Origin: a virus | Direction: 5' to 3' (one strand) | IMG/VR virus record: IMGVR_UViG_3300034272_002031 | Coordinates: 1-37,991 of that record | DNA: 37,991 nt | In this document: piece after piece, positions 1-37,991 of the stretch | How positions within the stretch are numbered: position 1 is the first letter of the stretch | Layout of the letters: each line of letters starts with the position of its first letter | The notes under the pieces: model-generated | Database searches by the model: none | What the model saw: the letters and a program-made list of their open reading frames with translations, nothing else | Told to the model about the DNA's origin: nothing | Position numbers and translations under genes: made by a program

Positions 1-14
1 AGTTTTTGCGCCCC
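1..14. repeat. 14-bp terminal direct repeat, left copy
   Basis: The first 14 bases (AGTTTTTGCGCCCC) recur at 37959-37972, immediately before adapter sequence. Merging the two copies circularises the map to about 37958 bp and keeps the activator gene in frame up to a TAG stop. A packaged-end origin (cohesive end) is less likely because the repeat lies inside a coding sequence. An assembly break in a G-rich stretch is the simpler explanation. Confidence 0.75.
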
Positions 15-539
15 CGCACCCCCGCCCCCGTCAGGAGTAACTATAGCCCCCGGGGTCTCCCCCTGGTCGTCGGCGTCGGGGTGAAGGCGAGGCCGTAGCT
101 TTCGCCGGGCGCGTTCGTCGCGGTCGTGCTCTGGGTTGGCGTCGCGGAGCGCCTGCATCCGGTGGCGGGTGCGGCGTCGGTTGCGCTCGGCTCGCTGGAA
201 GTCGAGGATCCGCACAACGTTTTGACGGCTCATGCGGAAGGTCTCGGCAATTTCGGTGATGCCCGAGCCCGATGCGTGGGCGGCCCGGATAGCCTCGTCG
301 CGTTCGGCTTGGTGTACGTGGTAGCAGGAGGCGAGAGGTAGGAGAGACCCCCGGAAGGCGGCTTGAAGCGCTCGGGCGTGTCGCTCCCCTACCTCCCTCG
401 TCACCCAATGGTCGGCGGGAAACGGGGCGCTTGGCACGTAAAGGTGGCGGTATTGACACTTGCCAGCTAGGCGGAGGGTCGCCTCGCGCCCGATGATTTC
501 AGCGACGACTTGAGCGGTGGGCGGGAGTGGAATGGGCAT
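1..539 (-). CDS. Mor-family transcription activator (Mu Mor/C-like), 3' end cut by the window edge
   Basis: The frame starts at the ATG at 537-539 and runs off the left edge after 179 codons. If the ends are joined, it continues as Leu-Ala-Gly-Glu-Leu and stops at TAG (37943-37945), giving 184 residues. The N-terminal part (IIGREATLRL, then HLYVPS, about residues 15-36) fits the Mor activator family. A helix-turn-helix follows at about 91-112 (GITEIAETFRMSRQNVVRIL). The tail is basic, then Gly-rich, encoded by low-complexity G runs. Mor/C proteins are dimeric activators that recruit RNA polymerase to middle or late promoters lacking a good -35. The gene closes the early block and precedes the packaging block, so I infer it turns on the five repeated late promoters found here. 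Confidence 0.8.
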   Translation of the reverse strand, partial: MPIPLPPTAQVVAEIIGREATLRLAGKCQYRHLYVPSAPFPADHWVTREVGERHARALQAAFRGSLLPLASCYHVHQAERDEAIRAAHASGSGITEIAETFRMSRQNVVRILDFQRAERNRRRTRHRMQALRDANPEHDRDERARRKLRPRLHPDADDQGETPGAIVTPDGGGGAGAQK

Positions 540-589
540 TTCCGTTGCTCGTTCCTAGTGTCCGATTTCGCCTCGTGTCGAGTTCCGTC

Positions 590-609
590 TTGACAGGGTT
601 TGCTACCCT
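590..609. promoter_or_regulatory. Small inverted repeat next to a TTGACA hexamer
   Basis: AGGGT-TTGCT-ACCCT (595-609) is a 5-bp inverted repeat, and a TTGACA hexamer sits at 590-595 on the plus strand with no good -10 box behind it. It lies about 50 bp upstream of the Mor-like start and overlaps the stop of the preceding small ORF. It could be an operator for the activator gene or chance. Confidence 0.2.
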
Positions 610-743
610 AAAGACAGAGCCGCCGCTATTAACCCGGGCCCGTGCTCGCTCATTGCGCGCCCCCCTCCTTGCGGCGCAACTGTAATATCTGCCGACCTGG
701 CATGGCGATGAATTGGAACTCCGGCAATTTCAGTTTCAATCAT
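603..743 (-). CDS. Small hypothetical protein (46 aa)
   Basis: A short frame lies between SSB and the activator gene. It begins with ATG at 741-743 and ends with TAG at 603-605. No domain is recognised. It is supported mainly by its leader, which is C/A-rich and G-poor just before the ATG, like the leaders of ssb and several other early genes of this phage. It has the same direction as its neighbours. If it is not a gene, the space is untranslated leader of the activator mRNA. Confidence 0.35.
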   Translation of the reverse strand: MIETEIAGVPIHRHARSADITVAPQGGGRAMSEHGPGLIAAALSLG

Positions 744-769
744 GGGTTGGGGTGGTTTGTGGCGGTCGA

Positions 770-1228
770 TTAAAACGGGATTTCGTCGTCGTCGGTGTCC
801 ATCGGCGCGGGCCGTGGCGCTGGGTTTGGCCTCCTGCGCTCTTCGTTGTCGGGGCGCGGAGCTGACGATTGCCCGCCCTGATCGGCTTGGCCCTTCGGCC
901 CCCCGACAAACTCGAAACGCTCGACGCGCACCTTCGTTTTCTCGCGCTTTTTCCCGGTTTCTTTGTCCTCCCACGTCTCCTGGGTGAGCTCGCCTTCGAT
1001 CAGGATCGGCTTTCCCTTCGAGAAATACTTAGCGAGGTTTTCGGCGGTGGAGCCGAACGCTACACCACCGAAAAAGGAGGCGCGTTCGTGCTTCTGGCCT
1101 TGGTCGTCCTTCCACGTTTTGTTTACCGCAAGCGACAATTCGCAAACGGCGGTTCCCCTTGGGAGGGTTTTCAGTTCGGGGTCTCGCGTGAGGTTCCCCA
1201 TCAGGATTACTTTGTTGAAGCTGGGCAT
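770..1228 (-). CDS. ssb: Single-stranded DNA-binding protein
   Basis: This 152-residue SSB has an OB-fold at about 1-106, starting with the typical NKVILMGNLTRDPEL. A disordered, Pro/Arg-rich linker follows, then the acidic tip DDDEIPF, which in bacterial SSBs docks replication and repair partners. SSB coats single strands during replication and recombination and fits the phage's exonuclease, annealing-protein candidate and helicase loader. The ATG at 1228 is preceded by a C/A-rich leader without a Shine-Dalgarno sequence. Its start overlaps the end of the preceding small gene by 22 nt, and the longer upstream frame lacks SSB similarity. Length and architecture are normal for a phage SSB. Confidence 0.95.
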   Translation of the reverse strand: MPSFNKVILMGNLTRDPELKTLPRGTAVCELSLAVNKTWKDDQGQKHERASFFGGVAFGSTAENLAKYFSKGKPILIEGELTQETWEDKETGKKREKTKVRVERFEFVGGPKGQADQGGQSSAPRPDNEERRRPNPAPRPAPMDTDDDEIPF

Positions 1229-1422
1229 GTTGGTTTTTGGTGTTGGTTTGGTTTCTGAGAAACGGTGGCGAGGAGGTAGCCCATCGCCGGGATTGAGTCG
1301 CAATCGGGCACGTCTGCGGCGGAGAGAACGAGGTCGGAAATCAGGCGGCGCTCTTGGAGCTTGTTTAAGACTTCCTGCTCATCCCGCTGCCACGCGTGAA
1401 TGTGTTGTTGAAGGCGGTTCAC
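1207..1422 (-). CDS. Small hypothetical protein (71 aa)
   Basis: The frame starts with GTG at 1420-1422, overlapping the TGA of the RuvC-like gene (GTGA), and ends by overlapping the start of ssb by 22 nt. This suggests translational coupling with the gene before it. The first half is amphipathic and helical (residues about 1-35, rich in Gln, Glu and Arg); the second half is uncharged and probably disordered. No family is recognised. Its place between a resolvase-like protein and SSB suggests a DNA-metabolism accessory role, but nothing in the sequence proves it. A longer ATG/GTG version inside the RuvC-like gene is possible but less likely. Confidence 0.5.
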   Translation of the reverse strand: MNRLQQHIHAWQRDEQEVLNKLQERRLISDLVLSAADVPDCDSIPAMGYLLATVSQKPNQHQKPTCPASTK

Positions 1423-1880
1423 GCTGCGCGGGCTTCGAGTTGATCGAACCAATAGACGGCGACGGCGAGAGCGGCCCAAAGGTGACTTTTCACCCCGTAG
1501 AGGGGGCCGGGGTTGCCCTTGGTCCCTACGTGCCCGAGCCGGTCAAGGAGGGCCTGCCGAATGTTCGCGTCTTTGGCTTTGGCGCTGTTGCACAGGTGGA
1601 GTTTTACGTCGCGCCGGAAAATGAATTCTGCGTCGATGTATTCGCAAAATCGGCCAATCCAAACGCACGTCTCGAAGACCTCGCGCCCCACGGGCATTCC
1701 ATAGCACGCAACCATTTCAACGGCGGCGTGGGTGTGCGGATGCTGCCGGGCGTTGAGCCTGAACCGGAGCACTTCGTTGGCGTCGATTCCCGCTTTCAAC
1801 ACGCGGCTCCCGTCCCAGAGAACCCACGCGCTTTCGGTGGTCCCGGGGTCTATCCCGAGCACGATGCGCGGCGGTGTCAT
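1419..1880 (-). CDS. RuvC-like Holliday-junction resolvase / RNase H-fold nuclease
   Basis: The 153-residue protein opens with the first RNase H-fold strand, VLGIDPGTTESAW, containing the catalytic Asp11. A second acidic strand (AVEMVACYGMPVG, Glu55) and a C-terminal helix (SHLWAALAVAVYW) fit the RuvC layout. The usual C-terminal Asp pair is not evident (His and Ala/Trp stand there), so catalysis may use other ligands or be altered. Such phage enzymes resolve recombination or packaging intermediates in the cytoplasm. The start at 1880 is chosen because its ATG overlaps the TGA of the DnaC-like gene (ATGA). The longer in-frame upstream extension lies wholly inside that gene. Confidence 0.75.
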   Translation of the reverse strand: MTPPRIVLGIDPGTTESAWVLWDGSRVLKAGIDANEVLRFRLNARQHPHTHAAVEMVACYGMPVGREVFETCVWIGRFCEYIDAEFIFRRDVKLHLCNSAKAKDANIRQALLDRLGHVGTKGNPGPLYGVKSHLWAALAVAVYWFDQLEARAA

Positions 1881-2587
1881 CGCGCTCCCCCTTCGAGGTC
1901 CACGATTTCGCAGAACTCCGCAAGGCGGCGTGTCGTCGGGTTTCCACGGTCGGCCCCGAGCCGGGCACTGAGCCAAGCGCCCGAGCCGTTTGCGGTCCAG
2001 AGGAGCGGCTTTTGGCCGCTCGTGCGGATCTCGATAAGCTCCTCAAGCTCGGCGTCTGCGCGCTCGGTGCTCGGCGCTTTCCCGAGGTCGTCGAGGAGGA
2101 GAACGTCGGCGCGCTTGAGAGAGTCCAAAGCGGCGCGAGCGTGTCCGCGCTCCTCGGTGGTCCCCGAAAAAGCATCCATCGCGAGGCGGGAAAATCGGTT
2201 GTGCGAAACCGAATTGACGCGGAGCCCGGCGAGGTGCGCTTTGCGAAGCGCCAGGAACGCGCAACGGGTTTTCCCTTTCCCGGTGTCCCCGATAAGCCCG
2301 AGGCCCCGGAATGCTCGCGGCTCGTAGCGGCGGACGGCCTCAAGCGCCAGCGGGTTGAGCCCGGGGTGTCGTTCGTCAGTGTCGCGGTATTCGGCAGGGC
2401 AAACCCTCTTCCATGCGGCGTCTTTCTCGGCTGCCGCCTCAGCGGCTTTCATGGCCACGGTCTTTTCGTTGAATTTCTGAATGCACCCGTCACAGCGAGT
2501 GCTCCCGAAAACAAGGCCTTCGAGACGAACCACGCTCCGCACAAACGGGGTGCGGCAGTCGTGGCAATCGTAGGTTTCTTTTTCCAT
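1877..2587 (-). CDS. DnaC-like helicase loader (AAA+ ATPase) with N-terminal zinc finger
   Basis: This 236-residue protein has a CxxC...CxxC zinc site (C8, C11, C32, C35), an alanine/charged helical linker, then an AAA+ core. Walker A is GDTGKGKT (about 100-107), Walker B is VLLLDD (about 162-167), and a sensor strand LLWTAN follows at about 195-200. DnaC/lambda P-type proteins load the replicative helicase at the origin. It lies directly after the initiator gene, the same O-then-P order as lambda. A 115-bp gap with a GC-rich hairpin separates the two. The ATG at 2587 has a C/A-rich leader and no Shine-Dalgarno sequence. Its stop overlaps the next ATG. Confidence 0.88.
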   Translation of the reverse strand: MEKETYDCHDCRTPFVRSVVRLEGLVFGSTRCDGCIQKFNEKTVAMKAAEAAAEKDAAWKRVCPAEYRDTDERHPGLNPLALEAVRRYEPRAFRGLGLIGDTGKGKTRCAFLALRKAHLAGLRVNSVSHNRFSRLAMDAFSGTTEERGHARAALDSLKRADVLLLDDLGKAPSTERADAELEELIEIRTSGQKPLLWTANGSGAWLSARLGADRGNPTTRRLAEFCEIVDLEGGAR

Positions 2588-2635
2588 TCTTTGGCGTTTC
2601 TTTCTTTTTTGGGGTGGTGAATTGGTTTTTGGATG

Positions 2636-2658
2636 CCCCGCCGCTGCGCGTGGCGGGC
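2636..2658. other. GC-rich hairpin between initiator and helicase-loader genes
   Basis: CCCGCC (2637-2642) pairs with GGCGGG (2652-2657) across a 9-nt loop. There is no T-run behind it on either strand, so it is not a typical intrinsic terminator. It may attenuate or process the early mRNA ahead of the DnaC-like gene. Confidence 0.3.
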
Positions 2659-2701
2659 TCTGGCGCTCGTTCTGGCGAGTGGGTGGGGTGGAGAGTGCGG
2701 A

Positions 2702-3556
2702 CTAGAACCCGAACGGGCCTTTTTGACGGTGCAGCGCGGCTTCCTTTTCGCGCTGCGTCTGGCGGGTGGAGCCGTTCCGGGCGGTCGGTTGTGACGGCCT
2801 CCCGTCGGCCTCCCAGTAGGTCCGAACGGAGGTCAGGAGCGGCCTCCACTTGCGGACGGGCTGCTGCTTGTGAACCCAGCCCACGGCCTCCATATCGTCG
2901 AACCACAAGCGCGCCCTCCATTCCGGGAGCCCGATGGCGTCGGCAACCGCCTTCACGCTCGGCCAGTCGGGAATCTCGCGGGAGCCCACGCTGCGCGGCT
3001 CCTCCTCGCTCACCGTCGCGGAGGCGCTCCGCTGCTCCGGCTCAACGCCGTTGCCAGCCTCATGCGTGCGCGGTGTGTGTGTGTCTTCTTTATCTTCCGA
3101 AGATGAAGATGAAGATGAAGATGAAGGGGTTGGATTTTGGTTGGCAGGGTGGTTAACCCGGTGGTTGGCGTTTGGTTGAGCTTTGGTTGAATTTTGCTTA
3201 AGCAAACAGGGATTTCCGCCGAGCTTTCCACACCTCGCCCGCTGCGCTCTAATCTGCTCATCGCGCACCATGCGCCTGGAAGTGATCACACCTGCGGCCG
3301 ACTTCGTTGCAACCCCGCAGGCGAGCAACTCATCTAAAAGACAGGAGACCTCATCAGCGGAAGAGCCCACCATTCTGGCGAGCTGTTCGGCTGTGACGGG
3401 TGCCGTGCCAAAGATCAGGTGCCCCCTCCGGGGAGCTTCAAACATCAGGCAGAGTATGTCAGTCCACAGGCCGCGAGCGGCGAGGGAGACGGAGCGGAGC
3501 GCGGGATCTTTCATCCAGTCGCCTGGATAAAATTGGAAGCTCGGAATCTTGCTCAT
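2702..3556 (-). CDS. Phage replication initiator (lambda O-like role; DUF1376-type N-terminus)
   Basis: The 284-residue protein starts with FQFYPGDWMKD and SLAARGLWTDIL, a pattern common in phage replisome organisers, giving a probable winged-helix DNA-binding region at about 1-118. A low-complexity linker (about 119-195, rich in Asn, Pro and Ser with nine consecutive Ser) follows, then a C-terminal domain (about 196-284) likely to contact the loader. The DNA coding for the linker holds six GGTT repeats at 11-12-bp spacing (3128-3190) and a GAAGAT tandem repeat. This resembles lambda, whose origin lies inside gene O. It precedes the DnaC-like gene. The start at 3556 gives the expected N-terminus. 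The initiator assignment rests on context and N-terminal pattern. Confidence 0.72.
   Translation of the reverse strand: MSKIPSFQFYPGDWMKDPALRSVSLAARGLWTDILCLMFEAPRRGHLIFGTAPVTAEQLARMVGSSADEVSCLLDELLACGVATKSAAGVITSRRMVRDEQIRAQRARCGKLGGNPCLLKQNSTKAQPNANHRVNHPANQNPTPSSSSSSSSSEDKEDTHTPRTHEAGNGVEPEQRSASATVSEEEPRSVGSREIPDWPSVKAVADAIGLPEWRARLWFDDMEAVGWVHKQQPVRKWRPLLTSVRTYWEADGRPSQPTARNGSTRQTQREKEAALHRQKGPFGF
3099..3126. repeat. Hexanucleotide tandem repeat (GAAGAT, about 4.7 units)
   Basis: Four full GAAGAT units plus GAAG occupy 3099-3126. On the coding strand they encode the Ser9 tract of the initiator linker. A 6-bp unit changes the linker by two residues per copy without breaking the frame, so length variation between isolates would be tolerated. 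Confidence 0.85.
3128..3190. other. Putative replication origin: six iteron-like repeats
   Basis: GGTT begins at 3128, 3139, 3151, 3163, 3174 and 3185, each followed by G or A. The steps are 11, 12, 12, 11 and 11 bp, so all copies face one side of the helix. On the minus strand the unit reads roughly YCAACCA plus 4-5 bases, with the central copy as GGTTAACC. An unusually A/T-rich stretch (3186-3215) abuts the repeats, as expected of an unwinding element. The location in the initiator linker matches lambda ori. Function is inferred. Confidence 0.55.
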
Positions 3557-3563
3557 TTTTCCC

Positions 3564-3869
3564 CTATTTCAGCGTCCAAATTGACGCGCCGGGCGTGTTG
3601 TGACCCTTGCGACGGAGGGCAAACCCCCTGCGCTCGATGACCCCGCGCTTGGAGAGGCTCAGGAAGACCCCGCCGAAAGCGCGGTCGTCGTGCGGCTCAA
3701 TGCCCGCCTCCTTCGCGGCGTCGGTGATCTCTTCGCCGGTGGCAATGCCTTTGAGGCGGAGAAACGAAACCACAAACGCCCGGGCCAAACCGGCAAAGCC
3801 TGGGCACGCCTCCTCCGCCTTCGGCATGGCCCTCGCAAGGGCGGCGTCGCGCTCGGAAAAGGCGCTCAT
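3564..3869 (-). CDS. Small winged-helix-like hypothetical protein (101 aa)
   Basis: The ATG at 3869 overlaps the TGA of the gene before it (ATGA). The protein is helical with a compact pattern at about 35-90 (FLRLKGIATGEEITDAAKEA, then a basic strand-turn-strand RRGFALRRKG) that reads like a winged helix-turn-helix. It ends 7 bp before the initiator gene. A DNA-binding accessory of replication is plausible, but I recognise no named family. A longer version starting at 4175 would lie in the shadow of the neighbour and is rejected. Confidence 0.6.
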   Translation of the reverse strand: MSAFSERDAALARAMPKAEEACPGFAGLARAFVVSFLRLKGIATGEEITDAAKEAGIEPHDDRAFGGVFLSLSKRGVIERRGFALRRKGHNTPGASIWTLK

Positions 3870-4258
3870 GAGTGCCCTCCCCTCAGCTCCCGCACCCATC
3901 CCGAGGCGTCTGGCACATCGGCCCACGCTTTGGCCCCCTCCTCTTTCAGCTCGCGCAGCTCCTCGGGATCGTAGGCGGGTGGCAACTTCCCAACCATTGC
4001 GCGGGCGTCGATCCGCCGCCAGCCGTTCGACACCAATTCCCCGGGCTTCACGGTGCGCCACGCGGCAGGCCACGCCCGCACTAGGTTGGGGTCCCACGCC
4101 GCGAGTTGATACACTGGCAATTTGTCCCCTTCGTTGAGGATCTGCACAACGTCCCAATGACGGGCGGGCTTCCATCCTTTCGGGACCTTAAATGCGACGA
4201 TCTCGCGCACCTCGCGCCGCACGTAAACAAGGAGCGTGTCGGTCTCTTGCTCGCTCAT
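3866..4258 (-). CDS. Hypothetical protein (130 aa)
   Basis: No family is recognised. The protein is soluble and Trp-rich (10 Trp), with alternating strands in the first half (LLVYVRREVREIVAF) and a charged helix near the C-terminus (DPEELRELKEEGAKAW). It is coupled on both sides by 4-bp ATGA overlaps, which strongly supports both the start and its reality. It belongs to the run of small genes between exonuclease and initiator, a place where phages keep host-takeover or recombination accessory proteins. Confidence 0.65.
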   Translation of the reverse strand: MSEQETDTLLVYVRREVREIVAFKVPKGWKPARHWDVVQILNEGDKLPVYQLAAWDPNLVRAWPAAWRTVKPGELVSNGWRRIDARAMVGKLPPAYDPEELRELKEEGAKAWADVPDASGWVRELRGGHS

Positions 4259-4554
4259 TCCTCGCCCTCTTTCTGTGGTCCAAACACTGAGAGCGCCAGG
4301 GCGAACCCTTCGCCCACGCGGTAGCCTCGTTCATAGTCGAGGTCGTATGCGGGCCGAACTTCTGGGACTAACACTTCCATCGATGGATGCGGGATTGTCC
4401 TCCGCGCCATCCCGTCAACAAATCCGGCGACGATTCTGTCATGCACCTTGGCTGAAAAACCTCGGATCTGGCGCACTTTTACGGCCATGTCCTCCGCAAT
4501 TTTCATGGCAAATTCCTCTTTGGGAATCTTCAGAGTGATCTTTCGCTCGCTCAT
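4255..4554 (-). CDS. Hypothetical protein (99 aa)
   Basis: A small soluble protein with a basic N-terminus (MSERKITLKIPKEEF) followed by helices. No membrane segment or known motif is visible. It overlaps both neighbours by ATGA and is surely cotranslated with them. No function can be given. Confidence 0.62.
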   Translation of the reverse strand: MSERKITLKIPKEEFAMKIAEDMAVKVRQIRGFSAKVHDRIVAGFVDGMARRTIPHPSMEVLVPEVRPAYDLDYERGYRVGEGFALALSVFGPQKEGEE

Positions 4555-4994
4555 TCCCCGCCCTCCTTCCGAAAAACCCCGTCTTTGCCCTGTTTGAATC
4601 CGCCGTCGGCAAGCGTGGATTCGATGGCGCGGTGAATTTTGGAGGACGGCGTCACCGTCACGGGGGCGGAAAACTCACCGTTCGGGCCGGTCGTGCTGAG
4701 CGAAACAGACACGCCCTCCAGCGGAAGCTTTCGCTGGTCAGGGTCTTCGAGCGGGTGCTTTGCCTTTACGGCTGTCCTGGTTGAGAACGAAAAGGCCGTT
4801 TCAACCTCGTCTTTGTCGAGGTTGAGGACCCCCCGGAGGCTCACACTGAATTTCAGCGGCTCCTCGGAGTCCGTGCGCGCCTCGGCTGCGCGTGTGATGG
4901 CCCTGAGCATCTCCTCCTCCTGCTCCCCGATTGCCGCCTCTAGGTCGGCGATCATATGCTCCCGGAGTTGATCAATTAAGTGGTTCTTTCTCAT
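4551..4994 (-). CDS. Hypothetical protein (147 aa)
   Basis: The first 45 residues form a charged helix (LREHMIADLEAAIGEQEEEM). About 48-120 is strand-rich (LKFSVSLRGVLNL, VETAFSFSTRT, VSVSLSTTG), suggesting a beta-sandwich or beta-sheet domain. No catalytic motif is visible. It overlaps the adjacent genes by 4 bp on both sides. Proteins of this look occur in early regions of many phages without known function. Confidence 0.65.
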   Translation of the reverse strand: MRKNHLIDQLREHMIADLEAAIGEQEEEMLRAITRAAEARTDSEEPLKFSVSLRGVLNLDKDEVETAFSFSTRTAVKAKHPLEDPDQRKLPLEGVSVSLSTTGPNGEFSAPVTVTPSSKIHRAIESTLADGGFKQGKDGVFRKEGGE

Positions 4995-5194
4995 TTTGCT
5001 GTTTTGCGTGTCGTTGGTGTTGTCGCGGGTTTGCGTCCGGCTTGGCGTCGTTTCACGCCCTGCTTGATGCGCTCGACATAGGCCTTCTCCCGGGCGGATC
5101 TCATGCCTCGCTTGTCCATGTAGGCGGCGAGGGCGTCTTTCATGCTTTGGAGCGATGCCTTGGGAACGTCGCTGGTTTTGCGTGTTTTCTTCAT
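4991..5194 (-). CDS. Small basic hypothetical protein (67 aa)
   Basis: A highly basic peptide (many Lys and Arg, KKTRKTSDVP at the start, RRQAGRKPATTPTTRKTAK at the end) with one central helix. The charge suggests nucleic-acid binding. It is ATGA-coupled to the tiny gene upstream and the 147-residue gene downstream. Confidence 0.55.
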   Translation of the reverse strand: MKKTRKTSDVPKASLQSMKDALAAYMDKRGMRSAREKAYVERIKQGVKRRQAGRKPATTPTTRKTAK

Positions 5195-5271
5195 GCGCTC
5201 ACGGCCTCGGCCTTCCCGTTGATCGAGTTGACCGTGATTCGGTCGTTGATGATGGCGATAACCTCTCTCAT
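5191..5271 (-). CDS. Tiny coupled ORF (26 aa)
   Basis: The ATG (5269-5271) overlaps the TGA of the exonuclease gene, and its own TGA (5191-5193) overlaps the ATG of the next gene. It encodes REVIAIINDRITVNSINGK with a short tail, two likely beta-strands. Perfect ATGA coupling on both sides fills the 73-bp space between two genes and supports real translation, either as a peptide or as a ribosome relay. Confidence 0.45.
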   Translation of the reverse strand: MREVIAIINDRITVNSINGKAEAVSA

Positions 5272-6086
5272 GCGACCTCCTTCCACGGGCGGACGGTCAA
5301 CGGCTCGATTTCGTGGAAATAGCCCGGCCAGCTTCCAGAGTCCGTGCATTGGCGGAGTGTTCGCAGGTTCGCCCGGTAAATATCCCGGCCACGCTCAAGG
5401 CTCTCCTCGTCGATCTGGAAAACCCGGATGCCGTAGGGCGCGGTTTTCTCAACGGCCACGAAGAGGAAAGCGGAGGCCCCGAGAAGGTCCAGATACCAAG
5501 CCGCTTGCCGGTGATATCCCCACTTGCGAGCGTCTCGCGGAAACTCGCGGGCGTCCTCGCACGTTTTGATGTCGGCCACGACCGTCCGCCCGGTCTCGTC
5601 TTGGAACACCAGGTCAAGCCGCCCCTTGATCGCAAGGCCCGTGTCGAGGCAGCGAGAAAACACGCTCACCTCTTTTTGCGCCTTGTGGAGAATTGCGCTT
5701 CCGAGCGGGTGCGCCTGCATCGCGGCGGTTGCTCCTGCGATGTCCTCGCCCTCCTCGGCGCTCAGGATCGGCAGCGTCTGCGAGTCCCTCCACGCTCTCC
5801 CCTCCTTGGTCTGGAAGCTCAGCCCCTCCGGGCGGACAACGTGCAGCGTGCGCTCCGGCTCCAAAAGAGCCCCGTGAAGCACGGTCCCGAATATCTGCGC
5901 GGGCGTGGGTTTTTTTGGCGTTCCCTTTGCGAGCATGTGGGCGCGGTAGTGCGCCGGGCTCTGCTCCATCTTCTTGAGGTCGCTGTTTGCGATGCCATGC
6001 GCGCTCCGATAATCGGCGTCGGGCATTCCAAAGCGGATGTCAGGCGGGCCAAAGCCGCGCACCGTTGGCGTTGAGAAGTCGCTCAT
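5268..6086 (-). CDS. RecE/exonuclease VIII-type nuclease (PD-(D/E)XK, DUF3799-like)
   Basis: This 272-residue protein shows the core of the DUF3799/YqaJ-like exonuclease fold: an N-terminal helix (GIANSDLKKMEQSPAHYRAH), FGTVLHGALLEP with His71, GRLDLVF with Asp158, VVADIKT with the D172-x-K174 pair, and a Gln in YHRQAAWY (about 193). Such enzymes degrade the 5' strand of double-stranded ends to give 3' tails for annealing. It follows the annealing-protein candidate with an ATGA overlap, a typical exonuclease/annealase pair. All metal-binding residues appear intact. Confidence 0.85.
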   Translation of the reverse strand: MSDFSTPTVRGFGPPDIRFGMPDADYRSAHGIANSDLKKMEQSPAHYRAHMLAKGTPKKPTPAQIFGTVLHGALLEPERTLHVVRPEGLSFQTKEGRAWRDSQTLPILSAEEGEDIAGATAAMQAHPLGSAILHKAQKEVSVFSRCLDTGLAIKGRLDLVFQDETGRTVVADIKTCEDAREFPRDARKWGYHRQAAWYLDLLGASAFLFVAVEKTAPYGIRVFQIDEESLERGRDIYRANLRTLRQCTDSGSWPGYFHEIEPLTVRPWKEVA

Positions 6087-7108
6087 TTCTCCACCCCCTT
6101 TGCGATGGCGAGCACGTCCGCGAAGTTGTCGACGGCGTTTTTGGCCTCGGCTTCGGTCAGCTCCTCAAGAGTCGCGGCCCCGCTGGCGGGTTGAAGAACT
6201 GCCAGCAATTCGGACTCGGAGAGTTTCGCTGAGGTGATGAGGTTCCGCAGGCCCTCGTGCGGTGTGGCCTTGGGCGCAACCGTCCTCCGTCGCGGCTGTT
6301 CTGGCTGAGCCTCAACCGGCTCCTCTGCTAGAGGGGCCTGCGCTGTGCGAGGCGTTATCTGCACAACGTGCCCCGCGCTTTTCTCGTTGAACGCTTCGTC
6401 AACGGTGGTGCTCCCCTCCTTGATGGAGGTGCTCAGGCCGATAAGGTTTTCAACGTCGCCAAGGTCGATCCCGTCCACCGCGCTTTTCCCGAGGTAGCCG
6501 AGAACCTGCTTTTCGTTCACTCCGAGCGTTGCAAAATACTTGAGCGCCGCCGTGCGTCGGTCGGCCAACGTTTTGAGGTCGCCCACCGCGCATTTTTTCG
6601 CGGCCTCGTAAACCGGCTTTATCAGAGCCATTGGCACCACCTTGTAAGCCGCATTTCTAAACGCGATGGCGCAAGCCGCGTTTCCGGTAACAACCTGCAT
6701 GTCCTCGGAATACGTTTTCCCGGCCTTGTCCGTGATCCTCCGCTTCACCTCCACGGAGACCGCCACGTTGTTTTCGAGGTCGTGGCAAAAACCCTGGGCG
6801 GTGATGGTTTTCCCGTCGTTCGCAATGACGCGAGCCCCGGCTTTGATGTTTCCAAAGCACGATATTGCAATCTCGGCCATGCGGACGCTCGGCCCCTCAA
6901 TCGTCTTGCCCTGCCGGTTGAGCTTGTAAAAGCAGCCCGACGCCGTTTCTTCGTCGAGCGTGGCTAGGCTCAGCATTTTGCGCTTTGAAACCGAGAAATC
7001 GCGGGGGTAACGTTTCGCGGTGGTGATTTGCGTGTCGGTTTCTGCGCGGATGATCTGCGCGAGGGCGTCCCCGCCCATGATTTCCAGTTGTGTTTCTTGA
7101 GGTTCCAT
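6083..7108 (-). CDS. Recombination-module protein, single-strand annealing protein candidate (341 aa)
   Basis: A conserved-looking phage protein without a safely named domain. It has a core at about 10-230 (ETDTQITTAKRYPRD, GPSVRMAEIAISCFGN, ITAQGFCHDLENNVAVSVEV, VTGNAACAIAFRNA) of mixed strands and helices, and a more divergent C-terminus. Its position directly upstream of, and coupled to, a RecE-type exonuclease and close to ssb is the classic place of a RecT/Bet/Erf-like annealing protein. The fold is not obviously any of these. I infer an annealase or recombination partner. The leader before ATG 7108 is C/A-rich with no Shine-Dalgarno sequence. Confidence 0.6.
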   Translation of the reverse strand: MEPQETQLEIMGGDALAQIIRAETDTQITTAKRYPRDFSVSKRKMLSLATLDEETASGCFYKLNRQGKTIEGPSVRMAEIAISCFGNIKAGARVIANDGKTITAQGFCHDLENNVAVSVEVKRRITDKAGKTYSEDMQVVTGNAACAIAFRNAAYKVVPMALIKPVYEAAKKCAVGDLKTLADRRTAALKYFATLGVNEKQVLGYLGKSAVDGIDLGDVENLIGLSTSIKEGSTTVDEAFNEKSAGHVVQITPRTAQAPLAEEPVEAQPEQPRRRTVAPKATPHEGLRNLITSAKLSESELLAVLQPASGAATLEELTEAEAKNAVDNFADVLAIAKGVEK

Positions 7109-7138
7109 TTTTGCCTTTTGGGTGGTTGTGTTTAAAAA

Positions 7139-7912
7139 TCAGTTGGCGCGGGCGGTGACGCGGGTTGTGCTGAACGTCCGAAGGCCCGGAATCGGGCCGT
7201 CTTTGATGGCGCGGAGAATCGCCGCCCGGCGCGGCACGATCTCCACAAGGTCGGGGCGGGCTACAGCCAGGGCGATGATGTCCTCGACGGAGTAGTCCCA
7301 AACCTCCGCGACGGACGCCCCGGCGACGGAAACGCTCGCCGCTGGCGCGGCAAGGCGCGCCGCCGCAACGGCGAAAACCTGCGCTTGCTGCTGCGAGGCT
7401 TGAGCGTGCTTTTCGGCCTCGGCTTTCGCGGCCAAACGCTCCGCGAGTGTCGCGGCCTCTCGCACCTTGCGCGCCGCTTCCTCCTCGGCCCTGCGGGCCT
7501 TCTCTGCTTTCAGGGCCTCGATCCTCGCGGCCTCCTCCGCCTCTCTCCGCTTCCGTTCAAGCTCGGCTTGTTTTTGGCGGACAAAAGCGGCGGCGAGGGA
7601 TTCGATCCGGCGCACCTCGGTTTCGATGGGCTCGACGTAGCCTTTCGTGGCGGCGTCGATCATCCGCCCGGCGTTGAGCACGGGCGCTTTGACCTCCGCC
7701 CGGCTTTTCTCGCACGCCTTCGCCAGCGTTTTCAGGACGCCCGCGACGGTCACGGCTTTTCCCTGCTCCTCCTCGTTTGTGACTTGGAAAACGCCCAAGG
7801 CGAGCGCAAGCGCCTCATCCCGGAACGCGAGCGCCTCCTGGGTGACGGCGACGCCGAACTGGTCAATTCCCGTGATGGCCAGAGCGGCCCCTGTTGGTGT
7901 GGTTGTTGTCAT
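7139..7912 (-). CDS. Coiled-coil recombination-module protein (257 aa)
   Basis: Residues about 85-165 form a long charged Ala/Glu/Arg helix typical of a coiled coil. The C-terminal part (EVWDYSVEDIIALAVARPDL, then VEIVPRRAAILRAIKDG) resembles a module I know from phage proteins sitting next to annealing proteins and exonucleases. No enzyme motif is seen. It may act as a scaffold or nuclease-modulating partner in the recombination complex. The ATG at 7912 follows a CCAA-repeat leader (CCAACCAACCAACCAC). Confidence 0.62.
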   Translation of the reverse strand: MTTTTPTGAALAITGIDQFGVAVTQEALAFRDEALALALGVFQVTNEEEQGKAVTVAGVLKTLAKACEKSRAEVKAPVLNAGRMIDAATKGYVEPIETEVRRIESLAAAFVRQKQAELERKRREAEEAARIEALKAEKARRAEEEAARKVREAATLAERLAAKAEAEKHAQASQQQAQVFAVAAARLAAPAASVSVAGASVAEVWDYSVEDIIALAVARPDLVEIVPRRAAILRAIKDGPIPGLRTFSTTRVTARAN

Positions 7913-7932
7913 GTGGTTGGTTGGTTGGAAAA

Positions 7933-8106
7933 TCAGAGGCGGGATTCCTCGCGCTCGGAGCGACGGCCCCGGACGAATCCGGTCGCGGCCCCGAGGTCGT
8001 GCCCCTCGGCGTGTCCGCGCTCGTAGCCTCGCCAGTAGGCCGCGACCGGACCGGCAACGGATGTGATACAGGTAAGAATAAAAAGGGCTGTCAGGGTGGT
8101 ATTCAT
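7933..8106 (-). CDS. Small single-pass membrane protein (57 aa)
   Basis: Starts at ATG 8104-8106 with a C/A-rich leader (CCAACGCAAAAAAC). One N-terminal hydrophobic segment (about 4-24, LTALFILTCITSVAGPVAAYW) is followed by a Gly/His/Arg-rich cytoplasmic tail. It is an early, inner-membrane microprotein of unknown role; superinfection exclusion or host-envelope effects would be guesses. Confidence 0.5.
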   Translation of the reverse strand: MNTTLTALFILTCITSVAGPVAAYWRGYERGHAEGHDLGAATGFVRGRRSEREESRL

Positions 8107-8120
8107 GTTTTTTGCGTTGG

Positions 8121-8201
8121 TTACTTCGCTCGGAGCCAAAGAACGGCCCCGGTCAGGAAAAGGGCGGCGGCGAGGAGTGCCGCCGATGTCGAGGGCCTCA
8201 C
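8121..8201 (-). CDS. Tiny membrane peptide (26 aa)
   Basis: GTG (8199-8201) overlaps the TGA of the gene before it (GTGA). The peptide has a hydrophobic core (AALLAAALFLTGAVLWL) and a positive end, a plausible single membrane helix. Coupling and composition are the only support. Confidence 0.35.
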   Translation of the reverse strand: MRPSTSAALLAAALFLTGAVLWLRAK

Positions 8202-8404
8202 TGCGCGGCCCCCGGTTGCTGCATCGGCCCCACTTGGGGCCAGTGGCGGGAGAGAAAGCGGTTGGCGTCTTTTGATGCGAGCCGGTAGCCCCGGACCCCG
8301 GGGAACCGCTCGGGCGTGTAGCCTGCCGCACGGAGGGCGTCCCGGACCGCCTGCGGCGTTTTCCGGGCGTGCTCGGCCAGCATAGCGATTGATACGTAGC
8401 TCAT
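8198..8404 (-). CDS. Small helix-turn-helix DNA-binding protein (68 aa)
   Basis: Residues about 4-50 (VSIAMLAEHARKTPQAVRDA, then YTPERFPGVRGYRLA) read like a MerR/excisionase-type winged helix: a first helix, recognition helix, and a basic wing. Excisionases and small early regulators have this size. A 13-bp repeated element (8410-8422) sits 6-18 bp upstream of the ATG at 8404, so the gene may be autoregulated or controlled by the adjacent RHH proteins. A start further upstream (8449) is less likely. Confidence 0.55.
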   Translation of the reverse strand: MSYVSIAMLAEHARKTPQAVRDALRAAGYTPERFPGVRGYRLASKDANRFLSRHWPQVGPMQQPGAAQ

Positions 8405-8409
8405 GAGAA

Positions 8410-8422
8410 GGTGTCTTAGACC
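8410..8422 (+). promoter_or_regulatory. 13-bp repeated element, copy 1 (GGTGTCTTAGACC)
   Basis: An imperfect palindrome with GGT/ACC ends, present three times in 412 bp (others at 8475-8487 and 8809-8821). This copy is directly upstream of the helix-turn-helix gene start. It is a candidate operator for the RHH proteins encoded here. Confidence 0.5.
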
Positions 8423-8619
8423 CCGGACGCAAAAGAAAGCGGGTCGCAAGCGGAGGCGTCTTCGTGCTCCGGGAGGTGACTTAGACCTTTTTCCAAAAAA
8501 CAGAGGAGTTGGGCCTGCATGCTTCGATGTTCAAGCTTTGCCCTTGTCTTGAGTTTTCGCTTTAGGTCTCGTGGGATTTTGACGTTCAGCGGCTCTAGTT
8601 TCGGCTGCGATTTGCTCAT
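8416..8619 (-). CDS. Ribbon-helix-helix (Arc/CopG-like) DNA-binding protein (67 aa)
   Basis: Residues about 10-45 (LEPLNVKIPRDLKRKLKTRA, then EHRSMQAQLLCFLEKGL) match the Arc/CopG pattern: one beta-strand followed by two helices. Such proteins dimerise and bind short palindromes as repressors. The gene overlaps the end of the upstream RHH gene by 89 bp in another frame, which is long but both frames carry RHH patterns. It contains a copy of the 13-bp element. Confidence 0.65.
   Translation of the reverse strand: MSKSQPKLEPLNVKIPRDLKRKLKTRAKLEHRSMQAQLLCFLEKGLSHLPEHEDASACDPLSFASGV
8475..8487 (+). promoter_or_regulatory. 13-bp repeated element, copy 2 (GGTGACTTAGACC)
   Basis: One mismatch to copy 1. 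It lies inside the 67-residue RHH gene, 71 bp upstream of the helix-turn-helix gene start. It is a candidate auxiliary operator. Confidence 0.45.
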
Positions 8620-8905
8620 AGTCTTCTGCGGTTAACCCGATCCGGTTTGTCTCCTTCGCCAAAATCATCACCACAACGTCGGTGAGGGTGGAGCCCAGCA
8701 TTTTTGCCAATTTTTGCAGCCTTCGTTTCAGCGTCCTCGGGACGTAGAAAGAAAGAGTGTCTTTGTCGGCGGAGCGTTGGCTTGGCATGACGTTGTGAAG
8801 TCCTACAAGGTCTAAGACACCCACGCAACCTTTTTTTGAGGATTTTTTTTGGCGCTTTCGGATTTTTGCGGCGAGTTCTTTGGGGATCTCAACGAAGAGC
8901 TTCAT
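8531..8905 (-). CDS. Ribbon-helix-helix-like regulator (start uncertain: 8905 or 8788)
   Basis: The C-terminal half (DTLSFYVPRTLKRRLQKLAK, then STLTDVVVMILAKET) fits the strand-helix-helix of Arc/CopG repressors. From ATG 8905 the protein is 124 residues and adds a Lys-rich N-terminus that itself begins like a strand (MKLFVEIPKELAAKIRKRQK). From ATG 8788 it is 85 residues. A 13-bp operator-like element (8809-8821) lies 21-33 bp upstream of 8788, and the extension is coded by A-runs; both favour 8788, but neither is decisive. It is the first gene of the leftward early block and a likely early regulator. Confidence 0.6.
   Translation of the reverse strand: MKLFVEIPKELAAKIRKRQKKSSKKGCVGVLDLVGLHNVMPSQRSADKDTLSFYVPRTLKRRLQKLAKMLGSTLTDVVVMILAKETNRIGLTAEDYEQIAAETRAAERQNPTRPKAKTQDKGKA
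8809..8821 (-). promoter_or_regulatory. 13-bp repeated element, copy 3 (GGTCTAAGACACC on plus)
   Basis: Exact inverse complement of copy 1. It lies just upstream of the possible internal start at 8788 of the first RHH gene, where a repressor would block early transcription. Confidence 0.5.
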
Positions 8906-8941
8906 GCCGCCCCTATGCCTTCGCGCTTTCCCCTCGCGCAA

Positions 8942-9086
8942 CCCTGAAAAACGGGGCGTTTCCGCTCCGCGAAACTGTCGGCGGCCACTGCCGCCGCCCG
9001 GGTAATTGTAGCGCCTCCCCGATGCGTTTCTAGGGGTTTCCCCCGATGCGGCCTTTGCGAAAGCCGCGCATTAACGCATTCAAACT
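8942..9086. promoter_or_regulatory. Divergent intergenic region with direct and inverted repeats
   Basis: This space separates the leftward early block from the rightward TerB/BRCT gene. It holds a 6-bp inverted repeat, GGCGGC-CACT-GCCGCC (8980-8995), and a direct repeat CCCCGATGCG at 9017-9026 and 9041-9050 (24 bp apart). A 9-bp copy, CCCCGATGC, recurs at 9768-9776 just past the TerB/BRCT gene. No convincing -35/-10 pair was seen. Confidence 0.35.
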
Positions 9087-9761
9087 TTGCCTTTCGCGGA
9101 GGTTTCGGATGTTTTTTTGTCCGTGAAAACCTACCTCCTAGCCCAGCCGTTCCGACACAACACGCGCCCGCTCAAGCCCGACACTGCGAACGTCTTGCTT
9201 GAAATATGCAGGGCGCTGCTTTCCGACGGTCAGGTTCAGCCAGCAGAAGCGGTTTACCTCCGCCAATGGATCGCCACCAACGCGCAAGACGCCTCGGAGT
9301 GGCCCTTTTGCGACATCGTGGCCCGGCTCAAAGTCATTTTCAGCGACGGCGTCGCCACGCCGGAGGAGTGCGAGGAGCTCGCCGGAATTCTGCGGGGCTT
9401 GGCAGAAATCAAGCCCGCCCAGACAGACCCCAGGCTTGCCGGTTACGGCCAACCCGCACCGGCTGCGGGCGTGTTTGATGACCCCGCGCCCGTCATCCTC
9501 CACGATGAGAAGGCCTATTGCATCACCGGGAGCTTTGCTTTCGGGTCGCGCTCGGCGGTTCAGGCCGCAATCGTTGATCGGGGCGGCTCCATCCACGCCC
9601 AGCCGCGCACCGACACCGACTTTGTCCTGGTTGGCTCCTTTGTCTCTCCCGCATGGAAACGCGGCGTCTGGGGAAACAAAATCGAGCGCGCAATCGGCTT
9701 CCGCCAGAGCGGCCACCCCATCGCAATCATCTCGGAAACCGATTGGAAAACCTACCTGTGA
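9087..9761 (+). CDS. TerB-like / BRCT domain protein
   Basis: The 224-residue frame starts with TTG 9087; an in-frame GTG at 9123 is an alternative. The N-terminal part is helical with two similar segments (LLSDGQVQPAEAVYLRQWI, about 44-62, and IFSDGVATPEECEELAGIL, about 84-102), which looks like a TerB-type fold. The C-terminal about 141-224 is a BRCT domain of the DNA-ligase kind (YCITGSFAFGSRSAVQAAI, GGSIH, conserved Trp near the end). BRCT domains bind DNA ends or phosphoproteins. It is one of three plus-strand genes and lies in the lysogeny region beside attP, so it may be expressed from the prophage. Its role is unknown. Confidence 0.75.
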   Translation: MPFAEVSDVFLSVKTYLLAQPFRHNTRPLKPDTANVLLEICRALLSDGQVQPAEAVYLRQWIATNAQDASEWPFCDIVARLKVIFSDGVATPEECEELAGILRGLAEIKPAQTDPRLAGYGQPAPAAGVFDDPAPVILHDEKAYCITGSFAFGSRSAVQAAIVDRGGSIHAQPRTDTDFVLVGSFVSPAWKRGVWGNKIERAIGFRQSGHPIAIISETDWKTYL

Positions 9762-9788
9762 CACCGGCCCCGATGCTCCCCGGCGAGG

Positions 9789-9803
9789 TTCCCAAAAAGG
9801 GAA
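9789..9803. promoter_or_regulatory. Operator-like palindrome TTCCC-N5-GGGAA, copy 1
   Basis: Perfect 5-bp arms around AAAAA. The centre lies 32 bp (three helical turns) from the matching copy at 9821-9835. Half-sites GGGAA recur in two further palindromes downstream. It is a candidate repressor operator or integrase arm site. Confidence 0.55.
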
Positions 9804-9820
9804 GCGGCGTCCTGGTTGAG

Positions 9821-9835
9821 TTCCCACAATGGGAA
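9821..9835. promoter_or_regulatory. Operator-like palindrome TTCCC-N5-GGGAA, copy 2
   Basis: Perfect 5-bp arms around ACAAT, with the same layout as copy 1. Confidence 0.55.
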
Positions 9836-9897
9836 ACAAAGCCGTTGGGCGCTCAAAAAAGGCATTCCGTGCGCGTCAAGAAACGCCCCGGCCCCGA

Positions 9898-9932
9898 GGG
9901 GAAATTACCCTTTCAAAAAGGGGAAATTCCCC
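9898..9932. promoter_or_regulatory. Paired palindromes GGGGAAATT(A/C)CCC
   Basis: GGGGAAATTACCC (9898-9910) and the perfect palindrome GGGGAAATTCCCC (9920-9932) start 22 bp apart. Between and overlapping them is CCCTTT-CAA-AAAGGG (9908-9922), a 6-bp inverted repeat. They use the same GGGAA/TTCCC half-site as the two upstream palindromes but in the opposite arrangement. The stretch 9762-10171 holds no gene; it carries this array and attP. Confidence 0.55.
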
Positions 9933-10020
9933 TCCTGAAAACTCTTGCGCGTTTCATTTTGTGCCCTCACTCGTGCCCCCAGAAATCCGCAAACCCTTTG
10001 CCCTGAATGCTTTGCGGTGC

Positions 10021-10082
10021 GTCGGCACAAGACTTAGGATCTGGTTCTTCACAGAGTAGGGGTTCGAGTCCCCTCCCTGGCA
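10021..10082 (+). other. attP core: 3' part of a tRNA-Leu (TAG anticodon)
   Basis: The sequence folds as the 3' portion of a leucine tRNA: anticodon loop CTTAGGA (10033-10039, anticodon TAG at 10035-10037), long variable arm, T-arm AGGGG-TTCGAGT-CCCCT (10058-10074), acceptor strand CCCTGGC and discriminator A (10082). The expected 5' half (beginning near GCCAGGG, with a D-arm) is absent upstream. This is the usual attP of tyrosine-integrase phages, which restores the tRNA 3' end on integration. It lies 90 bp before the integrase start. Confidence 0.82.
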
Positions 10083-10171
10083 TTTCCTCGAAAACCCCGC
10101 CAAGCCTTCTGTTTAAGCGGGCTCCCGCAAGGTTGGGTTGTATTAGCGCCAAACTAAGGCAAAGTCTCCGC

Positions 10172-11335
10172 ATGGCCTCTCTGCCCTCAAATGTGCCCTC
10201 ATCCTGCCCTCAAAAAACTGCCGAGCTTAAACATGACGGGAGGGTGTGGCCGCTCATATTTCAGGCCAAGCGCGGCTGGCGGATGCGCTCGCGCTCCAAA
10301 ACTCACCCCGTGGACTTCTGGACCGGGACAACGAACCTTTCGGAGGCGAAGGCCAGGGCGAAAGAGTTCCTCGAAAAGCACGCTGCGGAGGGCTGGAAGC
10401 CGGGCCGGGGCGGCGGCTCGCTGGAGGACCTCGCCCGGCTCTACCTGGAGACCCCCAAGCGGACGAAGGCGAACGTCGCCAAAGACAACGTCTCCCGCCT
10501 GCGGACGGTGTGCCGGGTCGCGCTCGGGAAAGAGCTGTCCGCTGTTACCTGTCGGGAGGTCGGCCCGGATCTCTGGCAACGCTACCAACGCGCCGCTCTG
10601 GAGGCTCAGGGGCTCAAATTTGACCTTGCGACACGTTACCGGGAGAACATCGCCGTCAATTCAGCCGTGCGGGTTGCGCGCTGTTTGTTCCTCCCCGCCC
10701 TGGTGCGGGTCTATCGCGCTGCGGGGCTCGACTGCCGCACGGAGGCCGGGGAGGCTGTCATGCTCCCGGAACCCTACGTGCCGCCCTCGACGGTGGACGA
10801 CGCCGCGCTTGTCGAGGCGTGGCGGACGCTGGAGGGGATAGACCCGGCGCTCTGGCTCGTGGTCGGGCTGGCCCGGTTCGCGGGGATGCGTCGCGAGGAG
10901 ATTGCGGCGCTCCGGGCCGGTTGGCTGGAGGTCGAGGGCGCGCTCGTGCGGATCTCGCTCAGGGACCGGCCCGAGGAAAAATGGTGGACGAAAACCGGCA
11001 AACCCTACCGGGCGGAGGTCATAGAGGCGGGCCTTGCGCGGCATCTCGCGGCGTTTGCCGCCGTGGCTCCACCGGACGCCCTGGTTGTGGTGTCCCCCGG
11101 GACCGTCGAGCGGTCGCGGTGGTTCGAGCGCGCCCCCCAGCAATGGCTCCACGCTCAGGGGGTTGGCGCGCTCAAGCCTCTTCACCGTCTCCGGGGTCTC
11201 TACGCCGACAACGTGGCCACGCTCACCCGTGACGCTATCGCGGCCCGGCTCGCGGGCGTCCGGGCGGCGCAAGAGGCCCTCGGGCATACCTCAAGCGCCA
11301 CCACGGAGGCGCACTATTTGACCCCCGCCCACTGA
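10172..11335 (+). CDS. int: Tyrosine-family site-specific integrase
   Basis: From ATG 10172 the protein has 387 residues. The N-terminal half carries arm- and core-binding regions (a helical SAM-like part at about 85-200). The catalytic domain shows the full set: Arg in FAGMRREEI (about 240), a Lys-containing beta-turn (about 270-277), HRLR (H338, R341), LGH (H372) and nucleophile Tyr382 (AHYL). It catalyses recombination between attP and a host tRNA-Leu gene. The frame stays open upstream to 10007, but that extension would read through the tRNA fragment, so 10172 is preferred. Its 3' end overlaps by 22 bp the end of a convergent RHH gene. Confidence 0.95.
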   Translation: MASLPSNVPSSCPQKTAELKHDGRVWPLIFQAKRGWRMRSRSKTHPVDFWTGTTNLSEAKARAKEFLEKHAAEGWKPGRGGGSLEDLARLYLETPKRTKANVAKDNVSRLRTVCRVALGKELSAVTCREVGPDLWQRYQRAALEAQGLKFDLATRYRENIAVNSAVRVARCLFLPALVRVYRAAGLDCRTEAGEAVMLPEPYVPPSTVDDAALVEAWRTLEGIDPALWLVVGLARFAGMRREEIAALRAGWLEVEGALVRISLRDRPEEKWWTKTGKPYRAEVIEAGLARHLAAFAAVAPPDALVVVSPGTVERSRWFERAPQQWLHAQGVGALKPLHRLRGLYADNVATLTRDAIAARLAGVRAAQEALGHTSSATTEAHYLTPAH

Positions 11336-11475
11336 TCCACGACCTGACCGAGTGACAAGTTACCCGCCTCGGAAAGCTCGCGGATTTTCGCCAGCGTCTC
11401 CTGCGAGACGATGGTGTTGAGCCGGACGCGCTTTTTGTCGGAGGGGAGACGTTTGCGACCTGTTTTTGTTTTCAT
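11314..11475 (-). CDS. Small ribbon-helix-helix protein convergent with int (53 aa)
   Basis: Starts with ATG 11473-11475 and ends with TAG 11314-11316, inside the 3' end of int on the opposite strand. The basic N-terminus (KTKTGRKRLPSDKKR) is followed by strand VRLNTIVS and helices QETLAKIRELSEAG and SLGQVVDQW, the Arc/MetJ/CopG layout. It could repress lysogeny genes or direct excision. Antisense overlap with int mRNA could also matter. It follows the 58-residue gene on the same strand, with a large hairpin between them. Confidence 0.6.
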   Translation of the reverse strand: MKTKTGRKRLPSDKKRVRLNTIVSQETLAKIRELSEAGNLSLGQVVDQWAGVK

Positions 11476-11502
11476 GGTGTGTGTGCTCGTCCGGCTTTCC
11501 CG

Positions 11503-11544
11503 GCTCCCTACTGCCCCCGGACTCCCCGGGGGCAGTGTGGGAGC
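11503..11544. other. Large interrupted hairpin
   Basis: CTGCCCCCGG (11511-11520) pairs perfectly with CCGGGGGCAG (11526-11535) over the loop ACTCC. After a small bulge, GCTCCC (11503-11508) pairs with GGGAGC (11539-11544), giving 16 bp in all. It lies between the end of the 58-residue gene and the start of the RHH gene. No T-run follows on either strand, so it may be a processing/attenuation structure or a protein site, not a standard terminator. Confidence 0.6.
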
Positions 11545-11547
11545 TGG

Positions 11548-11724
11548 TTATTCGGCGCTGGAGGTCTCTTCTGGGCCAAAGCACTTTTCCATGAATGCGA
11601 TTTTTTCAGCTTCGCTCATGGCGTTGAACTCCGCTTTTGAGGTGAAGCCGGAGATGTCCACAAGCTCTTCCCAGAGGCGGTAGTCGTTGGCGATTTCGGC
11701 GTAGGTGTGTTTGGTGTTGTTCAT
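11548..11724 (-). CDS. Small hypothetical protein (58 aa)
   Basis: Start chosen at ATG 11724 (NNTKHTYAEIANDYRLWEEL); the longer frame from 11772 would cover the palindromic promoter region. The acidic, helical protein has no recognised domain (AEFNAMSEAEKIAFMEKCFG). It is first in a two-gene minus-strand unit with the RHH protein, so an antitoxin-like or regulatory partner role is possible but unproven. Confidence 0.5.
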   Translation of the reverse strand: MNNTKHTYAEIANDYRLWEELVDISGFTSKAEFNAMSEAEKIAFMEKCFGPEETSSAE

Positions 11725-11751
11725 GGGAGAACTATTGCACAGCCCCCTTTC

Positions 11752-11774
11752 GTTTGCAAACAAAATTTGCAAAT
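11752..11774. promoter_or_regulatory. Twin palindromes GTTTGCAAAC and ATTTGCAAAT
   Basis: Two perfect 10-bp palindromes share the core TTTGCAAA (11753-11760, 11766-11773), 13 bp apart. They lie between the divergent 58-residue gene and the plus-strand zinc-ribbon gene, in a locally A/T-rich stretch. They are well placed as operators for both, possibly bound by the RHH protein of this unit. Confidence 0.5.
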
Positions 11775-11836
11775 AAATGAAAGAAAGTTTCCGCGTTTGG
11801 CTTGGCGGTGCGCGGTCGGCCTGTTAACTGGGCGGG

Positions 11837-12046
11837 ATGGCTCTGATAAAATGCACCGAATGCGGCAAGGACATTTCAGGCAAGGCGAAAACCTGCCCGA
11901 GTTGCGGCGCTCCGGTGAAAAGCATCGGCAACGCCCTCGCGGACTTGCAAAAGGCTTCCTCCGGGTGCTCTGGGTGCTTAGGCGTGGCCGGTCTTGTGGC
12001 TCTGTTTTTTGTCGCCAAGTATTGGCTGGCGCGCCTTCTGGAGTGA
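11837..12046 (+). CDS. Zinc-ribbon membrane protein (69 aa)
   Basis: The N-terminus is a zinc ribbon, CTECGKDISGKAKTCPSCG (C6, C9, C20, C23). A helix follows, then one C-terminal membrane segment (about 48-66, CLGVAGLVALFFVAKYW) and a basic end. Such tail-anchored zinc-ribbon proteins are common in bacteria but poorly understood. The plus-strand gene stands alone between the lysogeny region and the late tail genes, the position of a moron expressed from the prophage. It converges on gpD with an 11-bp gap and no terminator. Confidence 0.65.
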   Translation: MALIKCTECGKDISGKAKTCPSCGAPVKSIGNALADLQKASSGCSGCLGVAGLVALFFVAKYWLARLLE

Positions 12047-12057
12047 GGCGCGGGCGG

Positions 12058-13152
12058 CTATTCCTCGAAGGCCCCGCCTTCGTCTGCCTCGCTCGATCCG
12101 CTGGAGGATTTCGCCTTTTTCTGGCGCTCCTCTTTTTGCGCCAGTGCGCGCGCCTGCGAGTTTTCGCCCTCGATCTCGGTCACGTAGCCCCCGGACTTGT
12201 CGAGGCGGTGAGAAACGGTTTTGACGAGCCACTCGCCATTGAGCGGGGCCGGGAATCCGGCGAGGATGATTGAGCCCTCTGCGATGAGGTCCGGGCGCCC
12301 GTAGGTGGTGACGCGGACGGTCTGCGCCCCGCGTGCGAGCTGGTCGCGGATGGCGTCGGCGGAGCGTGTGGCCTCCTCTTCGGTCGCCGCCGGGAAGGGC
12401 GTTTCGTACTCCGCGCCTTCCTCCTCGCTCCCCTGGTCGTCAAATGCTTCCGTCTCCACCTCTTCGCCGGTCTGCGTGTCGTGTCGGCGGGTGCGGACCT
12501 TGGAAACGTTGGAGCGTTGCCCGAGCTGGATCTCGTAGCCGCTGCACTCTGATTTGTTGAGGGTCACGGCCCCGAGCTTCTGGCCTGTCGCGGAGCGGCT
12601 TTGACCACGGCGGACGAAAACGAGGCTGGAGGCGGTCGGCTTCATGAGCGCGCCGTAGGAGCGAGCAAGGCGCGTGAGGAGGTTCATGTCGCTCTCGCTT
12701 GTCTGGTCGATGTGCTCGAGCTGCACTGCGGCGAGGTCGGGCGCGATTGCGGGCGCAAGCCCGGCGTCGGCTGCGAGGGTGCGCACAAGGTCCCCGAGCG
12801 TGATGTTGTCGAAGCTCCGCGTTTTGCGCGTCTGAAATGGTTTGAGCCCTCCAGCGGAGGTGAAAGGCGCGGCTTTCCCGGAAATGGTGAGCACGTCGGG
12901 CGGGCCGGACAGTCGAACCTCGTCGATAACAAACTGGCCCATTGTTCGGAGGTTACCCACGTAGCCCAGCGAGATTTCGAGCACGGCCCCGGACTCGGGA
13001 ATGATGATGCGCCCGTCGCCGTTCGCCAGGTCGATGGTGCAAGAGTCGGCCTGCTCGGTCGCTTCGTCCGTGATGCTCAGCCCGAGGAGGCGCGCCGCAT
13101 AGGTCGCGGTGATGTCCCGCCCCGCGTTCGTGATTTTAAAGGCCGGGGTCAC
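12058..13152 (-). CDS. D: P2 gpD-like tail/baseplate hub protein (late control D family)
   Basis: This 364-residue protein matches the gpD family: an early beta-rich part (about 1-110, AAPFTSAGGLKPFQTRKTRSF is typical), a central FDNITLGDLVRTLAADAGL / HIDQTSESDMNLLTRLARSYG segment, and a C-terminal region with VTTYGRPDLIAEGSIILAGF. Together with gpV it forms the hub and spike at the tail tip. It is the last late gene. The GTG start lies 4 bp after the gpX stop. The C-terminal 45 residues are a charged, disordered Gln/Lys/Glu-rich tail. Confidence 0.9.
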   Translation of the reverse strand: MTPAFKITNAGRDITATYAARLLGLSITDEATEQADSCTIDLANGDGRIIIPESGAVLEISLGYVGNLRTMGQFVIDEVRLSGPPDVLTISGKAAPFTSAGGLKPFQTRKTRSFDNITLGDLVRTLAADAGLAPAIAPDLAAVQLEHIDQTSESDMNLLTRLARSYGALMKPTASSLVFVRRGQSRSATGQKLGAVTLNKSECSGYEIQLGQRSNVSKVRTRRHDTQTGEEVETEAFDDQGSEEEGAEYETPFPAATEEEATRSADAIRDQLARGAQTVRVTTYGRPDLIAEGSIILAGFPAPLNGEWLVKTVSHRLDKSGGYVTEIEGENSQARALAQKEERQKKAKSSSGSSEADEGGAFEE

Positions 13153-13155
13153 GGG

Positions 13156-13365
13156 TCAGTTGAAGAGCCGGACGTTTTCGCGGGGGGCGGGCTCGATCTC
13201 GGGAAGCTCAAGCGAAAGCCCTGCCGGGAGCGTGATGTATTGGCCCAGGTCGAGCGCCCGATTTGCCTCAAGCACGGTTTCGACCTGCCCGGCGAGGGTT
13301 GAGCCGTAGAAACGGAATGCGATGTCGTCGAGCATGTCGCCCGCTTTGGTGGTATAGACGCTCAT
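13156..13365 (-). CDS. X: P2 gpX-like tail protein with LysM-like domain (69 aa)
   Basis: The N-terminus (YTTKAGDMLDDIAFRFYGS) is the LysM-like pattern of gpX, followed by VLEANRALDLGQYITLPAGL. It binds the tail hub and is essential in P2. It overlaps gpU by ATGA. Length and order (U-X-D) match P2. Confidence 0.88.
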   Translation of the reverse strand: MSVYTTKAGDMLDDIAFRFYGSTLAGQVETVLEANRALDLGQYITLPAGLSLELPEIEPAPRENVRLFN

Positions 13366-13802
13366 CGGCTTAGCGCCCCCAGTAGGCCGGAGCCGGAGAC
13401 CTGGAACGGCCCGAGCTTGATTGTCGGCTCCCAGTAACGTTTCAAAATCAAAGAAAACTCCACGCGGTTTGCGGAACCGTCGCCCCGGAAAACCTCCTGC
13501 CGCTCGGCAATGTCGGTGATGACGTAGAGCCCGAAAAAGTTGCCCATCCCGCTGATAAGCGGGAGCGGAAGGCCGAGGTCGGCTTGTAGGCGCATGAGGG
13601 CGACCTGCCCGAGCCCGCCCTTGAAATGCGGGAGTATAACGCCGTCAAGGTTGAGCTGTTCGGCGGCTTTCCCAGTGTATTGCATGAGCGGTGCATCGCC
13701 CACGCGCTCCTGTTCGGCCCACGCCCACGCGTGTTGACGGGCGAGGCTCTGATAAGCTGCCGTCTCCAGCGAAAAGCGAAACGCTCCGAGTGCCATCATC
13801 AT
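13362..13802 (-). CDS. U: P2 gpU-like tail protein
   Basis: From ATG 13802 (two further in-frame ATGs follow directly) the protein is 146 residues. It shows the gpU pattern: MALGAFRFSL at the start, LMQYTGKAAEQLNLDGVILP, and VITDIAERQEVFRGDG. It acts in tail tip or tail completion assembly. It lies between tape measure and gpX as in P2. The upstream extension to 14111 lies in the tape-measure gene and is rejected. Confidence 0.9.
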   Translation of the reverse strand: MMMALGAFRFSLETAAYQSLARQHAWAWAEQERVGDAPLMQYTGKAAEQLNLDGVILPHFKGGLGQVALMRLQADLGLPLPLISGMGNFFGLYVITDIAERQEVFRGDGSANRVEFSLILKRYWEPTIKLGPFQVSGSGLLGALSR

Positions 13803-13807
13803 GTGCT

Positions 13808-15580
13808 TTAGTCGTAGAGGGCGCCACCGGCCAAAGCGGCCTGTCTGCCGTTGAGGCGGGCAATTACCAAGTCGGCCAGGGTGCGCTCGTTCATGCCGGG
13901 CGCGGCGTTGATCGTGAAATTGAATGTGCGGTTGTCGGATTTCCCGCCCCCGTTGGGGATGATCTGGCCAGAGGAGCGCGGTGCGAAAATCTCGGGTCCG
14001 CGCTCGCCTACAAGGTAGCGTTTGCCAGCGGAGACCGGCCCACCCATTGCGCGGGCACCGTCCACGGTCGGGGCGTCGGCGGGCTTTGCGCTGTCGCTGC
14101 CGCCAAACCATCCTTTGACTTTCCCGAACGCTTCACCGATGCCGCTGAGCTTTTCCCCGAGCCACGCAAACTTTGCCGCTGCGTCGGCTTTGATGGCTGC
14201 AAAAGCTCCCATGATTTTCCCTTTCAGGATGTTTGCAAACGCCTCGGCACTCTGCCCCAGGTCGAACCACGCGCCTTTAAACCATTCGAGGCCCGCCTTC
14301 CAAGCAGCCACCAAAACGTCCCAGTTTTGATAAATGGCGTTTCCTACTAACAACGCGGTCGCGAGAATTGCGGTGAAAGGGTTTGAATACGCCAGGACGG
14401 CCAGTCCTGACCCTAACCCCCAAAGAGCCTTCCCTAAAAAGAAAAGGTCTTTTGCGAATCCCAGGACAGGAATAGCGACAAGGAGACCAAGAACCGTTTT
14501 TAGCCCTCCGTATTGCTCAATCGTCGCCTGAATTTGCGGCCCGTGGGCTTCAAGCGCCTTCCCGAAAGACTTGACGGCCTCGCTCGCGTTTTTCAGCGCG
14601 GCTCCGAGGTTCTCCCCGAATTTGACCACCTTGTCCGGGTGTTCTTTCACAAAATTGGCAAACTCGTTTCCGAGCTGGTTCAGAGCCGGGAGCATCCCTT
14701 CGGCCATCAGGTTTGTAGCGCCTCTCAACGCCGCACCCACTCGCAACTGCGTTCTCCCAAACTCGTCACCTTGTGCAATCAGCTTGTCGCTGAGAGTCAG
14801 CCCGAGGGCATCGGCCTCTTTGCCGTATTCCTCCAAGCCTTGTTTGCCTAGGCTCAGGAAATTTACCATCTTCGCCCCGGACTTCCCAAAAAGCTGCATC
14901 GCAATTGCGGCTTTCGGGATTTTCCCGTGGTATTTGCTGAAAGCCTCCGTGACGGCCTCAAGTTGTTTCTCGGGTGCCTGCCGGGAGAGCTTGCGGGCGT
15001 CGAGGTGCAGGAGTTTAAAGACGTTCCCCCCGCCGTCCTTGCGCGCTTTTTCAAGCGTGAGCTGCATCTTGGCGATGCTGTTCTGGAGCGTGTCCGCTCC
15101 GGTGCCCACGTCGTCCGCCGCGTATTTGTAGCGGATCAACTCGTTAGTCCCCATGCCCACGGAGGAAGCGGCCTCTGCGGCGTTGTCGGCGTAGTCGCCC
15201 ACGCTTTTGCCAAGCGCAACGATTCCAGCGGCTGCGGCCCCGGCTGCCGTTCCAATCATGAGCACGCCCGATTTGATCCGGGAGCCGACGGCCCCCACGG
15301 CTGCGCCCACGTTGGCGGACTTAATTGAGTTGAGGGCCTTGATGTTTCGCTCGGTGCGGCGGATTTGTCCGTTGAGCACTTCCAGTGAGCGCGCCGCTTC
15401 GGGGCCTCCTAAGCCTTTCCCAATCTGGTTTGAAAGCTTCTTGGACTGCCCCTCAAGACTCTTGAGGCTGTCCCCGAGTTGCTTCGTGTTCCCGCGAAGA
15501 GTCGCAAACGCGGTCTTGAGCGAGGAGCCGATGCCGCCCCCCACTTCGATAACCGCTTTGAATTTCTTCTCCTCAGCCAT
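13808..15580 (-). CDS. T: Tail tape-measure protein (P2 gpT role)
   Basis: The 590-residue protein has an N-terminal coiled-coil region (about 15-85), hydrophobic segments (about 105-128, GVLMIGTAAGAAAAGIVALG, and about 360-415), a middle part with phage tape-measure features (NAAEAASSVGMGTNELIRY) and a C-terminal segment GGPVSAGKRYLVGERGPEIF that recurs in tape-measure proteins. It sets tail length and likely enters the cell on DNA delivery. At 590 residues it is shorter than P2 gpT (about 815), which suggests a shorter tail. It follows the gpE/E' frameshift pair, whose extension ends 8 bp inside its start. Confidence 0.92.
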   Translation of the reverse strand: MAEEKKFKAVIEVGGGIGSSLKTAFATLRGNTKQLGDSLKSLEGQSKKLSNQIGKGLGGPEAARSLEVLNGQIRRTERNIKALNSIKSANVGAAVGAVGSRIKSGVLMIGTAAGAAAAGIVALGKSVGDYADNAAEAASSVGMGTNELIRYKYAADDVGTGADTLQNSIAKMQLTLEKARKDGGGNVFKLLHLDARKLSRQAPEKQLEAVTEAFSKYHGKIPKAAIAMQLFGKSGAKMVNFLSLGKQGLEEYGKEADALGLTLSDKLIAQGDEFGRTQLRVGAALRGATNLMAEGMLPALNQLGNEFANFVKEHPDKVVKFGENLGAALKNASEAVKSFGKALEAHGPQIQATIEQYGGLKTVLGLLVAIPVLGFAKDLFFLGKALWGLGSGLAVLAYSNPFTAILATALLVGNAIYQNWDVLVAAWKAGLEWFKGAWFDLGQSAEAFANILKGKIMGAFAAIKADAAAKFAWLGEKLSGIGEAFGKVKGWFGGSDSAKPADAPTVDGARAMGGPVSAGKRYLVGERGPEIFAPRSSGQIIPNGGGKSDNRTFNFTINAAPGMNERTLADLVIARLNGRQAALAGGALYD

Positions 15581-15713
15581 TTTTCGGAATCATGCGGATG
15601 AATGCGACAAAATCGGAAAAGCTCAGCCGCCCGATGTTGTCGGGCTGCCAGCCGGTGTGCGCTGCCAGCACGAGGACCGCTCTAAGCAGTTCCTCGCGCT
15701 CTATTCCAAAGGG
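15573..15713 (-). CDS. gpE' frameshift extension (forms gpE-E' tail assembly chaperone)
   Basis: A -1 frame opens at the heptamer C-CCT-TTG (15713 to 15707, in gpE frame, two codons before the gpE stop) and runs 44 codons beyond it (starting GIEREELLRAVLVLAAHTGW) to TGA at 15573-15575. No start codon is needed. The product would be a 138-residue gpE-E', close to the P2 length, while gpE alone is 95. The layout (E, then -1 E', then tape measure, 8-bp overlap) is the conserved tail-chaperone arrangement of P2 and, in analogous form, lambda G/GT. CCCTTTG fits the X-XXY-YYZ rule. Confidence 0.82.
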   Translation of the reverse strand, partial: PFGIEREELLRAVLVLAAHTGWQPDNIGRLSFSDFVAFIRMIPKNG

Positions 15714-15988
15714 CTGCCGCCCTCCTCGTCCTCGGTGAGCTTTGCAAATGCTTTTTGCACGCGCTTGTAGTCGCGGAGGGTCAGGCCGCGAATGACGGAC
15801 GGGTCCACTTCGCAGAGGTTGGCGAAAAGGGAAAGCTCCTGATCCTCGGGGCTTTTGCCCGCGCTCTTTTTGACAACGAGCATGTCCTCCACGGTCGGCT
15901 CGCGCATTGCCAAGGCGTCCACGCTCACCCCGTCAATCTGCGCGGGCCTGCTGAGTTGAATGCGTTCGCCGGAAAATGTCGGTTTCAT
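15701..15988 (-). CDS. E: P2 gpE-like tail assembly chaperone
   Basis: This 95-residue protein includes DMLVVKKSAGKSPEDQELSL and a helix VIRGLTLRDYKRVQKAF, the pattern of P2 gpE proteins. It assists tape-measure folding and tube assembly and is absent from virions. The gene ends with a slippery heptamer that allows a fraction of ribosomes to make gpE-E'. It follows the tail tube gene by 3 bp. Confidence 0.88.
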   Translation of the reverse strand: MKPTFSGERIQLSRPAQIDGVSVDALAMREPTVEDMLVVKKSAGKSPEDQELSLFANLCEVDPSVIRGLTLRDYKRVQKAFAKLTEDEEGGSPLE

Positions 15989-15991
15989 GGA

Positions 15992-16501
15992 TTAGATGCC
16001 GATGGCGGAACGCTGCGAGGCGAGGCGGTCGGATCCGTTGACGATGCGCACCATATTCACCGCGTCGATTTCGTGGACCGTCTTCCCGGCTTGATCGTAT
16101 TTGTAAGCGCGCAAATCGAGCGTGAACGTGAGCGTGCTTTTTTCGCCTGCTTTCCACTGCCCGGGCTCCACGCTGCGGACGATGCCGCCCATCGTGACCT
16201 TGACCGGCTCAACGCTGCCGTCCAGCGATTCGAGCGCGCCGCGTGCGATGAGCGGCACCGTTGCGCCCTCGCCAAGGCCCCAGAGCGCGAGGGCGTCGGA
16301 GTCGTAGCTGGAGAGCACAAAGCTGGCTTCCATTTTCTCCTGTCCCATCTCGACGGCAATCGGCGTGTCCATTCCACCGGCGCGGAAGTCCTCCACCTGG
16401 AGGCCGAGGGTTGGCAATTTGAGTTCGTCGATCTGGCCAGCGTAGCCGCGACCGTCCACGAACAAGTTAAAGTTTTTGAGGATGCGGGATGCGGTGCTCA
16501 T
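15992..16501 (-). CDS. FII: Major tail tube protein (P2 gpFII)
   Basis: The 169-residue protein matches FII: RILKNFNLFVDGRGYAGQID, KLPTLGLQVEDFRAGGMDTP, and a strand-rich C-terminus with GSDRLASQRSAIGI. It polymerises as the inner tube around the tape measure. It lies 1 bp after the sheath stop. Length is normal for the family. Confidence 0.93.
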   Translation of the reverse strand: MSTASRILKNFNLFVDGRGYAGQIDELKLPTLGLQVEDFRAGGMDTPIAVEMGQEKMEASFVLSSYDSDALALWGLGEGATVPLIARGALESLDGSVEPVKVTMGGIVRSVEPGQWKAGEKSTLTFTLDLRAYKYDQAGKTVHEIDAVNMVRIVNGSDRLASQRSAIGI

Positions 16502-16502
16502 G

Positions 16503-17990
16503 TTATGCGGTCAATTCTTCAATGTAGTCGTTCGTGAGGATGGCCCGGAAAATGATGTGCTCGGCGGGATAAGGCGGCGTGAAGTCAAAATTGAAATACA
16601 CCTTGCCCTGCGCGATGTTGGCCGGGGTGTTGAGGTCCGGGTCGGGCCAGCACTTGCCGCCGAGGATCGCGCCTTGGTTTTTCAGGCTGCGGAGGTAGCC
16701 GTTGACGCTCTCGGAAACGTCTTCCAGATAGGTCTTCGTGATGTTGCGGTCGATCGCCCAGAAATGCGCGGCCTGGATCGAGTCATAGATGAGGTCGGCG
16801 GTTCTGCGAACGCTCAGGAACGCAAACGCGGGGTCGGCGCTCGTGCTGCGGTTGCCCCAGAGGCGGAAACCGTTCTGCCTGATGATCGTTGAGACGTTGG
16901 CCGCGTTGAGGAGGTTCGCGGAGCAATTAACGTCGCCCAAGATAAAATCCACGGGGCGGGATGCGCCGGAGATTCCGAGAATCTCTTGGTTGGAGGGGCT
17001 CCACCAGAAGCCCCGGTCGTTGTCGCTCTTTGCGATGAGCCCGGCCACACGCGAGGATGCAGGCTCGTTGACGAGCACGCCAGCGCGAAGAACCTGGACT
17101 TGCGGGTCCACGATCATGAGCCGGTCGGATCCGAACCCCTGCGCGTAGGTGATCGCTGCGGCGTCGGTCGTGTTGGGGCCGTCAGCGATGACCACGGCGC
17201 GGAGGCGGGTTGCCACTGCCAGCAACTCGCTTGTCGCGGCCTGTTGATCGGAGAATCCCGGGGCGATGAGAACGCGAGGGCGAACGCCCAGCGATGTTTC
17301 CGCCGAGGTGAACGCCCACGCGCCGGTTTTCAGCGAGGAGCTCCCGACAATGTTCGTGACGGTCGCGGCGAGGTTGGCCCCCTCGGTCACACGGACAACG
17401 ACAACGGCGGCCCCGGCTTGGTCGAGGATGCCGTCGAGCGCGTTGGGAAGCGTGCCGGTTGCGCCTGCGCGGGCTGCCAGGGTGCGGGAGCCGCTCACCA
17501 ACACGGGCGTGTTGAGCGGGAAAGCCTCGTTTTTGCCGTCCTCAAGAAAGGTCGTGTTTGTCACGGGCACAACACCCGCGCCGGTGGAGGTCCCCACGTT
17601 TGCGGCGGTGACAAGCGCGCTGGCTGCGGTGTTGGCGGCAATGGCTGCGATGAGAAGCGTTCCCGTGGTGGTTACGGTCCCGGTCGGGCCGGTCGCGAGG
17701 TTCACCGTGATGAGGTCGCCGGACACGCTCACCGAAAGCGTTGCCGAGTTCGCCATCGGGTTTCTGAACCGAATCGCGGTCTTGTTCCCAAGCTCGCCGG
17801 TCTTTTTCGAGGTGAAGAGAATCCCGTTGTTCGCTGCTGCCGTGCCGATGGTCAGCGAGGCTTTGACCTCTGCCTCCGATGCGGGCGCGGTGCCGATAAG
17901 GCCGATGACGGAGCTTGCAACGGTTCGGATGGGGCGCGGGCCGTCGAGGATTTCGAGAACCTCGACGCCGTGGAGAAATTGTTCGGGCAT
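16503..17990 (-). CDS. FI: Tail sheath protein (P2 gpFI)
   Basis: The 495-residue protein begins EQFLHGVEVLEILDGPRPIR and contains SSVIGLIGTAP, an inserted Ala/Thr-rich variable domain (about 40-170), the core with VLIAPGFSDQQA, and the C-terminal SFLSVRRTADLIYDSI and VYFNFDFTPPYPAEHI typical of gpFI. It forms the contractile sheath. A late-promoter copy (18021-18040) ends 31 bp upstream, with a TAAATT box 6 bp before the ATG. It therefore starts its own transcription unit with tube, E/E', tape measure, U, X and D. Confidence 0.95.
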   Translation of the reverse strand: MPEQFLHGVEVLEILDGPRPIRTVASSVIGLIGTAPASEAEVKASLTIGTAAANNGILFTSKKTGELGNKTAIRFRNPMANSATLSVSVSGDLITVNLATGPTGTVTTTGTLLIAAIAANTAASALVTAANVGTSTGAGVVPVTNTTFLEDGKNEAFPLNTPVLVSGSRTLAARAGATGTLPNALDGILDQAGAAVVVVRVTEGANLAATVTNIVGSSSLKTGAWAFTSAETSLGVRPRVLIAPGFSDQQAATSELLAVATRLRAVVIADGPNTTDAAAITYAQGFGSDRLMIVDPQVQVLRAGVLVNEPASSRVAGLIAKSDNDRGFWWSPSNQEILGISGASRPVDFILGDVNCSANLLNAANVSTIIRQNGFRLWGNRSTSADPAFAFLSVRRTADLIYDSIQAAHFWAIDRNITKTYLEDVSESVNGYLRSLKNQGAILGGKCWPDPDLNTPANIAQGKVYFNFDFTPPYPAEHIIFRAILTNDYIEELTA

Positions 17991-18040
17991 GGTGTGAATT
18001 TATTCGGCAGCTTCTGTTTGGTCTTGTGCGCGTTTGCCCG
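17991..18040 (-). promoter_or_regulatory. Late promoter copy 1 (sheath unit)
   Basis: The minus strand reads CGGGCAAACGCGCACAAGAC (18040 to 18021), 18 bp, then TAAATT, then 6 bp and the ATG. One of five copies. It lies in the C-terminal codons of the preceding gene. A start of transcription at or next to the ATG would make a leaderless mRNA. Confidence 0.72.
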
Positions 18041-18509
18041 CGAGCTTTGCGCGGCGCTCTGCGGCCTCGGCTTCAAGGCGCTCGATCTCCGCGAGTTCTG
18101 CGAGGCGCTTCTTTTCCTCGAAGGGGCTGCCCGCAAACGCGAGGAGCTGCGCCACTTCGGACCATTCGCCGGATTCAGCGGCCTGCGGGACGAGCACGGC
18201 GGCTCGTTCGAGGATCTGCTTTTGGAATGCTTCGTTGGCTTCCACTTGCTCAAGCGCGGCTTTGGCCTCGGCCTTTGCGGCGTTAAGCTCCGCGCTGAGT
18301 TTTGCGAGCGCCTCGGCGTGCTCCGCGGTGAGTTTTTCGGAGGCTGCTTTGAGGGCGTCGGCGTGCGCGGCTTTCTGCGCGTCGTCGTAGGCTACAAGCG
18401 CGTGTTGAATGTCGGATGCGAGGTGCCTGTTGTTTGCGACGGCGTCAGCCACCGCGCCCGCTTGCATTCCGTCGATGGTTAGTGAGGTTGGAGAAAAGAT
18501 TTGAATCAT
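18000..18509 (-). CDS. Coiled-coil hypothetical protein after the fibre gene (169 aa)
   Basis: Start at ATG 18507-18509, overlapping the fibre stop by ATGA. A short N-terminal part (IQIFSPTSLTIDGMQAGAVA) is followed by a long Ala/Glu/Lys coiled coil (about 40-110) and a second charged helix (about 130-169). No family is recognised. Its place after the distal fibre gene suggests a fibre-assembly chaperone or a virion accessory, but it does not resemble known Tfa proteins. The final codons carry late-promoter copy 1. Confidence 0.6.
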   Translation of the reverse strand: MIQIFSPTSLTIDGMQAGAVADAVANNRHLASDIQHALVAYDDAQKAAHADALKAASEKLTAEHAEALAKLSAELNAAKAEAKAALEQVEANEAFQKQILERAAVLVPQAAESGEWSEVAQLLAFAGSPFEEKKRLAELAEIERLEAEAAERRAKLAGKRAQDQTEAAE

Positions 18510-19603
18510 ATAAAAGTGACGGCACAAACCCGGTAGTTTTGGCCGGTAAGAGAAACCGAAGAAGGGGTCGGGTTGATCCAATACACGCGGACGACATTTC
18601 CCGAAATGACGTTAGCCTTTAGGATAATCGCGTTGACGTTCATTCCTCCGTTACATTCCACAAAGCAAACCGTGTTTGAATCCGCGCCCGTTAACGTAAC
18701 GTCCAAAAACTGAGAACCACCGTTGGCGGCAATCGCGCCCGGCTGGTGATAAAAGCCAGCGGTTACAATGCTGCCAATTGCCCCGCCGTTGCCGCCTATT
18801 TTCACGGGCGCGTTAAATTGCAGCGGCTCTAAAGTGCTGCTTCGCATGAAGCACGAAAAAATAGCCTTTAGGGTGCCGTCTGTCTTTGTCCCATATAAAA
18901 CAAAGTTATTGTCACCCTGACACGTAAATTGCGGGTTGGTTCCTGCCGTGTCGGTGAATTGCAAGTTGCCGTTGTTGTCTATTCTCAAACTACCCGCAAC
19001 ATGGAGCCGGGCTTGCGGGGAGACTGTCCCCACCCCCCAATTTCCTGCGTTAGTAATTGCGCCCGTGGTTCCGCCGTTGCACCCAAACACCATCAAGCCA
19101 GGAGAGCCCGCTGCCGTGCCGCCATAGAGCGAAATCCACGCGCCAGAGGTGGAAATGCCCGGGTCAGAGCTGCCCGCAACGATGCTCCACGCGGAGTTAT
19201 CGCCCGCTCCCTTGAGTGTTCCCTGAACGTTTTGGATTGAGCCGCCAACGGTCAGCGTGCCTGAAAGCGTGGTGTTGTTGTACGCATCCCAATTAGCCAG
19301 GATCGCGGTTACTGCCGTGTAACCGTCATTGACTCGCTCAAGGCGTACATTCCCGGCCCCGTCGTGAGCCAACCGGCTGAATTTCTTATCGACCGGCGCG
19401 GCTGTGTTTTTGAGCTGCAAAAACGGGTAGCTGTTCCCCTCGATGTTGAGTTGCTGGAGCGTTGGCGCGCTCGTCCAAGAGGGCGCGGAGCCGTTCGTTG
19501 TCAGGAGCTTCCCCGCGTTGCCGAATTGCGTCGGGAGCAACGCCGTGAAAACGTTGAGCGTCGGCGGCGGCGTGGTCTCTACAGTGACGGTGATGTCGGG
19601 CAT
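18506..19603 (-). CDS. Tail fibre / receptor-binding protein candidate (365 aa)
   Basis: Residues about 1-60 form a Pro/Thr-rich start and a GNAGKLLTTNGSAPSWTSAP motif common at the front of phage fibre shafts. The rest is rich in Gly, Asn, Ser and Thr with short strands (NWGVGTVSPQARLHVAGSLR is a known fibre-type repeat start). The C-terminus is strand-rich. The DNA is clearly more A/T-rich than the surrounding late genes, as often seen in exchanged receptor-binding genes. It ends the fibre cluster and overlaps the next ATG. Confidence 0.65.
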   Translation of the reverse strand: MPDITVTVETTPPPTLNVFTALLPTQFGNAGKLLTTNGSAPSWTSAPTLQQLNIEGNSYPFLQLKNTAAPVDKKFSRLAHDGAGNVRLERVNDGYTAVTAILANWDAYNNTTLSGTLTVGGSIQNVQGTLKGAGDNSAWSIVAGSSDPGISTSGAWISLYGGTAAGSPGLMVFGCNGGTTGAITNAGNWGVGTVSPQARLHVAGSLRIDNNGNLQFTDTAGTNPQFTCQGDNNFVLYGTKTDGTLKAIFSCFMRSSTLEPLQFNAPVKIGGNGGAIGSIVTAGFYHQPGAIAANGGSQFLDVTLTGADSNTVCFVECNGGMNVNAIILKANVISGNVVRVYWINPTPSSVSLTGQNYRVCAVTFI

Positions 19604-19606
19604 GGG

Positions 19607-19942
19607 TCAGCGTGTTACCTGTTTTGAGAGCGTGACGGACCCTTGCGCCACGCGAAGCGCGGTCCCGTCCGCGAACGTGACGAGCACGTCGTAAACCGCC
19701 GTTGAAAAGCTCAGGTTGCGCGTTTGCGCTGCGGTGAGAGAGAACTCTGCTCGGCCAGTGGACGGCCCTTTCGTCACGGTAAACTCTTGGAGGATGGCTT
19801 GGCTTTCCGCCGTCGGGCGTATCTGCGCGGCAAGGGTTGCCGTCGTAAGCGGGATGAGCCCCGCCCCGGCGTCATAAAAAACCATCGCAAACGAGAACGT
19901 CGTCCCCTGGTTGATTTCAAAGTTGTAGGTTTGGGCGGCCAT
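19607..19942 (-). CDS. Beta-sandwich virion protein between fibre genes (111 aa)
   Basis: A compact all-beta protein (FEINQGTTFSFAMVFYDAGA, LPLTTA-like strands, YDVLVTFADGTALRVAQGSV) resembling the BppU-N/Ig-like modules that join baseplate to fibres. It directly follows the collar fibre gene and precedes the distal fibre gene, so it probably links or decorates the fibre. The exact role is not provable from sequence. Confidence 0.6.
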   Translation of the reverse strand: MAAQTYNFEINQGTTFSFAMVFYDAGAGLIPLTTATLAAQIRPTAESQAILQEFTVTKGPSTGRAEFSLTAAQTRNLSFSTAVYDVLVTFADGTALRVAQGSVTLSKQVTR

Positions 19943-21292
19943 TTAGAATTTGATGAAAAACGGGAATGCGACGTTGCGCGGGCGCGTTTCGGTGCCGCCG
20001 TTGCTGGACGTTGTGTAGCCGTTGAACGAAGAGCCGCCACCGTGTGATGTCACTGCGTAGAAATTAAAAACGCCCTGCCCAGTATTGGAGGCGCTTGTAG
20101 TGAACGCGCCGACGTTGTGGTTGTGCGCCTCCAACATGTCGGCTTGTGCTGAGCCCAAGACGCGCCCGGTGTCCGCTGCGCGTCCTTCGTCAAGGCCTCG
20201 GATGAACTCGCCGCGAAGGTCGGGGACGTTAAATGTCGTTGAGCCGTTTCCGACGCCGTAGGTCGTGCCCACTTTGGCGAAGAGGGAGGCGTAGGTGGTG
20301 CGGGAGACTGCCTGCCCGTTGCATTTCAGCCAGCCTGTCGGCTCGGTCGTCTGCGGGAATGTGGTAATCATCCCCAGCAAAAGCCCGTCGATGTATTGCT
20401 TTGTCGCGGCGTGAAGCGCGGCGGTCGGGTCCGCTGGCAACGTCAGCGGGCCTGTCATTGTGTCGCCAGCCTTGTTGAGTTTGAGCGCGTCGGCTGCGTC
20501 GGTGTAGGCTTTCGTGGCCGGGTGCAAACCGCTCGACGGGCTGCCGACGAGCGTTAGATGTCCGGTCATGGTGTCGCCGGTCCTCAAGACGCCCTCTTTT
20601 CCAGCGCCGCCGCTTCCGGTGGTTAGAAGGGTGCCAATCGGCACGGCGTCAACCTGCGCAAGAAGGCCGTCGCCGGTCGAAGCCCAGCCGATGCGGACTT
20701 TGTTTGCCCCCTGGTTCGATCCGCCGCCCTGCTGCACTGGAGTAAACCCCAGCCATGTCGCGAGACGCTGCGCCAGTTTTAGCGGGGTGATGAATCTGGC
20801 GTTGTCCGTGCCCGCGTCGGTCTCGGCCTGCGTGGCGATTTCCGCGACTCCCTGCACGGTCTCGGTTGCGGGCGGGTATTGGAAAGAGGCGTTGCCGATG
20901 GTGACGCTCCCGGCGGGAACGCCTGTAATGACGAAATCCAAGGCGAAGAGCGCAACTGAGCCGCTGCCCTTGATGAGAATTGGGTCCGCCTGTGAGTAGA
21001 TGGCGAAGAGGGTTCCGGTCGAGGTAATCAAGCCCACCTCGCGGACGGTGTAACTGTCGGCGGACGAGTCGGAAGCGGTGATGTGAATCGTTCCCGGAGT
21101 CGGCACGCTGGATCCCCCAGGCGTGATTTGTTTGATAGGCGCAACCAAGGCCGTCTGCGCGCCGGTCGCGGTGTAGCCGCTGGAGCCGATGGAAACCTTT
21201 GAGATGGTGACGGGTATTGTGTTGCCGGTGGCTATGGCAGTGGCAATCGCCGATTTCCCGGCGTTAGTGATGAGGAAATTAAGCGCGGGCAT
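19943..21292 (-). CDS. Tail-collar fibre protein (P2 gpH-like N-terminus)
   Basis: The 449-residue protein starts like tail-collar fibres (LNFLITNAGKSAIATAIATG, about 1-150 attaching to the baseplate). Two shaft repeats follow (RTGDTMTGHLTLVG and KAGDTMTGPLTLPA, about 235-300), then a C-terminal collar domain (WLKCNGQAVSRTTYASLFAK ... FNVPDLRGEFIRGLD ... AHNHN). It lies directly after gpI as in P2. The collar domain suggests a trimeric fibre that carries the distal fibre protein or binds the host. Confidence 0.88.
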   Translation of the reverse strand: MPALNFLITNAGKSAIATAIATGNTIPVTISKVSIGSSGYTATGAQTALVAPIKQITPGGSSVPTPGTIHITASDSSADSYTVREVGLITSTGTLFAIYSQADPILIKGSGSVALFALDFVITGVPAGSVTIGNASFQYPPATETVQGVAEIATQAETDAGTDNARFITPLKLAQRLATWLGFTPVQQGGGSNQGANKVRIGWASTGDGLLAQVDAVPIGTLLTTGSGGAGKEGVLRTGDTMTGHLTLVGSPSSGLHPATKAYTDAADALKLNKAGDTMTGPLTLPADPTAALHAATKQYIDGLLLGMITTFPQTTEPTGWLKCNGQAVSRTTYASLFAKVGTTYGVGNGSTTFNVPDLRGEFIRGLDEGRAADTGRVLGSAQADMLEAHNHNVGAFTTSASNTGQGVFNFYAVTSHGGGSSFNGYTTSSNGGTETRPRNVAFPFFIKF

Positions 21293-21295
21293 TTT

Positions 21296-21826
21296 TTACG
21301 GGTAAGAGGCGACGCCTTCAAGCCGGTCGTAGAGTGTCGGGTTGAGAATCCCCACGATATTCCCCTCGATGAGAAATCCTTGGACAAGCTCGACGATCAT
21401 TTGCGAGCGGACGGGCTTAACGCGGTTGACGGCCTCGAAAATGGAATCCTGAACGCTGGCCGGGGTCGTGATGAAGGAGGCGAGAAGTTTAAACGTGTGC
21501 GGGGTGCCGGGCGGCGTCTGCTGCCACCACTCTTGAAAGGCGAGGCCGACGCCGAAACTTTCGAGCACGCGCCGGACTGCGCCGACGGTGCCTTTGCGCT
21601 GATGAATGCCAATTGACGCGGCGATGACGCTGCGCTTCTGAACCTCGGTCCAGTCGGCGTTCCACTCGTCCACCGAAAATCCCCACGCAAGCCAGGGCAA
21701 AAGGTTTGCCGGGCATGTTTCGGCATTCCAGAGCGTGCGCTGCGGCGCTGGCAATTCCGTGGCGCGCTGCGTTGCGGCCTCCATTGCGCGCTCTTGGTCG
21801 GAGCTGTTCGGCGGGAGGAGACTCAT
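21296..21826 (-). CDS. I: P2 gpI-like baseplate/tail protein
   Basis: This 176-residue protein shows the gpI signature LLPWLAWGFSVDEWNADW and RSVIAASIGIHQRKGTVGAV, followed by FGVGLAFQEWWQ. It joins baseplate wedge to fibre. It overlaps gpJ by ATGA and precedes the fibre gene by 3 bp, the P2 order J-I-H. Confidence 0.92.
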   Translation of the reverse strand: MSLLPPNSSDQERAMEAATQRATELPAPQRTLWNAETCPANLLPWLAWGFSVDEWNADWTEVQKRSVIAASIGIHQRKGTVGAVRRVLESFGVGLAFQEWWQQTPPGTPHTFKLLASFITTPASVQDSIFEAVNRVKPVRSQMIVELVQGFLIEGNIVGILNPTLYDRLEGVASYP

Positions 21827-22725
21827 TCAGCCACCCCCGCGTGCGTGATGTTTAGGCCTGTGCAATAAGCGGCCTGTGCGTAGTTGACGGTGATGTCGGC
21901 GGCGGGCTGTGTCAGCTCGACACGCTGCACCCCGGCGACGTGCAGCGCGGCGAAAATCCCCGAGCGCGGGATGTCGTAGCCGATGCGGTGCTGGCCGTCC
22001 GCGAATGCCTGCGCGGCGGTCTGCGCCTGCTGAATGACAACGGCGGAGTCCGGGCCTGCGTAGGTGTAGAGCGTGGCCTGTATGGTATAAGGGACGATCG
22101 TTGCGCCCTGCACGGTCACTTGATCAGTGAGCGGTCGGACATCCTCGTCGTTGAGGATGGCGGCGACCTCGGAAATGACGGTTGAGGTCACGGCCCCGCT
22201 GCCGGTGGTCCCTAGGAGGGTCACGAGCACCTGCCCGGGTGAGAGGATCGGCGGGCCGGTAACGCTCGCGTGTTTCACGGCCTCGGATTTCAAGGCGTGG
22301 TAAAGATAAGCGCCCTCGGGGCCTGCGGTGCTGAGTCCCTCTAGCGCGAGAGTGATCCTGTAACGGAGGTCGGCGTCGGCTTCCATCACAGCCTCCACGG
22401 GCGGGATCGCGGACGGGTTTCCGGCAATGAGCGTTTTTCGTGTGACGCCGAAAAGCGCGCCGAGGTGCTCCAGGTCTGCGCCGGTCGCAAATGCCAGCAT
22501 GACGGCGCGGGAGGCGTCGTTGATGCGTTGGCGCAAGAGGAGTTCGCGGTAGGCCGCAACCTCAAGAATCTTCCATGCTGGATCAGACTCAACCAAAGCC
22601 GTGAAAGCGGGATCTCGCGCTTGAAGGTCCGCAACCATCGCGGCGAGGATCGCGGAGAAGTCGAGCGTCTCCACCACGTCGGGCGCGGGGATGTTTGAAA
22701 GGTCAATCGCGGTAAAGCTGCTCAT
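21823..22725 (-). CDS. J: Baseplate wedge protein (P2 gpJ)
   Basis: From ATG 22725 (overlapping the gpW stop) the protein has 300 residues. It carries RDPAFTALVESDPAWKILEV, REL-LLRQRINDASRAVMLAF-type helices, ATGADLEHLGALFGVTRK and GAVTSTVISEVAAIL, all typical of gpJ. A longer frame from 22851 lies in gpW and is rejected. It is the main baseplate wedge component. Confidence 0.93.
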   Translation of the reverse strand: MSSFTAIDLSNIPAPDVVETLDFSAILAAMVADLQARDPAFTALVESDPAWKILEVAAYRELLLRQRINDASRAVMLAFATGADLEHLGALFGVTRKTLIAGNPSAIPPVEAVMEADADLRYRITLALEGLSTAGPEGAYLYHALKSEAVKHASVTGPPILSPGQVLVTLLGTTGSGAVTSTVISEVAAILNDEDVRPLTDQVTVQGATIVPYTIQATLYTYAGPDSAVVIQQAQTAAQAFADGQHRIGYDIPRSGIFAALHVAGVQRVELTQPAADITVNYAQAAYCTGLNITHAGVAE

Positions 22726-23057
22726 ATGACGATGCCGTCCACGGTGACGGGTTGGCCGGTCGGTAAATAAACGCCCTCGAGCTCCAATGTGACGCGCCCG
22801 TCGGAAACGGCGCTGGCAAAGACGCGAGCGATTGCAAGGCGCGGCTCCCATTTCTGGAGGGCGTCAATGGTCGCCACGTAAAGCTCGATGAGGGTCGAGC
22901 GATTCAGCGGGGCGTCCACCAGCTCGAAGAGGCGCGAGCCGTAATCGCGGAGCATGACACGCGAGCCAAGCGGACAAGACAGGATGTCCTGAATGCTCTG
23001 GCGGAGGTGCTCCACGCCGGAGAGAGCCTTGCCTGTTGTTTGATTCGTCCCGCGCAC
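22722..23057 (-). CDS. W: Baseplate protein W (gp25/lysozyme-like family)
   Basis: This 111-residue protein has LRQSIQDILSCPLGSRVMLR and DYGSRLFELVDAPLN, the GPW/gp25 signature, including the EPR motif (WEPRLAI). It nucleates wedge and sheath assembly. The start is GTG 23057. Late-promoter copy 2 ends 31 bp upstream with a TAATGT box 6 bp before the GTG, so this gene begins the baseplate-fibre unit. Confidence 0.92.
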   Translation of the reverse strand: MRGTNQTTGKALSGVEHLRQSIQDILSCPLGSRVMLRDYGSRLFELVDAPLNRSTLIELYVATIDALQKWEPRLAIARVFASAVSDGRVTLELEGVYLPTGQPVTVDGIVI

Positions 23058-23108
23058 GGTCGAACATTAGGCGCGGCCTGTTCCGGGCGTCTTGTGCGCG
23101 TTTGCTCG
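23058..23108 (-). promoter_or_regulatory. Late promoter copy 2 (baseplate unit)
   Basis: The minus strand reads CGAGCAAACGCGCACAAGAC (23108 to 23089), 19 bp, TAATGT, 6 bp, GTG start. It begins directly at the gpV stop and fills the V-W gap, so it is not constrained by coding. Confidence 0.75.
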
Positions 23109-23714
23109 CTAAGGGTTCGGGCCTGCGGTGTTTGAAACTCCCGAGGTGACGCCGCCGTGTGTGTGCGTGCTGAGGGCAATGCCGTTGCTCGTCAGCGCGC
23201 CGCCGGATTGAGAAACGGCCCCGGTGATCTGGACGCCCGAGGCGGAAACAACGAGCTGCGTCCCGCCCACGGTGAGCCGGATGGCATCGGCGGCGACTTC
23301 GAGCGTTGAGGATGCCCCCGCTTTCACCGTGGCTTTGCCCCCTGCGGGGATGCTGATTGCGTAGGCGTGCGCGGCTCGGTCGTACTCGACCACGGCCCCG
23401 TCGGCGTAGGTCGTGCGGGAGACCGTCGCGGCGTCTGCGTTGGCCGGGCGGTCCTGCTTGTAAACGCCCCCGATGACAAAACCCGCGCACAAGTCGCCAG
23501 CCGGTGAAAGAACGAGCACTTGCTCGCCCACTTCCGGCGCGTGCCACGTCTTGTCCCCGCCAGCGCGGGAGGATACCCACGGAAGCCACGCGGTTGTGTT
23601 TTTCCCGAGCTTCACCCGGACGCGAGCATTGGAATAATCCGCCTCAAGGATCGTCCCCGCCCTGGTCACGTTGGCAAGGCGGCGCTCAAGCTCTCCAATA
23701 CGTGCGGCACTCAT
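23109..23714 (-). CDS. V: Baseplate spike protein (P2 gpV)
   Basis: From ATG 23714 the protein has 201 residues: a helical start (ARIGELERRLANVTRAGTI), an OB-fold (about 25-95, WLPWVSSRAGGDKTWHAPEV, GEQVLVLSPAGDL), and a beta-helix spike ending in THTHGG, the metal-binding tip motif of gpV proteins. It punctures the host envelope. It overlaps the preceding gene by ATGA. The upstream frame extension to 24017 is a shadow. Confidence 0.93.
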   Translation of the reverse strand: MSAARIGELERRLANVTRAGTILEADYSNARVRVKLGKNTTAWLPWVSSRAGGDKTWHAPEVGEQVLVLSPAGDLCAGFVIGGVYKQDRPANADAATVSRTTYADGAVVEYDRAAHAYAISIPAGGKATVKAGASSTLEVAADAIRLTVGGTQLVVSASGVQITGAVSQSGGALTSNGIALSTHTHGGVTSGVSNTAGPNP

Positions 23715-24232
23715 TCGGGCGGGATGATGCGGCGATAGAAGGGCTCGTTCGGGACGCCGATGTAAGGGGCGATGCCGAGGAAGATTTGCGTCGGCACAAC
23801 GCTCGCGCCGTCCCAAATGGAAGCGCCTAAAAATGCCGTGTGCGACCATTCCACGCGGAAGGTCTCGTACTCCTCCGAGAACGTTTCCGGCGTGGCGCTC
23901 GCAAAACGCCCCGGGCTCAGCGGGCTGCTGAATCGGTGCCCCTGCACGAAGTTTGCGACCTGCGCGGCGAGAAGTCGAACGCCCAGTTTCCCGCCCTGTT
24001 TGTAGGTGGCAACGCATTCAGCGGAAAATCGAAGCTCGACCTCTAATTGCTCGGTGCCGGTGTCGTAGGGGTTCGCCGGGGCGATTTGCTCCAATTCAAA
24101 ACGGATCGCGGGGACGGTCAGCTTTTCGCCGGGGCGGTCGTAGTAGTCCACAGAGACGCCGGGGAACGCGGCCACAAAGGCCGTTTTCATCGCGGCGTGA
24201 AGGTTGGTCAGGTTGATTTCTGGCGTCCCCAT
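23711..24232 (-). CDS. Tail completion / tail-terminator candidate (173 aa)
   Basis: A soluble protein beginning with a helix (INLTNLHAAMKTAFVAAFPG) and strands (VDYYDRPGEKLTVPAIRFEL), then a beta-rich C-terminus. The size, order (after the gpZ-like gene, before gpV) and N-terminal pattern suit a tail terminator or tail completion protein that caps the tube. The family is not certain. It overlaps the gpZ-like gene by 25 bp and gpV by 4 bp. Confidence 0.6.
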   Translation of the reverse strand: MGTPEINLTNLHAAMKTAFVAAFPGVSVDYYDRPGEKLTVPAIRFELEQIAPANPYDTGTEQLEVELRFSAECVATYKQGGKLGVRLLAAQVANFVQGHRFSSPLSPGRFASATPETFSEEYETFRVEWSHTAFLGASIWDGASVVPTQIFLGIAPYIGVPNEPFYRRIIPPE

Positions 24233-24723
24233 TTCAAGGCCCTTTCAAATTCCGCGAGAAGGCGCGGCCCGATCTGCTCTTTGACGGCGGCCATTGCGGC
24301 CTCGCCTTCGCCGCGGATGTCGTGCCCTGCGCTTTTTTCGATGGGCAAACGCGCCTTGCCTTTGCGCTCGAAGACGTTTCCGCCGAATTTTTCGATGATG
24401 AACGCCCCGGGGCGCTTGGCAGGGCCTGCGGTCACGCCTGAGGCGGTTTGGCGTGGATTCAGGCGGTTCAGTTTGATTGGCGAAAGGCCAAGCCACACGC
24501 GGCCCTGTTTGTCACTGACGCCGACATACATTCGGCCCTTGATGACGCCGCCTTTGACTTTCACGGCGGAGGCTACCTTGCGGCGCACCTCGTTTCCGGC
24601 CCAGCGCGAGACGCGAGCAATTGCAATTTTCATCGCGTGGCGAGTGCTCTCGTCGAGAACGCGCCCGGCGAGGAGCGCGACTTTTTCGAGGTCGTCGGCT
24701 CGGACTTCGAGAAACTCACTCAT
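24208..24723 (-). CDS. Minor tail protein Z-like / tail completion protein
   Basis: From ATG 24723 the protein is 171 residues; a TTG at 24729 adds two. The pattern AIARVSRWAGNEVRRKVASA, VWLGLSPIKLNRLNPRQ, and GAFIIEKFGGNVFERKGKAR is typical of lambda gpZ-type proteins, which complete the head-proximal tail end. It overlaps the attachment protein gene by 8 bp. The mixed origin (lambda-type neck on a P2-type tail) is consistent with the lambda-like head. Confidence 0.75.
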   Translation of the reverse strand: MSEFLEVRADDLEKVALLAGRVLDESTRHAMKIAIARVSRWAGNEVRRKVASAVKVKGGVIKGRMYVGVSDKQGRVWLGLSPIKLNRLNPRQTASGVTAGPAKRPGAFIIEKFGGNVFERKGKARLPIEKSAGHDIRGEGEAAMAAVKEQIGPRLLAEFERALKWGRQKST

Positions 24724-25006
24724 GAGCAAGGGTGACGGTTGCTAGGCCGGTGCCCTCCGGCTGAATCTGGATGATGGAGAACGTCTGCCCCGCAACCTCC
24801 ACCAGAGACTCCCGAGCAACGCCCGCAAGCGCGGCCATCTGGCAAGTGATTCGCGGCTGCGTCGTGTCGAGCACGGTTTCCCCGACGGACCTGTCAAAAA
24901 AGGCGTTGTCGAAAAAGCACTGCACAAGGCGCGGTTGACCGCCCACGGTGAACGTGGCCGTCTGCGCGTCGAGCCCGGTGAAAAAAGCCGCGAGGTTTTC
25001 GGGCAT
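24716..25006 (-). CDS. Head-tail attachment protein (lambda gpFII-like)
   Basis: This 96-residue beta-barrel-type protein (TFTVGGQPRLVQCFFDNAFF, RITCQMAALAGVARESLVEV, GQTFSIIQIQPEGTGLATVT) fits the lambda gpFII attachment family, forming the head connector surface for the tail. It follows the 63-residue gene by 3 bp and precedes the gpZ-like gene, consistent with neck assembly. Confidence 0.75.
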   Translation of the reverse strand: MPENLAAFFTGLDAQTATFTVGGQPRLVQCFFDNAFFDRSVGETVLDTTQPRITCQMAALAGVARESLVEVAGQTFSIIQIQPEGTGLATVTLAHE

Positions 25007-25009
25007 GAC

Positions 25010-25201
25010 CTACTTTTTGCGGGGCTTCGGCTCCTCGGCGGGTTGCGGCTCGGGCTCAGGGGCGGGCTTCGCAATGACCGGCACTGCCACTCCTCGCCCG
25101 ACAAGCTCGCGGGCCACGGATTCGGAGACTTCGACGGATTCACCGGCTTTGACGGGTTCGCCGCCGATCAAAAGGCTTTTCAAAAGCTGAACAATTTTCA
25201 T
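25010..25201 (-). CDS. Small hypothetical phage protein (63 aa), first gene of a late unit
   Basis: The first 42 residues (VQLLKSLLIGGEPVKAGESV, then VSESVARELVGRGVAV) form a small folded unit seen near head-tail joining genes in many phages. The rest is a Pro/Glu/Lys-rich tail. A structural or assembly role at the neck is plausible. Late-promoter copy 3 lies upstream with TATCCT 6 bp before the ATG. Confidence 0.6.
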   Translation of the reverse strand: MKIVQLLKSLLIGGEPVKAGESVEVSESVARELVGRGVAVPVIAKPAPEPEPQPAEEPKPRKK

Positions 25202-25252
25202 GCGGGCAGGATAGCCGAGCCCCTCCCTCGGGGTCTTGTGCGCGTTTGCTAG
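25202..25252 (-). promoter_or_regulatory. Late promoter copy 3 (neck/tail completion unit)
   Basis: The minus strand reads CTAGCAAACGCGCACAAGAC (25252 to 25233), 19 bp, TATCCT, 6 bp, ATG. It overlaps the stop codon of the endolysin gene: the TAG of the motif is that stop. Confidence 0.75.
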
Positions 25253-25749
25253 AGCGGCGGAATGCGAATGAATGACCCGCAGAATGAGAGGTTGCGGAAT
25301 TTCTCAAAGCACCCGTCGCCCTCCCTGGAGCCTGCGGCGTTGGTGTTCCCTTCGATTGTTTCAACGATGCCGCGACCGGCAAACCCGGAGACGATGCCGA
25401 TATGCGAGAGGCGCGGAAGAAAAACAACGATGTCGCCGCGCTCTGGCGTGTAGGCGGTCGATGTGTTGGAGAACACAACGCACCCGGCCTGCCTCGCCCA
25501 CGGCACCCAATCGCGGACGGCTGCAAACCTGGGCGGGACGCGCAAACGGATTGCGGCGCTCTGCCGGTCGGCTTCCTGCACGCAATAGGACGCGAAAGCG
25601 GAACACCACGGCTCACGGTTTTTGCCGCCGTTCGGGTAGTTTGTCGCGGACCAAAATTTATCCACCCCGGCAAAACGGTTGGGCGTGGTTTCCCTCGTCC
25701 CGACATACTGCGCGGCAATGTCAGCAATGATCGCCCTGGGGTTGCTCAT
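25249..25749 (-). CDS. CHAP-domain endolysin (166 aa)
   Basis: From ATG 25749 (overlapping the DUF1353 stop) the protein shows the CHAP amidase/peptidase pattern: nucleophile Cys49 in EPWCSAFASYC, His116 in LSHIGIV, and an acidic/Asn partner at about 133-135 (TIEGNTN). It cleaves peptidoglycan at lysis. It lacks a signal peptide, so it needs the holin encoded just upstream. The longer frame from 25836 lies in the neighbour and is rejected. Confidence 0.85.
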   Translation of the reverse strand: MSNPRAIIADIAAQYVGTRETTPNRFAGVDKFWSATNYPNGGKNREPWCSAFASYCVQEADRQSAAIRLRVPPRFAAVRDWVPWARQAGCVVFSNTSTAYTPERGDIVVFLPRLSHIGIVSGFAGRGIVETIEGNTNAAGSREGDGCFEKFRNLSFCGSFIRIPPL

Positions 25750-26180
25750 ACGCTTTGAAGCTTGGCGCTGTCGTCGTGTTTCCACGCGGGACCGCCTGCG
25801 ATGCGGAGCGCCCTGTAAACCGTGGCGACTTTCCACGCGGGCGCGCCCACGGCCTGCATCTGCTCAGCGAGCACGGCGTCGCACTGCTGGCGGGTCAGCG
25901 TCTTTGTGTAGAGGTCGCCCTGCACGGCGTAAAGGTAGTCGTGAACAAATGCCGGATAGAGCAGGTCGGGGTCGGAGTTGGCCAGCAACGCCCAGACCGG
26001 GCGCGGCACGCTGGCCCCGTCCGTCAAAAAACCGTCCGGGATGACAAGCCGCCCGGCGATTGCGGAAAGACAAGTTAGGTCGCGCTGAAATTCGCCCCAC
26101 CAGCGGAGCGGAAGGTCGCGCCCGATAATCTCGCGGCGCGGGAGCTGGCGAATGATGGCGCTGGACTGGAAACCGATCAT
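25746..26180 (-). CDS. DUF1353 phage protein (144 aa)
   Basis: Contains VIPDGFLTDGASVPRPVWAL, then LYPAFVHDYLY, the DUF1353 signature with a His-Asp pair, and a helical end (VATVYRALRIAG). Proteins of this family are usually found in lysis cassettes beside endolysins and holins. Their activity is not established. The start at 26180 overlaps the holin stop by ATGA. Confidence 0.85.
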   Translation of the reverse strand: MIGFQSSAIIRQLPRREIIGRDLPLRWWGEFQRDLTCLSAIAGRLVIPDGFLTDGASVPRPVWALLANSDPDLLYPAFVHDYLYAVQGDLYTKTLTRQQCDAVLAEQMQAVGAPAWKVATVYRALRIAGGPAWKHDDSAKLQSV

Positions 26181-26461
26181 GAGGAGGCGCAAGCGCCGAA
26201 AAGGAAGAGCACGGCTGAACCCACCAAAAGCCCCACGAGCGTTGCGCGGCGAAACGGGCAGGACTCTGCCGGGCATTTCTCGTATGCCTTGAGGGTGCCA
26301 ACGGCTAGGCCGTGGTCGCCCTTCATCTTGTTGATTTCCTTCCTCATTTCGTTCCGGTCGCGCTCGCATTGCTCCGACTTCCCCCAGAGGAGTTTGGCAA
26401 CCCAAACAAGCGCGGTGGTCACGGATCCGATGGCGGCGATGAGGGCTTGCTCCAAGGTCAT
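26177..26461 (-). CDS. Holin candidate with two membrane segments (94 aa)
   Basis: Membrane segments at about 7-27 (LIAAIGSVTTALVWVAKLLW) and about 73-91 (LVGLLVGSAVLFLFGACASS) flank a charged coiled linker with Lys/Glu heptads. This fits a class II-like holin or a holin/antiholin. The C-terminal Cys could be lipidated only in another topology, so spanin is less likely. It stands directly before DUF1353 and the endolysin. No separate spanin pair was found. Confidence 0.65.
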   Translation of the reverse strand: MTLEQALIAAIGSVTTALVWVAKLLWGKSEQCERDRNEMRKEINKMKGDHGLAVGTLKAYEKCPAESCPFRRATLVGLLVGSAVLFLFGACASS

Positions 26462-26688
26462 ATCTCGACGGTGAATTCCGAGAACGGGAGCGGATACGGC
26501 TTCGGGTCCGCATCGAGGAGCTTGCGAAACTCTGCAATGAAACGCGCCTGCGACTCCTCAAATGTCAGGCGTTCAAGCTCCGCGATGGGCATGGAGATTC
26601 GGCGCACAACGCCGTTGCACGAACCTGTCACGGTGCGCATCCCGTCCGCGTCGGTTGCGAAGATGTCAGTGATGGTTAGTTGCGGCAT
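26458..26688 (-). CDS. Small hypothetical late protein (76 aa)
   Basis: A strand-rich start (QLTITDIFATDADGMRTVTG) is followed by a helix (EESQARFIAEFRKLL) and a short strand. It overlaps the holin start by ATGA and follows the 801-residue gene by 3 bp. No family is recognised. It may accompany the preceding virion protein. Confidence 0.6.
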   Translation of the reverse strand: MPQLTITDIFATDADGMRTVTGSCNGVVRRISMPIAELERLTFEESQARFIAEFRKLLDADPKPYPLPFSEFTVEI

Positions 26689-26691
26689 CGC

Positions 26692-29097
26692 TTAGAACCC
26701 TTTCACGGTCACGTAACCGGCAGTCACTGCGCTTCCCGCCGTGCTTACGCGCGCCCGGAGGAGCTGGGCCTGCACGTTGTCCACCTTGGTTTGAACCGTG
26801 GAATTTGCGACTGCTGTGAGCGGCGTGCCGAGCGAATACCAGGTCGCGCCGTTGTCGTCGGACCCCTCAAGCTGGAGAGCCGGGGCGGTGGTCGCGGCCC
26901 CGATGTTCACAACGAGCTGCGCGTTGCGGCAGTTCTGCACATTGACGCTCTGGGTTGTGGCGTTGAGCGTGGTCAAAACAACGGCCCTGTCCACGATCTG
27001 CCGCACAGGGTCGGCCATGTCGGAGCACTGGAGCCGGTTGACTGCTCGCGTGAAACTAGGAGTCGTTCCGCCCACTGTCTGCACGTAGCGCACACGGTTC
27101 CCGGTCAGAGGGAGTTTCGGGCTGCGATAGATGCCGGTCGCGGTGATGCGCGGGAAATCATAGACCCTGAACCAGTTGGTCCCCGCGTCGTCGGATTCCT
27201 CGATGGTAACGTCTAGAGTTGGGTTTGTGCCGGTTACCGCTGTGACAGGAATGTTGACCTCGTAGGAGCAACCAAACGTGGGAGTGAAAGCCGCCGTTGT
27301 CGCGGTGGCGGTGAGAGCCAAGGAAGCAACGTCGGCGATGGTGCCGGGAATCCCGAGGTTTGCCGCCGTGACGTTTGCTAAGGACCAAGCGCCCGATTGA
27401 GCAACGCCAGGCGTGTTGTTGACTGAGACCCCCACAGAGTTGGCAATGTCGCCAGAAGGCCGCGACATCATCTCCACCCGCTCACGCTCGAAATCGAACA
27501 CGCGGAGGAACGAGATCCGCAGGTCCGTGCGCTTGATGACGCCGCCTCCGCAGTTGGTCGTGGTGAGGGTTGTAGGCACCGTGCCGCTGCCGACGTATTC
27601 AAGGACAAGGTTTGTGGTTGCGATGTCTCGCACCCTCCACGCGCCGTCGATTGCGAGGCTTGCGCCGGTGGCTGAATCGCGGACTCCGACAAGCTCGACG
27701 AAATCCCCGATGAGCACGCCGGACCACGCGGCGCTTCCCACAAGCGTCAGAATCCCGGAGGTAATGGTAGCGGACTGAGCTGCCATCGTCAGCGCCCCAA
27801 GTGCCGACATCAGATTGCCGCCTTGGACCTTAGCCACGTATCCTCCGTAAGAAGTCACAGTGGAGGCTGTGCCGACGACAATTGTAAACGTCGTTGGCGT
27901 GGGCGCTGCGACCACTGCCGTCGCCGTCACAAGGTTCGGGAAGCTCGCGGCTGCTTGATCACGCATCCCGTAAACGACCACAACGTCACCCGCAACAAGG
28001 CCGTGGTCGGACGCGGTGGTGATGGTGGCCGTGGTGGTCCCGCTCTTTACTGCGGAAACAATCTGCGCGCTCGGAACGGTGAGCGCCTTGTTGTTGGCCG
28101 CTCGGATGCGGGACTTGTAGGGCTTCGAGTTGTTGGGCACCACCTGCGAGCGGTTCACAAACGCGGTCAGCGCGGCGGTGGAGTCCACCGGAGTGGAGGC
28201 CCACTGCACGCGGTCGGCCATGAGCGCGAGGCGGAAATCGTTGGTCGGCTGGAAAGCGTAGGTTCCGGTGGAGTTGAGGGCCTGAACGCTCGCGGTCGTG
28301 AGGATCGTTGCCGAGTGGTTTCCGGCCGCGGTGCCGCTGGGCAGGGAGTCGCCTGCGTCACTGCGAATGTAGGCGCTGGCGTTGGTCGCCGTGGCGTTCT
28401 CGAAAATAAGGCTCGTCCCGTCCTTCGCGTATCCCAGCGCGGGGCGGAAATATACGAAGCCTTTCGCGCCTGCGGGGTTGGCGATGGTTTGCGACGGGAT
28501 GGTTCCGCCGGGGCCTGCCGTGGCGGTGAAGCTCGTAGGGGTCGGAATCGTGGCGACAACAAGCGCGGGATAGTTGGCGAGCGGGTTGGAGCACCCCGTG
28601 ATGCCAATCCTTTTCCCTGGGACAAGTCCGTGCTCTGTGGCCGTTACAACGGTCAGCACGGTGGTTGCCTGTGAAATGCTGGAAATCGCAATGTCCGGCT
28701 GAACCGGGAGAGAGTCGAGCGAAACAAGCTCAAGCGCGAACTCCTGCCCGAGCGTGCGCTGCGAAAGGTGCGCGCCGATCGAGACCTCAAGCGGCATCTC
28801 GAACCGGTTAAGGTTTTCGATGACGGTTTCCGTTCCAGCAAAAAGCGGGCTCTTGGAAATGGTCAGATACGAGCACGCCAGCGCGTTGCCTTCGGCCTGC
28901 ACGATGTCGCCGTTGCCGAGCACCTGCACCCAATCCGAGCCGGGTGTGTTCGGCGCGTAAACCTCGAAGCTTTCGCGGTATTTGGTGGTGATGTTCGAGG
29001 CGCTTGCGCGGAGGCTCCCGTTTGCGTCGGTTTTGAGCGTTCCGGGCGTGCCGTCCGGCCGCTCGGTAATTAAAGGGATCTGGTAATCGTTGGGCAT
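26692..29097 (-). CDS. Large virion protein candidate with HGL repeat modules (801 aa)
   Basis: An 801-residue, strand-rich protein low in charge. Two modules share the pattern TVVTATEHGLVPGKRIGITG (about 149-168) and TITTASDHGLVAGDVVVVYG (about 358-375), with a related third module (about 425-480). Such HGL modules occur in phage fibre and surface proteins. Two C-terminal segments (VTIEESDDAGTNWFRVYDF and LQLEGSDDNGATWYSLGTP) look like duplicated beta-sandwiches. It lies between capsid and lysis genes, in the capsid transcription unit, so a head fibre, decoration or adhesion protein is more likely than a tail fibre. It may bind hosts or mucus-like polysaccharide; this is inference. Confidence 0.65.
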   Translation of the reverse strand: MPNDYQIPLITERPDGTPGTLKTDANGSLRASASNITTKYRESFEVYAPNTPGSDWVQVLGNGDIVQAEGNALACSYLTISKSPLFAGTETVIENLNRFEMPLEVSIGAHLSQRTLGQEFALELVSLDSLPVQPDIAISSISQATTVLTVVTATEHGLVPGKRIGITGCSNPLANYPALVVATIPTPTSFTATAGPGGTIPSQTIANPAGAKGFVYFRPALGYAKDGTSLIFENATATNASAYIRSDAGDSLPSGTAAGNHSATILTTASVQALNSTGTYAFQPTNDFRLALMADRVQWASTPVDSTAALTAFVNRSQVVPNNSKPYKSRIRAANNKALTVPSAQIVSAVKSGTTTATITTASDHGLVAGDVVVVYGMRDQAAASFPNLVTATAVVAAPTPTTFTIVVGTASTVTSYGGYVAKVQGGNLMSALGALTMAAQSATITSGILTLVGSAAWSGVLIGDFVELVGVRDSATGASLAIDGAWRVRDIATTNLVLEYVGSGTVPTTLTTTNCGGGVIKRTDLRISFLRVFDFERERVEMMSRPSGDIANSVGVSVNNTPGVAQSGAWSLANVTAANLGIPGTIADVASLALTATATTAAFTPTFGCSYEVNIPVTAVTGTNPTLDVTIEESDDAGTNWFRVYDFPRITATGIYRSPKLPLTGNRVRYVQTVGGTTPSFTRAVNRLQCSDMADPVRQIVDRAVVLTTLNATTQSVNVQNCRNAQLVVNIGAATTAPALQLEGSDDNGATWYSLGTPLTAVANSTVQTKVDNVQAQLLRARVSTAGSAVTAGYVTVKGF

Positions 29098-29124
29098 GAT
29101 GTGTGATGCGTTGCGGGCTCATGT

Positions 29125-29153
29125 CGCCGCCCTGGGTGTGAGCCGGGGCGGCG
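29125..29153. other. Intergenic hairpin after the capsid gene
   Basis: CGCCGCCC (29125-29132) pairs with GGGCGGCG (29146-29153) over 13 nt. It sits in the 69-bp gap between capsid and the 801-residue gene. There is no T-run on the minus strand, so partial attenuation or mRNA 3'-end protection is more likely than termination; it would help make capsid in excess. Confidence 0.45.
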
Positions 29154-29166
29154 GTGAGGAACTCGC

Positions 29167-31020
29167 TTAAGCTACGTTTCCGAAGCAGAAGGACGCTGCG
29201 CGGCGAACGCCGAAGTCAACGTCTTGCATGGCCACAACTTCCACGCGCCCGGAGCGCGCACCCGAGTAGGGGTTGACGGTCAATTCAACGCCGCCCCAAA
29301 TCGCCAGCATGAAGTCGGCAAAGTTTCCGAAGAAAACGTGGCCGTTTGCGACCTGGTTGGTGATCTCGGTGCGGTAACCGTTGACGGTGCCGCCGGGTTC
29401 CCAGAGGGCCATAGAATCCGTGCTTGTGCTCAGTCGGCGCGAGGTTTTCGCGTGCCCACGGAATCCTGCGTTTGCAACGTAGGCCATTGCGGCGACATCG
29501 GCGTTATCCAAGGAAATCTCGGTTTCCATCTGTACCAGCTCGGCAAAGGTCGGCTTGGCTGCGGTGGCAAAGGTCACGGTGTTCACTCCCGCAGTGCTGC
29601 GGATGCCGACAGGCGCGGCCCCGGTGCCGTCGCCATAGAACCCGGCAAGGTCGATGGTCTGCGAAAGACCTCTCGCAAGGTCTGCGCGAACGAGCGCCTC
29701 AACGGAAAGGCTGGACTGCATCATCGTGCGGCGCGTGATTTCGGAGACGGACCCGACGGTTTTGGGGCGAAGCTGCAAGAGGCCGAAGTCGATGTCTTCT
29801 TTCGGAACGTTTGCGTCTTCCCCCACCCAATAACCCTTGGTCCCGGTGGTCTGGCGCGGAATATCGAAGTTGCCGACAAGCCCTCCCATTTCGGTTCCGA
29901 GCTGCATCAGCACGGTTCTGTTTCGCAGAAGGTCGATGAAGCTCGACGCCAGGAGCGTGGTTTGCACGGTGTTGCCAGCGGTGCCGGTGTAGCCTGCGCC
30001 GGACGCAATGGAAATAGTATTGGTTCCGCGCTGGCCCATGAGCGGCTGGAGAAGAACGTCGCTCGGGATCATCGTCCCTTTGATCTCCCGATGATTCACG
30101 CGCTCGGCTGCGGCGGTGCAAGCGTCCAGCTCGAAAGCGGCGGCGTTTTGCGCGCCACGGTCGGTTGGCTCGGTGAGTGCGCGGAGGAGGCGCACGAAAG
30201 AGAAGCTCCGGGCTTCTTTTTCGCTCAGGCCGATGGGTTTCGCACCGTCAGCCACGCGGCTGTTGCGCTTGGTGATCTCATCGAGGAAAAGCTCGCGGGC
30301 TTGGTCGATCGTGCGGCCTTCTTCGATGGCGCGCAATGCGGCGTCGTTTAGGCCGTAGTGTTTGCCAGCGGCGAGGATCGACTTCACGCGGTCCTGCTCG
30401 GCTTGGCGTCCGGCGCTGCGCTCGGCTTCAATGGAGATTCTGGGCTCGACCGGAGCCACGGCGGGCGCGGGCTGCGCGGGCGTGTTTTGGGCGGTTTGTT
30501 CGCTCATAAAATTTTGGGTTTGGAGGTTGCGGCCAATGCCGACGCTGGGGTCGGCGGGGATTGTCACGAGGCTGATCTCGTAGGGTTGCCAACTGCGGAC
30601 TTCGTAAACATCGGGGCCGCTTTCGCTTTCCTGCAAAAGCTTGACCTCGGTTATGCGGTAGCCGACGGAAACCTTTGTGAGGATGCCGTCTTGCACGTCT
30701 TGCCATGCCTCCTCGGCGTCTTCGGATTTTCCAAACCGGACCACGGCTCGGCCAAATCCATCGGCGTCGATTCTGGCGGATTCGACCACGCCCAGCACTG
30801 CGTCCGGGTCGTGGTTGAAAAGGAGGTTCGCCCGGTCGTTGAGGCGCGAGAGGTCGCAAGCTCCCGGGGCGTGTGAAAGTTTTTCCGCGACTCCGGGCCA
30901 GCGTTCCAACTCAACGTCGGAGCTGAAAGCGAGTTCCACCGTGCGCGCTGCGGCGTCCACGCTTGCAACGCTCAAGACGCGCCGCATGGGCTCCGCGAGG
31001 AATTTGTTGAGGACGGACAT
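29167..31020 (-). CDS. Fused prohead protease - scaffold - major capsid protein (HK97 fold)
   Basis: The 617-residue protein has a prohead protease domain (about 10-165) with His70 (LLFNHDPD) and Ser118 (KVSVGY), then YEISLVTIPADP. A Pro/Gln-rich and coiled-coil delta/scaffold-like part follows (about 172-260), then an HK97-type capsid domain (about 265-617; SGAGYTGTAGNTVQTTL, FGLLQLRPKTVGSVSEITRR, LRGHAKTSRRLS-like motifs). It makes and matures the capsid shell. An in-frame ATG at 30507 (MSEQTAQNTP) marks the domain border and could give a separate capsid product. Late-promoter copy 4 lies upstream. Confidence 0.9.
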   Translation of the reverse strand: MSVLNKFLAEPMRRVLSVASVDAAARTVELAFSSDVELERWPGVAEKLSHAPGACDLSRLNDRANLLFNHDPDAVLGVVESARIDADGFGRAVVRFGKSEDAEEAWQDVQDGILTKVSVGYRITEVKLLQESESGPDVYEVRSWQPYEISLVTIPADPSVGIGRNLQTQNFMSEQTAQNTPAQPAPAVAPVEPRISIEAERSAGRQAEQDRVKSILAAGKHYGLNDAALRAIEEGRTIDQARELFLDEITKRNSRVADGAKPIGLSEKEARSFSFVRLLRALTEPTDRGAQNAAAFELDACTAAAERVNHREIKGTMIPSDVLLQPLMGQRGTNTISIASGAGYTGTAGNTVQTTLLASSFIDLLRNRTVLMQLGTEMGGLVGNFDIPRQTTGTKGYWVGEDANVPKEDIDFGLLQLRPKTVGSVSEITRRTMMQSSLSVEALVRADLARGLSQTIDLAGFYGDGTGAAPVGIRSTAGVNTVTFATAAKPTFAELVQMETEISLDNADVAAMAYVANAGFRGHAKTSRRLSTSTDSMALWEPGGTVNGYRTEITNQVANGHVFFGNFADFMLAIWGGVELTVNPYSGARSGRVEVVAMQDVDFGVRRAASFCFGNVA

Positions 31021-31071
31021 TGCGGCGAATTTATGCGCCCGCGCTCGGTCGGTCTTGTGCGCGTTTGCTCG
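31021..31071 (-). promoter_or_regulatory. Late promoter copy 4 (capsid unit)
   Basis: The minus strand reads CGAGCAAACGCGCACAAGAC (31071 to 31052), 18 bp, TAAATT, 7 bp, ATG. It fills the entire gap between portal stop and capsid start, so conservation here is not due to coding. Confidence 0.78.
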
Positions 31072-32544
31072 TCACGGCTCGGGAGCGGGCGCGGGCGCGG
31101 GAGGGGCGGAGCCTGCGGGCACCAGCGGAATGATTCGGCGCTTTTGGAGCTCGCGGTTTTCGCGCTCGATCTCGTCCCACACGTCTTCTGGGTCACGGTT
31201 GGAGGTTTCGCGGATGACCTCGGAACGGCTCTTGAACCCCTGCGACACGGCGCGCTCGTTGGCGCTTTGCTCGCTTGCCGGGTCGATCCACGGCCAGCGC
31301 CTCCCGGTGAACGATACGGCCTTGTATTTTTCGAGGCGCTCGAAGCGGAGCGGCTTCCCGTTGATCGTGATGATCTGGCGAAGGAGCGCCACCTCAAGCC
31401 AGCGCTCGAACATCGGGACCACAACGCCCTTGCAAAAGGACGTTTGCAAGCCCTTCCACACTTCGCGCTCGTCCAGCGCGCCTTGCCGGATGCTGGAGAA
31501 ATTGACGCTCGTTAGGTCGTTGGCGAGGTTGTGGTAGGACACGTTGAGACCGGCCCCGAGGCTGCGGACCATCGACTTGATAAAGGGCTCGATGGTCTGC
31601 TCCGGGAATTGCGGCGTCCAGTCCACGAAGTCGCGGTTGCCGATGTCCTCAAAGACGCCCGGCTCGGCGTCCATGTTCAGCGGGTCTTCCTCCTCGGAGG
31701 CGTCCGGGTTCTTGAAGAACCCCATTTTCGCGGCTCCGATTCGGGCGTTTGTGACGGCGGCGTCCTCGAAGCCCGAGAGCATTCGCATCCGCCAGAGGGC
31801 CGTGCGCCCCGGAGGGAGGCCGCGTTTCTGCCCCACCTTTTCAGGCAAAAACCAGTGTATGACATCCTTTGCGGGGACGCGGACGTATTTGATGCCGGAG
31901 TGCGACACGTAGCCCACTTGCCGCTCGTCGTAGTCTCGGAAATAGTAGGCGAGCGGGCGGTTGTCCTCGTCCATCTCGATCCCGTGACGGATCATGGTTC
32001 CGCTCGTGGTCTTCTCGTAGTGCGTCGGGTCCAGCCTCACTGGGTCGATGAACTGAAAGGCGATTCCGTGCGCGTATTGCGGGCCGTATTTTGCCACGGC
32101 CAAGACCTCGCCGTCTGTCGCCCAGGTTGAGATGGCAAGGCGCTCGGCGTCGGAGCGCGAAAGGGTGCCGCTGGCGTCGAAGTTGCTTTTCTGGCTGAAC
32201 TGCTCAAACGCGGCTTCGATGGCGCTGCTTGCTAAAACGTCCATCGTGCCGCCCGGGTCGCGGATCTGCGCGGCGAGGGAGAAACCGGAAGGCCCGGCTA
32301 CGTTGTCGCGCACAAGCTGCGCGAATTTTCGGAAGTGGTCGTAGTCCTCGGCGGCTTTGCGACTGCGCGCCACATAAGCCGTCCACTCCTGGTAAATCTG
32401 AGCGTCTGCCGTGGTCGGGGTGACGCCCCAAGAGCTTTCCAAGCGGCCCGTCTGCGCGGCCTGGGCAATGCTGCGGATCTGAACGGAGGGCGCGGGACGT
32501 TGCGCTTTTTTGGGCGCGCTGCGGAGGAAGTCGAAGAGGCCCAT
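31072..32544 (-). CDS. Portal protein (lambda gpB family)
   Basis: The 490-residue protein fits the lambda portal family: RLESSWGVTPTTADAQIYQE at the start, an AYYFRDYDERQ / PAKDVIHWFLPEKVGQKRGL-type stretch, GLNVSYHNLANDLTSVNFSS and REVWKGLQTSFCKGVVVPMF near the end. It forms the dodecameric vertex channel for DNA. It follows the joiner gene by 3 bp. The C-terminal Pro/Ala-rich tail is short. Terminase, joiner, portal, protease-capsid is the lambda order. Confidence 0.95.
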   Translation of the reverse strand: MGLFDFLRSAPKKAQRPAPSVQIRSIAQAAQTGRLESSWGVTPTTADAQIYQEWTAYVARSRKAAEDYDHFRKFAQLVRDNVAGPSGFSLAAQIRDPGGTMDVLASSAIEAAFEQFSQKSNFDASGTLSRSDAERLAISTWATDGEVLAVAKYGPQYAHGIAFQFIDPVRLDPTHYEKTTSGTMIRHGIEMDEDNRPLAYYFRDYDERQVGYVSHSGIKYVRVPAKDVIHWFLPEKVGQKRGLPPGRTALWRMRMLSGFEDAAVTNARIGAAKMGFFKNPDASEEEDPLNMDAEPGVFEDIGNRDFVDWTPQFPEQTIEPFIKSMVRSLGAGLNVSYHNLANDLTSVNFSSIRQGALDEREVWKGLQTSFCKGVVVPMFERWLEVALLRQIITINGKPLRFERLEKYKAVSFTGRRWPWIDPASEQSANERAVSQGFKSRSEVIRETSNRDPEDVWDEIERENRELQKRRIIPLVPAGSAPPAPAPAPEP

Positions 32545-32547
32545 AGG

Positions 32548-33048
32548 TTAAACGCTGACGGCGATGCGAGGCCCGAGGCCGTTGATTCCGGCCCCCACGC
32601 GGTCCTCCCGGGCGAGTTCTCGCCGCCAGAAAGCGAGGAGGTCCTGAAGCTCCTTGATGGTGTAGCGCTCAAGCTCGCGGTTGTTGATGCGGTAGCGGCG
32701 CGCCTCAAGCGTGGCGCTGCCGGATAGCATGGCGGTGATGTTTGCCACGGCTTTTGCGGCATCGCTCCGAACGTCCGTCCCCGGGGTGATGCTCGACGCG
32801 GACGGGAGCACGCGGAGACGCTGGCGCGCCACAATGGAGGTAAGGCCCGCGAGCACTTCGCGGACTTCAAAGCGGTATTCCCCGGCGTCCCAAGCGGTTG
32901 TGTTGGCCGCGATGGAGAATGCGCCGGATGCGCCCTCGGTCGCCGCGACCGTCTGCGAGGATGGCCCGGCAAACAGGAACGTCACAACGGCCCCGGGCGC
33001 TGCGGCCTGTGTAAGTTGGAGAGTTTCGCCCGCGCTGATCGTTACCAT
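32548..33048 (-). CDS. gpW-like head-tail joining protein with an N-terminal beta domain (166 aa)
   Basis: The C-terminal about 100-166 (DAAKAVANITAMLSG, EARRYRINNRELERYTIKEL, LLAFWRRELARE) matches lambda gpW, which normally is only about 70 residues and lies at this place between terminase and portal. The first about 95 residues form an Ig-like all-beta domain (VTISAGETLQLTQAAAPGAV, VTFLFAGPSSQTVAA), an addition not found in lambda gpW. The start overlaps the terminase end by 7 bp. Confidence 0.78.
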   Translation of the reverse strand: MVTISAGETLQLTQAAAPGAVVTFLFAGPSSQTVAATEGASGAFSIAANTTAWDAGEYRFEVREVLAGLTSIVARQRLRVLPSASSITPGTDVRSDAAKAVANITAMLSGSATLEARRYRINNRELERYTIKELQDLLAFWRRELAREDRVGAGINGLGPRIAVSV

Positions 33049-34985
33049 TGAGAAATGAAAGGAATGCGCGCCCGTTTGCGGGGCGTCGTTTTCCGATCAT
33101 TTGACAATGTGGGCGGCGGATCGTCTTGTGCGCGTTTGCTCGCGTCCTCCTGGGGCTGCTGCGGGGGCGCTGGCGGCTCCGGGTTTGCGCGTGCCGCCTG
33201 TGCGCGCTGCTGCACGCGGAAGGCGATTTTGTCGAATTGCGGAGCGCGAAGGACCAAGGCGGCGAAGGCGTAGACGCGGCAGTCGAGCGCTTCGTTTCGC
33301 TGCCCGGAGGCCTTGATCCACTCGCGCCTCGGGAAGCCTTTGACAAACTTGGTCAGCATCTTCTCGGCTGTGAGCTGTTTGAAATAGTCCGTGGCTCTGC
33401 CCATCGGGAAGTGGCAGTAGCCCGGGCCGGGCGCGGTCAGTTTCAGGCGCTTCATGATGACGCTCTTGGCTTGGTCAACTCCCACGATGTAAACGTCCAC
33501 GGGGCGCTTTGTCTTGGCCCCTGCGCGGCGTCGGGACGGGTTGCCCACGATGGGAACGCCCGGCCCGCCCTTCCCCTTTACTGCAAACACGCGGGCTCCG
33601 CGGTGCCGTTTTGCGTATTGGTAAACGGCCTGCGTGTTGTGTCCGCCGGAGTCGATGCACGCGGCTTCGATGACCAGTTGCCCGCCGCTTTCGTGTCGCC
33701 ACGGCTTTCTCAAGTAGTCGGTGAGGTCGTTCCACGGGCTCCCGGCTGCGCCCTCTGGAATGTCGGGATCTCCGAAAATGACGCGATAGTCGATGGACCA
33801 ACTCTCTTCCCCGCCTGCCCACGCCACCACCTCCACCTCCAAACGGTCCGGCTGAGTGTCAACGCCAGCGGTGAGCACAAGGCCGCGCTGCGGAATGTCG
33901 GCGGCGGCGGGGAAAACCTCGCAGCGTGAAATCAGGTCGTGCTCCTGCACTGCGTCCCCGGCTTCCTCCCAAGTCTCCCCGAGGCAGGTGTTCACCCAAA
34001 CTTGAAGCGTGGAGGGGTCGTCTTTGCTGGCGAGGAAGTCGCGGACGATCTCCGCCAGGGTGCGCCACGGGGAATATGCCTCCCAAATGTGGAAGCCCGC
34101 GACCCCGGAAAAAGGGGCGGTCGCTTTCCACACGCCACGGGGAACGGCGGCGTTTTTCTGCGCGTTGCTGAATGTGAGGTTGCACTCGGGGCACTTCATC
34201 GCGGCGTCGTCCGGCTTGCCCTCCGGCCAAACGACATTCCCCCACTTCAAAACGTGTTCGGATCCGCAATGCGGGCACGGGATGAAGAAAAAGCGGCGGT
34301 CGGATCGGCTCCACTCGTTCTCGATCCTGGAGAAGCCTTTGACCGTCGGGGTTGAAACGGCCATGACGCGCCGGTTCCAAAAATTGTTCGTGCGCTTCAT
34401 CGCAAGGCGCATCGGGTCGCCCTCGGTTCCGGCGCTGGCCGGGTAGCGGTCCACCTCGTCCATCAGGAGAACGCGAATGGGGCGCGATGCCAGGGAGGCC
34501 GGGGCGTTTGCGCCCGCAAGCGTGACGTGCCCGCCCGGGAATCGCTTGTGGAGCGTGGTGTTGCCCGCATCCCGTGCGCGTGGGTCTCGGACGCGGCCCC
34601 GGAGCGTGGGCGAATCGCGCAACATCGGGGCGATGCGGTCTTTGCTGAACGTCTCCGCCATTTCAAGATTCGGCTGGAGAACGAGAATGGGCGAGGCGTC
34701 GAAGTCTACGAAATAGCCGATCGCGTTGAGGAGCATCTCGGATTTCCCCACCTGGGCCGAACTCATTACCACGGTCATTTCAAGCGCGGGATCGCAAATG
34801 GCGTCCATGATTCCGCGCTGGTACTCCGCCCGGCTCGTCCGCCACTGCCCTTGCTCGGCGGATGCCTCGCCGGAAAGGCGGCGTCGATGGTCCGCCCACT
34901 GCGAGACGGTCCACTTGGGAGGAGGGGCGAGCGTCTTCGCCACGCAAGCCGCCAGCTCCCAGACGGCCAGCGTTTGCTCTGTCAT
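33042..34985 (-). CDS. Terminase large subunit (lambda gpA family)
   Basis: The 647-residue packaging motor and nuclease has Walker A SSAQVGKS (about 75-82), Walker B VLLMDEVD (about 172-179), a CPHC...CPEC zinc site (C237, C240, C265, C268) and a nuclease domain with Asp376 in LTAGVDTQPDRLEVEVVAW. The family usually cuts cohesive ends. It overlaps the small subunit by ATGA and the joiner by 7 bp. The C-terminal 50 residues are Pro/Gln-rich. Late-promoter copy 5 lies within its last codons. Confidence 0.95.
   Translation of the reverse strand: MTEQTLAVWELAACVAKTLAPPPKWTVSQWADHRRRLSGEASAEQGQWRTSRAEYQRGIMDAICDPALEMTVVMSSAQVGKSEMLLNAIGYFVDFDASPILVLQPNLEMAETFSKDRIAPMLRDSPTLRGRVRDPRARDAGNTTLHKRFPGGHVTLAGANAPASLASRPIRVLLMDEVDRYPASAGTEGDPMRLAMKRTNNFWNRRVMAVSTPTVKGFSRIENEWSRSDRRFFFIPCPHCGSEHVLKWGNVVWPEGKPDDAAMKCPECNLTFSNAQKNAAVPRGVWKATAPFSGVAGFHIWEAYSPWRTLAEIVRDFLASKDDPSTLQVWVNTCLGETWEEAGDAVQEHDLISRCEVFPAAADIPQRGLVLTAGVDTQPDRLEVEVVAWAGGEESWSIDYRVIFGDPDIPEGAAGSPWNDLTDYLRKPWRHESGGQLVIEAACIDSGGHNTQAVYQYAKRHRGARVFAVKGKGGPGVPIVGNPSRRRAGAKTKRPVDVYIVGVDQAKSVIMKRLKLTAPGPGYCHFPMGRATDYFKQLTAEKMLTKFVKGFPRREWIKASGQRNEALDCRVYAFAALVLRAPQFDKIAFRVQQRAQAARANPEPPAPPQQPQEDASKRAQDDPPPTLSNDRKTTPRKRARIPFISQW
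33095..33142 (-). promoter_or_regulatory. Late promoter copy 5 (joiner-portal unit)
   Basis: The minus strand reads CGAGCAAACGCGCACAAGAC (33142 to 33123), 18 bp, TCAAAT. It lies in terminase coding sequence, 75 bp before the joiner start. Unlike the other copies, it would give an mRNA leader of about 45-50 nt. Confidence 0.65.
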
Positions 34986-35542
34986 GGCGCGTCTTCGTCG
35001 AGGTCGTCCGGGCTGGATGTCGGAACCTCGCGTCGAAGCTGCCGGGCGTGAATCTCGGCGGCGGGATAGTTCGCCAGCTCAGAAAGCGCCTCGTGCATGG
35101 CGTCGGTGAGGATGGCCTTGCACTTGTTCGGGTCGTCGGAGTTGGCGACAAGCGGCGCGGTCTGCGTCGGCAGCGCAAGCAATCGGGAGCGGGAAGTTGC
35201 AAGCATCTGATTCATGACCTCCGCGACGGTCTCCGCGTCGTGCGATTTCCCCTTGATCAGCTTGGCCTCCTCCTCCGCCTTGTCGGCCCGTGCCGCGTAG
35301 AGGCGCGCCCGGTGCGCCTCGTAACTTCCGCCCTCGGCTGCATCGCCCCCGGAGCGCCCTGCGGCGCGGTCCTGCAAATAGCGAACGTAACCACGCACGG
35401 AGCCCCAGAGGTCATAACGCCCCCGCTCGCCTTTGATGACCACGCCCAATTTCGCAAGCTGCTGAACCCTCATGTCCGTAAGGTTGAAGAGGCGCGCCAG
35501 CGTGGCGACCGGGACCGTGGGTGAAGCTGTGTCGTTGGGCAT
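34982..35542 (-). CDS. Terminase small subunit (Nu1-like)
   Basis: This 186-residue protein starts with a winged helix-turn-helix (VPVATLARLFNLTDMRVQQL, then GVVIKGERGRYDLWGSVRGY, about 10-52) that binds the packaging site. A charged helix (AHRARLYAARADKAEEEAKL) and a C-terminal region contact the large subunit. The match to Nu1-type small subunits is good and the order small-large is standard. The gap to the formyltransferase is 23 bp; any cos site is probably near here but cannot be read off. Confidence 0.88.
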   Translation of the reverse strand: MPNDTASPTVPVATLARLFNLTDMRVQQLAKLGVVIKGERGRYDLWGSVRGYVRYLQDRAAGRSGGDAAEGGSYEAHRARLYAARADKAEEEAKLIKGKSHDAETVAEVMNQMLATSRSRLLALPTQTAPLVANSDDPNKCKAILTDAMHEALSELANYPAAEIHARQLRREVPTSSPDDLDEDAP

Positions 35543-35565
35543 GTTAAGTTATGCTTTTGCGCCCT

Positions 35566-36249
35566 TCACCCGCGGGTCACTATGTAAGTCAGCCCGCTTC
35601 CCGGTGGCGGCAGAAGGTCAAGGTCCGGCCTGAATAAGCGGGGCTGCCCGGAAATTGCTGGCTCCCAAGTGGCGAGCGTGTGCTCCTGCGGGATGCGGAC
35701 GATTTTTCCTTTTGAAATGTCCTCGAGCACCTTGCGGAACAGCCTGAGCCCGAGCGGCGCTAGTTCGCGGGTCCAAAGCTCCCGGGCGTCGTCCCCGGGC
35801 CGTATAAAGGCGTGCTCCTGGGCCGCAACGGGGCCTCCGTCCACGGTGTCGTTCAGCCAGTAGACCGTGCCGCCCGTAATCCGCTCGCCAAGCCTCACGG
35901 CCCACCGAACCGCATCGCGGCCACGGTGAACCGGCAGAAGGCTCGGGTGATACCCTATAGCACCAAGCGCGGCCCTCATCCTTGTTTTCCTCCCTACGAA
36001 ATCGTGAGAATGCGCCGTAACAATTAGGTCAACACCTTCCGGCATGACCTCGTGCGTCAGCGTCCCCGCTTGGATTATCGGCAGGCGCGCTTGTGCCGCC
36101 GCAAAGTGCAACCTGTCTTCCTCGGCGGTTCCCTGGCCGGTTGTCGGGGCGCACACTGCGGCCACGTTGTGCCCGAGTTCGCCCAGCAACTGAAGAACGC
36201 TGCGGCCAAAACGTTTTTGCCCGGAAAGAAGGACGTTCAGTTTTTTCAT
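35566..36249 (-). CDS. Formyltransferase-fold enzyme (227 aa)
   Basis: The protein has the Met-tRNA/GAR formyltransferase fold: a Rossmann start (LNVLLSGQKRFGRSVLQLLG), GYHPSLLPVHRGRDAVRW (about 99-116) and GGTVYWLNDTVDGGPVAAQE with Asp137. The catalytic N-x-H is G99-Y-H101 here, so the canonical Asn is lost while His101 and Asp137 remain. Family enzymes transfer a formyl group from 10-formyltetrahydrofolate to an amine. The ATG overlaps the GNAT stop. The gene ends the four-gene cassette before the terminase. A normal housekeeping role is unlikely in a phage; modification of a base or an amino group made by the partner enzymes is my inference. Confidence 0.82.
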   Translation of the reverse strand: MKKLNVLLSGQKRFGRSVLQLLGELGHNVAAVCAPTTGQGTAEEDRLHFAAAQARLPIIQAGTLTHEVMPEGVDLIVTAHSHDFVGRKTRMRAALGAIGYHPSLLPVHRGRDAVRWAVRLGERITGGTVYWLNDTVDGGPVAAQEHAFIRPGDDARELWTRELAPLGLRLFRKVLEDISKGKIVRIPQEHTLATWEPAISGQPRLFRPDLDLLPPPGSGLTYIVTRG

Positions 36250-36767
36250 GGTAGGGCCGGGCCGATGTACTTAAACCCCTGAATCGCTCGGAAGTGTCCC
36301 CCGTAACCTGTTCCCACCGCGTTGCCACTTTTGCTGATAGACTTGGCGCTGGCCTTTTTATTCACTCCAAACAGCGCCGCGCTCACTTGTTTCCAGTCCC
36401 GAGACCGTTTTAGGAACTGGCAAAGCTGCGGGTGTGACGTGTGAAAATAGGTCGGAAACTTCTTCCCGCACCTGCCTTTCCCCGCCCTGTGGTAAGCGCA
36501 GACCCAGTTCAAAAATCTCGTCCCTACCCCGGCGCCCTGCCATTCCGGCATAACGACGAGCCTCGTGCCGCGGTACGCCTTTGTGTTGAAACGTGGGCAG
36601 ACAGCAAGGTGCGCCACAAGCTCCCCCCCGACAGTTCCTATGTAGTACTCAGCCGCGATAGGCATTGGAAGATCTAGATAGTAATGCGGCTTAAAGTGCT
36701 TCCAGTAACTGGCGTCGACCTTCCAGATTTCCAAGTCGATGGCCGGTCGCCGCCACAGACTTTCGCT
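36246..36767 (-). CDS. GNAT-type acyltransferase domain, in -1 frame to the ABC ATPase
   Basis: This frame encodes a GNAT domain (KVDASYWKHFKPHYYLDLPM, YYIGTVGGELVAHLAVCPRF, then TRLVVMPEWQGAGVGTRFLN, the acetyl-CoA-binding Q/R-x-x-G-x-G/A stretch). It has no convincing start: the first usable codon is TTG 36734, and a TGA closes the frame just upstream of an A10 run. Reading on from the ABC frame by a -1 shift at that run gives KKSESLWRRPAIDLEIWK in front of the domain. This restores the known ABC-ATPase/acetyltransferase fusion (COG2401-type), 373 residues in all. It overlaps the formyltransferase by ATGA. I treat ABC and GNAT as one split or slippage-expressed gene. Confidence 0.75.
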   Translation of the reverse strand, partial: SESLWRRPAIDLEIWKVDASYWKHFKPHYYLDLPMPIAAEYYIGTVGGELVAHLAVCPRFNTKAYRGTRLVVMPEWQGAGVGTRFLNWVCAYHRAGKGRCGKKFPTYFHTSHPQLCQFLKRSRDWKQVSAALFGVNKKASAKSISKSGNAVGTGYGGHFRAIQGFKYIGPALP

Positions 36768-37366
36768 TTTTTTTTTAGCCCGCCCCCGCCCGTGTCAAAA
36801 ACCCAGTCGGGTTCGATCCAGTCCAGTATATCGTAGTGGCACGAAAGGAGGACCGTTTTCTTGCCGTTGAGACGACGCCAAGATTTCGAAAAGGCCAAAG
36901 CGCCGATTTTTGCAATCTGCCTGTCTATCACGGACGTGAACTCGTCAACAACGAGCATTTCCGGCGCGCCGCATAAAGCGCGGGCCAAACCTGCGCGAAA
37001 CTGTTGCCCGTTGCTCAAAGCGTGAAAAGGGCGGAGCCACGCGGGGACGTCTCCTAGCCCGACCGCCGCAAGAGCGCCCGTCACGGCGTTAAAATCCCCC
37101 CCAGGGGCGATGGCATCAATAATAGGGGCGTCGGACGGCCACCCCTCGTAAAGGTCGGTGATGCCGCTGCCAAGGCTGCGGCCAATGCTGCTCTTGCCGG
37201 TCCCGCTAGGGCCGACGACAACCCCGATTTGCCAGTCTTCGTGCGGCCCTGGAATTTCTGCGTCGAGCGAAAACGTGTCGCCGCGCTCCGGGTTGAACAA
37301 CGATTTCACGCGCTCCGCCCGGTAGGTCGTGAAATTTTCGCACGCGTTTCTGATTTTGATTTTCAT
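36674..37366 (-). CDS. ABC-type ATPase (N-terminal part of a COG2401-like ABC-GNAT protein)
   Basis: The soluble ABC ATPase has Walker A GPSGTGKSS (about 52-60), signature LSNGQ (117-121), Walker B MLVVDE (137-142) and switch His177 (LLSCHYDIL). No membrane partner exists, so it is not a transporter. In frame it stops after an unrelated 30-residue tail at 36674. Fused by -1 shift at the A10 run (plus-strand T10 at 36767-36776) it continues into GNAT. The ATG at 37366 overlaps the ParB stop. In COG2401 proteins the ATPase is joined to an acetyltransferase; the substrate is not established. It probably supplies ATP-driven loading or remodelling on DNA. Confidence 0.85.
   Translation of the reverse strand: MKIKIRNACENFTTYRAERVKSLFNPERGDTFSLDAEIPGPHEDWQIGVVVGPSGTGKSSIGRSLGSGITDLYEGWPSDAPIIDAIAPGGDFNAVTGALAAVGLGDVPAWLRPFHALSNGQQFRAGLARALCGAPEMLVVDEFTSVIDRQIAKIGALAFSKSWRRLNGKKTVLLSCHYDILDWIEPDWVFDTGGGGLKKKAKVCGGDRPSTWKSGRSTPVTGSTLSRITI
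36767..36776 (-). other. A10 slippery run between ABC and GNAT frames
   Basis: On the minus strand CTA-AAA-AAA-AAA-GCG reads L-K-K-K-A. A -1 shift, or one extra A in the DNA or mRNA, moves into the GNAT frame. Runs of this length promote both ribosomal -1 slips and polymerase slippage. They are also common places for sequencing error. Confidence 0.7.
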
Positions 37367-37911
37367 ACGCAGACAACTTTGCAAGTCAGCCCCTCGGCGG
37401 TGAGCCTTTCAAAAATTTCTTTTTGCTGTTCCTCGCCACGGCAAATAACCGTGACGGCATACTGCTCCGCAAATTGCCCGGAATCCTCCTGGTTTTCACC
37501 CGCAGAATCAGCATTCAAAAGCGCCGCAATCTCCTCCCCCGAGAACCCGACAAGGCCGAGGTCGAAGCCGTCTTCCTCAAGGCCTTTGAGTTCCACCCGC
37601 AAAAGCTCCTCGTCCCACCCTGCGTTCAGGGCCAGCTTGTTGTCTGCGATGACGTAGGCCCGTTTTTGCGTCTCGCTCAGGTGCCCTAGGCGAATGCACG
37701 GCACTTCTTCGAGGTCGAGCTTGCGCGCCGCGAGAATCCGCCCGTGCCCGGCGATGATGTCGTTCTCCTCCCCTATCAAAACCGGGTTTGTGAATCCGAA
37801 TTCCCGGATTGAGGCGGCAATCTGCGCCACCTGGGCGTCGGAATGGGTGCGGCTGTTGCGTGCGTAGGGTATCAGGCGCGCCGTGGGAACGTGTTCAATC
37901 TGCGGCTTCAT
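37363..37911 (-). CDS. ParB-N domain protein (182 aa)
   Basis: From ATG 37911 the protein begins KPQIEHVPTARLIPYARNSR, a ParB N-terminal domain. It contains NDIIAGHGRILAARKLDLEE (the G-x-G-R nucleotide-binding box) and LSETQKRAYVIADNKLALNA, the form usually fused to phage DNA methyltransferases. Here no methyltransferase follows. The helical C-terminus (about 115-182) is unusual. It starts 31 bp after the joined Mor stop, and the frame further upstream (MVAVSLG...) is adapter artefact. It is coupled to the ABC ATPase gene. It may position the enzyme set on DNA; genome partitioning is less likely in an integrating phage. Confidence 0.82.
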   Translation of the reverse strand: MKPQIEHVPTARLIPYARNSRTHSDAQVAQIAASIREFGFTNPVLIGEENDIIAGHGRILAARKLDLEEVPCIRLGHLSETQKRAYVIADNKLALNAGWDEELLRVELKGLEEDGFDLGLVGFSGEEIAALLNADSAGENQEDSGQFAEQYAVTVICRGEEQQKEIFERLTAEGLTCKVVCV

Positions 37912-37942
37912 CGAAAACAAAATGTGGTTTTCTGGTCTGGCT

Positions 37943-37972
37943 CTAGAGCTCCCCAGCGAGTTTTTGCGCCCC
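37943..37972 (-). CDS. 3' end of the Mor-family activator gene (continuation of the left-end frame)
   Basis: After merging the 14-bp terminal repeat, the activator frame reads GGG-GCG-CAA-AAA-CTC-GCT-GGG-GAG-CTC and stops at TAG (37943-37945). Reading frame, direction and spacing to the ParB gene all agree. Confidence 0.65.
   Translation of the reverse strand, partial: GAQKLAGEL
37959..37972. repeat. 14-bp terminal direct repeat, right copy
   Basis: AGTTTTTGCGCCCC, identical to 1-14, immediately followed by adapter sequence. Confidence 0.75.
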
Positions 37973-37991
37973 AATGATACGGCGACCACCG
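37973..37991. other. Sequencing-adapter remnant (Illumina P5 start)
   Basis: AATGATACGGCGACCACCG equals the first 19 bases of the Illumina P5 adapter. It is not phage DNA and should be trimmed. It creates a false N-terminal extension of the ParB gene. Confidence 0.95.

Follow-up and report, generated by a model that had tools for sequence, protein, structure and literature searches.

The late region of this phage probably carries five activator-dependent promoters, each headed by a copy of the same upstream recognition element, which would be driven by a Mor-family protein and would give leaderless transcripts at four of the five copies. In the window, as the whole analysed stretch of 37,991 nucleotides is called here, the invariant 17-mer GCAAACGCGCACAAGAC is present at exactly five sites, all of them on the minus strand and all within the late region. 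These are the same places, in the direction of transcription, at which an earlier note on this DNA had described five copies with an invariant 17-bp core. The motif search of the whole window that it had proposed yielded no further sites, and none was added when up to three mismatches to GCAAACGCGCACAAGAC were allowed. Shuffled window sequence contained 0.28 sites on average, and none of 100 shuffles reached five. The copies are the following:

33123..33142, minus strand: element copy 1, at the 3' end of the TerL gene, putatively serving joiner-portal
31052..31071, minus strand: element copy 2, immediately 3' of the portal stop codon
25233..25252, minus strand: element copy 3 (CTAGCAAACGCGCACAAGAC), from the stop codon of the preceding gene
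23089..23108, minus strand: element copy 4, immediately 3' of the stop codon of the preceding gene
18021..18040, minus strand: element copy 5 (CGGGCAAACGCGCACAAGAC), within the end of the preceding gene

The motif had been given as 20 bp long; its 17-bp core holds in all five copies, while the full 20-mer CGAGCAAACGCGCACAAGAC is exact only in those at 23089, 31052 and 33123, the remaining two differing from it by one change each (18021 reads CGGGCAAAC... and 25233 reads CTAGCAAAC...). Copies 18021 and 33123 overlap the final codons of the genes before them and are read there in one and the same frame (..KRAQD..). The other three are noncoding (31052, 23089 and 25233), and not just the first two as previously counted, copy 25233 starting at the TAG stop codon of the gene that ends at 25249.

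Each copy is followed by a -10-like hexamer, and all those listed in the earlier note at 18-19 bp are present, either 18 nt (copies 18021, 31052 and 33123) or 19 nt (copies 23089 and 25233) past the 3' end of the element:

33099..33104, minus strand: -10-like box TCAAAT of copy 1, 18 nt past the element, atypical at position 2, where the usual A is lacking
31028..31033, minus strand: -10-like box TAAATT of copy 2
25208..25213, minus strand: -10-like box TATCCT of copy 3
23064..23069, minus strand: -10-like box TAATGT of copy 4
17997..18002, minus strand: -10-like box TAAATT of copy 5, its TAA doubling as the stop codon of the preceding ORF

At four of the five copies a start codon then comes 6-7 nt past the box (sheath ATG at 17990, ORF63 ATG at 25201, gpW GTG at 23057 and capsid ATG at 31020), and the genes concerned, together with the joiner, are:

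32548..33048, minus strand: head-tail joiner gene, start 74 nt past the element
29167..31020, minus strand: protease-capsid fusion gene, ATG 31 nt past the element, with leaderless geometry
25010..25201, minus strand: 63-aa ORF (ORF63), ATG 31 nt past the element
22722..23057, minus strand: baseplate gpW gene, GTG 31 nt past the element
16503..17990, minus strand: tail sheath gene, ATG 30 nt past the element

In the mechanism that we propose, a phage Mor-family activator, produced from the end of the early operon, would bind the element. It would recruit the host RNA polymerase, probably carrying the housekeeping sigma factor, to an xAnnnT box that serves as a weak -10 and is located 18-19 nt downstream, no consensus -35 being present. 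When the xAnnnT box is taken as -12 to -7, the element would cover about -50 to -31. The joiner-portal, capsid, neck/ORF63, gpW baseplate and sheath-tail units would thus be switched on together, presumably late in infection. Transcription of capsid, ORF63, gpW and sheath would start at or within ~3 nt of the start codon, so that these four mRNAs should be leaderless or nearly so, a prediction absent from the earlier note and based on distances of 6-10 nt between -10 box and start codon. Shine-Dalgarno sequences are almost lacking before genes throughout the window phage (1-37991). Since it hardly uses them anywhere, their lack is no proof of leaderless mRNA and was dropped as an argument for it. 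Considered separately, this near-absence points to a host that rarely uses Shine-Dalgarno sequences.

Conservation of the element was explored among relatives of increasing divergence. Exact 17-mers were detected in 26 IMG/VR stretches, nearly all of them near relatives, in which the copies stand at the same genes while their flanks vary; the one exact 17-mer in L031 is isolated and likely due to chance. Stretches with capsid homologues at ~60% and at 50-52% identity exhibit diverged elements before the same genes, with the spacings kept, namely CGGAAC(G/T)CCCCGCAGAAGAC in group B and CGGAAGAAAACGCACAAGAC in group C. When the motif is compared with related phages, as had also been proposed, diverged elements are seen to mark the same target genes. 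An IMG/VR pattern search for an element, a TAA box and an ATG at the right spacings retrieved 44 stretches. The catalogue of elements comprises 138 distinct ones, in which the distance from element to start codon is 30-34 nt for capsid, 31-33 nt for gpW, 31 nt for ORF63, 30 nt for sheath in groups A and C, 52-56 nt for sheath in group B, and 71-86 nt for the joiner. For the capsid of group B this spacing is kept although long noncoding DNA lies upstream. The xAnnnT box appears at offset 18 in 71% and at offset 19 in 27%, any other offset reaching at most 16%, as percentages over 16 group-by-gene classes of distinct elements with each class equally weighted; the catalogue regex does not use the box, while some of its loci came from the IMG/VR pattern, which does. 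Two more distant records follow a similar plan. L200 displays GACAAAACCCCGCTCGA four times, before genes judged by position and ORF size to be joiner, capsid, gpW and sheath, with the start codon 31-33 nt from the element at the last three, and L077, a Pararhodobacter prophage, shows GCAAACCGCCAGAGGA or a near copy three times, preceding ORFs sized like capsid, gpW (ATG at 31) and sheath.

These spacings bear on the possibility that the promoters are real but their mRNAs are not leaderless, either because transcripts start further upstream or because translation proceeds mainly from read-through mRNA. There is indeed room for a leader at the joiner and at the group B sheath. On the contrary, at capsid, gpW, ORF63 and the sheath of groups A and C the element and the start codon remain 30-34 nt apart in groups that have diverged, and a transcript start upstream of the -10 box would require another, unseen promoter, which makes this alternative rather unlikely.

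An element of this kind is also carried by eight cultured phages (ep3, FoX1, Mica, Persinger, Mano, PPpW-3, Arya and Alexa). Six of them, namely ep3, FoX1, Mica, Mano, PPpW-3 and Arya, contain a phage-specific element of 17-19 nt in four copies each, one at the 3' end of TerL, one within the protease-capsid gene, and one each ahead of gpW and of sheath; Persinger shows three copies in the stretch examined, which stops short of the terminase, and Alexa three, without the gpW copy. The division of the late region into five units that had been described thus applies to the window group but not to the cultured phages, which mostly have four copies. An xAnnnT box lies 18-21 nt downstream of all 30 copies in the eight phages, and an in-frame gpW ATG is found 30-33 nt past the element in the seven that have a gpW copy. 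The gpW start annotated for Persinger, Mano and PPpW-3 is upstream of that ATG and of the predicted transcript start, so the annotation is probably wrong. Taken by group, Iiscvirinae/Jilinvirus, Foxunavirus, Micavirus, Manovirus and relatives (here ep3, FoX1, Mica, Mano, PPpW-3, Persinger and Arya) share with the window a homologous structural module, a Mor-like late activator gene and a phage-specific element at the TerL end, capsid gene, gpW and sheath. They differ from it in that the second copy is inside the protease-capsid gene rather than before it, in having four copies instead of five, and in an annotated sheath start that is mostly farther from the element.

The internal copy in the protease-capsid fusion gene falls at about codon 185-191 in most cultured phages (L245 8881, L246 5903, L247 5260, L249 5467, L250 5377 and L251 5260), and a -10-like box comes after it, as does an in-frame ATG that would open a product of 454-479 aa. 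Such an arrangement suggests a nested capsid gene with its own promoter, proposed here as a route to capsid protein in excess over protease. Regarding gpW, its start codon lies within a strong hairpin of the read-through RNA in ep3, PPpW-3 and Mano (z -4.8 to -6.2; L245 13183-13240, L250 9702-9760 and L249 9567-9620), the -10 box being part of the loop or next to it, and gpW may consequently be silent in the read-through mRNA of these three phages. No hairpin of this kind was found at the gpW start of the window phage.

Family searches describe the window phage as having an overall lambda/P2-type module, with a GpA-type terminase, a lambda-type portal and an S78 protease fused to an HK97-type capsid among its packaging and head genes, and with P2-type baseplate, sheath and tape measure among its tail genes. 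An integrase-like ORF and an exonuclease VIII-like gene are also present, while no tRNA genes were found in the window. Between the ParB-like and terminase genes, the region 35566-37384 contains a formyltransferase-like gene (phrog_9240) and two phrog_11143 ORFs with ABC-ATPase and acetyltransferase-like matches. The candidate for the protein that would read the element is encoded at one end of the window:

3..539, minus strand: Mor-family late activator gene, PF08765 over the cut-off, open at the contig end, proposed element binder

This gene matches PHROG_836, 'late transcriptional activator', at 9.5e-20, and is placed at the early/late junction, between the early genes and the packaging genes. 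In G003, G395 (L243) and G005 the Mor gene is just upstream of a ParB-like gene, both genes leading into the packaging genes in G003 and G005. For the predicted fold of the Mor-like protein (mean pLDDT 79.8), the best match among viral structures, at 1.3e-4, is to a Mor-like factor encoded by the Achromobacter phage Mano; the TM-scores, 0.35 and 0.47, are modest. A fold search against the PDB gave no match at E <= 0.001.

A Mor-like gene was identified, likewise at the early/late junction, in all eight cultured phages and in 10 of 13 further IMG/VR records, the remaining three being fragments of 7.7-22.5 kb. The Hapunavirus phages VP882 and phiHAP-1, whose packaging, capsid and tail genes are homologous to those of the window, differ from it in having an annotated antiterminator Q-like protein and no Mor match, and no repeated element was found at the corresponding places in either. 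In a test for repeats shared by four regions, the window and six Mor phages gave strong matches, while VP882 and phiHAP-1 gave background only. For Alexa, too, the score was at background level, owing to the missing gpW copy; the three copies that it has were seen in the repeat list. As only two Mor-less controls were tested, the correlation between Mor and element is suggestive rather than strong. Together, the fixed offset of xAnnnT, the same targets in relatives, the co-occurrence with Mor and the Mor-less phages without the element support the earlier proposal of activator-dependent late promoters.

Some group B phages complicate the assignment of the activator. The Mor-like protein ends before the helix-turn-helix in three group B records (G004, G007 and G403; L135 3779-4069, L241 and L242, with 97 aa in G004) that keep the usual element, so another DNA-binding protein may take part there, and in G003 and G399 a sigma factor with Sigma70 regions 2 and 4 (G003:C1:28218-28649 and G399:C1:13234-13668) is encoded directly upstream of the Mor-like gene. 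Both observations would fit a reader of the element other than a Mor-family protein, be it a regulator or an alternative sigma factor of the host or a sigma factor of the phage. Nonetheless, only G003 and G399 contain Sigma70_r2/r4 domains among the eight records searched, and related elements occur in the window, G002, G004, G005, G395 and G396, all without them; phage sigma-factor promoters were discarded for the window on this ground. Moreover, the element differs among phage groups that each have a Mor gene, and VP882 and phiHAP-1 have neither Mor nor element. We therefore regard a reader other than the Mor-family protein as improbable, and binding by that protein as the likely basis of the system. 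As for the repeats being packaging, recombination or RNA-processing sites, or encoding a common C-terminal peptide (..AQD/AED), repeats can have other origins and two of the five copies are coding in one frame, but three are noncoding, the spacings to -10-like box and start codons are fixed in every group, and the copies are confined to the late strand and the same genes and correlate with the activator gene, so that this explanation is very hard to sustain.

Phage P2 has several coordinated late promoters for its baseplate and tail genes, and the window system is alike in that several coordinated promoters would serve P2-like baseplate and tail genes. P2 Ogr late promoters are ruled out, however, as had been stated for the motif itself, since no TGT-N12-ACA (the Ogr site) is found near the copies, its single match in the window (plus strand, 1120) falling outside the late region, and since an Ogr/Delta gene (PF04606) is absent from all eight records searched. 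Likenesses are also found with the middle promoter Pm and Mor of phage Mu and with the Mu late promoters and C. There a Mor-family activator, its gene switched on ahead of the late genes, acts at a site just upstream of the -35 or in place of it, and a recognisable -10 is present (PMC4390567, PMC4461284). The window likewise has a Mor-family gene and -10-like boxes, and the predicted site position and order of expression would be alike. The 16-bp site of Mu Mor is centred at -43.5, replaces the -35 and is a dyad of two 5-bp arms (PMC4390567). The placement predicted for the window element is similar, and the action of Mor on it would be of the same kind. Unlike the Mu Mor site, the window element has no inverted repeat; moreover, its target genes are part of a myovirus module with a GpA-type terminase, and transcription is predicted to start at the start codon itself. 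Inverted repeats are likewise lacking in 12 of the 14 element variants, the exceptions being a palindrome in FoX1 and 4-bp arms in Mica. With no inverted repeat, binding by the Mor-family protein would need to be asymmetric or in tandem.

These results support a Mor/C-type late regulon common to the whole family, built on a new, non-palindromic element whose geometry predicts leaderless late mRNAs. A more extended reading, which we hold tentatively and as quite possible, is that of a Mor-carrying myovirus clade with four or five late promoters, in which the non-palindromic element would co-diverge with the activator, gpW (and in some groups capsid and sheath) would be leaderless, the gpW start would in several phages be buried in a hairpin and exposed only by its own promoter, and the cultured members would make a nested, protease-less capsid. 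So understood, the clade would include environmental phages as well as cultured ones whose hosts are E. coli, Pseudomonas, Xanthomonas, Burkholderia, Achromobacter and Enterobacter. In the part of the literature covered, no description of the late promoters of these phages was found in open-access papers on them, and their late gene control appears so far unmapped. Put as a rule at the level of sequence, the geometry places xAnnnT 18-21 nt after the element and the start codon 6-7 nt after xAnnnT. This rule marks several annotated gene starts as probably wrong, leads one to expect leaderless late mRNAs in a phage of E. coli, and is testable in phages of this host, among them the Jilinvirus HeidiAbel (Bas97) from the BASEL collection. 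It also predicts late-gene timing for a whole, little-studied phage family, and the natural activator-site pairs constitute a resource for how Mor-type proteins read DNA.

Beyond these groups, the outer capsid relatives (L060-L068 and others, with L077, L087 and L200 excepted) showed no CGCANAAGAC-type element, and a repeat scan of them revealed no clear alternative. Capsid profile searches of an 85k-species genome collection and of 388 genomes from the phylum of an Opitutae MAG detected outer relatives only, none of them with the window element. L087, a Nitrosomonadales prophage, displays a dyad, TTGTGACATC-N10-GATGTCACAA, upstream of its capsid gene, with a near copy at another gene adjoining a weak Mor-like ORF (sites 7744-7773 and 9893-9922), and is perhaps a dyad-type relative of the late-element system.
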